DNA of 64,000 nt, from the NCBI GenBank assembly GCA_027625915.1, contig JANTQA010000036.1:5601001-5665000 (forward strand), read 5' to 3'. Source of the stretch: Anaeramoeba flamelloides (Eukaryota > Metamonada > Anaeramoebidae). Position 1 is the first letter of the stretch. Each line of letters begins with the position of its first letter. The notes beneath the pieces were generated by a model. That model searched no databases and was not told the DNA's origin. It was given only the letters and a program-made list of their open reading frames with translations. Made by a program: the position numbers and the translations under genes. Shown here one piece after another: positions 1 to 64,000 of the stretch.

Positions 1-983
1 TTTATAATAGAGTCACAAAAACTATTTGAGCCATGGTATACGAATATCCTTTACACCCATTTACTTCATACTTTAATTCTCGATGAATCTGTGGTGTCAC
101 TGATCCCTTAAGGGGTATAATAAATAAAATTATAACTTAACTGTGTAAAACTTAATATCAAATCCAAACTAACAATTGATATTTTAATAAAATACTGAGA
201 TATTTCAATAAATGTTTGAAGATTTTTTTTTACTTTGTTTTCATTTTTATTGATTTTTATCATTGCAATTTGAAAAAAGTATTTTATTAGATCAAAAAAA
301 ATAACAAACTTGGTAAAATCACCTTGACTTTCAACTATTCTTTTGAATAGCTGTTTGGTTAATAGGTTTTATAAGATTAATATAAATGGGAAATTTAATA
401 CAATTTTTTTTTTTTTTTTTTGCATTTAGTTTTCTCTCTTATTTATCGACTTTTAAAAATTTTAATTATCTTTTTTCAACTGAAGTTAATAAATATTTTT
501 TAAAAGATCAAAATCATTTCTCAAAAATGTAAAAGTCATTTCAATTTGATAAACAAGTGATTGTTTGAGAATTTTATTGGAATACTTATATTTTAACATT
601 TCTGGGGCTCGTTTGTTGTCAATCTGTAAAACAAAAAAAAAACAAAAAACTCAAGTTTAATTTCGTGCTTTCCACAAAAATAAAAAGTTTTTAAAAAGAG
701 TTGTGAAAAACAACTACATACCTCACAAGTTGTTTCTCAAAATAAAAATTCAATGAGGTCTTTTAGAAGGGAAACTGAAAAATGTTTAAAAAAATTTGAA
801 AGGTTTTCCAAAAAGAATACCAAGATTTGTATTCAAAAAACCTAAAGACTCAAAAAACTCCAAAAATGTTCCCAATTATCCTTCTTATTTCTGAAAAAAA
901 AAAGAAAGGTAAAATAATTTCATTTTTTCTGAAAATATCACAAATTTTTTCAAACCGTTATTTTGCTTCTGCTTTAACACAAG
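1..983. other. AT-rich non-coding left edge
   Basis: Long A and T tracts with no convincing ORF on either strand. It includes the presumed promoter and 5' UTR of the gene that starts at 984, but no recognisable promoter element stands out from the AT background. Confidence 0.5.
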
Positions 984-2894
984 ATGACAAATAATGTGTC
1001 CTTATCAAGCACTGAATCTGATTTTGACGAAAGCTCACACACTTCATCCTCTCTAAGCGATGAACCAACATACTCGATCAATTCTGATCCCGATTTAATT
1101 GCATCTGAAATACCAAACATTGGTGATGAGAGCGATGAATTAAATTTTTTAGAAAACGTACCTTCAAGCTCTGAAAGTGAGAATTCTTCAGACGTTACAA
1201 GTTTAAACCTTGAGCCCAATAGTGGGGGTGAAGAAAAGGGATCAAGCCCAACTGAGACCGATAGTGATGATGGCATTGACAGCGACTTGGAAGGGAAAGA
1301 ATCGTCCTTTTCAAGTGAAAAGGAATCGAGTTCGTCTGTCACTGAAAAGCACGTTTCCTTGGTGGGGCATTATAAACATGGGTTTTATCAAGTCACCGAC
1401 AAGGAAGACTCAAACAGGATCTTTAATGCTGAAAGGCTCTGGAATTTGTTAAAGAGAATGAAGGAGAATAAATTTTTCAAAAAAAAAAAAGAGCTGAATG
1501 AGTTGCACTTAACGATCTTTATGAACACGCTTAGCGGCTGGAATAAAATAAATTTGTTTCGTTTTGATCGCTCTTTAATTCAACAAATGGAGCATCTCAA
1601 ATTGCAGTATGAGCTGGCATATGAATTGGCGTGCTCGTGGGCTGCCCTGGGCACCTTCCAATTCGAGATCATGATTGACACCGAGCTTAGTGGGAACAGG
1701 CAGCCTGCTGTCCTGATCATTAACAAAAGCAAGATCTATATCCAAAAGCCAAGGAACAACGAAAGCCCGAACCAGATCTTGCGGAACGATTATTTCGAAG
1801 ATCTCGTTGACGAAAGCCAAAAAAGGGAAACCTATTTTAGCGCAGAGTGGGGCCACTTGCTCTTTTGGATCTCCCGTACCAAGGTAACCGAGATTGTGAT
1901 CGAGAGCGCGGAGTCAAGTTCGATTGTTGGCCTGACGACGCTCAACGAGGAGATCAAGCTGGCGATTGCCTTCACGTTCCATCTTTACAACTCGTCAAAG
2001 GGGAAGGATCACAGGATTGGCAGGAATGGCAAAATTGAGAGCATCAATCTCCAAACGATCCACTATTTTGTCATGCCCAATTGGAGCGAAAAACAGTTGC
2101 GCCCAATTGCCAGCAAAATTGGGAGCTATTCACACGCCAAAAGGCTATTACAGAGTTATCTTGCAAGGTCAAAGAGCTATCATCAAAAAAAGCAAAAGAA
2201 TTTGAAACGGGGCTTTCTTAACGAAGACCAAACAGGAAAGAAGACAAAAGGCCGCAAGAATGTGAATAAGAATAAGAAATTGAAAAAGAGGGACAACGAA
2301 AAGGGAATGAAAAGCCAAAATTCAATCATAACAATAAACGATTTACAGGAATCAAATAAAAAAAATTCCAAAGCAAAAACTAGCACGCCATTAAAGGCAA
2401 TAATACTTGGATCCTCGGAAACTCGAATTAATCCAAAGCAAAAGCATTTAGTCGAAATTCTGAAAAATAAAAATGACGAGTTTTTTAAAAAAAGGCAATA
2501 CCAAAGGATCGAATGGCATTATTTTGATGACTTTGGCGCCAAATTATATTACCAGCAAAAGAAGATAATATTCCAAGTCTATGTCATCGTTAATAAAATT
2601 TATCCCATTCAGCCAGGCTTTCTTTTTTTAAAAAAATCCTTTCTCATAATCCAAGCGAAAAATTTCAAAATTAAAATACCCTTCACAAACGACTTCCTTT
2701 TGAAAAGCCTACAGGAAAACGAGAAATTGTTCCAAATACAATCACCAAAAAAAAAACACAAATATAATAAGAGCACATTCCTCATCGCAAAATCGACAAA
2801 CGATTCCAAATTGATCATTAGAACAATACAATATTTTTATAAGCAATGGTGGAATTCGAAAAATAAATCTAGCAAGACTAGATACCTTAATTAA
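984..2894 (+). CDS. Unrecognised protein, acidic Ser-rich head and two similar C-terminal modules
   Basis: A single uninterrupted 636-codon ORF. I do not recognise the family. Residues 1-125 are rich in Ser, Asp and Glu and look disordered. Residues 145-400 are folded-looking, with alternating hydrophobic segments and many aromatics. Residues 400-500 are a Lys/Asn/Arg-rich linker that could hold a nuclear localisation signal. Residues 505-630 are folded-looking again. Two stretches resemble each other: 224-341 starts FQFEIMIDTEL and ends in an amphipathic helix ending HLYNSSKGK; 530-630 starts FQVYVIVNKIY and ends YFYKQWWNSKNKS. The strand pattern followed by a C-terminal helix is reminiscent of PH-like folds, but that is inference. 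The middle of the gene (about 1570-2130) uses far more G/C-ending codons than its ends. The first ATG follows AT-rich spacer, and no intron is needed. Confidence 0.8.
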   Translation: MTNNVSLSSTESDFDESSHTSSSLSDEPTYSINSDPDLIASEIPNIGDESDELNFLENVPSSSESENSSDVTSLNLEPNSGGEEKGSSPTETDSDDGIDSDLEGKESSFSSEKESSSSVTEKHVSLVGHYKHGFYQVTDKEDSNRIFNAERLWNLLKRMKENKFFKKKKELNELHLTIFMNTLSGWNKINLFRFDRSLIQQMEHLKLQYELAYELACSWAALGTFQFEIMIDTELSGNRQPAVLIINKSKIYIQKPRNNESPNQILRNDYFEDLVDESQKRETYFSAEWGHLLFWISRTKVTEIVIESAESSSIVGLTTLNEEIKLAIAFTFHLYNSSKGKDHRIGRNGKIESINLQTIHYFVMPNWSEKQLRPIASKIGSYSHAKRLLQSYLARSKSYHQKKQKNLKRGFLNEDQTGKKTKGRKNVNKNKKLKKRDNEKGMKSQNSIITINDLQESNKKNSKAKTSTPLKAIILGSSETRINPKQKHLVEILKNKNDEFFKKRQYQRIEWHYFDDFGAKLYYQQKKIIFQVYVIVNKIYPIQPGFLFLKKSFLIIQAKNFKIKIPFTNDFLLKSLQENEKLFQIQSPKKKHKYNKSTFLIAKSTNDSKLIIRTIQYFYKQWWNSKNKSSKTRYLN

Positions 2895-3455
2895 TTTCAT
2901 TTTTTTTTTTTTTTTTTTCAATTTTTTTTTCATTTATTTTTTTTTTTTTTTTTTTTTTGATTGGAATTAATTCTGTTATTTTTTTAATTTTTTCTCTTTG
3001 ATATTAATATAATTATTTAGTATTATTTTATATATCATGTTATTTAATTATATTAGATTTTTCATTATTGATTTAAAAATAAATTTGAAAACTATCACAT
3101 TTTTGATTATATTTTGCTTTTGATTTTCATTTAGATCCAAATCTTGTATTTTTTTGAGCATAAGGGGTTTTTAGAAAAATGTTTATTATTGAAATATTAA
3201 AGAGTAAACAGAGAATAAAAAAATTAAAAATGTAAAGGTTTGTATGATGTTTTTGTTGAGATGTTGTTTTTTGTGGATTGATCAGAGGGTATATTTTGTA
3301 TTAATTAAATTTAAGTATTGGATTTTTGTAATCATTAGATATTTAAAATAAAAATAGTTTAAATGATTTTTTTTAAATTTTGGAACTGTTAGGTGAATTG
3401 AGTTAATTTGGATTTAAAAAAGAATGAATCTGTTTGTGGTGTATCAAGGGGGAGG

Positions 3456-3535
<80 letters not shown>

Positions 3536-3696
3536 AGAACCTGATTATTAGAAATTTAAATGTAAGTTGTGTCAAATTTGTGAAGAATACAGTCAGTTTC
3601 ACTTACGAGGTAAAGGAGTTTGAAGAATTATTAGGTTTCAAAAAAATCTTAGTTGAAGTTAGAAATTTCGGTTTTTGGATTATCGTCAGTTCACAA
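2895..3696. other. Gene-free spacer with poly-T tracts
   Basis: Very long T runs directly after the stop codon, then AT-rich sequence and a TG microsatellite. A short TACAGTCAGTTTCACTT stretch near 3588 matches the end of the CAGTCAG element family, but it has no partner arm. Confidence 0.5.
3459..3533. repeat. (TG)n microsatellite
   Basis: About 37 uninterrupted TG dinucleotide units. Confidence 0.97.
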
Positions 3697-4400
3697 CACT
3701 ACAAGGAAAATTTTTTCAAAAAAAAATCTCTAAATTTTGTATTTTTGAAATACACTCATATAATAAACATTATTATACATAACAATTTTCAATGAGGTTT
3801 ACAACTTTAATAGATATTAATAGGAATTGAAAAAAAAATGAAAGTTTTCAGTAATATTTTTTTCATTTTTAATTGTAAAATTTTTGAATTTTTTAATTGA
3901 CTTAGTAGAGAGATAATTTTCAAGTATTTTTTTTAATAGTATAAAAGGAAACATATTTTTGAATTTGAAAATAGTACAAAATATTTCAATCAAAAGATAT
4001 TGCTCAATTAAATTGAAAATCTGATTTTTTATCTGTTTTTGGAATATTTTTTATCATTTTATTTTTTTCCAGGTTTGAGTTTTTATATACGTTCCCGGTT
4101 GTTTTCTGCAAATTGCTTTAACATATATTCTTTTTTCAATCTTAATGTTCAATCAAAAATTAATTCATTTCAACTTTTTTCCAATATAAAAATACCCTGA
4201 AAATAGGTGTTTTTTTCAAAAGTCGGTATTTTTTGAAAAGGGGGTATTCAGATTTTCAAGAGTTTAAAAAGCTATCCAATTTTTTATTACATAAAATTAT
4301 GATAACTTTGAAAAAATAATTTATAAAAGAAGTATAACTTAAATCCAATGTATAGTTTTGGCTAACTTTTATTTTATGTATTTAAATTTTCCTTGTAGTG
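3697..4400. mobile_element. Non-autonomous element with CACTA-like ends
   Basis: The two ends are perfect 17-nt inverted repeats reading CACTACAAGGAAAATTT inward. The interior (about 670 nt) is AT-rich and has no coding potential. CACTA...TAGTG termini are the hallmark of CACTA/EnSpm transposons, which make 3-bp target duplications. Here the flanks (CAA and AAG) do not match, so assignment rests on the ends alone. Confidence 0.6.
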
Positions 4401-5662
4401 AAGTATAAATTGAAAAAAAATGAATTTACAAATATTCAATCTCTGGGCGAATTACCCATCGTTCTAAAATCAAAATAATCTGAAAAATTGATTTTCAAGT
4501 TTAGAGCTCTTTATCTCCTCTAGTTTAGAAGTTATTCTCAATTTTCGATTTTTTGTCAAAAAAAATTCTTTTTTTGAAATTTTGAATTTTTCATTTCTAA
4601 AAAAGCTACATTTTAACACAAAAATAATATTTTTTTTGGTGTTTTAAAGATCATCTTACTAGGGTAATTTTTGATCAAAAATATGATTTTGGTGAAAAAA
4701 ATTGAAAAAATTTAGGTTTTATAAAACAATTTTTTTTGAAATTTTTTTTACTACTCTTTTGATTTTCCCATTTTTGATTTACTCAAATTTTATATTTATA
4801 ATATATTTTAAACGACAATAGTTAATTATTTTTTAAATTTTGAATTTTTTTTTTCACTTTTATCCAAGTTAATTATAAAAATACATAAGTTACTGTGAAT
4901 ATGAGTTGATAAAATGATATATAAAAATCTATTTGACATAGACAAAATTTTTTTTTCAAAAATTTTTTATTTTGATTTTTTTTGTGAAGTTTTTAAATTT
5001 AAACTTTATGAAGATTAGTGGTTTCGAAAATATTTAGTATTTAAAATGGGTGTTTTTGACTTTTTTCAAAATTGAAAATTTTAAAAAATGTATATAAAAA
5101 TTTTTTTTCAAAATATTTTTTAAGGTACTAAAAATTGGTAACTTTGAAAAAAAAATGTTTTTTTTTAAACATCTCAAAAAAATGATTTTTATTTTTATTT
5201 TAACTAAAAAACAATGTTTAAAAAAAAAATTTTTTTTTTTAATTGGAAAACTCAAGTAAAATTTCATTTTTTTCAAATTTATCATAAAAAAATTCACATT
5301 TTCAATATTTTGAAAAAAAAATTAGTTTACCTCATTTTATTTTATCTAAATATTCATTTTTTCAAATTTTTGATAGTTTAATCACTAGAAAAATATAAAA
5401 AAAATGCTAAAACAATTCAAAAAAAGTTTTACTAGAGTTTCCTATTAAAATGATTTTTTCTAAAAAAAAAAATGTTTAGATATATTTTTTTCAATTCAAT
5501 TTTAAAGTTTTTTAATTTTTTTACAATGAAAATAAAAAAATTTTTTTTAATCATAAAAACTTAGAGTTTTTTTTTTCAAAAAAAAATATATTAGAAAAAT
5601 TACTCAATTAAAAATTCAATTTCATTATCTTCAGAATTTTATAATTTAAATTATCCAATAAT
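4401..5662. other. AT-rich gene-free stretch
   Basis: Homopolymer-rich sequence. The single ORF-like stretch on the minus strand (5034-5297) is Lys/Phe/Ile low complexity created by A and T runs. Nothing else is supported. Confidence 0.5.
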
Positions 5663-5743
5663 TACTCATTAGCTCAGCGGTAGAGCACCAAGATCTCAAA
5701 ATTTGAAAAGTGTGTATCCGGAGTTCGATTCCTGATAAGATCA
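5663..5743 (+). pseudogene. tRNA-like sequence, probably a tRNA pseudogene
   Basis: It has a good A box (TAGCTCAGCGGTAGAGC forms a normal D arm) and a good B box (GAGTTCGATTCC), and a T run follows downstream. A CTC triplet sits where a Glu anticodon would be. However, neither the acceptor arm nor the anticodon stem pairs, and the T stem is imperfect. An intron does not rescue the anticodon stem. Decayed tRNA or a tRNA-derived Pol III element are the two options. Confidence 0.5.
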
Positions 5744-5900
5744 ATTAAATAAATAGTTTTTTTTTATTTTTTTTTTTAAATTTTTAGATATAATTTGATC
5801 AATTAAAGTGTACATGTTTGCTACCTTAATTTACCTTTAAATCTTTACAAATTTTTTCTTTCAAAAATTCAAATCCTCTTAAGGTACCAAAATTCGGATA

Positions 5901-6472
5901 CAGTCAGTTTCACTTTTAAGACACAAACTTTCAACGAAATTTAAGGAACAAAAAAATCTCAAATTAAGGCACAAAACACTAGTGTGAATATGAATGTTGT
6001 AAAAAATAGAGTTTTTTTGATTTTCTCAAAAAATTGTGAGTTTCACACTGTTACCAAAGTTTAGGAAATAGAGATTTAAAAATGAGATTATATAAATAAG
6101 CAAAAAAGTATTTTAGACCAAAAACCGCCTCGAAATTACAGATGTTTTGTTTCCAAAAAAAATTTTGTTTTCAAAACAAAACATCTGTAATTTCAAGGCG
6201 GTTTTTGATTTAGAATTATTATTAACTTAAAATTTTAACACGATATAGATATATCCATAATCAAAACTTTGGTTACGGTGTGAAAATCACAATTTTTTGA
6301 GAAAATCAAAAAAACTCTATTTTTTACAACATTCATATTCACACTTGTGAAATTTGTAATATTTTTTTTTACAATTTATTTTACTAGAATTTGAATTTTG
6401 TGCCTTAATTTGAGATTTTTTTTGTGCCTTAAATTTCGTTGAAAGTTTGTGCCTTAAAAGTGAAACTGACTG
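5901..6472. mobile_element. CAGTCAG-family MITE, copy A, carrying an insertion
   Basis: Ends match the TA-flanked 197-nt CAGTCAGTTTCAC family. Each arm carries the direct repeat TTAAGGCACA or variants of it. The left flank is TA; the right one is degraded. The copy is 572 nt because another foldback sits in its left half at 5977-6349. Removing that insert and one 3-nt flank repeat leaves 196 nt, the normal size. Confidence 0.85.
5977..6349. mobile_element. Foldback element nested in copy A
   Basis: Long inverted arms start CACTAGTGTGAATATGAATG on the left and CACAAGTGTGAATATGAATG on the right (read inward). AAA lies on both sides, compatible with a 3-nt target duplication. The centre (about 6111-6218) holds a further near-perfect palindrome around ACCGCC...GGCGGT, so the whole unit is a nested hairpin. 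No coding capacity. Confidence 0.8.
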
Positions 6473-6705
6473 AAAATGCTGGTAACTAAGTAGTTTTTTC
6501 CGTGTGAGGAGTAGAAGATTTTAAAATATTTATATATACTAAAACCTACAATTAGAAAAAAAAAATTTAAAATTCATTTTAATCTATTGGGGTCACTATA
6601 TAAAAAATATAAAAACAAACTCAATTTTTCATTTTTTTGTGGGTCTTATATTTTTCGATTTATTGGCCAAAATAGTTGTGAAAAATCACTATTAAAAAAT
6701 TTGTA

Positions 6706-6903
6706 CAGTCAGTTTCACTTTTGAGGCACAAACTTTCAACGAAATTTAAGGTACAAAAAAATCTCAAATTAAGGCACAAAATTTGGATTTTTTTTTTTTT
6801 ACAATTTATTTTTACTAGAATCTGAATTTTGTGCCTTAATTTGAGATTTTTTTTGTGCCTTAAATTTCGTTGAAAGTTTGTGTCTTAAAAGTGACACTGA
6901 CTG
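6706..6903. mobile_element. CAGTCAG-family MITE, copy B
   Basis: 198-nt almost perfect palindrome flanked by TA on both sides. Each arm has three spaced copies of TTAAGGCACA or close variants. TA duplication and CAGT ends resemble Tc1/mariner derivatives (inference). Confidence 0.9.
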
Positions 6904-7092
6904 TATATAAAAATCGATTTTGGGCAATATCTAGAAAACTAGACTTCCTAGAGACTTCTAAACACCAAAAATCGAAATTTAAGAAATTTTTGAATTTGTT
7001 GAACAATAAAAAAAAATTTTGATCCCAGTTTAATATTTACTCTTGTGCAAAAGAAACAGATGAATTGTGATTTTATTGTGAAAATGATATTT

Positions 7093-7648
7093 AAAAGACC
7101 AAAAGTTTGGCGTGTAATCAATTATCAAAAGCTGTAAAGAACTTTTACTCAATTCAACTTATTCAAAAGGTTTATCGATTTTTAAAACTTGTTTGCTTTA
7201 CAATTTACAAAGAAGATTTCCCCAATAAAATAAAAAGGTGCATCATTTTTTTAAAATATTTAATTTTAACTTTTATTATTTTGTTTTATTGTGTTCTAAA
7301 GATTCAGTTGATTGTTTTTTATCTTTAAAAGTGTTTATTGTGTTCTAGAAAGGTACAGTCAGTTTCACTTTTAAGGCACAAACTTTCAACGAAATTTAAG
7401 GCACAATAAAAATCTCAAATTAAGGCAAAAAATTTGGAATTTTTTTTTTACAATTTATTTTTACTAGAATTTGAATTTTGTGCCTTAATTTGAGATTTTT
7501 TTTGTGCCTTAAATTTCGTTGAAAGTTTGTACCTTAAAAGTGAAACTGACTGTATTACAACTTATTTGATTCAATTGTGAGTATTTTTTCAAAATCTGTG
7601 TAACATTTTCTTTGAAAAGGGTTTATTTTCGGATTATGATGTTTTTGG
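7093..7648 (+). repeat. Dispersed repeat, copy 1 (interrupted by a MITE)
   Basis: The sequence before 7356 and after 7552 aligns with 49012-49370. Shared landmarks are a segment around TTTACAATTTACAAA and a segment around TTTGATTCAATT. The 7356-7552 MITE splits this copy and is absent from the other. Confidence 0.7.
7356..7552. mobile_element. CAGTCAG-family MITE, copy C
   Basis: 197-nt palindrome with TA on both sides, nearly identical to copy B. Its insertion point is visible by comparison with the related uninterrupted repeat near 49283. Confidence 0.92.
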
Positions 7649-7850
7649 ATTTTCTCGAAATACATTTTATTTTACATTTTTCTGATTTTTAACAAATACT
7701 TTAATCAATCAAATAAGTTATAATTTATTAAAAAATATTTCACAATTAAAATCAAATACTTGTTTATACGAAGTTAGTTAATAATATCATAGAATCACAT
7801 TCTTCAACTCTTTAATTAATCAAAAATATATTTTTAAAAGAAATATTCAT

Positions 7851-8040
7851 TTGGTTCAACTTTTTAGGTACAAACTTTGAACGAAATTTACAGTGCCAAA
7901 AAAATCTCAAATTAAGGTACATATTTCAGATTCTAGTAAAAATAATTTGTGTAAAAGAATTACAAATTTTGTGTATTAATTTGGGATTTTTGTGTCTTAA
8001 ATATCATTTAAAGTTTGTGACTTAAATTTGTGACTGACTG
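7851..8040. mobile_element. CAGTCAG-family MITE, copy D (decayed)
   Basis: Same internal landmarks (CAAACTTTGAACGAAATTTA on the left, GTGACTGACTG at the right end) but strongly diverged, with a degraded left terminus. It is an older copy than B, C or the one at 33505. Confidence 0.75.
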
Positions 8041-8298
8041 CAAAATTTTATGAAAATTAATTTCAATAAAATTTCTAATCTAATTTAATGGAATTGTGAC
8101 TTATTTGATTGATTAAATTGTTTGTTAGAAGATCAGATAAATGAAATCATTTGAAAATTAAAAAAAAATTTATTATTTTTAATTTTTGTTCTCAAAGAAT
8201 TTTTGTAAAAATAATTTTTAAAAACTTATTTTATTAAGTTTTATTCGATAAGAATTTAATCTCCAATATTTTTAAAACATGACTATTATGTAAATAAC

Positions 8299-8369
8299 GG
8301 GATAGTAGTTTAATGGTAGAATGCACGGTTGTGGTCCGTATGACGTAAGTTCGATTCTTGCCTATCCCA
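8299..8369 (+). tRNA. tRNA-His (GTG)
   Basis: 71-nt cloverleaf with no intron. The acceptor GGGATAG pairs fully with CTATCCC, the anticodon loop is TTGTGGT (anticodon GTG), and the T arm is GTAAG-TTCGATT-CTTGC. The discriminator is A73, as in other eukaryotic tRNA-His genes. No CCA is encoded, and the base before G1 is C, so the His-specific G(-1) would have to be added after transcription. A run of seven T directly after the gene is the Pol III terminator. Confidence 0.95.
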
Positions 8370-8693
8370 TTTTTTTACAACTTTTTTTTTATGCTGATAA
8401 CAAAGTTCAGATGATGAAGAAACAATTTCACTTGAAATGAGAATTGATCGATCAAAAGAAAATGAATTTTTCCAACATTAAAGTTTGATTAAAATAATTA
8501 TTTTTTTTTTTTCAAATTACAAAATGGAATATTTTGATTGTTGGCCTTAATCAAGATCAAAGAATGAAATTTTTTGGAAAATAAAATAAAAAGAGCATCC
8601 CAATTTCATAAGAAAATGATTCAAAAATACAGAATGAATAATTAACAGGACGATTTATTTTTTAACTTTTTTGTCTAAAATGTTCGAATAAAA

Positions 8694-9690
8694 TGTCACA
8701 GCAAGATCAATGGCTAAGATTAAATCGAGAGAAGAATTTGCTGAGAAACCACAAACAAAATGGAAACCAAACTACCAGAAATACAAGAAAAGAAACATTT
8801 TTTTAACAAAATAAACAAAAGAAACAAAATAAACAAAAGAAGCAAAATATACAAAATAAATAAAACAAACGAAACAAAATAAATAAAAGAAACAAAAGAA
8901 GTAAAATAAACAAAACGAAACAAACAAAACAAAAGAAAGCAAAATAAACAAAATAAACAAAATAAACAAAAGAATCAAAATAAACAAAATACACAAAGAA
9001 GCAAAATAAACAAACAAAACAAACGAAACAAAATAAACCAAACGTAACAAAAGAAACAAAAGAAAGCAAAAAAATAGAGTGATGCTAATTAAACTTGACC
9101 AGGAAAGGTTTGGTGTGAAGTGTTACTATGTTGCGATACTCAACAAATCATTTCCTTTTTCTTTTGTTTGTTCTTTCATGAAAGAGAACTAAGAACAAAA
9201 GGCAAGACTTGAAAATATTTTTCAAAAAACTCAAAAACAAGGTACGAACTCTATTGTCTGATCAACAAGATGTGTCAATAAAGAAGAAACACTCAAATTC
9301 GGATCTCGGATCGCAAACAACACCCCAACCAAAAAAAAATCCAAGAGAACAAGCCTTATGTTCTACAAACTCCAGATCAAGATCTTGAAAAGTTGAGGTA
9401 CCAAAGTGGCCTTTGCTTTAGCGTTCGAAAATCAGGCAGTCACAAGAAAATGCATGAACTTGCTCTTACAACCCCAGAATTGATTGAAATGCAATGAGCA
9501 TCGCAACCGACTGGAAAGGTGCCTTGTTTTATTCGCCACCATGCCACGATTTATTTTTTTTCCCACCAATGAACCCTCTTTTGGGTGTAATTGTTTTGAG
9601 CTGCATTTTGGCCATAGCCAACCAGAAGTTGAATGTGAAAAAGCCATAAAAAAATTAATGTTAAAATCAAACTGCCCGAAATAAAATTTT
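8694..9690 (+). pseudogene. Interrupted coding-like region, family not recognised
   Basis: This stretch has higher GC and protein-like composition in successive plus-strand segments, unlike the spacer around it. The first is a 37-codon segment starting MSQQDQWLRL at 8694. A Lys/Gln/Asn-type repeat (8800-9068) follows, then segments containing SDQQDVSIKKK (about 9260), SGLCFSVRKSGS (about 9410) and a 66-codon ORF at 9484-9684 containing GCNCFELHFGHSQPE. They lie in different frames with stops between, and no convincing splice sites join them. A decayed gene is the simplest reading; an unresolved intron-rich gene is the alternative. A 90-codon minus-strand ORF over 9432-9704 is probably a shadow. 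A MITE is inserted just after the last segment. Confidence 0.35.
8800..9068. repeat. (AAACAAAATA)-type low-complexity repeat
   Basis: Imperfect reiteration of AAACAAAATAAACAAAAGAA over about 270 nt. The three overlapping minus-strand ORFs made only of Phe, Leu, Tyr, Ser, Cys and Val are products of the repeat and not genes. Confidence 0.9.
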
Positions 9691-9707
9691 CTCCCAGGCT
9701 TCACTTA

Positions 9708-9931
9708 CTGTTAATTTCAAAATAAAAAGATCAAAATTTCATTCAGCTTTTCCAAAAAAAATTACATCTCAATTAATAAATAGAAAACATCAAAGTTCCC
9801 AATTCTAAAAAGATAATCAATAATTTAAGCTTCTTTTAAGGGATTAAAAATCTGAAAGGCATCATTATTTTTAAAATCTTTTTTTTGAAAAATGTGTGAA
9901 AATTTTGTTCCATTTATTTTGAAACAAATTG
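9708..9931. mobile_element. CTGTT-family MITE, copy 1
   Basis: 224 nt between TA dinucleotides. The left end is CTGTTAATTTCAAAATAAAA; the right end read inward is CAATTTGTTTCAAAATAAAT. It shares the subterminal CATTCAGC box with the copies at 15890 and 54122. No coding capacity. Confidence 0.8.
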
Positions 9932-9933
9932 TA

Positions 9934-10191
9934 CTATTTGTTGGAAAATAAATGTATCAAAATTTCCATTCAGCTTTCCCAACAAATCCTATCTCGAATA
10001 ATTAAAATAAATTTATAAATTCATCATTTCTAAAGAGAAAATTAATAAACCAAACTTTTTTTGAAGAATTAAAAATTTGAAAAGATCCAAGATTTGAAAT
10101 TTTAAAAAATTTGAAATTTTAAAAAACTTTGTAAATCTTTTTCTTTGGTAAGTTGAATGAAAATTTTTTTTCTTTTATTTGGCACTAAATA
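9934..10191. mobile_element. CTGTT-family MITE, copy 2, abutting copy 1
   Basis: It begins CTATTTGTTGGAAAATAAAT immediately after the TA that closes copy 1, so the two share one TA. The right end is more diverged (...TTTGGCACTAAATAAG). The next element (10193-11233) starts directly after it. Confidence 0.65.
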
Positions 10192-10192
10192 A

Positions 10193-11233
10193 GCTATTTC
10201 CAATAAAGTGGGGCAAATTTATTTTAAAACATATCTTTTAAACACAATCTTAAAAAAAGCATTTAAACATCCAAAACCATTAACTACCATTTATCGATTC
10301 TTGATAATAATTCAATTTGGTTCTTAATATTTTATTATAGAAATAAAAGATATTAAATTTTCTGATCTCGATTTTATCTGATATTTTTTTGGGGTGAAAA
10401 TTGGTGTTTATTATTTTCTTTTTGTTTGAAAAAATTGTTTTCATAACTTGTTTAATCACAACAAATTTTCAAATAGAATTGAAAACATATAACTGCATTT
10501 TATTGTTTAAAAAATCATTTGTACCCTTTCCATATTTCCAGTTTTTTATTGAAATTTGTCGTACATTGTTTTCACCAAAAAAAGTGCTATTTTTTTTTTC
10601 ATTTTTTAAAAATATTTCATCCAACTTATTTTAAAATAAATACCTTAGCCATCTGTTCAATTAGTATTAATATTACTGTTGAGAGAAAAATGTTGGACAG
10701 AGAAAAATAGTTGGACAGCAATTTTAATTGGGAACATTACTAAAAATGATTTTTAATTTCAATTGTTTGTGGAATAACTAAAGAAAATAACGATAATCTA
10801 CTCATTAGAATAATGATTAATGTAATTCTACTTTTTCAAAACCTTATCTCTTATAATCTGAAGCAAGTTTAAAAATTACCATTTTCAGAATTAATAGTAA
10901 ACTTTACTACAACTTGGATTTTTGTTAAAATAGCATGATCTACTTTTGGTTATCAACCACTCAAATGAGTATTCTACACACACCACAGATTAATGAACTT
11001 GTAACACCTTTAAACCTGGATTTATATAAAATTCACCTAGTTATCAATAGGATTTGATTTTCAATTTTACTAATGTTCCCAATTAAAAATGGTGTCCAAC
11101 CATTTTTCTGTGTTCAACATTTTTCTCTCAACAGTTAAACTTAATTTGAAATCATCAACTAATGAATACTACCACTAACAAAGATGATTTTTTATGAAAT
11201 GTAAAAAAAAATGCCCCACTTTTTTGGAAATAC
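10193..11233. mobile_element. GGGGCA-family foldback with a nested MITE
   Basis: The ends are inverted repeats around TATTTCCAATAAAGTGGGGC (left) and TATTTCCAAAAAAGTGGGGC (right, read inward). About 580 nt are its own; the 10676-11134 element is inserted in the middle. ORFs at 10401-10710 lie inside it and are Phe/Lys/Ile-rich noise. Confidence 0.7.
10676..11134. mobile_element. CTGTTGAG-family MITE, copy 1, TTA target duplication
   Basis: 459 nt flanked by TTA on both sides, with terminal inverted repeats starting CTGTTGAGAGAAAAATGTTG. Reading inward from either end, a GTTGGACA-type motif starts at base 17 and again at base 35. The second copy is at 30713. A TTA duplication is the type used by PIF/Harbinger elements, but the terminal bases are not the usual ones for that group. 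Confidence 0.88.
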
Positions 11234-11235
11234 CT

Positions 11236-11360
11236 TAGTTAAAACTTCCAAAATAAAAAATCTAAATTTTCATTTATCTTTCTGAAAAAATCAAATTCCA
11301 AGAATTAAAATAAATCACTAAAGTACCAATTTCAGATCCGTAAAAAATAATTTAAGGGGG
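11236..11360. mobile_element. CTGTT-family MITE, left-end fragment
   Basis: Diverged match to the left half of the CTGTT family (AAAATAAAAAATCTAAATTT and what follows), without a right end. Confidence 0.4.
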
Positions 11361-11923
11361 GCAAGTTCATTTTTCAAATTGTGGGTGCCATCATTTATGC
11401 GAAAATGAATTTTTCAAATCATTTTTTTAACCAAATATATCGTTATTTTGATAAATACAGAAGTGGAATATCTCATAGTATAATATATTTTCATACCACC
11501 CAAAAATGGAAATCAAAAAAATGAAAAAGATTGATCAAAAAAAAATTAATAAAAATCATTTATTTCTTGATCTTATCTGTAACATTTGATACAATTAATT
11601 ATTCTTAATTTGGCTTTAACCTTAATTCTTCCGAGAAAAAACTTTTTTTTGTAAAATTTTTGAGAAACAAATTACTTTTTATTCCGAAAGAATTTCCAAA
11701 ATAAATATTTAAAATCCTATTTTCATTTGATCGATCTAGTTCTTGATTAAGTTCGGAAAATAGGAGATTTATTAAATTATTCTTGAGAATGAGGGTTTAT
11801 TAGATAAATTCGTTTGATTTAATAATTATTTATTTTAATGCAATTGAGAACTAAAAAAAATTCTGAATCTGATTTCAATTTTTTCGTTATTTAAATTTAG
11901 AACTTTTACAAATTGACTAAATA

Positions 11924-12345
11924 GATACTCATATGTATTAAAAAATAAATCAGGATATAACACATTTAAAAAAAAAGAAAAATGTAAAAAATGTGATTAT
12001 TGTACTCAATATAATGAAAATATAAATCACTTCATTTGGTGTTGTGAAAGATATAAATTTATCAGAATCAAGTGGAAAAAAAAATTGTCAAAAATTCTAG
12101 ATAAGAAATTATACGAAAATTTTATTCTTAGAAAAAATAGACAGAAACTCTTCAACATGACTAATCAAAATTATGAAATTTTTTGCACTTGTCGGGAATT
12201 TTTTATCAAAGCTCTTATGGTTAGAAAAATTCAGGTAATAAAGAAAAAAGAATAAAAATATCGTGAAAACTAAAAAATACTTAAAATAGTAAAAAAATAT
12301 ATAAATTCGGGCACCTGGTGTCCCACTCTGAGGGGTAATGTCTGT
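11924..12345 (+). mobile_element. 5'-truncated LINE: C-terminal ORF end and 3' UTR
   Basis: An open frame from about 11924 to the stop at 12255 encodes a non-LTR retrotransposon ORF2 tail. It contains KCKKCDYC, then NENINHFIWCCERYKFIR, then a Lys-rich segment, matching the Cys/His motif (CxxC...H...C) seen after the reverse transcriptase in many LINEs. The reverse transcriptase itself is absent, as expected for a 5'-truncated copy. A short 3' UTR with a GTGTCCCACTCTGAGGGGTA segment and a T run follow. Confidence 0.7.
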
Positions 12346-12426
12346 GTTTTTTTTTTAATTCAAAAGAATTGAGCAAAAACAAATATTTTACTCTATTCTT
12401 TTAAATAAAAAAAAAATCTTACAACG

Positions 12427-12849
12427 GTGAAATATCAATTATTAATCATGGATTGCGGAATCTTATTTATTGCTGATAATCTTTATATCGTGTTTTTAAT
12501 CCTCCTGTTTCAGGATAAGTGTCGTAAATTGCCGTCGATTCCCTATGTTTTCTTGAGTTTTTCTGGTTATTTGTGGAGTGTTCTAGGTTTTTTTGAGTTT
12601 TCTAAACTATTTTTCAAAAATTTTGACTCACTTTATAATGTTAATAGATGTTTTTTTGAGGGTTTATTCCAGTATTCTTAACAAAAAATATTTTCAAATT
12701 TTTGGATCAGAATCATTTTTTCTAATTTTACAAATTTTTGTTTTTCTATTGTTTTTCAAATTTTTGTTTTTCTTTTTTTTTCTGTTTTTATTTCTTTTTC
12801 TTTTTCTTTTTTTTCTTTTTTTTTTTTTTCTTTTTTTTTTAAAAAAGAT
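12427..12849. other. T-rich spacer with an isolated minisatellite unit
   Basis: Around 12565-12610 lies one reverse-orientation copy of the CCTAGAACACT-type unit found at 13195 and 56640. The rest is poly-T, and the overlapping Phe/Leu-rich ORFs are not supported as genes. Confidence 0.45.
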
Positions 12850-13030
12850 AATGTGGAAAAAAAAAGAGATCTTCGAAAAGACAAATAATCACTAAGAAAA
12901 TTTTGGCTATATAATGTCTTTGAAAATGGATTTAATTATTCATAAAAATCTTGTTAAACTTATTTCAATGAAAGTTCAGTAATAATTAATCGGTAATGCT
13001 CCTTTCAAAAATTGTGACTCGCTTTTTTTT
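12850..13030 (+). repeat. Dispersed repeat, copy 1
   Basis: Matches the reverse complement of 45303-45480. Shared landmarks are AAAGAGATCTTCGAAAAGAC, GACAAATAATCACTAAGAAA and a terminal AATTGTGACTCGCT. Identity of the element is unknown. Confidence 0.65.
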
Positions 13031-13194
13031 AGTTTTTGGTTTTTATTTTTTTTTTAATATATCAGGCTTTTATAGATTTAGAATGACTTAAAAGTACATT
13101 ACATATCATATTTAGTTATTAATTGTACTTTAATACTAAAGGATATTTTTTTTTTCAATTTATTATAATTCAGGTGAGTCACAATTTTTGAAAA

Positions 13195-13780
13195 GGCGTT
13201 TATTTCTTGAGGAAATCAATAGATTTTAGTTAGGTTTTTTTGAGTTTTCTATTTATTTGGAAAATCAATAAATTTTCCAAATAAAATAGAAAACCTCAAA
13301 AAAACCTAGAACACTCGACAAATCAAATAGAAAACTCCACAAAAAAACCTAGAGCACTTCACAAATAAAATCGAAAACCTCAAAAAAACCTAAAGTTGGT
13401 TTCACTTTTAAGGCACAAACTTCAACCAAATTTATGGTAGAATGAAAAAATTTAAAATTAAGGCACAAAATTCTGATTCTAGTAAAAATAAATTGGAAAA
13501 TAACAATTCAATTTTGTGCCTTAAATTGAGATTTTTTTGTGCCTTAAATTTCGTTGATGGTTTTTGCCTTAAAAGTAAAACTGGCTGTAGAACACTTCAC
13601 AAAAAAAAATATAAAACCTCAAAAAAACCTAACAAAAATCAATTGATTATGCAAATAGACAGAAAACTCAAAAAAAAACTAAGGACGATTTTCCAAAATT
13701 TGAATGAATTTAGTAAAATCATTGTTTTTACTCAATTCTTTCAAATCCTGGAAAACCTAACCACAGCAAATAGTTTCTAT
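13195..13780. repeat. Minisatellite-like foldback with CCTAGAACACTT units
   Basis: Imperfect units of about 40 nt built on AAAACCTCAAAAAAACCTAG plus AACACTTCACAAATAAAAT, next to an inverted arm (AGGTTTTTTTGAGTTTTCTA). The same array is found at 56640-56935, and its flanking segment (GGACGATTTTCC and what follows) recurs at about 63902. A CAGTCAG MITE lies inside. Confidence 0.65.
13391..13587. mobile_element. CAGTCAG-family MITE, copy E (decayed)
   Basis: Recognisable palindrome with TTTTAAGGCACAAACTT on the left and GCCTTAAAAGTAAAACTGGC on the right, inserted in the minisatellite-like repeat. Ends and target sites are degraded. The 147-codon ORF at 13442-13885 runs through it and is not a gene. 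Confidence 0.75.
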
Positions 13781-13899
13781 TTGTTCGTGAAAATGATAAT
13801 TTTATTTTTTAATTATATTTTAATTATTTTTCTTATTCTCTTTTTTTTATTTGATATATTTTTCTTTAATTACTCCTTTCTCTAAATAATAATAATAAT

Positions 13900-15889
13900 T
13901 TTTTCTAAATTTTACTTTTGTTTTAAGTTGAATTTTTTGTAACTATTTTTTGATTTTGAGAATTCAACCCCTTTATTTTAATTTTTAAAAGAAACTCTAT
14001 TTCAAAATAATTGTCCCATTAAAAATCAAATTTTAAAGAAAAATATTTTTTATAATTGAAGTTATCTATTAGAATATAAAAATTTCGATTTTAATACCTA
14101 GTTATATACTCAAGAGATATTTATTTTTCGTCTAAAAATAAAATAAACAAAAGTGAAAAAAACAATTAAAAAAAATTGGGCTATTTATTTTGAAATAAGC
14201 ATTACATAAAAAATAGAAAATTTTTATGAATTAATATAACCCATTTATCGATTCTCCTTTCATTTGAATAACTAAATCTAATCTCTTTTTCATATTTGAA
14301 CCAATTTTTTCATTAATTCATTTGTTTCTTCTCTCCAAATTTTCATTTTCATTTTCCATTTTAACAAAACACTATTGAAAAAATAAATAAGAGAAAAAAT
14401 GATTTATTTTTTAACTTTTCATTATGAGGGAAAAAACTTCAAAAAAATAAATATACAATTCAAAATTTAAAATGTAACATGGATCATTTATTATGAAATT
14501 TAGTTTAGTATTTTTTATTTTGGTTTTGTTTAATAAAAATATTTGAAAATTGAATTTTGAAAACAAATTTGTAAAAAATTTATTTTAAAAGAATAATAAA
14601 CAGTAGTGGTGCGAGAAATTCAAGGTTATAAATTGTTTGGATTCATACAAATTAAGAGAACAAAAAAAAACAAATTTTCGAAAATGGGCTTTTATATATA
14701 TATATATATATATTTCATTTTTGATTTTAACAAATTTATTTGGAAAGGTGATTAAACTTATGTATTTGGTCTTAAAAAAGAAAAATATTTGTTTCAAATA
14801 CTCACCTTCTCATGTCTATTTTTTTTTTTTTGGTTAACTGTTTGATTAATTTCACTCATTCATATCAACTTATTTCTTGATCCAAAACATAATTTAATAA
14901 AACCAAAAATTTAATCACAAAAAAATGTTGTTCAAAAAATTGAAAAATTTAAGATTCAACCCTGAATTGCTTTGGGTTCGTTTTCTTTTCACAAACAGAG
15001 TAACGAATGATGTTTTGGTTTCAAAGTTTCAATATCTTGTGGCACTCAAAAAATATCTTTCAGTAAGGTTCATACAATTAAAAAAATTTCAAAATGGTAA
15101 AGTGTACTTACTTGCTTAATAGTCTTTGATTCTTTACAGATTTAAAAATTTGAAATTACAAGGATTTTGAAAATTTTTCTTTTGAAAGCTGAATGAATAT
15201 TTTCTTCCATTAATTTTCCAACAAATAGTAGGAAGTGATTAATTACATTTCAAAAATTTTCATTTATGATTATTTTAGCCAAGATATATGGGTTTGTTTC
15301 AGCCTTATATTAGTAAAATATCTGAAACCCAAATTAATAAATTTTAATTTTGAGACGGAAACTCAAGGTCATTGGTAACATTGGGGGGATCTTATTTATA
15401 TTTTCAAATTACTTGTCATTTTATTATCCCGTACGTTTTTCTGAGTTACATAAGAAAAAAAAAAAAAAATATTTGTTCCCAATTTTACAAGTATAATTTA
15501 AGAAAAGTACAAAAAAAGAGCCAGTACAGAGCTGAAAATACCCATTTTAACAACACAAACCCTTCTCTAAAATTAAGACCATGTTTTTTTTTTTCCATAG
15601 GGCCCCAATACCTCCCAAATGGTTCACCTAAAACTAAAGTATTTTAAGTGTTAACTCTTGGTATTTTGAGAAAACTTTAAATTAGCAATGCAATTTGAGT
15701 AAAATTTTTCTTTTTTCTGAGGAATTTTTCAATTTTTTTAGTTTTTTGATCTAAAATTTACCTCAAAAATTTACTCTATTTTTTTGATATAAATTTTTCC
15801 AATTTGATCTTTTATTTTTCAGAGTTTCCATTTTAATAATAGAACTTTAAGAAAACAATACCAATGCGAACCATAGCCTTGATCTATTA
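13900..15889. other. AT-rich gene-free stretch
   Basis: Contains a (TA)n tract at 14693-14713 and an isolated right end of the CTGTT family near 15190-15231. A 64-codon ORF at 14925-15119 (MLFKKLKNLRFNPELLWVRF...) has reasonable composition but no recognisable domain, splice sites or partner exon, so it is not annotated as a gene. Confidence 0.45.
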
Positions 15890-16115
15890 CTGTTAATTGC
15901 AAAATAAAAAGATCAAAATTTTCAGTCAGCTTTCCAAAAATAAATCACACGCTTCAAAGAATTAAAACAAATCATCAAAGTATCCAATTTTAATAGGGGA
16001 ATTAATGATTTAAGCTTGTTTTTAGAATTAAAAATTCGAAAGGTTATTAGATTTATAAATTCTTTTTTTGGAAAGTTGAATGAAAAATTAGAACCATTTA
16101 TTATGAAACAAATAG
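15890..16115. mobile_element. CTGTT-family MITE, copy 3
   Basis: 226 nt between TA dinucleotides. The left end is CTGTTAATTGCAAAATAAAA; the right end is ...GAAACAAATAG. About the same size as the copies at 9708 and 54122. Confidence 0.85.
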
Positions 16116-19100
16116 TAAGATTAAATATCTTGTATAATTAAAAAAACTAGCTTTTTATTATTGAAACATGATTTTAAACTTTTCTTCTGACACATCTATT
16201 TTTAACAAGACTAATTAATATTTGCAATTTATTATTCAAAAACCACTTAGTCTTAAAACAAAAAGAAACTTGTCTTTTTATTAGAAATATGAGTCCACCG
16301 TGTCTACAGGTATTTTTTTTTCTACCAGTCATATTGAATAAGATCTCACTAATAACTCTAATAATAACAAGAATGATTGAATTACTTTCAAACTATTTAC
16401 TCTTATAAGTTGTAAAGACTTGTGGACGTATACTAATTTAAAATTTAAAAAAAATACAAAATAAACTACTCATGGGGTGTTCTTGGAAGAACTTCATGTT
16501 GAAGTTCTATTTTAAAATAGAACAACAAAGAAAAACGAAAAAACAACTTTTGGTAAAAATTAACTAAATATTTCAATTGAAGATTGGAATCACTCAACCA
16601 AAACAAAAGAATTGTACCCTCGCTGTGCTTTAAGAGGCAATTGAATTTACTGATGATTCAAAAGTAAGAAATTTTAAATGTAAGAAAAAAGTTTTTTTAA
16701 AGTCTTTTAACTTCATTTTTCGCACTATGAAAAAAAAATTAAAGAAGAATTAAAAAGAGACAAAATCAAGATATAAGGAACCCATTTTTTTTTCGTCTTA
16801 ATATGTTGTGAATCTTCTGGGACTTTCAATATTGTCATTCTGAAATCGAGAAATTGAACTTTAAATTGAAAAATAAGTACAACTTTTTTTTTTTGATTCC
16901 TCTTTTTTCCATAAAAACAAAAAACGAAGTGTTGGATAAATGATTCAAACAACCTGATTCAAAACTGAAGTTCAAAATATATTCGAACTTTTCAAAATAA
17001 ATTGTTCAAATTGGATATACAGTGATCAAAAAACAAATACCCAAAACAATAATCAAAGTTTGAAAATAAAATTCCTACTTTTTTTTTTTTTTCTTCTTGT
17101 TCAAATAAAACATCCAATTCAGTATCCAACAGTATACCGAGGGCTCAGCTCAGTTTTGAAGAAAACTCTCAGATCGTTTTTAACACAATTTTGCTTTTAG
17201 AAATGTAATTTGTTTACCAATTTTTTGTAATTTTCATCTTTTTTCATAACTCAGAGTTTTTTTTTTTTCTCTTAATAAATTATTCAAGAAAATAAACAAA
17301 ATATTACCAAATTTCATTCTTCATTTTTAGAATTTTTTCCTTATGAATATAAGAACAATAAGCAACCAATTTCTTATTTACTTAATGTTTATTGTGATAT
17401 TATTTATAGAATAGATCTTTGATAAAAAGTAAAAGGGGTTTAATTTTGAAAAAAGGATTATACTTTTCATTACATGCTATTTTAACAACACTATGGTATA
17501 CTACCAATTATAAAAGTTAAAAGAAAATTTTCACCAATTCATTTTTCCATCAATAGCTGATGGGTCTAATCAAAACTCAATTTTTAAAAACAAATGACGA
17601 ACTTTTGAATTTCGCAAACTGAATCAAAAAGATTATTGAACTCTGCTAGTTCCTTTCTTGATCAAAGTTACTTTAATATTCCAGACATTAAATATAACCT
17701 AATTGATTTAAAAATCAAATCTGGTAAGAGAGAAAAAGTGATTATTCTCAAGTTGTTTAAAACCTATAGTCTAACTAATCGTGTAATCTGATGTATACTC
17801 TCTTAACAGTATTTCACAACTTTGGGTAATTACTTTTGAAAAAGATATTTAAATGTCTCAATCCCAAAATGTTAATAATTTTCATCTCAAGAGCCTTGAA
17901 CAAAGAAATACTTTGAATAAATAGTTTGGAACTTCTTGTCTCTGTTTGAAAAGGGTAAAGTAAAAAGTTTCCAAAATTATTTCTCATTTCTTTGAAAAAG
18001 AGCAATAACGAAAAAACTGCCATTTATAATCCAAAAGAAAGGAACAACTCACTTGAAAAGTTCTTCGCCCTTAACTTTCTTAAACACTGAAAACAAGAAT
18101 TGGTTGACAAAAAAAGAAGAATTTTTTTTTATATAACAGAAAAGTGAAGAAAGTTTTTAGATTAGAAAGTTTGGAAAATTAAGAGGAATTTCTTCTCAAA
18201 ATATTCTACTTTACCGGTTAGTTGTCACGTACCAATTAGATGACATTTTCTTGGATCAGTGGTCACGGTTTATTTACAATTGAAACTATAGATATCAATT
18301 AATTGATATACCCTAATTTTTTTTTTTTTTTTTTTATTTTTTGTGATTTTTCTATTTGGCAAAAACAACCGCTTGAAAATGAATGAAATTTCATTTGTTC
18401 AAGATCAAGACTGTGGTTATTTTTGAGATTCAGGTGATATATAAAACAATCGAGTTCAGTCGTTATTCAAACTTTAAATTCGAAGAAATTAGTTTTCCAA
18501 TCAATAATTATTGTTTCAAGTTACACATTATTTTTCTCAAATGGAAAATTGTTTTCTATCATCTACCACAATCACTTCAAAAACTTGTTTTGTTTTTGGA
18601 GTAAAAAGATCATTTCCCATACCAAAAATAGGAATTTCCGAAACAGTTTTTCTTGGAAAAGAGTTCAGGTCATTGTACTTGATCAACAGTTAACTTGTTT
18701 CAATTTTAAAATTAGTTTTAAAAATTTATTCCCAAATCACAAAAAATGAAAACTTTATTTCCTTTTTGTCTTAGAATTTTATCAGCGATCTTGAAAAAAA
18801 AAATAACCCACAACCAAGATTCTTATTGAAGGTGTTTTTTTGAAATTAATGAAATCTATCTCTTAATCAACAATAATGAAAAAAAAAAATTTCTTAATTC
18901 GAAAAAAATAAAATTTATGGAAGGTTCTTAAATTGATAAATAAATACTAAACAAAAGACGACACTATAAAGAATACAAATCTCAAAATTGTGAGTTATAT
19001 TTTTTTCTTTTCATAAAAAGAGATATAACCAAGATATTTTCGAAAATCGATTAATTAGAAAAGTTCTTTTTCAATGATTTTTCTGAAAATCAACTGTTCT

Positions 19101-19454
19101 TCAATTTTAAGAATCTATGGTTGAAGTTGTGTTTTCTTTGGCCGTGTAATTAACTCACAATCTTTGTTGTTTGTTTTAGAGTTTTTTCAAAAACTTTTTC
19201 AAAAACACCAATATATTTTAAAAAAGAAACTCCTGGCAACCATGGAAGAAACACAAATCGCTTTTCTCTTTTCTCATCACCTTGACAAAATAAAGTTTTT
19301 TTTTCTCCATGTTTTGATTTGATAAATAATTCATTTATTTTTAAATTTCTTTAATTAGCAAATTCAAAAATAATTTTGTATTTTTAATTTTTTTTTTTTT
19401 TAAAATACCTTGATTTTAAACAACAAGAGTTGACAGATTGAAAAACAAAACACG
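16116..19454. other. Gene-free stretch upstream of the cyclin gene
   Basis: AT-rich with scattered short ORFs in overlapping frames (18383-18749 in three frames; 16725-16952 and 17814-18023 on the minus strand), none with a recognisable motif. The last few hundred bases should hold the cyclin promoter, but no element can be named. Confidence 0.45.
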
Positions 19455-20961
19455 ATGACACTGGCCTGCCCACCAAATTGCGAGATTACAAGCTTTGACT
19501 CCCAAATGAAAAAAACTGGTGAGAAATTGAATTTTTCAAGAAGAAGAAAAAGAGAGTACATCCTCCAGGACTCTACAAATAAGATCCACAGGAATCAGGT
19601 GAACGATACACAGAAACCAACCAACAAAAAAAGAAAAATCCTTTCAAAAAAAAATAAAAGATACAAGTTAAAATTCCCAGACATTAAAAAAAAAGTTTCT
19701 AAGCCCATTTCGAATGATCCCAAAATTTATTATGAATCTATAGGTACTGTTCTCTTTCTTTCTTATTTTTTTTTCTTTTGAATGTCGACGTATTCTGAAG
19801 GAAAAATATTTATTTATTTTTTTTTTTTTTTTTGAAAGAAACTTTACTTTTTTTTTTTTTTTTTTTTTTCTTTTGATTTGTTTTTATTTTTTCCTTTTTT
19901 TTTAAAAAAAAATCTTCTTTGGAATTGATCGTTTCCTTATTTGTTCTTTAATTTTTGTTTCCAATTTTATTTTTTTTTATTTTTTGATGATTCCATTTTT
20001 CATTTTTTCCTTTTTTTCAAATTCTGATTTTCAAAATATATTTATTTTTTTTTTTTAAAACCCTTTCTCATTTTTTTCTTCAAAATATTTCAAAGATTCC
20101 CAATCGAAAGAGAACTTACCTAAGGGAGTTGACGATTTAAACAACGACTATTTTGGGACACCACATTATCTTAATGGGTACAGCAGCGAAATTTATGAAA
20201 ACCTGAGGACGAGGGAAGAGAAGCACCGTCCAAAGAGCGACTATATGGTTTCGCGCCAAAGGGAGATCAACCAAGAGATGAGAGAGATTCTGATCGATTG
20301 GCTCTGTGATTTTGTGATGGGGATCGAGCTCCGCACAGACACCCTCTTCTTGGCTATTAACTACATGGATCGCTTTTTGGGCGTTAAGAACGTCAGGAAG
20401 AAACACCTCCAACTGGTGGGGGTAACCTGCCTGTGGATTGCATCCAAGTATGAAGAAATTGAGCCACCTAGCATTGAAGACTTTGTTTTCATCACGAAGG
20501 GCTCTTGCAGTGCGTCCCAAATCCGCAAATGCGAGATTATTGTTCTGACAACACTGCGCTTTTCTTTGACCGTGACAACACCAATGCCACTTTTAAGGTG
20601 GTATTTAAGGGCCACAAAAGCGAATAAACAATTGATCTATCTCGCGAATTACCTCTGCGAACTGCAACTTCAGAAGTACCATTTCTTGAATTACAGCCCT
20701 TCAAAAATTGCAGCTGGCGCCGTTGCTGTCGCCCAACTGATCCTGCAACCTCACCTGAAATTTGAGGGCATTTGGTGCAAAAACCTTCAATATTACACAA
20801 GATACAGCTTCCCTGATCTGTGCACTTGCGGTAAACAGCTTTTAAATTTATACAAAATGGCACCAAAATCAAACTACCGCACAGTTTATAAAAAATACGC
20901 CAAAAAAAAGGGGCTCAGAGTGTCAATGATTTCTTTACCAGAAAATTTTAAATTTGATTAA
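19455..20961 (+). CDS. Mitotic cyclin, A/B type (two exons)
   Basis: Exon 1 is 19455-19743 and exon 2 is 20096-20961. The intron is 352 nt, T-rich, with donor GTACTG and acceptor CAAAG, and the phases join as ATA G|AT TCC to give 384 residues. Residues 1-96 are basic and disordered with a likely nuclear signal (KKRKILSKKNKRYK, 58-71). A KEN degron (SKENLP, 100-105) is created just after the junction. The cyclin box is clear: MREILIDWL at 158 (the MRAIL-like CDK-binding helix), NYMDRFLGVKNV, and ASKYEEIEPPSIEDF with the conserved Lys and Glu. A second cyclin fold follows, and the C-terminus (YKKYAKKKGLRVSMISL) is closer to cyclin A than B. It would bind a CDK1-type kinase and be degraded by the APC/C. 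Codons in the box are markedly more G/C-ending than in exon 1. Confidence 0.95.
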
Positions 20962-21073
20962 TTATTTATTTTTTTTTTTATCTTTTCTTCCAATTGCCTT
21001 TTTTCAAATTATATTTTGCAACTCTTATATACACACCTACCCATGTAGTATATACCAATCTATTCTCACCCCA

Positions 21074-21109
<36 letters not shown>

Positions 21110-21844
21110 CAGTCCATTTAATTTAGAATTTCCGTTTAGAACATTTTTTCAAAAAAGATAGAATTTCTAGATCTAATATTGATTTTCTAAAATCAATTTT
21201 TTCCCCCCATTAAGATTTTTTAACACAATTTATTTCTTAATGAATGAACGAAGATTTCTTTCCATTAAGTTTAATAGATTATTAAAGGAATTTTATTTCA
21301 AAACCAAGTATTCTTTACTTATAAGAATCTGTTTTTTTGTAATTTTCAAAATTTTAATGTGGGAAAAAGATAATTCTTTTTATTGTTTTTTTAAATCCAA
21401 ATTATAAATAAATATTAAACTCTTAAACATTTTCAGATCCAAATTACATTGGATTTCTTTTTTTAATTTGTATTTATTTCTTTTTTCAAATAAAAATTTT
21501 AAATATTGGTACAAAACTTTTTGGTTAGTGAAATACAATCACCATTATTTTATTACCACTAAAAAGTGCCTTTCCAACTGACTGTATGGAACTTATCAAT
21601 GTTAAATAATTATTGAAATAATAAAACATGATCTTGTGAAAAAACTGGTTATTAGTAGATTTCTTGAAATTCAATACCTGGCTTACATCCTTTGAGCCAA
21701 TCAATTTTATATTGGTAATGTCTCTTTCAACTATTTTCAAGTTATTAAATTCAAATTACACATCCTTTTATAAATTATTTAAATTGATATTCATATTAAT
21801 TTGATTTATCTTGGGGGAATTGAAAAAATGTTAAATTTATATTA
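20962..21844. other. AT-rich 3' flank of the cyclin gene
   Basis: Poly-T after the stop and a (TA)n microsatellite at about 21077-21108. A 71-codon minus ORF at 21525-21740 shows no recognisable domain. Confidence 0.5.
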
Positions 21845-22248
21845 CAGTCAATCCAAAGCTACCGTGAAATTTTATCAATATCAAATTTTGATGTTGATAT
21901 AAATTTTTAAAAAGTTGGATATGAGAATAATAAAGCTCATATTGATAAAACAAAAATTTCTAAATAAGTCAATATTCAGAAATTTTTACTGATTTTCAAA
22001 AAATAAATTTTCAGAACCCAGAATGCCCCTAAACATCAAAAATTCATTAAGGAACGATATAAAATTTTCTCCTAAAAAAATGAATTCATTTTTTGATCAC
22101 ATTGGATTGCTATTTTTCATATCAACCCATTTATGAAAAAATATTTTTCAATATAAGTTTTCTTATTCTTATATTCTTAGATTTAAAAATCTATATCAAT
22201 ATTAAATTTTGATATTGATAAAATTTCACAGTAGCCTCGGAACAGCTG
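21845..22248. mobile_element. Foldback element, TA target duplication
   Basis: 404 nt flanked by TA. Inverted arms of about 60 nt share GTGAAATTTTATCAATATCA on both sides. The outermost bases differ (CAGTCAATCC on the left, CAGCTGTTCC on the right read inward). No coding capacity. It is a single copy here. Confidence 0.75.
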
Positions 22249-25200
22249 TATTAAAAAAATTACCAATTTATGTATGGATTTTCATACCATATTACTTCAC
22301 ATGATGTTTAAGATATTGACCATTAGAAGGGTTAATCAATTTTCAGATTATCAAAGTTAAAACCGATACGAATACTGCCATGTATACCTTTTTAAAAGTT
22401 AAGTTCAAGTATATCCTGATGATAGAAAGATAATATTAAAAACTGTGATGACTATTTGGCATCTGTATTCAACTTTATTTGGCAATTTTTATTACTATTC
22501 GAGATTTCTGAACATTTAATACCAAGTGAAAAAGAATCTACCATTTTGATAATTGGAATGAACACATGCTTGTATTGAACTAGTGGCCTTTTAAGTAAAT
22601 ATTTAAAGCCCAACCTCCAGTATAAAAGAAAAAAATGTCCATTTTTTTTTGTCATTTATTTTCAATACACCTTTTCAAAAACCCTATAAACAAAAGGTCG
22701 TCTATAATGCCAAAATGATTAATATTCAAACCTACTCAAATAGTTGGTTCAAAACCATAACTTAAATATGTTCTAAAAAAATTAATTTAAAAACAATAGC
22801 AAAAAAATGGTATTTTTTTGGTTTTATACAGACACCCGGGATTTAATGAAAAAATGGAATTTTTATTGAAATTTATTTGATTTTGATAAATAAAATTTTT
22901 GAAATATAATTGAAATAGCTAAGGGAAGTTTAAGGGGAAAAATAAAGTATTTATTTAATTAAAATCCGAGTAATGTGATGAGAAATATTTTAAAAAAGCA
23001 AATAAAATAATATTTATTCATAGAGTTTTAAGAAAGTATCGTATTATTTTATTGTTTTTTTTTTGTGAAAAATAGGAAAAAGTTTTACCAATAATAAAAA
23101 AAAATAAAAGCAAAAAAAAAGATTAGAAAAGGTAGAAAATAATAAAAAAGTTTTAATAGTCAATGGCCCAAAATACCATCAAAAGTTAGTATTAACTAAA
23201 AATTATCTTTTGAATCTAAACAGCAGTTTTTTATTGACATCCATTTTATAATACTTTTTCTGAACCTTTGGTATTATTATTAATTGGTTTGGGTTATCTT
23301 TTCAAAAAAAATATATATAATTTGAAAAAAAAAATTAAAAAAAAACAGTGAAAATTCAGCCAAAAATATATTAAACAATCACCCCAATACTGAACAAAAT
23401 TTATAAACATCACAAAATTTTCTCTTCTGTTTTTTTTTTATTTTTTATATATTTTGTTTAAAACTATTCTCCCCGTCAACAAGTAAAAACCAAATTATAA
23501 TTCTGAAAAAAAAAAATCAATATTTTATTAATGTGAAATATTAAAATAATTACCAATGCCGGGAAATAAACTTTAAGACGAAAAAAGGCTTTAATATAAA
23601 AAATTGAATTAACCACATTTATAAAAATTAAAATATTTTATAATCATCAACTTTAATTTTTTAGTGAATAAATTATCAAAAAACCTTTTTAAAAATTTCA
23701 ATAAACCACAAAATAACAATCTTTGAAGTACTAAAATACAAATTAAAAAAAAACTTTTAAACAGATTAAATTAAAAAAATCTTAACTAATATATAATAAC
23801 TAAAAGAAAAGAACAGTATATATCATATACATTGATCACAAAAAAAAAAAAAAACTTTAAATTAAATTAAAAAAATATCTGTACCAAAAATATTTCCATC
23901 TATTTTTAAGCATCCCAAGTTATAATAAACACTTGATCTATTAAAGAGTGGATTTCAACGTGAATAAATTTCGGTGACCCAACTTCAAGAGTTTCTATAG
24001 ATTACCATCTTTTTTTGTCACTTATGTTATTTTTACTTTCATTTTATCACCCTAATTTCTTTTGATACCTTCTCCAAAATAACATATCTTTCTTTTTGAG
24101 AGTAACAGCATATGAAACACAACATTTTCACAAATATTTTTTGTATATATTTTTTTTTTTTTTCATTTTTAACACGAATGAAAACTTTTACAATTAAAAA
24201 TGACCAACTTTTCTTTTTCATTTACATTTTATAAAGAAAATACTTAAATTCAAATAACCAAATATTATTTTATGTATCTAAAAACCTAAAAAAAGATCTT
24301 TTCAAAGATCTCAGAAATTAATATCATTTAAAAACAATATAAATCTTCTAAAATAACTTTAAAGAAATTGTAAAAAATAAAATTTATTTGTAAAACATTT
24401 TTTATTTTATTGAAATAATATTTGAATTAAAAAGACCCTAATTTCCAAAATTTGGCGACAAAATACCACGATTTGAAAAAGTATCAATAGTTATCCACTT
24501 TTTTTTCTTGACTGGATATATTTTAATATTAATATAAATGTATAATATCATTGACAATTTAACGATTGGCTCAGAGTACGCATGTTGTTATTTTCTTGGA
24601 ATTATGTCAAACAATTAATAATAACCAAATCTAAAAAAATAATAAAAAAAAACCTTCCTGATTGTTTTTATTATTAATCTTGATTAGCAAGACAAATTTC
24701 AAATTTTTAAGGAAAATTTTTTGAAATTTATAAACCAACTGTAAGCTAAATTTCAAAAATAGGGGCATATTTTTCATCTGAAAAAAATTTGTTTAATTGT
24801 TTTTTTTTTTTTTTGAATAATAAGGTATTTTACAAAAGTTTTTAGAGATAATAACCAATATAGATTAATAAACAAAAATATAGTGTAATCATTTTATTTT
24901 TGGAAAGACAAATGAAAAAATAAAAAAATAATAATATCTAAATTTGCCCCTAATTTTGAAATTTGGCTTAAAAGTAATAATACTTTAAAGATTAAAATCT
25001 ATTATAAAATAATTCGATATTTATCCTTTAGTCATACCAAAAGAACTGATCACCTTAATAAAAACGTAAATAAAATCCAAATTAGAAAAAAAAATTGAAT
25101 ACCATATTTTAAGAATCAAGACAAAACCCCATTTTATTAAATTCCTTTACTCCATCAATTTTTTATAATGATAAAGTTTTTATGTTAATTAAAATTGTTT

Positions 25201-26478
25201 CAAAGAATAACAAAAAAATTGAAAATTTTATATTACACACTTCACACCTTAACCTAGATTGGCAAAGACCCTTAATCAACCATTATCCAACATAATTCTT
25301 CCCCATAAAATTGATTATTTTATCATTTTTTCTTGATTTAATTACAAAAAAAAAACAATAATTTAATGATTTCAAAAAATATTTCCACTGTAACTTGTGT
25401 ACTATCATTAACTTTTTATAGATTTGATCTCTTTATGAATTATTGTTAAAAACATTATTTTTACTTAAATTTTGTCTAAAAAAATGATTGTGTTTAAAAA
25501 AAAATACAGAGCCCAACTCCATTCCACCTAAAGATCTTAGCAAAAAATAAAAAATTCATTTTTTTTTTTTTGTTCGGAGAAAAGAGTAATTAAAGAAAAT
25601 TTATCATCAAAAAATGAAAAATTCACTTTTTTTAAGAATCAAACAGGACACAATACCCTGGAAACAAGAGAAATAATAAACTTCTGATAATAGTTGATAT
25701 CCAGAAAATCCATACCTGATCAAATTATAACCCCCCCCCCTCAAAAAAAAAAAAATATTAAAAAAAGTTTTTGGTATCTTTCATCGCAACATCTCCTTTA
25801 AAATTTCACATTTTCTTTGGAAAATTAAAATTTTTGACCATAAGAGTTTTAATAGTTAATGTATTAATTTTAAAAGAAATTGCAAAGCCTAAATTTTAAT
25901 AAAGTTAATTGAGAGTTTTCATACATTTTTTTTTTTTCAAATTGACTTTTTTTTAACAAAAAAAATATGCAAAAGAAAAAAAAAGAAAAAGGATAAAAAA
26001 AAAAGAGAAAGAAAAACCAAAAAAAAAATAATTTATCTAATTGAGAAAAAATGATCAGATTTAAAAAATTGAAAATTGATTTTTTGATCTAAAAATTGAA
26101 AAATTTAGTTTGAGAAGAATAACGGATTAAACTCAGAAAAAATGTTCTATTTCTTCAATAAAACTGGACACCTTTGACCGAAAAAGAGTTTATTTTATAT
26201 TATTTCATGAATTATTTTAAATCTAAAATCAAATTATTTATCTCCAATTATATACAAATTCAAAATTATTCTCAAAATCAAAAAAAAATTGAAAAATTAT
26301 CAAAATAGGTGGAACCAAGTTTTATTTATTATTAAAGAATTCCGAATTTTTTTGTTTTTTTGCTTTTATTATTAGTTAGATAAGTCCACTTTCATTAATT
26401 TGAAATACTTTGCTTCATTGACCTGTTTATTTTATTTTATTTTTTAAAACAATAGATTACCCTTTTCTTGTGAAGATT
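22249..26478. other. Long AT-rich gene-free stretch
   Basis: Over 4 kb of homopolymer-rich sequence with a C10 run at 25731-25740. I find no conserved coding segment, tRNA or clear inverted repeat. A 67-codon minus ORF at 22452-22655 is unsupported. Confidence 0.5.
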
Positions 26479-29400
26479 TTAGCATTGCTCCATTGGAAAG
26501 TTTCCACCATAAATATCCTGTGGCTTGCTTCCACCCCAAACATTAACGGATGTAGTGTCTCTCCAAGCAGTTGCAGAAAATTGAATTGTATAAGCTTCAT
26601 ATCCTAACAAATTTAAAATTGCTGTTGCTTGAGAAGCCTATACATTATTAGAATTATACAAGAAAAATGAAAAAAATAATTAAAAAATGAAAAAGAATTA
26701 ATATTAAAAACATTTTTTAGAATTTATTACTGTTTTGTTTTTTTTTCTTTTGTTTTGATTGATTTTAAAAAATCACATGATCCAAAAAAAAAAGAGTGTC
26801 TCCTAATATAATTATATGAATAATTATACCCTTCAAAAAATTACAAATTCAGAATTTGTCACACCCATGTTGATTTTATTTTTCATTTTCAGTAAAGGTT
26901 GATTTCTGTGATACTCTTAATGTTTCCAATCAAAAAACCCGTTTTATACCCCCCGGAATAGTAACTTCTTTTTAACTGAGCTATTTCAATCACTGATTTT
27001 CAGAATTTTTACCTTATTTAAGAAAAAAACATATTTTGCGTCTTTAATTCTTAATTTAGGAAGTTCAACCCCAAATTCAAGTAATAATTGAGTTTATTTC
27101 TTTAATTTCTGTGATTTTTGTATTTTTGTGATTTGTGTGATTTGTTTTAAACATTGTTGTTATTTGGTTGATGAATTCCTTAAAAAAACAAAAAAAGTAA
27201 AAATTTATTGTCTTTGTTTTTTCGATTTAATTATTTGTTAGGGGGGGTGGGATTTCAGAAATCGGACTCTTCAGTCATTATAAGCCTATTACTAATACTG
27301 ATAAATTCTAAAAAATGACAACAAAATTTTTAGTTGAATTTCCCTTTTAGGAATTTAAAAACTATGCTTTCAAAACATTCCATTTCAATCAAGATTCTCA
27401 AAATCAACTTCTTTTTATCATTTCTTTGAATTTAAACCAATAAAATTCTTTCTTCTTCGTATCCAAAGTAAGTTTTAAAAAATTAACATAAATGGCAAAT
27501 TTGACTAAAAATTTTGTTGTCATTTTTTTGAATTTAAAAGTATTAAGGATCAAGCAAGAAAAGTAAAAAATTTGTTAGTAATTTTTAAAGGTGTCTTGTC
27601 AAAATTAAAAGAAAATCAGCACGTGATGTATGGCGAATTTCCAAAAATCAACAAAAATGAAAATCGAAAAATTTTTAGAAAAAAGCGCCAAAGAGGGAAA
27701 CCCAATTTCCAATTTAAATCGTTAGTGAATTTTAATTTTAAATGTAACTGTGCCAATTTCAAATTATCTCTCTTTGTGCTTTTTGAGATCTCGGTGAATT
27801 TTTTTTTTTTCTTTTTTTTTTTCAATTTTCAAATGAGTTATTTTTATCTAAAGGAATGTGACAAAATCCTTACTCTGTCAAATTTAGAGGATTACAAAAT
27901 AACCACAAATTAGATTAAATTGAATCAAATTGATTTTTTACTGATTGAAAAAACAATTGGTTTCAAATTGATATAATTTAATCATTTGAAAATATAAAAA
28001 AAGAAAAGATAATTTTTTTTTTTAAAAATTTGAATTTTTTTATTGAGAATCCCTTTAAAATTAACTTTTCTTTCCTTTTTGAACATGAAGATACTTTCTA
28101 ACTTTTTTTTTTTGCTCTTTGAATTTTTGTTTTTGAATTGAGATACTGTGAATTTTTTTTGAAGATTTCCTTTTGATTTTTTTTTTTTTGAATTTTTCAT
28201 TCTTGAGTATACTATTGAATTTTTTGTTTTTTTTTGTTATATTAGTTTTTTGTAATTTTTTGGTAATTGTGATCCTGTGAAACTATTTTTTTTTGGTTTT
28301 GTGAATTTATGTCTTTGAAATCATTTTGTACCTTTCTTTGTTTAATTGAATTCTATGTCTATGAGAACTTTTGATTTTTTTTTTTCAAAATTTGAATTTT
28401 TGTTTCTTGAGAAATCATGGGAATTTGTTTTCAATATCCTTTTTTTAGTAGTAAGCCTCACCTTGAATCTGGAGCAAATCCACGTTAAGTAACTAGATCC
28501 TTCAGGAGATTTTTTGCTCAGTTCAAATAATTTCAAAATATTGGATTTTCATAAAAGAGAGCCATATATATAAATTAGGTACATTGGAAAGGGAGTCTTT
28601 TTAAAAAGTGAAGAATAAAAGTTTGAAAAAGATCAACTCAAACAGATGCAAAGAGAGGATCAAACAACTGTAATAACATTTTTTCAAGCTTCTAGTGCTC
28701 ACTTTTTTAAAACAGCTGAATTTTTTAATTTGTTTTGAAGTAAAATCTCGATTTGGTGGATCTTTTTGATTTTTCAAGCTAATAAATTGTACTTGAACAA
28801 ATTTAGTTTCTCATCCTCACACTTCGAAATTACAGAACCAAAATTTGAGAAATTTACTGTTAATTGAATCATTCAAAAAAAAAGAAAAATATGAAGAAAA
28901 CTGGTATTTGAAATTCAAGTGGGATAAATTTTCAGCACATTATCATATTTTCAAAAACCAAGACTTAGTTTGGTTTTGGTTTATTAGTGCCCAATAAACG
29001 AAAGAACAAAAAAGGATCAAACAAATAAAGAAATAGAGGCATCACAAATTAGAATCTATTTCTTTGAAAGTTTCTTGGCTAAACATCAGAAAGAAATTGA
29101 AGAGGAAGCGAAAATTTTTTCCCATTTATTCTTCAAATACCAGTAAGAAAAAAAAAAAAAAAAAAAAAAAAAAAGAAGGAAAAATTATCAATTACTTCAT
29201 GACCAGTATAACAAAATGTTCTATTTCAAATATTAAAGGGAAATTTAAAAAGAATAATGGTGCATTAATATAAAAAAAACAAAATGAAAAAGTAACGAAT
29301 AAAAATTAAAAGTTGATTTTGAAACCAAAAATAATAATAACTTACAAGATTACTCTATCTTGTGGGTATTGATCGATACTACTTGTTTGCATGATTGTGT

Positions 29401-29704
29401 GGAATGGGATATTAACTGCACCTTTTATATGACCAGCACAATAAGCATCATTTTCACGAACATCTAAAATAAAATAGTTTTCTTTGTCCATTGTTTGATA
29501 GACCGTTTCGGCTGACATCCCATGGTAGCTTTGAATAACAAATTTTTCTGCATATTTGTGAACAACGGTGAAATCATTAGGTGGAATAACAGAGGTTCCA
29601 ATTGAGACTTTGTTTGGATCACGGTAATCCATTTCGGATTTGTCAACTTCTGTTAATGTAACAAAAGTTAGTAATACAAGAACACAAATAATTGACTTGA
29701 ACAT
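26479..29704 (-). CDS. Secreted single-domain rhodanese, three exons with a 25-nt microexon
   Basis: Exons on the minus strand are 29704-29346, 29220-29196 (25 nt) and 26637-26479; introns are 125 nt and 2558 nt. Phases join exactly (ATC TT|A ACA ... GAA|GCT) and give 180 residues. Residues 1-20 are a hydrophobic signal peptide (MFKSIICVLVLLTFVTLT). The rhodanese fold runs from about 60 to 165: YFILDVRENDAYCAGHIKGA (77-96) is the conserved first half, CYTGHE (Cys123) is the active-site loop carried by the microexon, and ASQATAILNLLGYEAYTIQF follows. It should transfer sulfane sulfur through Cys123 in the secretory or extracellular space. The active-site and downstream sequence resembles bacterial and archaeal rhodaneses more than animal ones, so horizontal origin followed by intron gain is possible (inference). 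Without the microexon the ORF ends at QDRVIL, a truncated protein. Confidence 0.92.
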
Positions 29705-30054
29705 TTGATTGGTTTATAAAAAAATGATTTTTGAGAATCTTTCGACTCGTATTTTTGTTTAAAGAATGACATTAAAGATAGGAGTTTTGTGGTTGGCTCC
29801 AAAAACTATTTTGTTATCCTGCAAAAAAGATTTTTATGAAAAAATTTGTGCGATTTTTGCTTTTCGAAAAGACTAATATTGGAAACATAAAGGGTAACCA
29901 AATCTCACTACTACTTGCTTTGTTTCTTTTAGTTATAACTATCAGAGGTATACAGTGTGAAAAATAGACAGTTTGGCTTGATAAAGACAATATTTCCAAT
30001 AAAAAAGTAGTTCTTATTACTTTCTCGAGGTAGTCAAAAGTCAGACTTACCATC
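29705..30054. other. 5' flank of the rhodanese gene
   Basis: Holds the presumed promoter. An 84-codon minus ORF at 29814-30068 has no recognisable domain. Confidence 0.4.
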
Positions 30055-30562
30055 ATGAAATTTGTCAAAAGATTATCTTGTATTTGGTGTGGGGGTTTGT
30101 TATTTTTTTTCTTGTCTAAAATGTATTCGATTTTATATGAATTTTAATAGTTGATTAAAGGGGCAATTTATTTTGTTTTTTTCTGAAATCCGAATTGACG
30201 AATGAAAGACTAATCTATTACAACAAAAGTTATAGGAATGTGATTTTTAGGTTATTAATTGAAATTTGTAATTTAGTTTTTGTATTATTTGGAGCTTTGG
30301 AAAACTTTTTTTTTAGGTTGCGCAAAAAGAGTAAATTAATATTTCCAGGGTACAACTCACAAAATTAAAATTAGTCTTAAAATACCTACCAACCTAATGA
30401 GATTTTTCCTCAATATTCCAATTTCAGCAAAATTAAAAATAAAATTTTAAAAAATTGTCATTTTGAACAACTCTTAAATCCCCTACCAAGCACAAGATCA
30501 ATTAAGAAACAAAATAACAAATCACCACACCAAATACAAGATAATCTTTTTACAAATTTCAG
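30055..30562. mobile_element. Foldback element upstream of the rhodanese gene
   Basis: Inverted arms of about 55 nt share AAAGATTATCTTGTATTTGG with flanking TGAAATTTGT on both sides; the interior is AT-rich and non-coding. Target duplication is not evident. Confidence 0.7.
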
Positions 30563-30712
30563 GGATTGTAATCCTTAACCGATCAAAGAAACCAGACAAC
30601 AAACAATAAGTAAATATAAATTTGATTTATTAAAGCTCTTTTATTCAAAGAAATTTTCGAAAAAAAGTAACAAATTGGAAAATTAATCTTCTAAAAATAA
30701 AATTACATCTGT

Positions 30713-31151
30713 TTGTTGAGAGAAAAATGTTGGAAAGCAATTTTAATTTTGAACATTACTCAAAATGATTTTTAATTTCTTTTGTTTGTGAAATAACTAA
30801 AGAAAATAACCTTAATTTACTTATTAGAATAACGACTAATGTGATTCTTCTTTTTCAAAACCTTATCTCTTATAATCTAAAGCAAGTATAAAAACATCCA
30901 TTTTCAGAATTAATAGTAAACTTTACTAAAACTTGGATTATTGTTAAAATATCATGATCTACTTTAGTTATCAACCATTCAACTGAGTTTTTTATACACA
31001 CCACAGATCAATGAACTTTGAACACATTTAAACCTGGATTTATATAAAATTCACCTAGTTATCAATAGGATTTGATTTTCAATTTTACTAATGTTCCCAA
31101 TTAAAAATGGTTTCCAACCCATTTCTGTGTCCAACATTTTTCTCTCAACAG
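30713..31151. mobile_element. CTGTTGAG-family MITE, copy 2
   Basis: Aligns end to end with 10676-11134, including a long near-identical middle (ATTAATAGTAAACTTTACTA). The right end keeps both subterminal motifs; the left end has lost one unit. Flanking TTA repeats are no longer visible, so this looks like the older copy. Confidence 0.85.
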
Positions 31152-33504
31152 TCAAAGTTTACTACTTTATCTTTTATCAAAAAATAAATATTCTGTATTT
31201 GTTAATTAATTTTGTCAATTTTTTTGAAATCATTGTTTTTTATTGACCAAAATTTTTCTCTCAAAGTTGAATCCGCTTGAATATATGTCCTTAATAAAAT
31301 TCTGCACTATTTTTTTTTATGATTAATATTTTTCGAAATCTAGCTTATAACCTAATTCAATTAACCACTGGGATAAAATTTTTTAGAATAAAAACAATCT
31401 CAACTTTTGAATATCGAAAATATTTTTTGAAATTACTATGTACTTTTTTTATTTTTTTTTGAAAAAATGGGGTTGAGAAATTTTTAAAATCAAAGAATAA
31501 GCTAATATATTATATTAGAATACTTTCCAGAGAGTTTGTCTATTTAAATATTTTTTTTTTAATTTTACCATTTGAAAATAAAAAAAAACATTTGAAGACC
31601 AAATTAGTCCCTTTTGTGAAAAAAAAATTCACAGAATTTCTCATTTTTTTTAGTAAATGGATTAAAATAATATATTGTATAAAAATATACATAATTTCAA
31701 GTTTGAATTCAATAATTTTGGCAAAAAATGTTTTCTTAAAAAAAATTAAATTGAAACTTTATTTATTTTAATTTTATCATTTTGTTTTTTTAATTTTTTT
31801 AAAGGAAGGTATTTGATCAGTTTTCGATTTTTACTGTTTTTTGGGTCGTAGGGACATATAGTAATAAATATTAAATTAAATGTTTTATAGTAATAAGAAG
31901 AAATAAAAAATACTGGATTTTATTTTGTAACTTGTTCTAAATGTTTTGTAACATATGTGTATTTGTGAACTGTAGATTTTCATTTGTGACTCTCTTTATT
32001 TAATAGGTCATTTTTCATTATATACTAATATATTTTGAGTGAATTACAGACCAAAACATAAGGAATTTTGAATATATGAAAAATACCAACAAGTCGATAT
32101 TGTATTACTATTAAAATTTCAAATCGTAATATATCTCAATTTATTTTTTTATCTGTGATCTTTTAAAACCCTGTTTTAATTTTTTTTTTTGGATAATAGG
32201 AAATCTAATACTTTAAGTGCGAATTTTGGTCAAATTAAGTGTTTTTTGAAAGTTTTTTATACCTTTCTTCTGAAAATATAAAATTAAATAATTTTACTTT
32301 TTAGAGATTTAATCAGCCAGGAGAAATCTAAAGAGAAAAAATGTTTTGTTGAAATTCAAATATTTTTAGCATTCCTTGGGGTATGCAAACCTAAAAAGAA
32401 AACTTAATACTATATAAATAAAAGAAAAACATAACAAAATATTAAACACAAACATTAATTCTATATCTTACAGAAAATGAAAAATAAGATCAATAAATAA
32501 TATATATAATTAAGAATAATATTTAAACAAGAGAAATTTAAATAATATTTTTTTAAATACTCTCTTAGGATCAAATATTTTTAGTTGATTAATCCATTCT
32601 CAATAATTTCTTGAGAATTTTGATTATTTTTTCGAACCAAAAAAAAATCATCATATTTCAATATAAAAGGTGATCGAAATGTTTTTTTCGGTCATACATC
32701 CAATAAAAAGATAAATTGAACTTTGAAGTGAAAATATTTCCACTTTAAATTCTGAACACTATTTATATTCTATAAACACTATTTCTCTGATTTTCTATAT
32801 TTTTTCATATTGAATTATTTTTTAGAAAATTTATATGAATCTCTTAATGTGCCAAATTAAAAAATATACTTTACAGGTTTCCTAAACAATTCTACACTTG
32901 TAACAAAATTTAATCTGATAAAATAAAAAATATTAATGATTCTTCGAAAAATTCTTGAATTTCATATTATTAGTTATATATTACAATACAAAATTGAAAT
33001 AAAAAATCCATGAATAAAAAATTCCGTCTTAGATAATATATTTCTTAAATGTATTTTGTATTAAAGAAAATATATTAATTTTTAAAACATTTTTTTTAAA
33101 GATTAAAGAATTATCTCATATAATATTTGATAAATCGATTTTCATACTTAGAAAAACTTTTAAAAAATACAACTAGTTTAATAATGGAGAAAATAATTAA
33201 TTTTCTTTTTTTTTTTTCCAAAATTTTGATAAATACTAATTCTATGATACTTATAATATAATTAATTCTTGATTCTTAATAGATCCTTTTTATTATAACT
33301 AATCTATAAATAGAATTACTTGTATATTTTATTGAAATGTCAAAAATAAAAACCGATTATTAAGAAATACATTAATTATTTTTTAAGGAATAAATAATAC
33401 GAACCTAGGCAAATAATTATTTTATTAATTTTTTTTTTCTTTCAAGATTTTTCAAGAATTACTAATAAAAAAAATTCAAATTTTCATTTTTACAAAAGGT
33501 AGTA
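31152..33504. other. AT-rich gene-free stretch
   Basis: No coding, RNA or repeat feature could be supported. Confidence 0.5.
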
Positions 33505-33701
33505 CAGTCAGTTTCACTTTTAAGGCACAAACTTTCAACGAAATTTAAGGCACAAAAAAATCTCAAATTAAGCCACAAAATTTACAATTTATTTTTTTAC
33601 AATTTATTTTTACTAGAATTCAAATTTTGTGCCTTAAAATGAGTTTTTTATTGTGTCTTAAATTTCGTTGAAAGTTCGTGCCTTAAAAGTGGAACTGACT
33701 G
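33505..33701. mobile_element. CAGTCAG-family MITE, copy F
   Basis: 197-nt palindrome with TA on both sides, close in sequence to copies B and C, so a recent insertion. Confidence 0.92.
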
Positions 33702-36531
33702 TATTATTAAATTTACTAAAAAATCAACATTATTATTATTATATAAATAATTTTTGAATTAAGAAAACTCAATGACCCGTTTTCTTTTCAATTGAAAAAT
33801 TAATCTAGATTAAATCTCTTAAGAAAAACAAAAAAAGATTCAAAAGAAAAAAATAACTCCAAATTTTCACTCTTGAAAAAATATCATAAAATTTGTGATC
33901 AGAAACTTTCATAGGTTTTACCACGATTATAGAGGTTTTGATTATAATCTATATTATCATGATATGTTGTAATTAATTCGCGAAAATATTAAAAAAACCA
34001 AAATTAATTCCACTTTATCACGAAAAATCATGAAATCGTGATATTCAACATAATCACAAAAAAATAATTATCATCATTAAATGAAAAATTATTTTTTTCA
34101 AATAACCTAAAAAAAAAATTTGTTGACTTTTAAAAAATATTGAACTTTTCAAACGTTTCCCCCCTTTAAAAACGTTGGAAAGTGTTTATACAGATTGGAA
34201 ATTGTCTTCAAGTTTTTTAAAGTTTTGAAAGGAAGAAAACTTTTATAAAATAAGATTGATTCGTAGTCGAAAAAAATTTATTTTTTTTTCTTTTCATTTT
34301 TATTAACTAGATATAAAATATGAAATAAATTTTATGATCATACCAACAATGTTCCATTTCAACAATATACTCGAATATAAAGTAGATGTTGTTTTTTTAA
34401 ATAGGGTACTTCGTTTCACAAGTCAAATAACGAATAAGAATAACGAGAAAATGTCCTTCTTATTAGTGATTGATCAATTAAAAAACCCCCTAAGCACTAA
34501 AAATTCTTTTTCTCCAATACAAATGTCGAAGAAGGAGAAGAACAATGGGATGAAAAAAATTGTACAAAAAATCGTAATAATTGGTGATAATGTCGTTAGG
34601 TAGTTGTGAAAGATTTTGAAAAGTTATCCAACCTCTTTCATCTTTCGGAAATATTGAAAATGATTTAAATGAAACTATCCTTTAAAGAACACGAGAAGGG
34701 TTGGTTGTTTTAGAAGCGTTTTTTATTCAACACAATTTATAACACCATGATTGACTGAGAAAATCTTAATTTTTCTTTAGTTATTATTGTAGTTGATCCA
34801 AAAGGATCTTTAGGCCTATCAACCAAATCAATAAAAAAACACAATAAAACTCTTTGATCTGATCCACGATTGAATCAAGTATCTTTTTTATAGTTTTTAA
34901 AAAGAAATCTATTTTTTTCACATAAGTTGTATTTAGATCAAAAAAAATTTCTTTAAAAAAAAATCGCCATTTTAACCAAAAAACTCATCAACTAATATAT
35001 CACAATTACTTTTTAATCTCGATATTTTGACATTTATCACCATATTTAAATAATTATTTCTATTTTATTGAATATCGCTATTTGTTATATTATCGCAATA
35101 ATATAGAATATTGTGATTTTCAAAAATCTAGCTGTTGATAGAAATAATCACATTTTTTGTAACTTTATGGTAACTTAAGCTTAGATATCATCAAAATCAC
35201 TGATACTTAATAAACAAATCAATAGAATTTCTTTATGATAACTCAGAAATTTATTTAGTTATGTTGGAATTAATTTTACAAATTTTATTTAAAAAATATA
35301 TTTGAACTGTATTTAGGAAATAGCTTTAGGTTTGAACTTTTATATTGAGAAAAATGCAAAAAAAAAAATAATAAATTGAAAAAATCAAATCGTTTAATTA
35401 AAATCCATAACAAAAAATAAAATAAATAATACACAATAATTTTAAAAGTTTTTTTGGCAGCATTTTAACTTGAGCGCTAAAAAAATTTAATTTCAACAAA
35501 TATCAATTCTTTTTGGATACACCTCCCTACTCTCAAAATATTTGAAGTACAATAATTCAATCAAAATAATTCAAAAAAAAACACACAATTCAATCAAAAT
35601 TAAAATACTAAAATTCAAAATTGATAGCCATAATAAAAATGAATTGAATACACTGAAATGTCAGAAATAAAAGAACAAAACATTTGAGAATTTTTTCTCA
35701 ATTTTATAATGATAATCCAATCCAAATTAAAAAAAAAAATAGTAATTATCCAAAATCTAATACCTGCTTATTTTGAATTCCAATCTTCCAGTTTGCTTAT
35801 ACCTATTATCCATAATAGATGATTAATATCATGGATTTAACTACTTTCTTTTCAGCCCAACACAACAGATGTCCAAAACTCAAAAATTTCAAGTTATCAA
35901 TTGATTGAATTTTTCTTTTCCTAACTTCAAATATTTTTGGGTTTTTTTTTTCTCATTTTAAAAAAAAATGAAATTCAAATTAAATTTACAAACTTCAAAT
36001 TGTAAGATCTTATTTTATTGGAGATTCTTATATATACATTGATACATACATAAGAATCTCCAATAAAAAAACACACATTCAAATCGAAAAAAAAATTCAT
36101 TTTAAATTTTGATCCATTAAATTATCAAACTATTTTCCATTGCAATAAGTTGGAATAACCTGAAAAATAATGATTTCACGATTTTGTTCAAAATATAAAT
36201 TAATTTGTGTAAACTATTATTAAAAAATATTAAGTAATTTTTGAAATCTAAATATTTATTTAATCTATTTAATTTTTTGAAAATTTTTTTCAAAAAAAGT
36301 TAAAAAAGAAAAAAGAAAATGAAAAGCAAAAGAGAAAGGAAAAGGGACAGAGAGAGAAGGCGAGATATTAAGAAAAGGAAAAAGATAAAGAAAAAAAGAG
36401 GGGATGATAAAGTAAGAGTATGCTTTTTTAACACATGTAAATGAAAATTTGTATTAAAAAAAACGATAAACAATAAAAAAAAAAAAAAAAAAAAAAAGAA
36501 GAGCAATTCTTAAATTAATTTTCAAAAATGA
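33702..36531. other. Gene-free stretch with one coding-like patch
   Basis: Mostly AT-rich spacer. Positions 34334-34603 are an 89-codon plus ORF (MIIPTMFHFNNILEYKVDVV...) of fairly protein-like composition, followed by further coding-like patches in other frames to about 34870. This could be a decayed gene, but I recognise no family. A purine-rich tract fills 36298-36420. Confidence 0.4.
36009..36067. repeat. Short perfect-stem hairpin
   Basis: TTTTATTGGAGATTCTTATA and TAAGAATCTCCAATAAAA form a stem of 18 or more base pairs around a loop of about 20 nt. It could be a miniature foldback; no second copy was seen. Confidence 0.7.
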
Positions 36532-38331
36532 TTAATTTTTCTTTTTGTTTAAGAACCTTCTTCTTTTGTATCTGTTTCTCCTTTTGATTGTTTTTTCAAA
36601 ATCAACTTTTGGGGGGAACTCAAAGCAAAACGATTTTGAAATTTTTAACAAATCCAGCTCTTGTATATTAAAGCAGTCTTTCCTGCTGTGTGAGGAATAG
36701 GCAAGAACAAACCCACGGTACGCCTCTCTCGCAAGATTATAAAGGATATAAGTTTTATTCACCATTTTTTCAAGTTTTTTTTGGTAGTCAAATAAATTTT
36801 TGGGAAAGGCAAATTCTTTTATGGCGAGTTTCATTTTTTTTAAACTTTTGAGGTAATGACTTTCGATTGGCTGTAAAAATAATAGGGTTCTCATTTTGGG
36901 ATTATATTGCGAAAACTTTGAAATGGTATATAAATACTCGTCTTCGTCAATTGGCGGATCATATTGAACAAGCATTGCTACGCTTTCAAATTTGATATTC
37001 GAAATGGTGTTGCAAGTTGTGCATAAAATAGCTTGGTTGGCGGTTTTAAATTTCAGGATGTTTCTATTTTTTTCAAGTTTTTCCATTTTGTTATATAAGA
37101 GCAATGATGGGATTTGGCTATACGACAAAATTTCGGAATGGAACTCGGCTGACTTGATGGAATTAAAGCATATTATTATTTTGGAATTTGTGGATAGTCT
37201 TCTTAAGAGAGTTATTAATAAGAGCAATCTTTTTTCTGGCTCGCAAATAACATACCCCTGTGTAAGGTTTTCAGAGATTTGATACTCAAGTTTTTCTTTC
37301 ATTTGAATATAATGATATATGTCACCCCCTTTCCCTTTTCCTTTTTCTTTTTCTTTTTGATTCTTTTTTGGTCTTCTTCGCAAAATGTTGTGTAATTGAT
37401 GAACGTTGTCATCTTTTTTGTTGGAAGTGATCACAATTTGCAGTTTGTTAAATTGGTCGCTGTTATTTTGTGATAATTCAAAACGGTTTTTAATTGATTT
37501 GAAAATCTCTTCTAATTCAAAATCTGATCCTGCTTTGAGAAACTTTTCTGCTTGATCGACCACAATGTATTTTAAATTCGTTGTAATTAATTCTGGTGTC
37601 TGCTTTAAATGGTACAATAGCCTTTGTGGGGTACCAATAAGCAAATTGACTCCGATTCGTAATTTCTTTTTTTCGGCTTGCTTGTTTGCTCCCTCAACAA
37701 CTACACCACAATTTTGGGACTGGTTCTTTAATAATGCTTTTGAAAGTTGGTTCACTTCCTCTGCTATTTCATGGTTTTGACAGACCACAATTGCTCCTAC
37801 ACCATTCCTTTGTCGAAATTTGTATTTTCGTAATAACTCAACAGCCCTGATCAGAAAACAAATCGCTTTCCCACTCTTCATGTTCGACGTCATTGTGATA
37901 CTTTCTCCTGTTAACAGTTTTGGTAAACAGACTTTTTGGAGTTCATTTGGTGTTTCAATTGTATTTTTTTTTAAAGATCTGATAATGGTTTTGTCGAGTG
38001 AAAAGTCTTGAAAAGTAATGATTGTTTTTTTGTTGTTTTGTTTCTGGCTTTTTTTTTTTGTTTTTTTTTTGTTTTGGTTTTGGTTTTTGTTTTTGTTTTT
38101 GTTGTTGTTGGTGTTCTGATTCTTGTTCTTGTTTTTATTTTTCTTCTGGTTTTTGTGCTCTTTCAGAAGAGGAACTAGGATCTTCTGATTGATCGCTAGA
38201 CGAAGATTGGGGATCAACACGGAAACTATTTCTTTTACGACTTTTTTTTTGTGACATTCGAAGCGATTATTCTTTTTTAAAAAAGAAATAAATAAATTAC
38301 GTAATATCTGAAAAATGTTTTTTTTGCTCAT
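36532..38331 (-). CDS. Has1/DDX18-family protein with degenerate helicase motifs
   Basis: A 599-residue intronless ORF. Residues 59-103 are a Lys/Asn/Gln-rich linker. The helicase core (105-500) and C-terminus follow Has1/DDX18 closely: VVEGANKQAEKKKLRIGVNL (211-230), LVQYDPPIDEDEYLY (454-468), and AYRGFVLAYSSHSRKDCFNI (537-556) with LLKISKSFCFEFPPKV, a segment typical of Has1. Yet the catalytic motifs are altered: motif I is SNMKSGKA in place of AxTGSGKT (Lys155 kept), Ia is CQNHEIA, Ib is TPQR, motif II is DQAE (259-262) in place of DEAD, motif III is TSN in place of SAT, V is TTCNTISN, and VI is YTISKFSQ with no arginine fingers. The reading frame is intact, so it is probably a non-catalytic paralogue acting as a scaffold in nucleolar ribosome assembly (inference). 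Has1 itself is an essential 60S/40S biogenesis helicase. Confidence 0.9.
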   Translation of the reverse strand: MSKKNIFQILRNLFISFLKKNNRFECHKKKVVKEIVSVLIPNLRLAINQKILVPLLKEHKNQKKNKNKNKNQNTNNNKNKNKNQNQNKKKTKKKSQKQNNKKTIITFQDFSLDKTIIRSLKKNTIETPNELQKVCLPKLLTGESITMTSNMKSGKAICFLIRAVELLRKYKFRQRNGVGAIVVCQNHEIAEEVNQLSKALLKNQSQNCGVVVEGANKQAEKKKLRIGVNLLIGTPQRLLYHLKQTPELITTNLKYIVVDQAEKFLKAGSDFELEEIFKSIKNRFELSQNNSDQFNKLQIVITSNKKDDNVHQLHNILRRRPKKNQKEKEKGKGKGGDIYHYIQMKEKLEYQISENLTQGYVICEPEKRLLLLITLLRRLSTNSKIIICFNSIKSAEFHSEILSYSQIPSLLLYNKMEKLEKNRNILKFKTANQAILCTTCNTISNIKFESVAMLVQYDPPIDEDEYLYTISKFSQYNPKMRTLLFLQPIESHYLKSLKKMKLAIKEFAFPKNLFDYQKKLEKMVNKTYILYNLAREAYRGFVLAYSSHSRKDCFNIQELDLLKISKSFCFEFPPKVDFEKTIKRRNRYKRRRFLNKKKN

Positions 38332-41300
38332 TAATGAAAATACAGGTGTAGAATATGGAGATTTAAGTTTTTTACTTTTTGATCCCTGTATTTTTGATTG
38401 GTAAAGGTTTGAAATTTTACAGAATTTTTTTAATCATTTGGGAAAGGAAATTACTTTAAATTTGAAATCTAATTTTGAAAAAAACACTAAGGAACTTTAT
38501 TATTGTTTGTGAAGAATTAAATTGTGAAGTTCACATGCTTAAAGTTCTAGTTATTATTTTTATAAAAAACTACAATAGTTATTTAGAAATTAAAAATTAT
38601 CTTTTAATATCATAGTCTTTTCTTCTTCTTTATCAGTAATTTTTTCTCATAAAAGTGTACCACACAAGACTGAAAAACAAATGTTTGGAGTTTTATTAAT
38701 TGTAATTATCTATTTCGGAGAAAAAAAACAAATCGGTTAGTTTAATATCTTTTCTTTAGCTTTTATTTTGAGTATCATAGTTTAAGGTGTATTTATTTTG
38801 TTTGATTATCACTTCAAATTTGGATTATTTTTGACAAGTATTATATAAGATCAAGGTCAGATGCCAAATTTAGAAGATTGTCGTTTGAAATACATTATCA
38901 TTTTGAATTTTTTCTATTTGACTTTTTTTTTATTAACAATTTTTTTCAATTAGATTTTGAGGAAAGGTGTGATCTAATAGAAAAAAATAAATTAAGTTTA
39001 TTTTTTGAAATTTATTAAAAAAAAAAATAAAAAAATTTGTAGTTTGATAATATATATCTGTATTAAATCTGGTAAAAATTTTGTTTTTGAATGTTTGGTT
39101 ATAATTTTTTTTTAATGTATTTTTTACTTTCCATGATGAAATGGCCAATATCATCAATTTTTCTTTTTAAAATATGTATATATTTTGGATTTTGACACTT
39201 TATACATATCTATTCAGACAACTAGTGACAGATTTCCATTTGTAGAATACGATAATAAATTACAGGTTAGATACCACTGAAACTATATAGAAATTGGAGT
39301 TATTTTGAGATATTATATTTCACTTTCCAGTTTTAATATTCTTGTGATTATTGTACTTTTTATAATTTTTTTTTTCTATTATTATTATTTTTTATTTTTC
39401 TTTTTCTGAAAAAAATCAATAAACACCCCTATATTATTCTTAAAAATATAAAATTCATTATATCTGACTAATTATTCATAATTAGTGAGTAAGTAATTCA
39501 AATATAATATTTAAAAATCACAATAGAAAATATTTTTTTAAAAAATGTACCATCTACACTTTAATTTTAAAAATTTAAAAAATATATGAAACTACATCCC
39601 CCACCAAGATTTTTTTATTTCAAAAGTAATACTTATTAAAATTATTATTTGTACCAGTAATATATCATCAAAGCTATTTTTATTTCGAAACTTAAACTTA
39701 TAGAGAAAAATGAATACTATTAGTTTGAAAATAAAAAATAATAAATATATAAAAAAATATCAATTATTTTACCAAATACCCAACTCTTGGAGTTATTTAA
39801 TACCAATTATTAATCACAGATTGTAGAATTTTTATTTATAATAAATAATATTTTTATCATGATTTTTACTACACATATTTATTTTGGGGACATACTGTCA
39901 AGTACCTAGATTATTTTTTATTATAATATATTAATTATTTTTTTTTCTTTTTTTTTTTTATTTTGATAAATTTTCTTTAATTACTCTATTTATATAATTA
40001 AAATAAAAAATAGAAAAATGAATAAAATATTTTTCAAAAATCAAAATTATTTCAAAACTTATGATAACAGCTATACTATTGTTCTGTTACCTCTTTGAAC
40101 CAAGTCAAAAAGTTCAAAATTTATTTTAATTTTAGTGAAAAGAAAAAATAAAGTAATTAATCTTGAGATTTAATAGTTTAATAGTTATTGAGTAAATCTT
40201 CAAATTAATAAAATATGAAAAAATAGTAATTACCTTTGAGTTTTTTAATAATAATTTTTAATTACTGGAATTTTTCTTATTTTAGTCACTATTTTTAAAT
40301 TTGAGAAAAGTAATTAAATAAAAATAACTAATAAAAATAGTCGTTATTATTAATTGTGATCCAAAAGTAAAAAAAAACAAAAATTTATTGTTCAATAGAT
40401 TTTTTTTTTTTTTTTTTAGTATCATTTGAACTCAAGATCAAGTAAAAATGATACAAAGTCAATTAAAACACACTTTAAATATAAACTAATCGATAGTATT
40501 AACCTTAGACATTTCTAAACTTAAATAGATTTATACAAAAATCATTAAAGATTTTGAAAGTATAAAAAAGATACACAACTCTTTAACATTTTAAAATAAA
40601 AAATTCAAGAGAAAAATATTAAGAATAATTACAATAATCTCCATTTCTGTTAAATTTAAACAATTTTCAATTCATTTAATTTATTTAACCAACCAAACAA
40701 ATTCAAAATGTACTTGATAGTAAAACTTATAAGTTTAATTATGTATAGTAAAATTTTTCAACCAGTATAAAGTTAAGAGGTGTTAATGAATATCTTGGAT
40801 ATAAAAATTGAGTAATTAAAGAAGAAATTCCACTGGGTATTCAGGAAAAATATTTTCAAATTTATTATAACTCTAAAATGATAGTCTAGAAGAAAACTTT
40901 TTTATTATTTATATCTTCTTTTTTTTACACAGATCTTTAAGCATATATGAAGCTGAAATTTCTCAAACTGAATTAATATCCATTGTTTCAAAACACTGGA
41001 AACCAATTTTAAGGAAATATTAGAATCTGTTAAGCAAAAAATTAATAAAATTCAATTTTTCTAATATTTACTCATAAAATTCAAACTTTGGAAAATATTG
41101 AATATTTTAATTTTGATATTATTTGATATTTTGAATTCTATTTTAATTGGAATAACCAACCAAGTTTTTAGTTTTGATTTTGAGTTGGTACAATAAAAAG
41201 TAAAAGAATATTTGAAAAAAAAGATCTTTTACTCCCATTTTACTATTAAAAATGTGTTTAATATGGTTTTTTATTTGACACTTTTTATAGAATCAGAAGT

Positions 41301-41591
41301 AACTCAATTCAAACCAAAAATTTATGGAGAAATTTGTGATGAATAATAAATCAGTTCTAAAAAAGCCCAGAAAAAAACAAACTTAAATATCAAAATAATT
41401 GATAAATAAAAACCACAAAACATTTCATTTTTTATCAAAAAAGTTCTCATCAATTACTTTATTTTTCCAACAAATTTTCAACCAATTCCATTTCAAACTT
41501 GGTTTCTCAAAAAAAAACACACAAACCTTTGTTTACCTACCAAGTCTTGTCTTCATCTAATTTTCGCAAAATAAATTAAAAAAACTTATTT
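38332..41591. other. AT-rich gene-free stretch between two divergent genes
   Basis: The flanking genes diverge, so both promoters should lie here. No ORF, RNA gene or repeat structure stands out. Confidence 0.5.
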
Positions 41592-42302
41592 ATGGGAGAT
41601 TCTTTGTGGTATCTTTTTATAATTGTTGGCTTTATTTATTCGTTGTTAGTTATTAAATCCATTCGAAAGGAACACCAACAAACAAGAGCTGATATTTTGG
41701 AATTTAACCCGTGGGTTACCCTTTTGAAAATCATACTTGTCCAGGCGTCGTATTATTTCTTTGTGTTGCTAATTGTGTGCACGTTCAATGCAACAATCGG
41801 CGAGCCTTTAACAGCCACGCAACTTTTCCACTCCGACGAACAAAACTTTATTACAAACCGAGGATTGATAACAACATTTTCACATTTCTTGGCGGCTTTT
41901 GTCCAAGCCTTTTTCCTTGTAATTGCGATCGGAGACTCGAGAAGGACGTATGATTTCATTATGACCTGGTTTTTATTCCATTTTGTAATTGTTTCTTGCG
42001 TGAACCAAAAGTTCCCAGACAGCGGCGCTTGGTGGTTTTCGGGTCTCTTTGCGCTCTTCTGTACTGGGATCCTCTATTATTTTGTTGGCTTTAAATTTGA
42101 AACGATGGCCTATGAAAGTGGCCTTGCAGGAGGCGGTAAAGACGAGTCCTCAGAGTCAGAATATGAAGAAATTTCTGATGGTGCAATTGAGCTTGAAGAA
42201 AAGAAACTTACAAAAAAACAACTCAAGGAAATTAAAAAAGCAGAAAAAAAATCAAAATCAAAGGAACCAAATAAAGCACTTGATTCTCTTTTTGATATTT
42301 AG
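41592..42302 (+). CDS. SYS1-family Golgi membrane protein
   Basis: 236 residues, one exon. SYS1 recruits the Arl3/ARFRP1 GTPase to the trans-Golgi. Family landmarks are visible: FNPWVTLLKIILVQASYYFF (38-57, the conserved NPW-type start of the first family helix), an HxF-type loop near 80, RRTYDFIMTWFLFHFVIVSC (117-136) and FPDSGAWWF (141-149). Four or five membrane segments fall at about 5-22, 44-66, 94-114, 120-138 and 147-165. Two additions are unusual: an extra N-terminal hydrophobic helix before the NPW segment, and a long charged tail (180-236) with an acidic patch (ESSESEYEEISD) then a Lys-rich coiled stretch. Codons are richer in G/C than the surroundings. An 865-nt foldback begins 81 nt after the stop and may lie in the 3' UTR. 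Confidence 0.85.
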   Translation: MGDSLWYLFIIVGFIYSLLVIKSIRKEHQQTRADILEFNPWVTLLKIILVQASYYFFVLLIVCTFNATIGEPLTATQLFHSDEQNFITNRGLITTFSHFLAAFVQAFFLVIAIGDSRRTYDFIMTWFLFHFVIVSCVNQKFPDSGAWWFSGLFALFCTGILYYFVGFKFETMAYESGLAGGGKDESSESEYEEISDGAIELEEKKLTKKQLKEIKKAEKKSKSKEPNKALDSLFDI

Positions 42303-42383
42303 TTTCAACCTCTTGACTCAGCTTGGAATCATTCCCTATACTTTTATTAATTAACTTTTTTTTCTTTCTTACTTTTTCTTTTA

Positions 42384-43248
42384 CCATTGTGAAAAAAATT
42401 TGGGTAATTAAAAAAAATTGGGTACAGTCAAAAATTTGTTTTCGTTTTTTTAAATAGTAAATATTAGGAAAATGATTTTTGATCAAAGTAAAATTTTATG
42501 AACAAATCTTACATTTAAGAAAAACCAAAGTCACTATCAATAATAATTTTCAAAGGTAAAATTAAATTGTTGCATTTTTGACCTTTTAGAATTACTGTGG
42601 AACTCTAAAAACAAAAATTGAATTTTAATTGTATACTTTACTAAAAATAAGAGAAATATTTAAAAGGAAATATTAAAATCTATTAATTCAATAAGATATT
42701 TATCATTGTTAATGAACGCAAATTTATCACGGTTAATCTTAAATAACCTTTTAAATCAAATTGAATAATAAAATCTTCCAAAAAAGATGTTTTTTCGAAA
42801 GAGATTGTTTTCCACTAATGTTTACAATCAAAACTTCAAAATACCGAAATATCAAGATTTCAGAAACCATTTAAATTCTTAAAATCCCCTTAGACAAACC
42901 TTAATTTAAAACGGTTATTAATTTTTGGTCTTCCCAAACAATGATTAACTAGATCTTGGAATGTAATCTAATAAAAAAAATCAACGTTTTTAGTAAAGTA
43001 TACAATTAAAATTCAATTTTTGTTTTTTAGAGTTCCACAGTAATTCTAAAAGGTCAAAATGCAACAATTTAATTTTACCTTTGAAAATTATTATTGATAG
43101 TGACTTTGGTTTTTCTTAAATGTAAGATTTGTTCATAAAATTTTACTTTGATCAAAAATCATTTTGCTAATATTTACTATTTAAAAAACGAAAACAAATT
43201 TTTGACTGACCCAATTTTTTTTAATGACCCAAATTTTTTTCACAATGG
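42384..43248. mobile_element. CCATTGTG-family foldback, TTA target duplication
   Basis: 865 nt flanked by TTA on both sides, with inverted arms of roughly 270 nt that are nearly identical. Both ends read CCATTGTGAAAAAAATTTGG inward. TTGGGT(CA) starts at base 17 and again at base 35 from each end. The mirror-image ORFs at 42232-42486 (-) and 43148-43366 (+), both beginning MIKNHF, are the two arms and not genes. Confidence 0.92.
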
Positions 43249-44650
43249 TTATCTTTTTTTTCTACTCTTTTTTTCTGTTTTTTGGGATCGTTTGGGTTGG
43301 AAATATTTGAATTTTTTGAATGTTTCGAAAAACAATTCTTCGTCTAGACAATCTTCTAATCTTTAAAATTATAAACACGATTGTCTTAATATGAGCCTTT
43401 TTTCAAAGGTGTAAATCAAAAAGTTTACCTTGGGTCATAGTTCGGTTTCTGCTTGAAACCGGTTTCAAGTAACTTTTTACAACTTTTTGTATTCACTTTT
43501 TGGGAAATGACTTTTTCAAAAATATCAATTAAAAAATAAACCTTATCAATAATCTTTTTTCAATTTAACATAACAAAGCTGGGCAAAAAGAATGAAGAAA
43601 AATTAACATTCGGCTGGTTTATTGTCAACTAAACAAACAAGGATCATCAAAATATTCAAAATTTTTTGGATCAAAATCTTTTTTATCACTTTTTCATACG
43701 AAAAAAGGCAATGAAAAATGATAAATAATAAAGAACACAAATCAAGTTGATGAAAAAGACGAAACAATAAAAATGTAATGCAAGAGTACTTTTTGGAACA
43801 TAAGATAATTTCTTACTCTCAAACCCAAAATCCTGAAATTTTCTGATCATTTGAAAATATTAGTAAAAATTCAAAAATTGAACTTAACATTTTAAAGATA
43901 TATAAATTACCAAGCGACTATTAATAGGTATAATTGGGATATTGATTTAAATATTCTAAAACTATCAATTTTAACCTCTTGTATTAAATGCAGAAATGAG
44001 AAAAAATTCAGAGAGTCCATGACTGAAAATTAAAATCAAATTGATTCTATTTATTCTTCAGATAAATTATAAATTTACTAGAAAACAATTACTGGTATTT
44101 TAAAAAAATGAGTAATTTTTTTTTTAAATTGAAAAAAATTGAAACTTTTCCAAAGTAGAAAGTTTTAAAAAAGGTGATACTTTAAATTTTTTAAATGAAC
44201 ATTTTTTCCAACTTTTCTATTTCCAAAAAAGGAATAAATAAACCTTTTTAAGATGATAAATACACTGGAGTGAGAAGAAATGTAGTTTTATTTTTTTGGA
44301 ATATCATCTTTTTATAACTTTTTTTTTTATAGAAAGATTCATTTTATCAATCGAATTAAAAAAATGTCCACATTGTTTTTAAAGGAAAAACTAGAAATAA
44401 GTTCAAATAAAGTCAACATTTTTTTAAAATAGCTGGGTTATATTATTACTTTACTTTTACATTTATAAAATCTGGGTTTTTATTTATTTTTTTTTTTTTT
44501 TTGATATTTGCTTTAAAATTTTTTTAATATTTTTATTAATAAGGTTATGAACTTTGTTTAAGCCTATGAAAAGAAGAAAATTTCTAATTGATAATTATTT
44601 TTTATAATTTAACTTTATAGAATAAATAAATAAAATACATAAAATATATA
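43249..44650. other. AT-rich gene-free stretch
   Basis: Contains a small palindrome (TTGAAACCGGTTTCAA near 43458) but nothing coding. Confidence 0.5.
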
Positions 44651-45158
44651 AACCCCATTCCAAAAATTTGGACACACCCATAATCAAAAATAGGCAAAAT
44701 AAAACTCAATTTATTATATTTTTCCAAACATAAGACAAAAACATATTTAAGTTATCCAGTATTACTGTTTTTCTAATTAATGGTCTTAATTCAAAGAGAA
44801 AAAAAATTGGTGTGTACAAAATAATGAAACAAGCCTATCAAAAAATTTGTATTGATAAATTTGTTTAAATTTCACCAACAATTGTTGATCGATCAAACGA
44901 TAAGATACCTTTGACCAATTATATGTGATTTTTCCAATTTTACAAAACCAACACTAACCTTCTATCAACTATCGAAAAAAAAAAATTCTAGATCTAAAGA
45001 AATGATAACGTAACTGGAAAAATGGAAATTAAATCAAAAACAAAAAAGATAAAAAATGAAATAGTTTAAAGAATCAAAATTATTTCGAAATTGAATGTAA
45101 AAGTGTTGTATTGCTATTCTTTCCACTGTTTAAACTGTCTAAATTTTTGTAATTTAGT
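44651..45158 (+). mobile_element. GGACACA-family MITE, copy 1
   Basis: The left end is AACCCCATTCCAAAAATTTG followed by GGACACACCC. The right end runs into TAGTTTATATATATA. An internal segment (GATCGATCAAACGATAAGAT) recurs in the copies at 50580 and 51118. No coding capacity; ends sit in TA-repeat sequence, so the exact target duplication is masked. Confidence 0.75.
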
Positions 45159-45302
45159 TTATATATATATATATATATATATCCTTTAGTATTCAAGAAC
45201 AACAAATAATGAAATTTATTTATAAATAACTTTTTAAACCATTCCAAACATATAAAAACCCAACATTCTAAAAATTAAAAAAAAAAAATAAAACAAAAAC
45301 TC

Positions 45303-45480
45303 TAAAAAAGTGAGTCGCCATTTTTGAAATAAACATCACCTATTGTTTTATTACTTAAATTCCACTAAAAAAAATTTTAATAAGAAGATTTTTTAGCTAA
45401 TAATTTAATTTATATTTTAAAAAAAAATTACATATTTCAAATTTTCTTAGTGATTATTTGTCTTTCCAAAGATCTCTTTT
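45303..45480 (-). repeat. Dispersed repeat, copy 2 (inverted)
   Basis: Reverse complement of 12850-13030, from AGTGAGTCGCCATTTTTGAA to TCTTTCCAAAGATCTC. Confidence 0.65.
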
Positions 45481-45884
45481 TTTTTTAAACTGATCTTTTG
45501 TAAAAAAAAAAAACAGAGAAAAATGATCAAGAAAAACAAAAAAAAAGAAATATAAATCATAATGAAAAATAATTAACTTATAACCTGAAATACTATATCA
45601 ATTTTTGTAAATTTATTTTGTCTTTGTTCGGTTTATTTCTTAAAATTTTATGAATAAATATTCTTTAGAATAAAGGGAAAATTGTCTTGTAAAATTCATA
45701 AAAATAAACATTAAAAAAAAAAAAAAATATTCTCTATAAAAATACAAAAAATAATAAAAATTATGCAATCAAAAATATATCAAACAAAGATCTAGTCTGT
45801 TATTTTCCATAGAAGATATTATTATTCTAAAATTTAGGTGAACAAAAAATCAAAAAAAACAATAATTATTTTTTTTTTTATTGA

Positions 45885-46005
45885 TGGAAGAAGTGTAAAT
45901 TACACTCTAGATGTCCTTTTACTTAAATTTCCTCAAAGGTAATTTAAGCGTAAAATCATAGATTTCACGATTGTTCAAGGGAAAGACATACCCATTTTTT
46001 TTTTA
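45885..46005 (-). mobile_element. LINE 3'-end fragment (minus strand)
   Basis: Matches the 49430 LINE tail on both sides of an internal deletion: WVCLSLEQ on the minus strand corresponds to WVCPSLKK, and the terminal GTGTAATTTACACTTCTTCC is shared. Too short to be functional. Confidence 0.6.
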
Positions 46006-46791
46006 TGTTTAAAAAGTGAAAGCCAAAAATTGAAAAGAAAAAAGCAAAAAGAAAAAAAAAAAAAAAAAAAAAGAAATTTAAAAAGGGTTTATAAGAAGCA
46101 ATTGGTAAAAAATCAAAAAAAAAAAAAAAACAATGCTATCTTTAATTAAGAACTCCCAAAATCACAGCCACGATACTTTTGGTTGATTTAATAATTTGAT
46201 AATTGATCATGAATGTTCACTTGGGGATCGTTATTTAATTGTTGTAATTTCTTTTTTTTTTTTGATCTTATTTGCTTTCAACCTTTGGTCATTTTAGCCT
46301 TTGCTTTTTAGTTTTTATTTTCAAGTTACGCATACTTTCGTGTTTCAGTGTTACAGTATTAGCAAGTAACCCACTTGATCTTTTTCCTTTGTAACTCTTC
46401 TTCCCAATATAAAGAAGATTCAGCCAGGGGAAAAATGGAAAAAAATAAAAAAACAATAATTATATGAAAAAATTGTTATTATATTTTTTTATTTACTAAA
46501 AACATGAATCCATTTATCATATACACAATACCAATATAAACAAATAAATATATATATAAAATACATTTAACAAAACAAAAAAAACAATTTAAGTTTATTT
46601 TTGTAAAATAATGATAGTATAAAAATTTAGAGCAAATATATTTTAAATTAAAATAACCATTAATCAGAAATAAATAAATAAAATATAATGTTTATATAAC
46701 ACAAAAATAGTTCAAAATGAATTTTTTTTTTTTAAATAATTTTTCCAATTCTTCAAAAGAATTATTATTACTAAGATTTTAAGAACCAAAT
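46006..46791. other. AT-rich 3' flank of the HECT ligase gene
   Basis: Long A tracts and no supported gene. The 3' UTR of the minus-strand ligase gene should lie here. Confidence 0.5.
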
Positions 46792-49700
46792 CTAATAAAG
46801 ACCAAAACCTTCTGAATTTTCAATTGCTAATTCTAATTTACTTTTTAATTTTTCCTTTGATGAATATTCTGGTAAAATAAGAATTCCATAACAGGTACTA
46901 GCCTTTGGCAAAATTTCACTATCTGGTCCGCCACGGGCTATAGAAAAACGAAGATGAATTAACCCACCAATTGGCACACGATCAGTACCAAAACAAAAAG
47001 AGAGAAATTTCCTCTGCCTTTCTTTATCCCAGTTCAACATTATTTCCCAAATCCATCTTTTCAGTGATTTATTATTTTAAGTTGGATATAAAAAGTAAAA
47101 ATAAATAAATTAGAATTATTAGAGAATTAGATATTTCCAGATACAATTATCTATCTTTTTTTAAGTAATAATAATTAACAAAAAAAAAAAAATACTTGAT
47201 TTGAATTGAATTGCGGTCAAAACCATCTCTATATTTTACAATTGTTTTTAAATCAACAAGATCAAACTCACGATCCCCACAAATTAATGCTTCGAGTTCT
47301 TCAGGCTGAATTAACTACAATTTTGAGTAATTTTTTTAACAGAAATATTACAAAATATTTATTGTTTAAATTAAATATACTTTAATATATATATCTAATA
47401 TAAAGAAAAAAAAAAAAGGGATAGGAAGAAAGTTTACTGAAAATAAGGGACTATCACAAACCAATTGGAATCCCAATTGAAATTTTTTAAACTGTTGTTC
47501 AATGGATTTATTAAGTTCCCAATCAACTAATAAATTAACGTATTCTTCTCTATTTTCATTAGTTACAGGAATTTTATCTCCATTTTTTTTTAAATTTACA
47601 AAAACATTTTCACCAAAAACATTTTTATATACAATTTGAAATGTCAAAACAAAAGTCTCTTCAACGTTGCCTTCAAAATCCAATAATTGTTGTAAACCCT
47701 TTCGCAATTTAGGTTTATAGTCTATCAAATCTTCTAAAAACAGAGGTTGGTTTAACAATTTTTTGTAAATAGTCATTGGGAATCTAACACCTAAAATCAC
47801 CGAATTGTAAATCGCCAAGCCTAAAAGAGTACCGATAAGCTTATAAGAGTTCATCTCCCCAATATAACTTTTATTAAACCAAAAATTTGTTTCTTTTGTA
47901 TCTGCATTTTGAACAAACATTCCATATTTTGGATCAAAAAGTTGATCAATAATTATTTGAAAAAATTCTTTCTTGACACCTCCTTCATCAACACCATCTT
48001 CTCCTTCAAATACAATTTTTAAACCTTTGTGTAATTCAGATTTTGTTGCCTTTTGGTGATTATTTGTTTTTTTTTTTTATATTTATTTATTTTTTTTTTT
48101 TGAGTTGCCATAAAGGTATTTCAGTTAATTTTGAAATAAATTTTGATAATGGCAATTAAAAAGACTAAAAGAATAAGGTGATTAAAAAAAAAAAAAAAAA
48201 AAAAATTTACTCGATCAAGATGGTTAATTGTATCACCAACAACATTTTTACGACGTATTATCATTTTATAATATGGATCAAATTCTTGCCGATCTAAAAA
48301 TGAATTAATATAATTGAGCTGTATAGATTTTTCTTGTATCCTTCTTGATTCAAAAGATAATAAACTTGACTTATTCCCAGAATTAAGTAAAAATGGATAA
48401 TCAATATATGAAAATTTTTCTTCTACATAATTATGATAATTATCATCAAGATCAAAATTTTCATTAATTGCAATATTATAAAATAATTGAATTTCAATTT
48501 TTTTTCTTCTTTTTAGGTTAAGCTGTCAAATAATAATTAGAAAAAATATAAGTTAGAATAATATAAAAAAAAGTTTATTATTAGAAAACATAAAAAATTT
48601 CATTATTTAATTCTTAAAAAGTTCAAATATTAGAAACTAAACTCTTTTTCAAACAAAAATGCACGTCTCTCAAATGTTCAATACTATTGAATTTGATTGT
48701 GAATAAGATAATTACTTAATTGGTGATTTTCATTTTAATTATTCATTTTTTCATTTTTTTTTTCTTTTTTTATTTATGGATATTGAACATTTGGAAAATG
48801 AAAAAAACAAGATAAGAAGAAACCAATTTGAAAATAATCTACCAGTGTATAAAAATGGAAATAGTTTAAGTTTGATTTCGAATGAGCTAGATATAGGAAT
48901 TAAGAAAGATCATTATTGGATTGATAATGGAACAAAGAAAATAAAGAAAAAAAAAAAACAATCGCAACAAAATACCCTAGATGAATTGTGGATTTATCTT
49001 GAAAAAGAGGATTAAAAGAACAAAAGTTTTACATGTAAAGAGTTATCAATAAAATGTAGAGAACTTTTTCTCAATTCGCCTTGTTCAAAGGTTTTTATTG
49101 ATTTTAAATTTTTTTCTTTACAATTTACAAAACGAGATTTCTCATTTCAAATAAAAGGGCACATCAATTTTTAAAATATTGAATTTTAATTTTTATTGTA
49201 TTGTTTTAATGAGTTTTAGAGATTAAATTCAATTTTTTTTTTTTAATTTGTTTTAAAGAGTTTCTTATATTTTAGAATGATACTACAATTAATTTGATTC
49301 AATTATGAATAATTCTTGAAATTATCTGTGCCTTTTTATTCGAAAAAGAGTTTACTATCTTTAATTATTGATTAATCAAAATTTGTTTTTTTTTATAAAA
49401 AAAAAAAAATAAAATATATTATTCTGTTTATTGAGGAAGAAGTGTAAATTACACTCTTGTTACTCTTATACTTAAATTTTCAATTAGAAATTTAAGCGTA
49501 AAATTAAAGATTTCATGATTATTAATCAACAAAAATAATCTTAAACTGTCATGGTTTGAAATTATTTCATTAAAGTTTAATTCTTTTATTTTGTTTTGAA
49601 ATATCAATCTATCTTTTTTCAAGGAAGGGCATACCCATAAAAAATGATTAATATTATTTATTATTTATTTATGTTCATATTTTAAACAGAAAGGAGAATA

Positions 49701-50488
49701 TATATTACATAGTAATATCTATTTAAGAAATTAGTAAAATTTCTAAATTTTAGAATTGTTCAACTTGATTTATAACTTTAATATTTATAAAAATAGTAAA
49801 TTAAACCTCTTGAGTTAATGAAATAGTTACAATTGTTTATTCTTCATATGCTCTACAAATCAATCAACCAATAAATAAATATCTACTAATAAATTGAAAT
49901 GTACTCTTAAATTTCGAGTACATAACAAAAAAATATTGGTAAATTGCTTTGAAATTTTACTAATAAATATTGATTGATCAAAAGTTAGAAAGCATCAATT
50001 AATATATATTTGTTTTCTGTTTTCTTAACAAATGTAACTAAATAAGAATCATTCAAAGTAATTTATTGATGGAATGAAAACAATTAAGTAAGTGAAAAAT
50101 GAAATGTTATACAAATTAAAGGAATGAAAAAGAAAAACTCCGAAAGTGATAAAAGCAAAAATATTTAAAAAATTCAGGAAAGTATGGTAACAATATTCTT
50201 TTTACAATATTTAATTATTCTTTTCCAATAGTTAGCAATGTTCTAAATGACTTTGCTTTACATTTTAAAACCATAATATTTGAAATATTTTGTTATTTTT
50301 TTTTGTAGTTCTTAATTATTATTTTTTATTTTTTTTCATTACAAAGAAACAGTAAATTATTCTTCAATTAAAAATAAAATTTTGAATTTTAAGGATATTT
50401 ATTAAATTTCAGAAAAAAATAAAATATAATTTAAAAATTCTACTTTGAAAATTCCAAATAAAAAAAGCAAAATAAATCTATATGTCAA

Positions 50489-50580
<92 letters not shown>

Positions 50581-53500
50581 AACTAAATTCCAAAATTTTG
50601 GACACAGTTTAAACATTTGAAAGAATAATAACCCCACACAATTTATATTCAATTTGGAAATAATTTTAATTTTACATACTATTTCATTTTTTGTCTTTTT
50701 TGTTTTGTTGTTATTTATTTTTTTTCAGTTACGTAATCTGTTTCTTTCGATCTGGGAATTTTTTTCGATGGTTGGTATTAGGTTTGTGTTGAGTTTGTTA
50801 AATTGAAAAATCCACAGACAATTCGTCGATGTTATCTTATCATTTGATCGATTAAAAATTGTTGGTGAAATTTCAACAAATTTACCAATACATTTTTTGT
50901 TCTGCTCGTTTCCTTATTTTGGACACACCGATTTTTTTTTTCGTTTTTTATTTTTATCTTTGATTTAGATGAAAATGATTACTTATAAAAACATTTATAC
51001 TCTGAAACTTAAATGTGGTTTGTATATTATAAGTTTGGAAAAATATAATAAATTGAGGGTTTTTTTTTTTTGCCTATTTTTGATTTTGGGTGTGTCCAAA
51101 TTTTTGGAATGGGGTTTATATATAAACTCTTCTTAAAAAATTTTAACACACCAAAATTCAATTTTTCAAAAAAAAAATCTTATTTAATAAATTCTCCAAG
51201 AAATGCCAAATTAGAATCATTCACTAATTGAAATGTTAACAATTGTTTATAACTTGTAATACTCAAAAAACAAAAAATAAATAAATATTATACTAATAAA
51301 TCATGGATGTGTTAAAAATTTTGGAGATTGCAGAACAAAAAAAAAAAATGAACTGGTAAATTTATTTAAGTTCTATTCGAATTATTGATCAATTAAATGG
51401 TTATATACCATCAACTACTAATTTTATTTGATTTTTTCTGTTTGAAGAACTCAACTTTAACCTAATACCAATCTTTGTTCTAAAAAATTTCTGATAGAAA
51501 GAAACAGATTACGTAACTGGAAAAAAATGAAATAAAAAACGAAAAGATGAAAAAATGATTTTTATATTATACAAAAATTAAAATTTATTTCCAATTTGAA
51601 TGAAATTGTATTGTTGTAATTCTTGTAACTATTTTAAACGCGTGTAAAATTTTGGATTTTTGGTTATATATATATATATATAGGGAGAAATAGAGAAGAA
51701 AAAGAAGAAGAAGAAGAAGAAGAAGAAGAAGAAGGGCAAATAAATAATTACCTTAAAAATATCATTCAGTATATTAATAGAAAGAAAAATAGAATTGCTT
51801 GGGGGAAAAACTGAATGCCTCTGGGAAAATATGTTAAATGAGATATATTGATTTAGAGAATTAACTAATAAAGTTAAAAATGGAGTTGGGAAATTATTGG
51901 TACACCATCCAATAAATATCTGTTTTGCTTGTTTTGGTAATTCAAGATAGCACTTAATCAATCTTTCAAATAATTTTATATAATTCTTTTTCAGGAATAT
52001 TGGAAAACAAAAAAGGATCGACATTCTTCTTATATATGAATATGATTTTGTTGTATGACATTCCTTTTCTAAAAGTTGAATTTGCTGTTCAATTGCTGGA
52101 TAAATAGATTCAGATATAAATTCGCCCTTAATATAGAGAAAAATAAAAATAATTTTGTTTGAAAATATAATATTAAATCAGGATATATATAAATATATAT
52201 TTAATTAAAAATGATAATTGATGTTATTCCTATTATAACTAAATTAAAAAAGAAAGATTTTTAAAGGTATTACCTTTACAAGCAATATTAATTTAAAAGC
52301 GTCAATTACTTCCTCTAAATTTATACCAGGATCATTTTTATTCAAATGCCTACAATAATAAGATTCTTTACTATTTTTAAATTTTTTTGGGATTATCTAA
52401 TTATTTTTTATTTTTTTTTTTTTATGTATTATCAATAAAAAAAGAAAGAAATTAAATTTCGATTTAAAATTGGATAAAAATTAAGAGAATTTGGCTAAAA
52501 AGTTAATAGTAATATAATATATTATCAAAATTGTTTTAACGAAATATTGATTATGTAATTAATATTTTTTTTTTATTTTATACAACTGTTTTAAAAAAGT
52601 GAAAACTTTTATTTTTTTTTCGAGATTGTCGGAATTAAAAATTTTTTAAGTTTTTTGTTTTGATAAACGTAATGGACTTTTTTTAAAAAAAAGAGCTTTT
52701 CTTCCCGACTTTAACCTCTACCCCACATTCAAAGATTGAGCCCTCACCTTTTTAAAATAGAAAAAATTTATAAAGTTTTAATTCTTATAAAGTCCTTATT
52801 TTTTTATCAACTTTTGGGCAATTTTGTATTAGATCATTTTTTTTTTTTTTGATAATAACTATTCTGGAAAAAAATTGTCAAATCAATTTTAATTGTAAAA
52901 TTATGTTAAAAGTTCTCATTTTCAAATATTTTATAATGTCTTTTTGTTTATTTTAAATAAAAAAAAAAGTTCAAAAATTATATTTATTATTGAAATCAAA
53001 ATAGAATTCAAAAATTCAAATTAAACCAAAATTTACACATTTTCAATTTTCCGAATTTAGATTTTAATTGTAAACATTTGAAAAAGCTATTTTTTTACTA
53101 AAGTTTTGTTACTATGTTTTTTCCATACATGTGAAATTGGATCTAAGATTTTAACAATAGGTATTAATCAGGTTTGGCGTTATCAGTTTCATATATCTAC
53201 ATTGATCTGTGAACTATAAGTAAAAACAAAAGTGAAAAATTTTTATTTTTACTACCGTCTTACTATTAAAACAGATTTGCCAATTTTTTTCCAGAATGGT
53301 AAATCTATTTTACCGTTGTGGAAAAAAAGTGAAACATGGTTTTTAATTGGGAATACTAATAGAACCTGAAAATGAAAAGTAAAATCAATTAAAAGAAGAA
53401 ACCAATTAACTTCAAATAATAACCCATTATATTATTGTCAATCAACCCAACAAATACAATTTAAATCCACTTTTATGATTTATCGAAATTGTTGGTGTGG

Positions 53501-55757
53501 TTTTGGAGATACCAAAAATAGTCAATTTTTTGAACAAATTTTTAATAATTGATCAATCAAAGAAAAACCCACAATACCAAAAGATAGTATGAAAAAAAAT
53601 TGTTATTGTGACGAATACTTCATTTTGTCTTTATTTATTTATTTATTCTTTTTTTAATTGATTTTACTTTTAATTTTCAGGTTCTATTAAGGTTCCCAAT
53701 TAAAAACCGTGTTTCACTTTTTTTCCTGTTTCACTTTTTTTCCACAATGGTTATCCTTCTGGAAAAAAATTGTAAAATCGATTTTAATTGTAAAATGTCT
53801 GGCAAGGAAATATTCTTCAATTATTTTTTATTTTTTTTAGCTGATCGATAAAAAGTTCTGAAACTGAAATTCCCAAAGCCTGATTAATACATATTGTTAA
53901 AATCTCCAAGTCAATTTCACATGAATGGAAAAAGCATAGTAACAAAAAACTTGAGTAAAAAACATTAACTTTAACAAATGTTTACAATTAAATCTCAAAT
54001 CCGAGAAAAATAAAAATATGTAAATTTTGGTTTAATTTGAATTTTTAAATTCTATTTTGATTTCAATAATAAATCTAATTTTTGAACTTGGTTTTTGTTT
54101 AAAAATCTCAAAAAGACATTACTATTTGTTGCAAAATAAATGGAACAAAATTTTCATTCAGCTTTCCAAAAACAAATTTTTTAATCATATAACATTTCAA
54201 ATTTTTTCTTTGTAAAACTACCATAAATTATTAATTTCCCTTTTAGAATTGGTGGTACTTTGATGATTTATTATAATTCTTGTCAAGTATGTTATTTTGG
54301 AAAGCTGAATTAAAATTTTGATCTTTTTAATTTACAACTAACAGTATAAAATATTTGAAAATGAGCACTTTTAAAATTGATTTTACAATTTTTTTCTGAA
54401 TGGTAAGTTCATTAGTTAGGAAATCATTGGAATATAGATTTTGGAGGATACCTTCAATATTGAGAAAATTGCAAATACTAGATATTTGAATAATAAATGG
54501 AAAAAAATTTACTCTTTGCTATCCTTTTTTGTTAAAAGGCCTTAAAAAAAAAGAGAATCACAAGTAAATAGATCGAAATTTAGATCACTCCTTTATTTTC
54601 TTGATCCTTTTTTATTCTATTTCTTATTATGCTATATTTTGGATGAATTAACAATCCTAAATGAAATGAATTTTGAATTACAGATATTTGAATTGAAATG
54701 GAAAAAAATTTTCACTTCATTTTCACTTTCTTTTTAACAAAGAAACTTTCAGAGAAATAGATTGTAATTAGTGATCTCTCAGTTTATTTGTTTCGTCCTT
54801 TTTTCTGTTCTTACGTTAATTGGGAGAACTAAGAATCCTCGATAAAACCAAGGTTTGATTCTTGAAAATAGGTTAATTAGCTGAAATTTTGTCTCAATTC
54901 TATTTCAGACACTAGCGCTTATTAAAATAAAAACATGAAGAATTAATTGAAAAAAAAAATGAAAATATTCAGAGGTTCACAACAGTTTTTTCCAAATAAG
55001 TGAAAATATTAAACATGATTTTAAAACTTATAGAAGCGAAGGCTTAATTCAAAAACAAATTACCAATAGGAAAGAATAGAATAAAAAAAAAAGAAGGAAT
55101 TAAAAAAAAAGAACTTATTTTTTTGATCCTCAAAGAAGATCATTCAAAAAAATTAATAAAATAAAATAGAAACCAAATTGGAAAAAGAAAAAGATCAAGA
55201 AAAAGAAAAAGATAAAGAAAGGAAAACAAACTGGAGAAAAGGAATAGTCAAGATCTTCTGTTCCCAAAACACTCACAATAAGTTCAACAAGTAGTAGTTC
55301 TCTTTCGTCGGATTCAAATATTTTTCTAATTTTTCCAATCCTGAATTTTGAAGGTTTCATTTCTTTTATTTCACACAAAACCCTGTCTTGGTAAAAGTAA
55401 ACCAATTTAAATGCTTGGGATGCAAATTCGTTTGGGGTGGATAGATCAGAAAAGATAAAAAAAGAACAAGATCTGCAATATTTATTTTGACATGATATAT
55501 TGTCACACCCATTTTGTAATTGCTGGAAATATCTAACAATAAGATTGTTTTTGTTTTGTTGGTTTCAAAGATTTGTTTGGAATGGAGTAATAAAAAAGGA
55601 AAAGAAAAGAAAAGAAAAGAAAAGAAAAGAAAGGAAAAGAGATAAATTGAGTTTTTAGAGAAAACAAAAAGTTATTAATGAAATCAAAGAAGACAAACTT
55701 TTTTGTCCATAATTGGATATTATCTTTTAAGGCTTTTTGTTCTAAATTTTCAGTCAT
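46792..55757 (-). CDS. UBE3A: E6AP/UBE3A-type HECT ubiquitin ligase with AZUL domain, eight exons
   Basis: Exons (minus): 55757-55699, 55532-55232, 52396-52274, 52126-51752, 48522-48211, 48049-47438, 47314-47196, 47056-46792. All phases agree and total 721 residues. Residues 20-60 form the AZUL zinc finger, with the C-x4-C-x4-C-x2-C pattern at 29, 34, 39 and 42 as in human UBE3A. Residues 160-290 match the UBE3A helical region (LIKCYLELPKQAKQIFIGWC). The HECT domain starts near FDPYYKMIIRRKNVV and contains EDGVDEGGVKKEFFQ, LLGLAIYNSVILGVRFPM, NGDKIPVTNENREEYVNLLV, FCFGTDRVPIGGL and the catalytic TCYGILILPEYSSKEKL. Cys689 lies 32 residues from the C-terminus, the same distance as in E6AP. It charges ubiquitin on Cys and transfers it to substrates. 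Donors are GTAAxx or GTATTT, except two GTTTGT sites in the first two introns, and several acceptors lack pyrimidine tracts, so exon 1 is the least certain. Confidence 0.93.
48776..49015 (+). CDS. Possible 79-aa nested ORF in a HECT-gene intron, unrecognised
   Basis: Lies on the opposite strand inside the 3.2-kb intron between exons 4 and 5. The sequence is not simple low complexity: it begins MDIEHLENEKNKIRR and ends with a Lys-rich stretch and LDELWIYLEKED. There is no recognised domain, and the stop coincides with the start of a dispersed repeat. It may be a small gene, one exon of something larger, or chance. Confidence 0.3.
   Translation: MDIEHLENEKNKIRRNQFENNLPVYKNGNSLSLISNELDIGIKKDHYWIDNGTKKIKKKKKQSQQNTLDELWIYLEKED
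49012..49370 (+). repeat. Dispersed repeat, copy 2 (uninterrupted)
   Basis: Aligns with 7093-7648 but lacks the CAGTCAG MITE, giving an empty site near 49283 (GAATGATACTACAATT). Confidence 0.7.
49430..49715 (-). mobile_element. 5'-truncated LINE: ORF2 C-terminus (minus strand)
   Basis: On the minus strand the frame reads YSPFCLKYEHK, one in-frame TAA, then NNINHFLWVCPSLKKDRLIF and about 45 further residues to a stop at about 49455. The CxxxH...H...C layout matches the 11924 LINE and other non-LTR elements. The single stop and missing 5' part show it is dead. Confidence 0.7.
49740..50250 (+). mobile_element. GGACACA-family MITE, strongly diverged copy
   Basis: Weak collinear match to 51118-51662: both have ACAATTGTTTAT, an ATAAATAAATAT segment, ACTAATAAAT and a later TTGATTGATCAA/TTGATCAATTAA block. 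Boundaries are uncertain. Confidence 0.4.
50492..50580. repeat. (CA)n then (TA)n microsatellite in a HECT-gene intron
   Basis: About 36 CA units followed by about eight TA units, directly abutting the end of the next MITE. Confidence 0.97.
50580..51117 (-). mobile_element. GGACACA-family MITE, copy 2 (inverted)
   Basis: Reverse orientation relative to 44651: begins AACTAAATTCCAAAATTTTG plus GACACAG and ends with GGACACACC's complement, then TTGGAATGGGGTTTATATAT. A core segment shares AGTTACGTAATCTGTTTCTT with copy 3 (as its complement). Confidence 0.75.
51118..51662 (+). mobile_element. GGACACA-family MITE, copy 3, head-to-head with copy 2
   Basis: Starts TATAAACTCTTCTTAAAAAA at the shared TATATATAAAC boundary and runs to TTGGATTTTTGGTTATATAT. 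More diverged at the ends than copy 2, but the AAGAAACAGATTACGTAACT core is identical in sense. Confidence 0.7.
51694..51734. repeat. (GAA)n tract next to a splice donor
   Basis: About 12 GAA/AAG units. On the gene's strand this is a CTT run beginning about 17 nt into the intron after exon 4. Confidence 0.95.
52859..53299 (+). mobile_element. X-family MITE, copy X1, TAA target duplication
   Basis: 441 nt with TAA on both sides (52856-52858 and 53300-53302). The ends are CTATTCTGGAAAAAAATTGT and, read inward from the right, CCATTCTGGAAAAAAATTGG. From the left end TTGTxAAAT starts at base 17 and at base 35. Lies in the large intron between exons 2 and 3 of the HECT ligase gene. Confidence 0.85.
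53313..53750. mobile_element. Y-family foldback, TTA target duplication
   Basis: 438 nt flanked by TTA on both sides, with arms of about 80 nt. Ends read CCGTTGTGGAAAAAAAGTGA (left) and CCATTGTGGAAAAAAAGTGA (right, inward). At the right end GTGAAACA starts at base 17 and again at base 34; the left end has one copy. Sits between X1 and X2. Confidence 0.88.
53754..54403 (-). mobile_element. X-family MITE, copy X2 (inverted, with insertion)
   Basis: Inverted relative to X1 and collinear with it over nearly its whole length (for example AATTTGAATTTTTAAATTCT against the complement in X1). The minus-strand start CCATTCAGAAAAAAATTGTA is flanked by TAA. Interrupted by the 223-nt CTGTT-family element at 54122; without it the length is about 425 nt, close to X1. 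Confidence 0.85.
54122..54344. mobile_element. CTGTT-family MITE, copy 4, inside X2
   Basis: 223 nt between TA dinucleotides. Ends CTATTTGTTGCAAAATAAAT and CTGTTAGTTGTAAATTAAAA (right end read inward). X1 holds the same sequence without the insert and with a single TA. Confidence 0.93.
55589..55645. repeat. (GAAAA)n tract in the first HECT-gene intron
   Basis: About nine AAAAG units. On the gene's strand this is a pyrimidine tract between exons 1 and 2. Confidence 0.9.
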
Positions 55758-56639
55758 GTTATTTGTTGTATAAATTAATAAAACCAGAGATAAATTTAAA
55801 AAAATAAATTTATTATTTTGGTTTTTAGTTGTTTATTGAAAAGATTGATTAATATTTTTTAGTTCGGATTTTGATGTAAAAAAGAAGTTCAAACTCTTTT
55901 AAAAAGATACCAATTTAAACTTCAAAAGTAATTAGTAAACAAGTTTTGTAAAAGGTATCTAATAAAAAATTATAATCGTACAAGCTTTATTGGCTCTGTG
56001 TACCTCAGCAATATCTACCAAAATTATCTTTTTTGCGTAAAGGCAGATAGATTTCATTTTGTTTTGATTTAGTTACTTCACTCACAACTTGGTTGTTTTC
56101 TTCCTCAAGACCTTTTTTGTATTTAAAAGGGGAAAAACTTTTCAACTCTAAATGATCAAAAATATGTATATTCTGAATTAAAACAACACGATAATGAAAA
56201 AATTTTTTCAAAAAAAAATTGAACATTTTCTAATTTTTCACTTTTTGAGAACTTCACTTATAATAGACAATATTGGTTAATAAAAGATCTTGTATCAAAA
56301 ATTATTTTTCAACTTATTTTTATCAATTTAAGTTGGAAAATCCATTTTCTATTAAGATTTTTTTTTTAAAATTTAATCGTAAAAAATTTGAATAATTTTT
56401 TTTCACCTCATCTAAGAGGTTATAATCATATATTTTAAAAGCATTTGAAATTTAATCAATATCCTACAAACGGATAACCATTTATTTTGACTATTAAAGA
56501 AATTATTTATTGATATAAATTTAAAATTAGATTTTATTTTAGATTTTACCTTGGGCTTTTTTTTACTTTTTGAGAAATAAAAAGAAAATACAATATTTTT
56601 TTTTTTCATTTCAAAAATTAAAAAAAAAAAAAGCCATTA
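55758..56639. other. AT-rich 5' flank of the HECT ligase gene
   Basis: Presumed promoter region. Small minus ORFs at 56005-56226 and 56412-56609 have no recognisable domain and are not called. Confidence 0.45.
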
Positions 56640-56935
56640 GGATTATTTCAGTTTTCTGCCTATTTGGGAAATCAATAGATTTTCGTTAGTTTCTTTTGAG
56701 TTGTCTATTTATTTAGAAAATCAATTGCTTTTCGTTAGGTTTTTTTTACTTTTCAAAATAAACCGAAAATTTATTAAAATTTTCCGTTTATTTCAAAAAG
56801 TAAAAAAACCTAGAACACTTTACAAATAAAATAGAAAACCTCAAAAAAAAACTAGAACATTTAGCAAATAAAACATAAAAACCTCAAAAAAAACCTCAAA
56901 AAAAAAAAAAAAATCCTAGGCACTTGACGGCACTT
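56640..56935. repeat. Minisatellite-like foldback, second locus
   Basis: Same architecture as 13195-13780: TTCGTTAGGTTTTTTTTACT on the left, then CCTAGAACACTTTACAAATA and reiterated AAAACCTCAAAAAAA units. Ends at GCACTTGACGGCACTTGACC. Confidence 0.65.
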
Positions 56936-58886
56936 GACCGAAACTTAGAATCAGTATTAGAGGGATTTTTTTTCTCTATTTCAGTTTCATTGGATAAGTA
57001 CAACCTTTTCAAAACTATTCATTATTGTCTATCAGAGTATTTATCTCCAATTTGAATTAAAAAAAATTCATTTTTTGGTTTATTTGGGTTTTTGACCCAA
57101 AAAAAACCTTTTTTTCAAGACTAGGGAATTTTATAAAAATGTGGTTATACTAAAAACAATAAATAAAATCATCACATGGATTTAAAGTATTTCAATTTTG
57201 ATTATAGTGTGAATAAAGTTTATTATTCAAAATGAAAGGGAAATTATGGTTGTATTTTTGTATAACTTATAATTTGAATTTTTTTTTTTTTTTAAGACTA
57301 GTGAAATGTTGCGTTTGAAACTCCTGATTTTTTTTCTTCTTGTTTCAATACAACAAATAATTTAGTATACAATAGAACAGCAAATCAGAAATTACATTTA
57401 AAGGCAGATCCCTTAATCTTTGTAGAATTTAATAAATTATGGATTGTATTAGTCGAGAATTTTTTCAAACTTTTTTCAAACTTTTTCCAGTTTTTTTTTA
57501 TATTTTTGGTAATATTTTCAATTTTAAGAAAATTATTTGTAAAATTATCTCTATTTTTTTGAGTAAATTTCCACTTTTGATGTTTTTTTTTTTTTTTTTT
57601 TGGAATCATTTTTTTAAGAGTAAAACTTTTTGAAACTAAAAATATATCTATTTTTATTTATTGTTGTTTTCTTTTTTAGTTTAATGTGCAATATTTCTTG
57701 AAAAATGGAACAAAAATTTTGATTTGAAAATGATTGAAAAAAATATCATGGGTTATTTGAGTAATAGTACCTTCTTTTGTTATATCTATTCTGTTTGATG
57801 GTTATTATTCTGGCTTGAAAGGATAATCGAGATTTTTTCATAAAAATATAGAAGACGTGTATTAGATCAAAATTAGTCAAAAAAAAAAAATAATTAACTT
57901 AATATTCTTTAAGAAAACATTAAAGTGATATAAAAAATTCAAGTGAAAATTTTTTATTAGGATAATATTTAGAATTAAAATTTTGAAATGAAAATTAAAT
58001 TCAAAACATAATAATCAAACATAAAGAACTTTTAAAATAATTATCAAATTTTTATTTTTACAATATTCAGAATTAAAATTTTTGGGGAATAATTATAAAA
58101 AAAAAAAAAAAAAAGTAATAAAAAGTAATTTTGAGAATTTTAGTTGTGTTTTGTGATGTAAACACTCTCAAAAGATAAAAAAATAAAAATAACAATTCCT
58201 ATACAATCCGCTATATGTTCCAATTTTCCTAAATATTTGGATGTAACTAAACTTAATCTCCGAAGAGTTACGGAAAAAATCTCACAAACTGGGGTATTGG
58301 AGCTTTCAGAACTAAAAACTCATCAACTCGACTTTTTTTTTTTGAAAGTTCAGCGTTATCAAAAAAAAAAAATCAAAAGTGCTCATCAAATCAAACAAAC
58401 TAATTTTTCATTAATTCTTAGTGTTTAAATTTTTGAGAAAATAATTAGCATAATTCACCCCTATAAATACTAGTCTCATTCTAGATAATTATTTTATCTT
58501 AGAAAATAAAGTATTTTCAATGTTACCCAATTATATTGGTTAGTCTTTTGTTTAAAGAGCATTTCAATAAAATATTTTCAAGTTTTTTCTTCAATTTCCG
58601 CATTATGATTTCTTTTGAACTAGTTTTGAAGAAATCTTATTAAATTAAGATATATTTGTACAAAATTTATTGACCTACATTATGTTATTTGATATGAGAC
58701 CAATTTTGAATATTTTTCTATCATCTTGATAACAAGAAAAGGGAATAAAAAAATATATATTATAGTTTGTTTAAATGAGAGAAAGTTACATTTTTTTTAT
58801 CTTTATTTCCTTTTAAGTGAATTTGTTGGGATTCAAATTTTTTTGGTTCACATCACTTTTATGAATAAATCAAATTGAAATTTCAA
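56936..58886. other. AT-rich gene-free stretch
   Basis: Only poly-T/poly-A and unsupported short ORFs (57439-57633 and 58237-58428 on plus, 57385-57609 on minus). Confidence 0.45.
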
Positions 58887-59310
58887 AGTTAGACAAAACT
58901 ACCACTTCAATTATAATTTCATCTTTTCTAATTGAGTTTCTTCACAATATAATCAACATTCTAGTACTTAAAAATCTTGAGGCTGTTGTATTTATTGTTG
59001 TTTATAGTACTGCCATTTTTCCAGGTCTCTATTCAAAGAAAAAGCGGTATATTTTGAGGTAAAAATTTTTAGTGGATGTGATAATGAATTTTACAAAAAT
59101 CGACTTGAGGATATTTTTTTGATTAGAGAGTAGCTAATTGATTTGATAACACTCGTATCATCTAAAAAAATTAAATACCGAAAACAATAACTTATGACGA
59201 ATATTGAAAGTGTGCGTAGAGTGCCTACAAGTGCCTTTATTTTCCAGAATTCAACGGAATGGAGAAAAATCAAAAATGTTTCTCAATTCTTTTAAATTCT
59301 GGAAAAGCTA
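58887..59310 (+). repeat. Dispersed direct repeat, copy 1
   Basis: Matches 63478-63990 from GTTAGACAAAACT onwards, sharing AAAAATCTTGAGGCTGT, AAAAATCGACTTGAGGATAT and AATATTGAAAGTGT. Confidence 0.8.
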
Positions 59311-59905
59311 AATGTGGTTTTTCTAATTTGAGTAAATACAAAGAAAATCTCAAAAATTTAGTTTTTATTACAAAATTAAAAAAAAAAAAACATAACGAGA
59401 GTGTCCTAGTTTTTTTTTTAATTTTTGAAATAAACCAAAAATTTCAAATTTTTAGATTTAATTTCTGAAATTAAAAAAAGCCGAACTCGAAATAAAAAAT
59501 AAAATATTTTTTCCAATTGAAAAGAACAAATAATTCTTTAATATTTAAAATAATTGATTCCCTATTTTAAATATATTTACCAGGTTTAAAATACTTTCAA
59601 AATATAATAAAATTGCCTCTTATGTCAAGGAAAAAATTATCAAATTTTATTCTATTAAATCGAAAAAAAATATTAATTGAAACTGGAATATTGGATTATT
59701 CAATCTACATTATAAATTGATAAAATATCCAAAAAATATTTTTTGATCCAAGATCTTTTATTAACCAATAGTTTTTCTTATAATTTTGTTATCTAAAAAT
59801 GTAAAATTAGTAAATATTTAGATGTTTTTATAAAAACAATTTTTTCATGATCGTGATATCAAAAATTATTTCAAAATTTTTCCAGGTTTTTTGGATAATT
59901 TTTTT

Positions 59906-60205
59906 GATTTTTTCATTAATGATGATACTTTTCTGGTGTATCTTCACTGGATTCAAGAAACTTGATACTATATTTAATATTTTAACAAGCAATAAATTCC
60001 ATTTAATAAACGATCGGAGATGTTTGGGTTTGTTTGTATTTAAAAAAGAAAGAAAGTGATTTGGAGGAGAAACATTAAGAGAAAAACTAAAATTCTTTTT
60101 TCAAATTCGATAGAATGTTACTAAAGACATCAAATAAATGTCAAGTTTCCTGAACCTTGTGAGGGTACACCAGAAAAGTATCATAGTTAATGAAAAAATC
60201 ACAAA
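59906..60205. mobile_element. Foldback element
   Basis: Arms of about 70 nt share GATACTTTTCTGGTGTA and AAACTTGA around a loop of about 150 nt. The 70-codon ORF at 59847-60059 overlaps the left arm and is not a gene. Confidence 0.7.
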
Positions 60206-61215
60206 TTTATCAAAAAGCAGAAATAACAAGGATAGTGCAATCCATACAAACACTTTCAAGACTTTTTGGAACTTTCAGACTGACAGTCTGCAAGATTTCA
60301 GTCTCTGATATTCTTTCATATTTTTTCAAATTTAAAATACTTGATACAAACTTTTAAAAAGCCAAATAAAAGGATAAAAATTTATAATTAACAAAAGATA
60401 ACATTTTGAATTCAATTGAAATTTATGAAAGTTATCCAATAGAAAAATATTAGGAAACTTTCAATAACTTGAAACTCTTTCTATGAAAACCAAAAAGTCG
60501 AAAGTTGTTTAAATTCATGTGTTTAAAAGTTTGATTTGTAAAAACTTTTTAATTGAAAGTCGTTGAATTTTGATATTGTAATCTTCTAATTCCTTTCAAA
60601 ATTTAGAAATCAATTTCAGAAAAACAAAAGTGTTGTCAAGTAAAAAAAGTGATGACAATTTTTGTGCTATTTTTGTCTTTCATGAAAAATTCAGAAATCT
60701 TTTTTGACACAAATGTTTTTCAAATGGCTAGCTTTGAAAAAAATTTTTTCAAATTGAGTTTTTCTTGTTCAATAAAACGATGTAAAGGAAATATTTTTTT
60801 TGAAGACCTTTGGTAAAGATCCAGATATTCAAAAACAAAGAAAGTGTTTTTGAACAGGTGCCCTAAAACAGAGTTTGTCAAAAAATAATGAAATTTGAAA
60901 AGAATATTTTTTGTGTGAAAATTAAGGCAAATCAAACCTAATTAAAAAGAACAAATGAGAAATTTGTTTTATTGATAATATTTGATTCTCATACATTTGA
61001 ATGGAATGTTGAGAGATGTGTTTTTAATGAAACAGAATATTAGTCAAAATGAGAAAAAAAATAACAAAAAAATAAAAAAACGTTCAAATGAGAAAACAAA
61101 GGATCGTCCTTTGAAGAAAAAAAAAAAAAAACAAGTTTTGCTATTTGAGGGTGAGTCGTGCGGCAAAGGGTTTTTCCAAATTCATTCTTGTTACCATCCG
61201 CCAAGAGTTCAGCAT
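60206..61215. other. AT-rich 3' flank of the SPRY gene
   Basis: The part nearest the SPRY gene (61137-61215) is less AT-biased than usual spacer and has an open minus-strand frame; see findings. The rest shows nothing. Confidence 0.4.
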
Positions 61216-61719
61216 TTAACAAATTGAAAGTTGACGATTTTTTTGTCTCATTTGGACACAAAAGCAAACGCTCTGTGGTATTCCATTAAAAGCAACTCCA
61301 AGGTCTTCATTGCCTTTTTTAAATGAAAGCTGTTTTTTGTCCATGTCAATCACAACTGTGACGATTTGTCCTACTTTGCATTTGTTGGCGTACAGCGAAA
61401 AATTTCCAGAGTGCACTTTACTTGATCCTTTGGATGAATTAAAAACATCAAAATACCACGTTTGGCTGCTTGTGTATTGGAGGTCTGTTGCTGTAGAGTT
61501 GCAAATTCCAACATACCAATTTAGACCAGATCCAGAATCAAGTTTTACTCGAACTTCGTGTCGACCGCTTGTGTAGACCTTTTGCCCCTTCACTGTCATT
61601 TTGCCACTTGCATTATTATCAGTTTTGGCAGTTCTGTTCTTGTTACTAATTAGAACGCCACCAAGACTAGTTTTTGGATCAAACATATCGCCTTCGTCGA
61701 AAGAATCTGCTTCAGACAT
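61216..61719 (-). CDS. Small SPRY-domain protein
   Basis: 167 residues, single exon, start at the first ATG of the frame. After a short acidic N-terminus (MSEADSFDEGD) almost the whole protein is one SPRY fold (about 20-160): GRHEVRVKLDSGSGLNWYVG (52-71) is the opening strand pair, QTWYFDVFNSSKG (86-98) the middle, and VVIDMDKKQLSFKKGNEDLG (122-141) with VAFNGIP the characteristic closing hairpin. SPRY domains bind short peptides or proteins, and stand-alone SPRY proteins often serve as adaptors. No partner domain (RING, SOCS box, B-box) is present in this ORF, so its role cannot be deduced. The final residues after VCFCVQM do not match the usual end of the fold. Confidence 0.88.
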   Translation of the reverse strand: MSEADSFDEGDMFDPKTSLGGVLISNKNRTAKTDNNASGKMTVKGQKVYTSGRHEVRVKLDSGSGLNWYVGICNSTATDLQYTSSQTWYFDVFNSSKGSSKVHSGNFSLYANKCKVGQIVTVVIDMDKKQLSFKKGNEDLGVAFNGIPQSVCFCVQMRQKNRQLSIC

Positions 61720-63477
61720 TTTGTTATTTTAGTGGTTAAGAAGATTCAAAACAATTTGATGTTTCAAAAAAAGTAAAAAATGAAAGCCAAAAACTGTTCG
61801 ATTTCGAAAATTCTTGGTTGAGTAACACATAAATTTTTCTATAATCAAAGTATGTTGTTAATGGGTGTTAAAGATATTGGTTCAAATGGTTTATATGACA
61901 CTGAAAAATCTCTTAAAAAATTAATACACAATCAATTTTTACAATCTTTTTTAGTATCACAATTAAAAATTGTCAAAAAGAGTAACAATTTTGAGAAAAT
62001 ACCTTTTCCAAATCACAAATATTAAACCAAAATAATAGTGTTACTATTTTTATTAATTCAGATTTAGAACCTCAAAAAGCAACTACAATTGTCAAAATAA
62101 TTTGTGTTGAAAAGTTTAATCCTTGTTTCAAAATTAAAAACATGTGTTTGTTTGTCATAGAAGAACGAGACATTAAAAGATCAAAGAAACCAACAATAAA
62201 CCCTAATTAAATATGGTACTGATTTCAAAAAGTTCAATTATTTAAAAAGAAAATCTAAAAATGAAGGATCAAATTACAAAATTTATCTTAAGGGACAAGT
62301 CTATATTAATTTTAATTTTGACCAATAACTAAATAAGGAATCCTTATCTTGAAATATGTTTAAAATTGAAAATAGACAGGTTTTTTCAATGTTAGAACTT
62401 TTAGTTCTTGTTTTTTTAAAATTTTACAATTCTGTCAAAAAAAGTGACTTTATAAAAATGTTTTTTGAAAAAAGATCTTTAACGGATGAGAATTTTTTGA
62501 TTAATTTTGGATTTAATTATTTTCTCAAAAATAATATTTATTCTCATTTTTAAAAACGAAAAAATAATTTAAAACTGGTGAATATTTTCTCCTTCACTTC
62601 TGTTCATCTAATTTGACTCTATAAATAACTCGATTTGTTATATCAATAATTACTTTTTAAAAAAATTGATCTTATTCTTTTCTTTGATTTTTTTTGACTC
62701 TGACAAAAACTTTTAGGATGGTAATTTGGGAACACTTAAAAAAACTTCAAATTCAACAAAAACCAAAGAGTATAAACTGAAAAAGTAGATTCATTAAAAA
62801 AAAGAATGGTACAATATAAAAATTGAAAATCTTTTATTAAGAGTAAAGCATATAATGTATATTTTTTTCGAATCAAACTATGTTTTCATGCAAATCCAAA
62901 AAAACCTTTTCAGGTTTATTTTTCAAACTATTTTTTGTACATATTCCACAAACATAACAAGGTTTATGCTTTCTTGCTCATATTTTTTTTTTTTTTTGTA
63001 TTTTTGTGAAAAGTTGAAAAAAAGCAACTTTCAAAAATTTGAAAAAGTGCTAAAATTATTTATTTCTATAAAAACAATAACTAAATTTAATGAATGTCAT
63101 TTAGCAAGATTTCATTAATATACTAAGAAGTTTTCCACTTTGATTTCAAATCTAAGTAATTGGCAAAAATAATTCAAAATCTCTATTAAATTTACCTAAA
63201 AAAATTTAATATAGACTAGTCCCTTAAAAAAGAGAGAAAATTGTTTAAAAAAACAAAAAAATTCAAAAAAATTGAGGATTTTATGGAAAATTTTCAACTC
63301 TTTGCATGAATAATTAAAATTTTACTGAAAATAACCAGACCTTTACTTACAAAATTGATTTGAACTTGGGTATACTACATTCCATTAGATTGGATGTTGC
63401 CTTGGTACAAGAAGAAAAAAAAGCACGGATTTTATTTTGAACACACTAGTACGAAAAAATAAAATTAAAAAAAAAAG
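61720..63477. other. AT-rich gene-free stretch
   Basis: Presumed SPRY promoter at the left. ORFs at 62356-62553 and 62855-63118 are Phe/Lys/Ile-rich with no domain. Confidence 0.45.
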
Positions 63478-63990
63478 TTAGACAAAACTTCAACTTCATT
63501 TATCATTTCATACTTGTTAATTGAGTTTATTCAAAACGTAATCAACATCTCAGTTCTTAAAAATCTTGAGGCTGTATTTATTGTTAATTATATAACTACC
63601 ATTTTTCAAAGTCTCTATTCTCGAAAAAAAGGTCTATTTTGGAGTAAAAAATTTTAAATCGATGTGACAATGAATTTTAAAAAAATCGACTTGAGGATAT
63701 TTTTTAAAGATATAATAACTAATAGTTTTGAAAACACTCTTATCATCGAAAAAAACTCAAACACGGAAAAAAATAACTGACGATAAATATTGAAAGTGTA
63801 CGTAGAAGTCCGTCAAGAGCTTAGCTTTTTTTTAATATGAGAAATTAAAAGAAAATTTCAAAAATTTTCTTTTTATTTCTCATATTAAAAAAAAGCTAAT
63901 GACGGTTTTCCAGAAAATAAAAGAATTGAGTGAAATCAAAGATTTTTCTCTATTCTTTTGAATACTAGAAAACCTAACGGTGTATTTTTT
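63478..63990 (+). repeat. Dispersed direct repeat, copy 2
   Basis: See 58887-59310. This copy contains an extra inverted pair (AAAGAAAATTTCAAAAATTT against its complement) at about 63850-63890, and ends with the GACGGTTTTCCAG segment also seen near 13682. Confidence 0.75.
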
Positions 63991-64000
63991 TTTTACTTTT

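Follow-up and report, generated by a model that had tools for sequence, protein, structure and literature searches.

Elements in the window

The DNA analysed here, called the window, is a stretch of 64,000 nt from the genome of Anaeramoeba flamelloides. A scan for inverted ends lying next to TTA or TAA gave 26 candidate pairs that match at 16/20 positions or better, of which only four match at 18/20 or better: 10676-11134, 42384-43248, 52859-53299 and 53313-53750. These are the four elements that an earlier note on this DNA had named, giving TTA or TAA as their flanks. In all of them the inverted ends match and a 3-bp duplication is present. They belong to the C, CC, X and Y families of MITEs (Table 1). 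Genome-wide, tip matches number 1298 + 1258 for C, 551 + 558 for CC and 1653 + 1643 for Y; the tip counts suggest some 3,700 MITE copies in all.

Table 1. MITEs of the window and the boxes in their ends. Coordinates are positions in the whole 64,000-nt window; end positions (pos) are counted inward from the element tip.
Feature	Position	Strand	Length	Remarks
C-family MITE (CTGTTGAG tips)	10676..11134		459 bp	TTA duplication at 10673-10675 and 11135-11137
C left-end boxes, both GTTGGACA	10692-10699 (pos 17), 10710-10717 (pos 35)	+		
C right-end boxes, GTTGAACA (pos 17) and GTTGGACA (pos 35)	11111-11118 (pos 17), 11093-11100 (pos 35)	-		
Second C-family copy	30713..31151			single-unit left end; duplication not clear
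CC-family MITE (CCATTGTG tips)	42384..43248		865 bp	TTA duplication at 42381-42383 and 43249-43251
CC left-end boxes, TTGGGT	42400-42405 (pos 17), 42418-42423 (pos 35)	+		
CC right-end boxes, TTGGGT	43227-43232 (pos 17), 43209-43214 (pos 35)	-		
X-family MITE (CTATTCTGG/CCATTCTGG tips)	52859..53299		441 bp	TAA duplication; one-unit ends
Y-family MITE (CCGTTGTGG/CCATTGTGG tips)	53313..53750		438 bp	TTA duplication; left end one unit, right end two
Y right-end boxes, GTGAAACA	53727-53734 (pos 17), 53710-53717 (pos 34)	-		
Longer second X-family element (X2)	53757..54403		647 bp	one-unit left end; duplication not preserved

Structure of the element ends

Each end consists of a tip of ~8 bp followed by one or two tandem units of 17-18 bp, and each unit is made of an A-tract and a box of ~8 bp. 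Two units make an end module of ~42 bp. The earlier note had seen the same motif at bases 17 and 35 of both ends in the CTGTTGAG and CCATTGTG families, and the missing left-end unit of the copy at 30713; these observations are confirmed.

The sampled C copies are 19 of 20 fetched loci plus the window copy (L109, with a single end, was dropped, and the 30713 copy was left out of the end counts). The CC sample is 17 of 20 fetched loci plus the window copy (L026-L028 were dropped because the second end was not clean). The sampled copies are the first-listed places, and their tips are mostly perfect. Because the first box was part of the pattern used to choose them, the independent test covers the second unit only. 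An 8-mer repeat of the box (at least 7/8) lies at 34-36 in 39/40 C ends and 31/36 CC ends, against 0.65% and 0.97%, respectively, of dinucleotide-shuffled ends. The second box in these two families is thus in excess of chance expectation. The two-unit test was passed by 38/40 C ends and by 35/36 CC ends; the second box of the C ends lies at 35, and the second CC unit at 34-35.

The Y element of the window does have one unit at its left end and two, at 17 and 34, at its right, as described, but one unit is the commoner state among the sampled copies: 17 of 22 sampled ends are without a second box and five passed the two-unit test. The X family had likewise been described with its motif at 17 and 35. 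TTGTCAAAT does occur at 17, and TTGTAAAAT at 35, but the latter has no A-tract before it and falls inside an inner core, TTTTAATTG. In one-unit ends, such as the left ends of X (including that of the 52859 element) and of Y, this core begins at 29; with two units, as in C and at the Y right end, it begins at 46-47. A true second unit occurs in only 3/22 X ends; among these three, two have the core further in (48 and 49), and L137 has three units. X is therefore mainly a one-unit family whose 17/35 appearance is a partial match, and the sampled ends rule it out as a paired-motif family. X2 and L089 were in the first X count and were left out of the later end and duplication counts.

The sampled ends do not support pairing as a general rule. 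Absence of the second motif from most members, which the earlier note had named as a sign of coincidence, is seen in X and in the sampled Y ends, but not in C, CC and the transposase-coding families other than K. The one-unit copies of X and Y indicate that spread does not need a second site.

Target-site duplications

The duplication is exactly 3 bp, of the form TNA, in 60 of the 66 elements examined. Of these 60, 52 are TTA or TAA; TGA and TCA also occur. One family with the same end layout duplicates TA (6/6). A CTNAG context was found at 1/57 target sites.

Transposase-coding partners

Full-length pogo-type transposons with the same ends as the MITEs occur in the same AT-rich genome. The search for transposase genes with 17/35 ends, suggested in the earlier note, yielded them for C, CC and Y and for two families outside the window. 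Their boxes lie at 17 and 35 (36 in C), and their tips are those of the MITEs. Loci were examined for 30 of 72 DDE_1 matches: a tip pair encloses the transposase in 17/30, and the 13 loci without two defined ends were dropped. Tip pairs were found in L081 (TA family) and L070 (CC type), which stand outside the end counts as no matching duplication was defined. The C and CC MITEs match their own transposons over only about the first 40 bp; identity is lost at the inner edge of the end module. Because MITE families and full-length pogo-type transposons share their ends, it is the code that has changed, while the spacing has stayed constant. The proposal that fixed geometry with a diversified motif reflects repeated transposase sites is thereby supported, although not in its general form of paired sites. 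The 1.73-kb X element L089 was considered as a transposase-bearing partner of X and has no transposase inside; none was seen among the longest reading frames of the long C pairs L107 and L108.

The DDE_1 domain is matched at E 3e-17 to 1e-22 in five of eight fragments, the other three being N-terminal or cut inside the domain. The gap between the second and third catalytic sites is 35 residues in 10/10 transposases (DD35D); one catalytic site each is substituted in L060 and L077, and the first Asp lies outside the L087 fragment. HTH_Tnp_Tc5 scores over the cut-off in G (E 1.6e-5) and below it in K, Y, C and CC (E 1.5e-4 to 1.8e-3); in the TA family, HTH_Tnp_Tc5 gives E 0.18 and HTH_psq E 0.02. 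Weak as these HTH matches are, they fall at the same location in the protein of each family. The transposases are homologous, with 22-31% identity to the TA-family protein. Judged by DDE_1, DD35D, HTH and duplication, the predicted proteins are Fot-like members of the pogo superfamily, the tree being one of this genome's proteins only. A sequence search of the PDB with the transposase profile gave only two unrelated matches (E 0.63 and 0.91), and Foldseek with a model of the DNA-binding domain (DBD) gave no match below E 0.001.

Which transposase moves the MITEs?

The earlier note suggested PIF/Harbinger-like mobilisation, and the 3-bp TTA/TAA duplications are compatible with it. The TWA duplication that serves to recognise PIF/Harbinger is indeed found here, but it is unspecific, since Fot-like elements have it too. 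The genome also has PF13359 (DDE_Tnp_4) transposases, with 26 matches. However, 16/26 Harbinger loci have paired AGAGATWTT ends of their own, and the identical triplets beside 15 such pairs are mostly ANT (ATT 5, AAT 5, AGT 2, ATA 2, ACT 1). In these locus counts, two places are entered twice, as adjoining matches gave two loci each. With 3-8 kb of DNA scanned per locus, MITE-type tips (at most five mismatches) were found in 8/30 Harbinger-type loci (L037, L038, L039, L051, L052, L053, L066 and L067, of which L039 and L052 overlap). A tip pair encloses the transposase match in 0/30 Harbinger-type loci, as opposed to 17/30 DDE_1 loci. L053 and L067 have a lone left tip facing the gene and no right tip in the DNA scanned. 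The Y-like end beside the Harbinger gene in L039 was considered as a partner, but it is directed away from the gene and so gives no link. It is very improbable that Harbinger-type transposases move these MITEs.

The best explanation (probability about 0.78) is that the MITEs are non-autonomous elements of sister Fot-like transposons, and that their ends hold tandem transposase sites in which the box has diverged and the pitch has been kept. Each unit of ~18 bp, the size of a CENP-B box, would be one site for a CENP-B-like DBD with two HTHs. The A-tract may be contacted by a conserved GRP hook and the second HTH, and the variable box by a fast-changing first HTH. Paired transposase subunits, adjacent at each end, could fix the 18-bp pitch. 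The MITEs would be mobilised in trans by displaying the end module alone, and one unit would suffice for X and for the one-unit Y copies.

The spacing might instead be a mere inheritance from an ancestor with a duplicated unit, with slippage changing the copy number and no selection on the pitch. Such an account would explain the clean loss of whole units in C, Y and X ends and the extra units in some X ends, such as L137, and it suits the homology of the transposases. We consider it unlikely, since tip and box differ among families whose proteins are only 22-31% identical to that of the TA family, yet the pitch is still 17-19 bp, and since 38/40 C and 35/36 CC ends retain two units. The two HTH modules of the DBD would also allow a single transposase to read both boxes, one with each HTH, as a bipartite site of ~40 bp per end. 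This is less probable still: the boxes are identical in sequence while the HTHs are unlike, each unit already has the length of a CENP-B box, and one-unit Y and X copies have spread.

Beyond the preferred reading of tandem Fot-like sites, it is possible, though we hold it only tentatively, that the families carry interchangeable end codes on one chassis, an 8-bp tip followed by A-tract/box units with a pitch of 18 bp. Box, tip and even the target duplication (TNA or TA) would then have changed together with the transposase, and MITE bodies would have switched codes. C and Y MITEs differ in their end modules yet have in common an internal stretch, TTTTTAATTGGGAACATTACTRAAAATGA, which aligns over 80 bp at 74% (E 2.7e-9); the TTTTAATTG core lies at the same place in X. 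In the transposase-coding partners that were compared, TTTTTAATTGGGAACATTACTRAAAATGA was not found beside the end module.

Within one genome there are five sister transposase/end-code pairs whose geometry is constant. For at least three of these pairs the MITEs number from hundreds to more than 1000 copies, and the same MITE occurs naturally with one unit or with two. This makes it testable how a two-HTH transposase alters its DNA code, and whether transposition needs paired sites at each end. A likely misfiling is also corrected, since the TTA/TAA duplications alone would place these MITEs in PIF/Harbinger.

Comparison with known systems

Elements of this kind are already known; the constant spacing across families looks new, and the open-access literature searched yielded no description of pogo ends in which an A-tract/box unit recurs with a fixed pitch. 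Drosophila pogo duplicates TA, and Wang et al. are said to have found in 1999 that its transposase binds a 12-bp sequence occurring twice per end. The site would be repeated at each end, as here, while duplication, sequences and positions differ.

The following comparisons draw on excerpts of the papers cited. Tc4 of nematodes, arthropods and tardigrades has a DDD transposase and duplicates TNA within CTNAG targets (PMC11071193); the transposase type and the TNA duplication recur here, but the CTNAG target does not, as given above. CENP-B has a two-HTH DBD and a 17-bp box (PMC4585704; PDB 1hlv), which is the length of one unit here, although CENP-B is a centromere protein rather than a transposase and its box differs in sequence from these units.

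In the ciliate Blepharisma, the pogo-family transposon Bogo (HTH_Tnp_Tc5 and DDE_1, DD35D, TAA/TTA duplication) is accompanied by thousands of BogoMITEs of ~389 bp with the same ends (PMC9942856). A pogo transposon and MITEs sharing its ends are found here too; Bogo is one family with a C-rich end of ~30 bp, whereas here A-tract/box units and transposase genes are found in five families. Fot and Fot-like elements have DDE_1, DD35D, HTH_psq and/or HTH_Tnp_Tc5, TAA or TA duplications, inverted ends of 40-60 bp and a length of 1.2-5.2 kb (PMC7386202). The elements described here agree in domains, DD35D, duplication and end length and fall within 1.2-5.2 kb; compared with the excerpt of that account, they add TGA and TCA duplications and the repeated 18-bp unit inside the ends.

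A repeated unit at the element ends

The ends of the window's four MITE families (C, CC, X and Y) consist of a tip followed by units of 17-18 bp, each an A-tract and a box of about 8 bp. The earlier note placed such boxes at positions 17 and 35 in C, CC and X and at 17 and 34 at the right end of Y, and in C and CC this fixed placement is borne out. In ends sampled from the genome, the 8-mer of positions 17-24 has its unique best recurrence at 35 in 39/40 C ends; in CC (36 ends) it recurs at 35 in 32, at 34 in two and at 38 in one, with a 35/39 tie in one. A stricter two-unit test, requiring an A-rich stretch ahead of the second box, was passed by 38/40 C and 35/36 CC ends; in shuffled ends, a 7/8 repeat at 34-36 occurred in 0.65% (C) and 0.97% (CC). 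Since copies were chosen by tip and first box (first-listed matches, mostly with perfect tips), the second unit alone is independent evidence.

The repeat includes the A-tract and is a tandem unit (in Y, for example, GGAAAAAAAGTGAAACA twice). With a tip of about 8 bp, a two-unit end thus measures about 42 bp. Over the first 40 positions, MITEs of the C and CC families agree with their transposase-coding partners at 38-39, and this identity is gone just beyond. Y two-unit ends, in a consensus from four ends only, match the partner L080 at 34-35 of the first 40. Local alignments concur on where identity ends, and the drop is, judging by sequence, the inner edge of an end module, no function being assumed.

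Y and X, by contrast, do not generally share the paired motif. Two units were present in 5/22 sampled Y ends, and in 6/10 retrieved Y pairs neither end has more than one unit. The Y two-unit pattern (17-bp pitch) matched the genome 447+464 times and the one-unit-plus-core pattern 380+433 times (controls 0/0 for each), although their ratio is only rough because the patterns differ in strictness. The apparent second motif of X was rejected as a paired box, being the inner core TTTTAATTG. This core starts at 29 in 11/22 X and 16/22 Y ends and at 47 in 35/40 C ends, shifted inward by one unit where a second unit is present; its pattern was not found in 8/22 X ends. In 3/22 X ends a genuine second unit, A-tract included, is present, and one X end, L137, carries three tandem units, which suggests that unit copy number changes.

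Target duplication and copy number

Identical triplets flank 60/66 elements (TTA 27, TAA 25, TGA 4, TCA 2, CAA 1, TTT 1), and four identical bases flank none. The ACCGGACA family (TA family) has a 2-bp TA duplication (6/6). A CTNAG target context was present at 1/57 sites.

Tip patterns (at most 3 mismatches, forward+reverse, transposase-coding elements included) matched 1298+1258 times for C (control 0/0), 551+558 for CC (10/11), 1653+1643 for Y (18/12), 179+175 for X (0/0), 329+327 for the TA family (0/0) and 37+33 for G, a further transposase-coding family (0/1). A tip pattern with two A-tracts and a free box gave 1197+1248 matches vs 149+161 in the control.

Source of the transposase

The earlier note took the TTA/TAA duplications to suggest PIF/Harbinger-like mobilisation, while remarking that the tips do not match the usual ones, and suggested a search for transposase genes with ends of the 17/35 type. 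Profile matches to the pogo-superfamily domain DDE_1 (PF03184) lie at 72 places in the genome, and those to the Harbinger-type domain PF13359 at 26. A tip pair encloses the DDE_1 match in 17/30 retrieved loci, whereas none of 30 Harbinger-type genes lies within one, which speaks against the Harbinger proposal; a MITE-family tip is nearby in 8/30 Harbinger-type loci. The suggested search succeeded with DDE_1: both ends could be defined (inverted ends and duplication) in 17 loci, and in 15 of these at least one end has the two-unit layout. The further K family (L074, L078) has the 3-bp duplication and shows the repeat only weakly. No X partner was found among the 30 retrieved DDE_1 loci (72 matches genome-wide).

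Sixteen PF13359 loci have paired AGAGATWTT ends, with identical flanking triplets in 15/16 (13 ANT, 2 ATA); we take these elements to be ISL2-like.

Five loci (L075, L083, L084, L086, L087) encode large DDE_1 proteins and have extensive flanking DNA; near-identical copies exist for some of them, and no clear element ends were found. Large DDE_1 reading frames reach 892 aa in retrieved DNA and 1097 aa in the search list.

Features of the window and of the retrieved loci
Feature	Location
CC transposase-coding partner	L060
C transposase-coding partners	L071, L072
Y transposase-coding partners	L059, L080
CTGTTGTG/GTGAGGAA family, absent from window, transposase-coding	L061, L063, L064, L088
GAGTGTTG/ACCGGACA family, absent from window, transposase-coding	L055, L056, L062, L069, L079, L082
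Harbinger/IS5-type elements, AGAGATWTT ends, about 1.44-2.2 kb	L029-L054
X end, three tandem A-tract/box units	L137 (G000:C9:8479079-8479164, reverse strand)
tRNA-His gene	window 8299-8369
A-rich array, degenerate AAACAAAAT-like units, mostly 9-bp spacing; begins a few hundred bases beyond tRNA-His	window 8749-9104
TA-flanked repeat, tip CAGTCAGTTTCAC	window 5901, 6706, 7356, 7552(-), 33505, also 3590
Long dispersed inverted repeat, 83% complementary	window 44842-44981 + 50759-50898
Long dispersed inverted repeat, 96% complementary	window 3459-3538 + 50485-50564

Window and genome setting

The window is AT-rich (GC 0.239), in an evidently eukaryotic genome of 254 Mb in 76 contigs. Scanning it for inverted ends with TTA or TAA flanks gave 26 pairs at >=16/20 and only four at >=18/20, the noted C, CC, X and Y elements. 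The CAGTCAGTTTCAC-tip repeat has a different end layout, with a pitch of about 25 bp: 4/6 copies have AGGCAC-type boxes at positions 19 and 44, and 3/6 have one at 67-68. The DDE_1 genes of L057, L076 and L077 apparently contain pieces of it.

Proposed mechanism and known systems

The end module, its inner edge, the target duplication and the transposase-coding partners are established. Drosophila pogo reportedly has two 12-bp sites per end. Each 17-18-bp unit is probably one transposase site of CENP-B-box length, with the constant A-tract held by a constant GRP hook and second HTH, and the changing box by a changing first HTH. Because one-unit copies exist, the second site would be at most helpful, not essential. 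The constant pitch may in part reflect plain inheritance; as a rival explanation, inheritance is rather unlikely in our estimate. The CENP-B box is 17 bp long (PMC4585704).

A constant A-tract/box pitch across families differing in code and duplication length had no match in the literature searched. The kind of element itself is already known: Fot/Fot-like pogo elements combine TAA/TA duplications, DD35D, HTH_psq/HTH_Tnp_Tc5 and 40-60-bp ends (PMC7386202), the TNA duplication is known in Tc4 (PMC11071193), and for MITEs with TAA/TTA duplications Bogo/BogoMITE offers a close precedent (PMC9942856).
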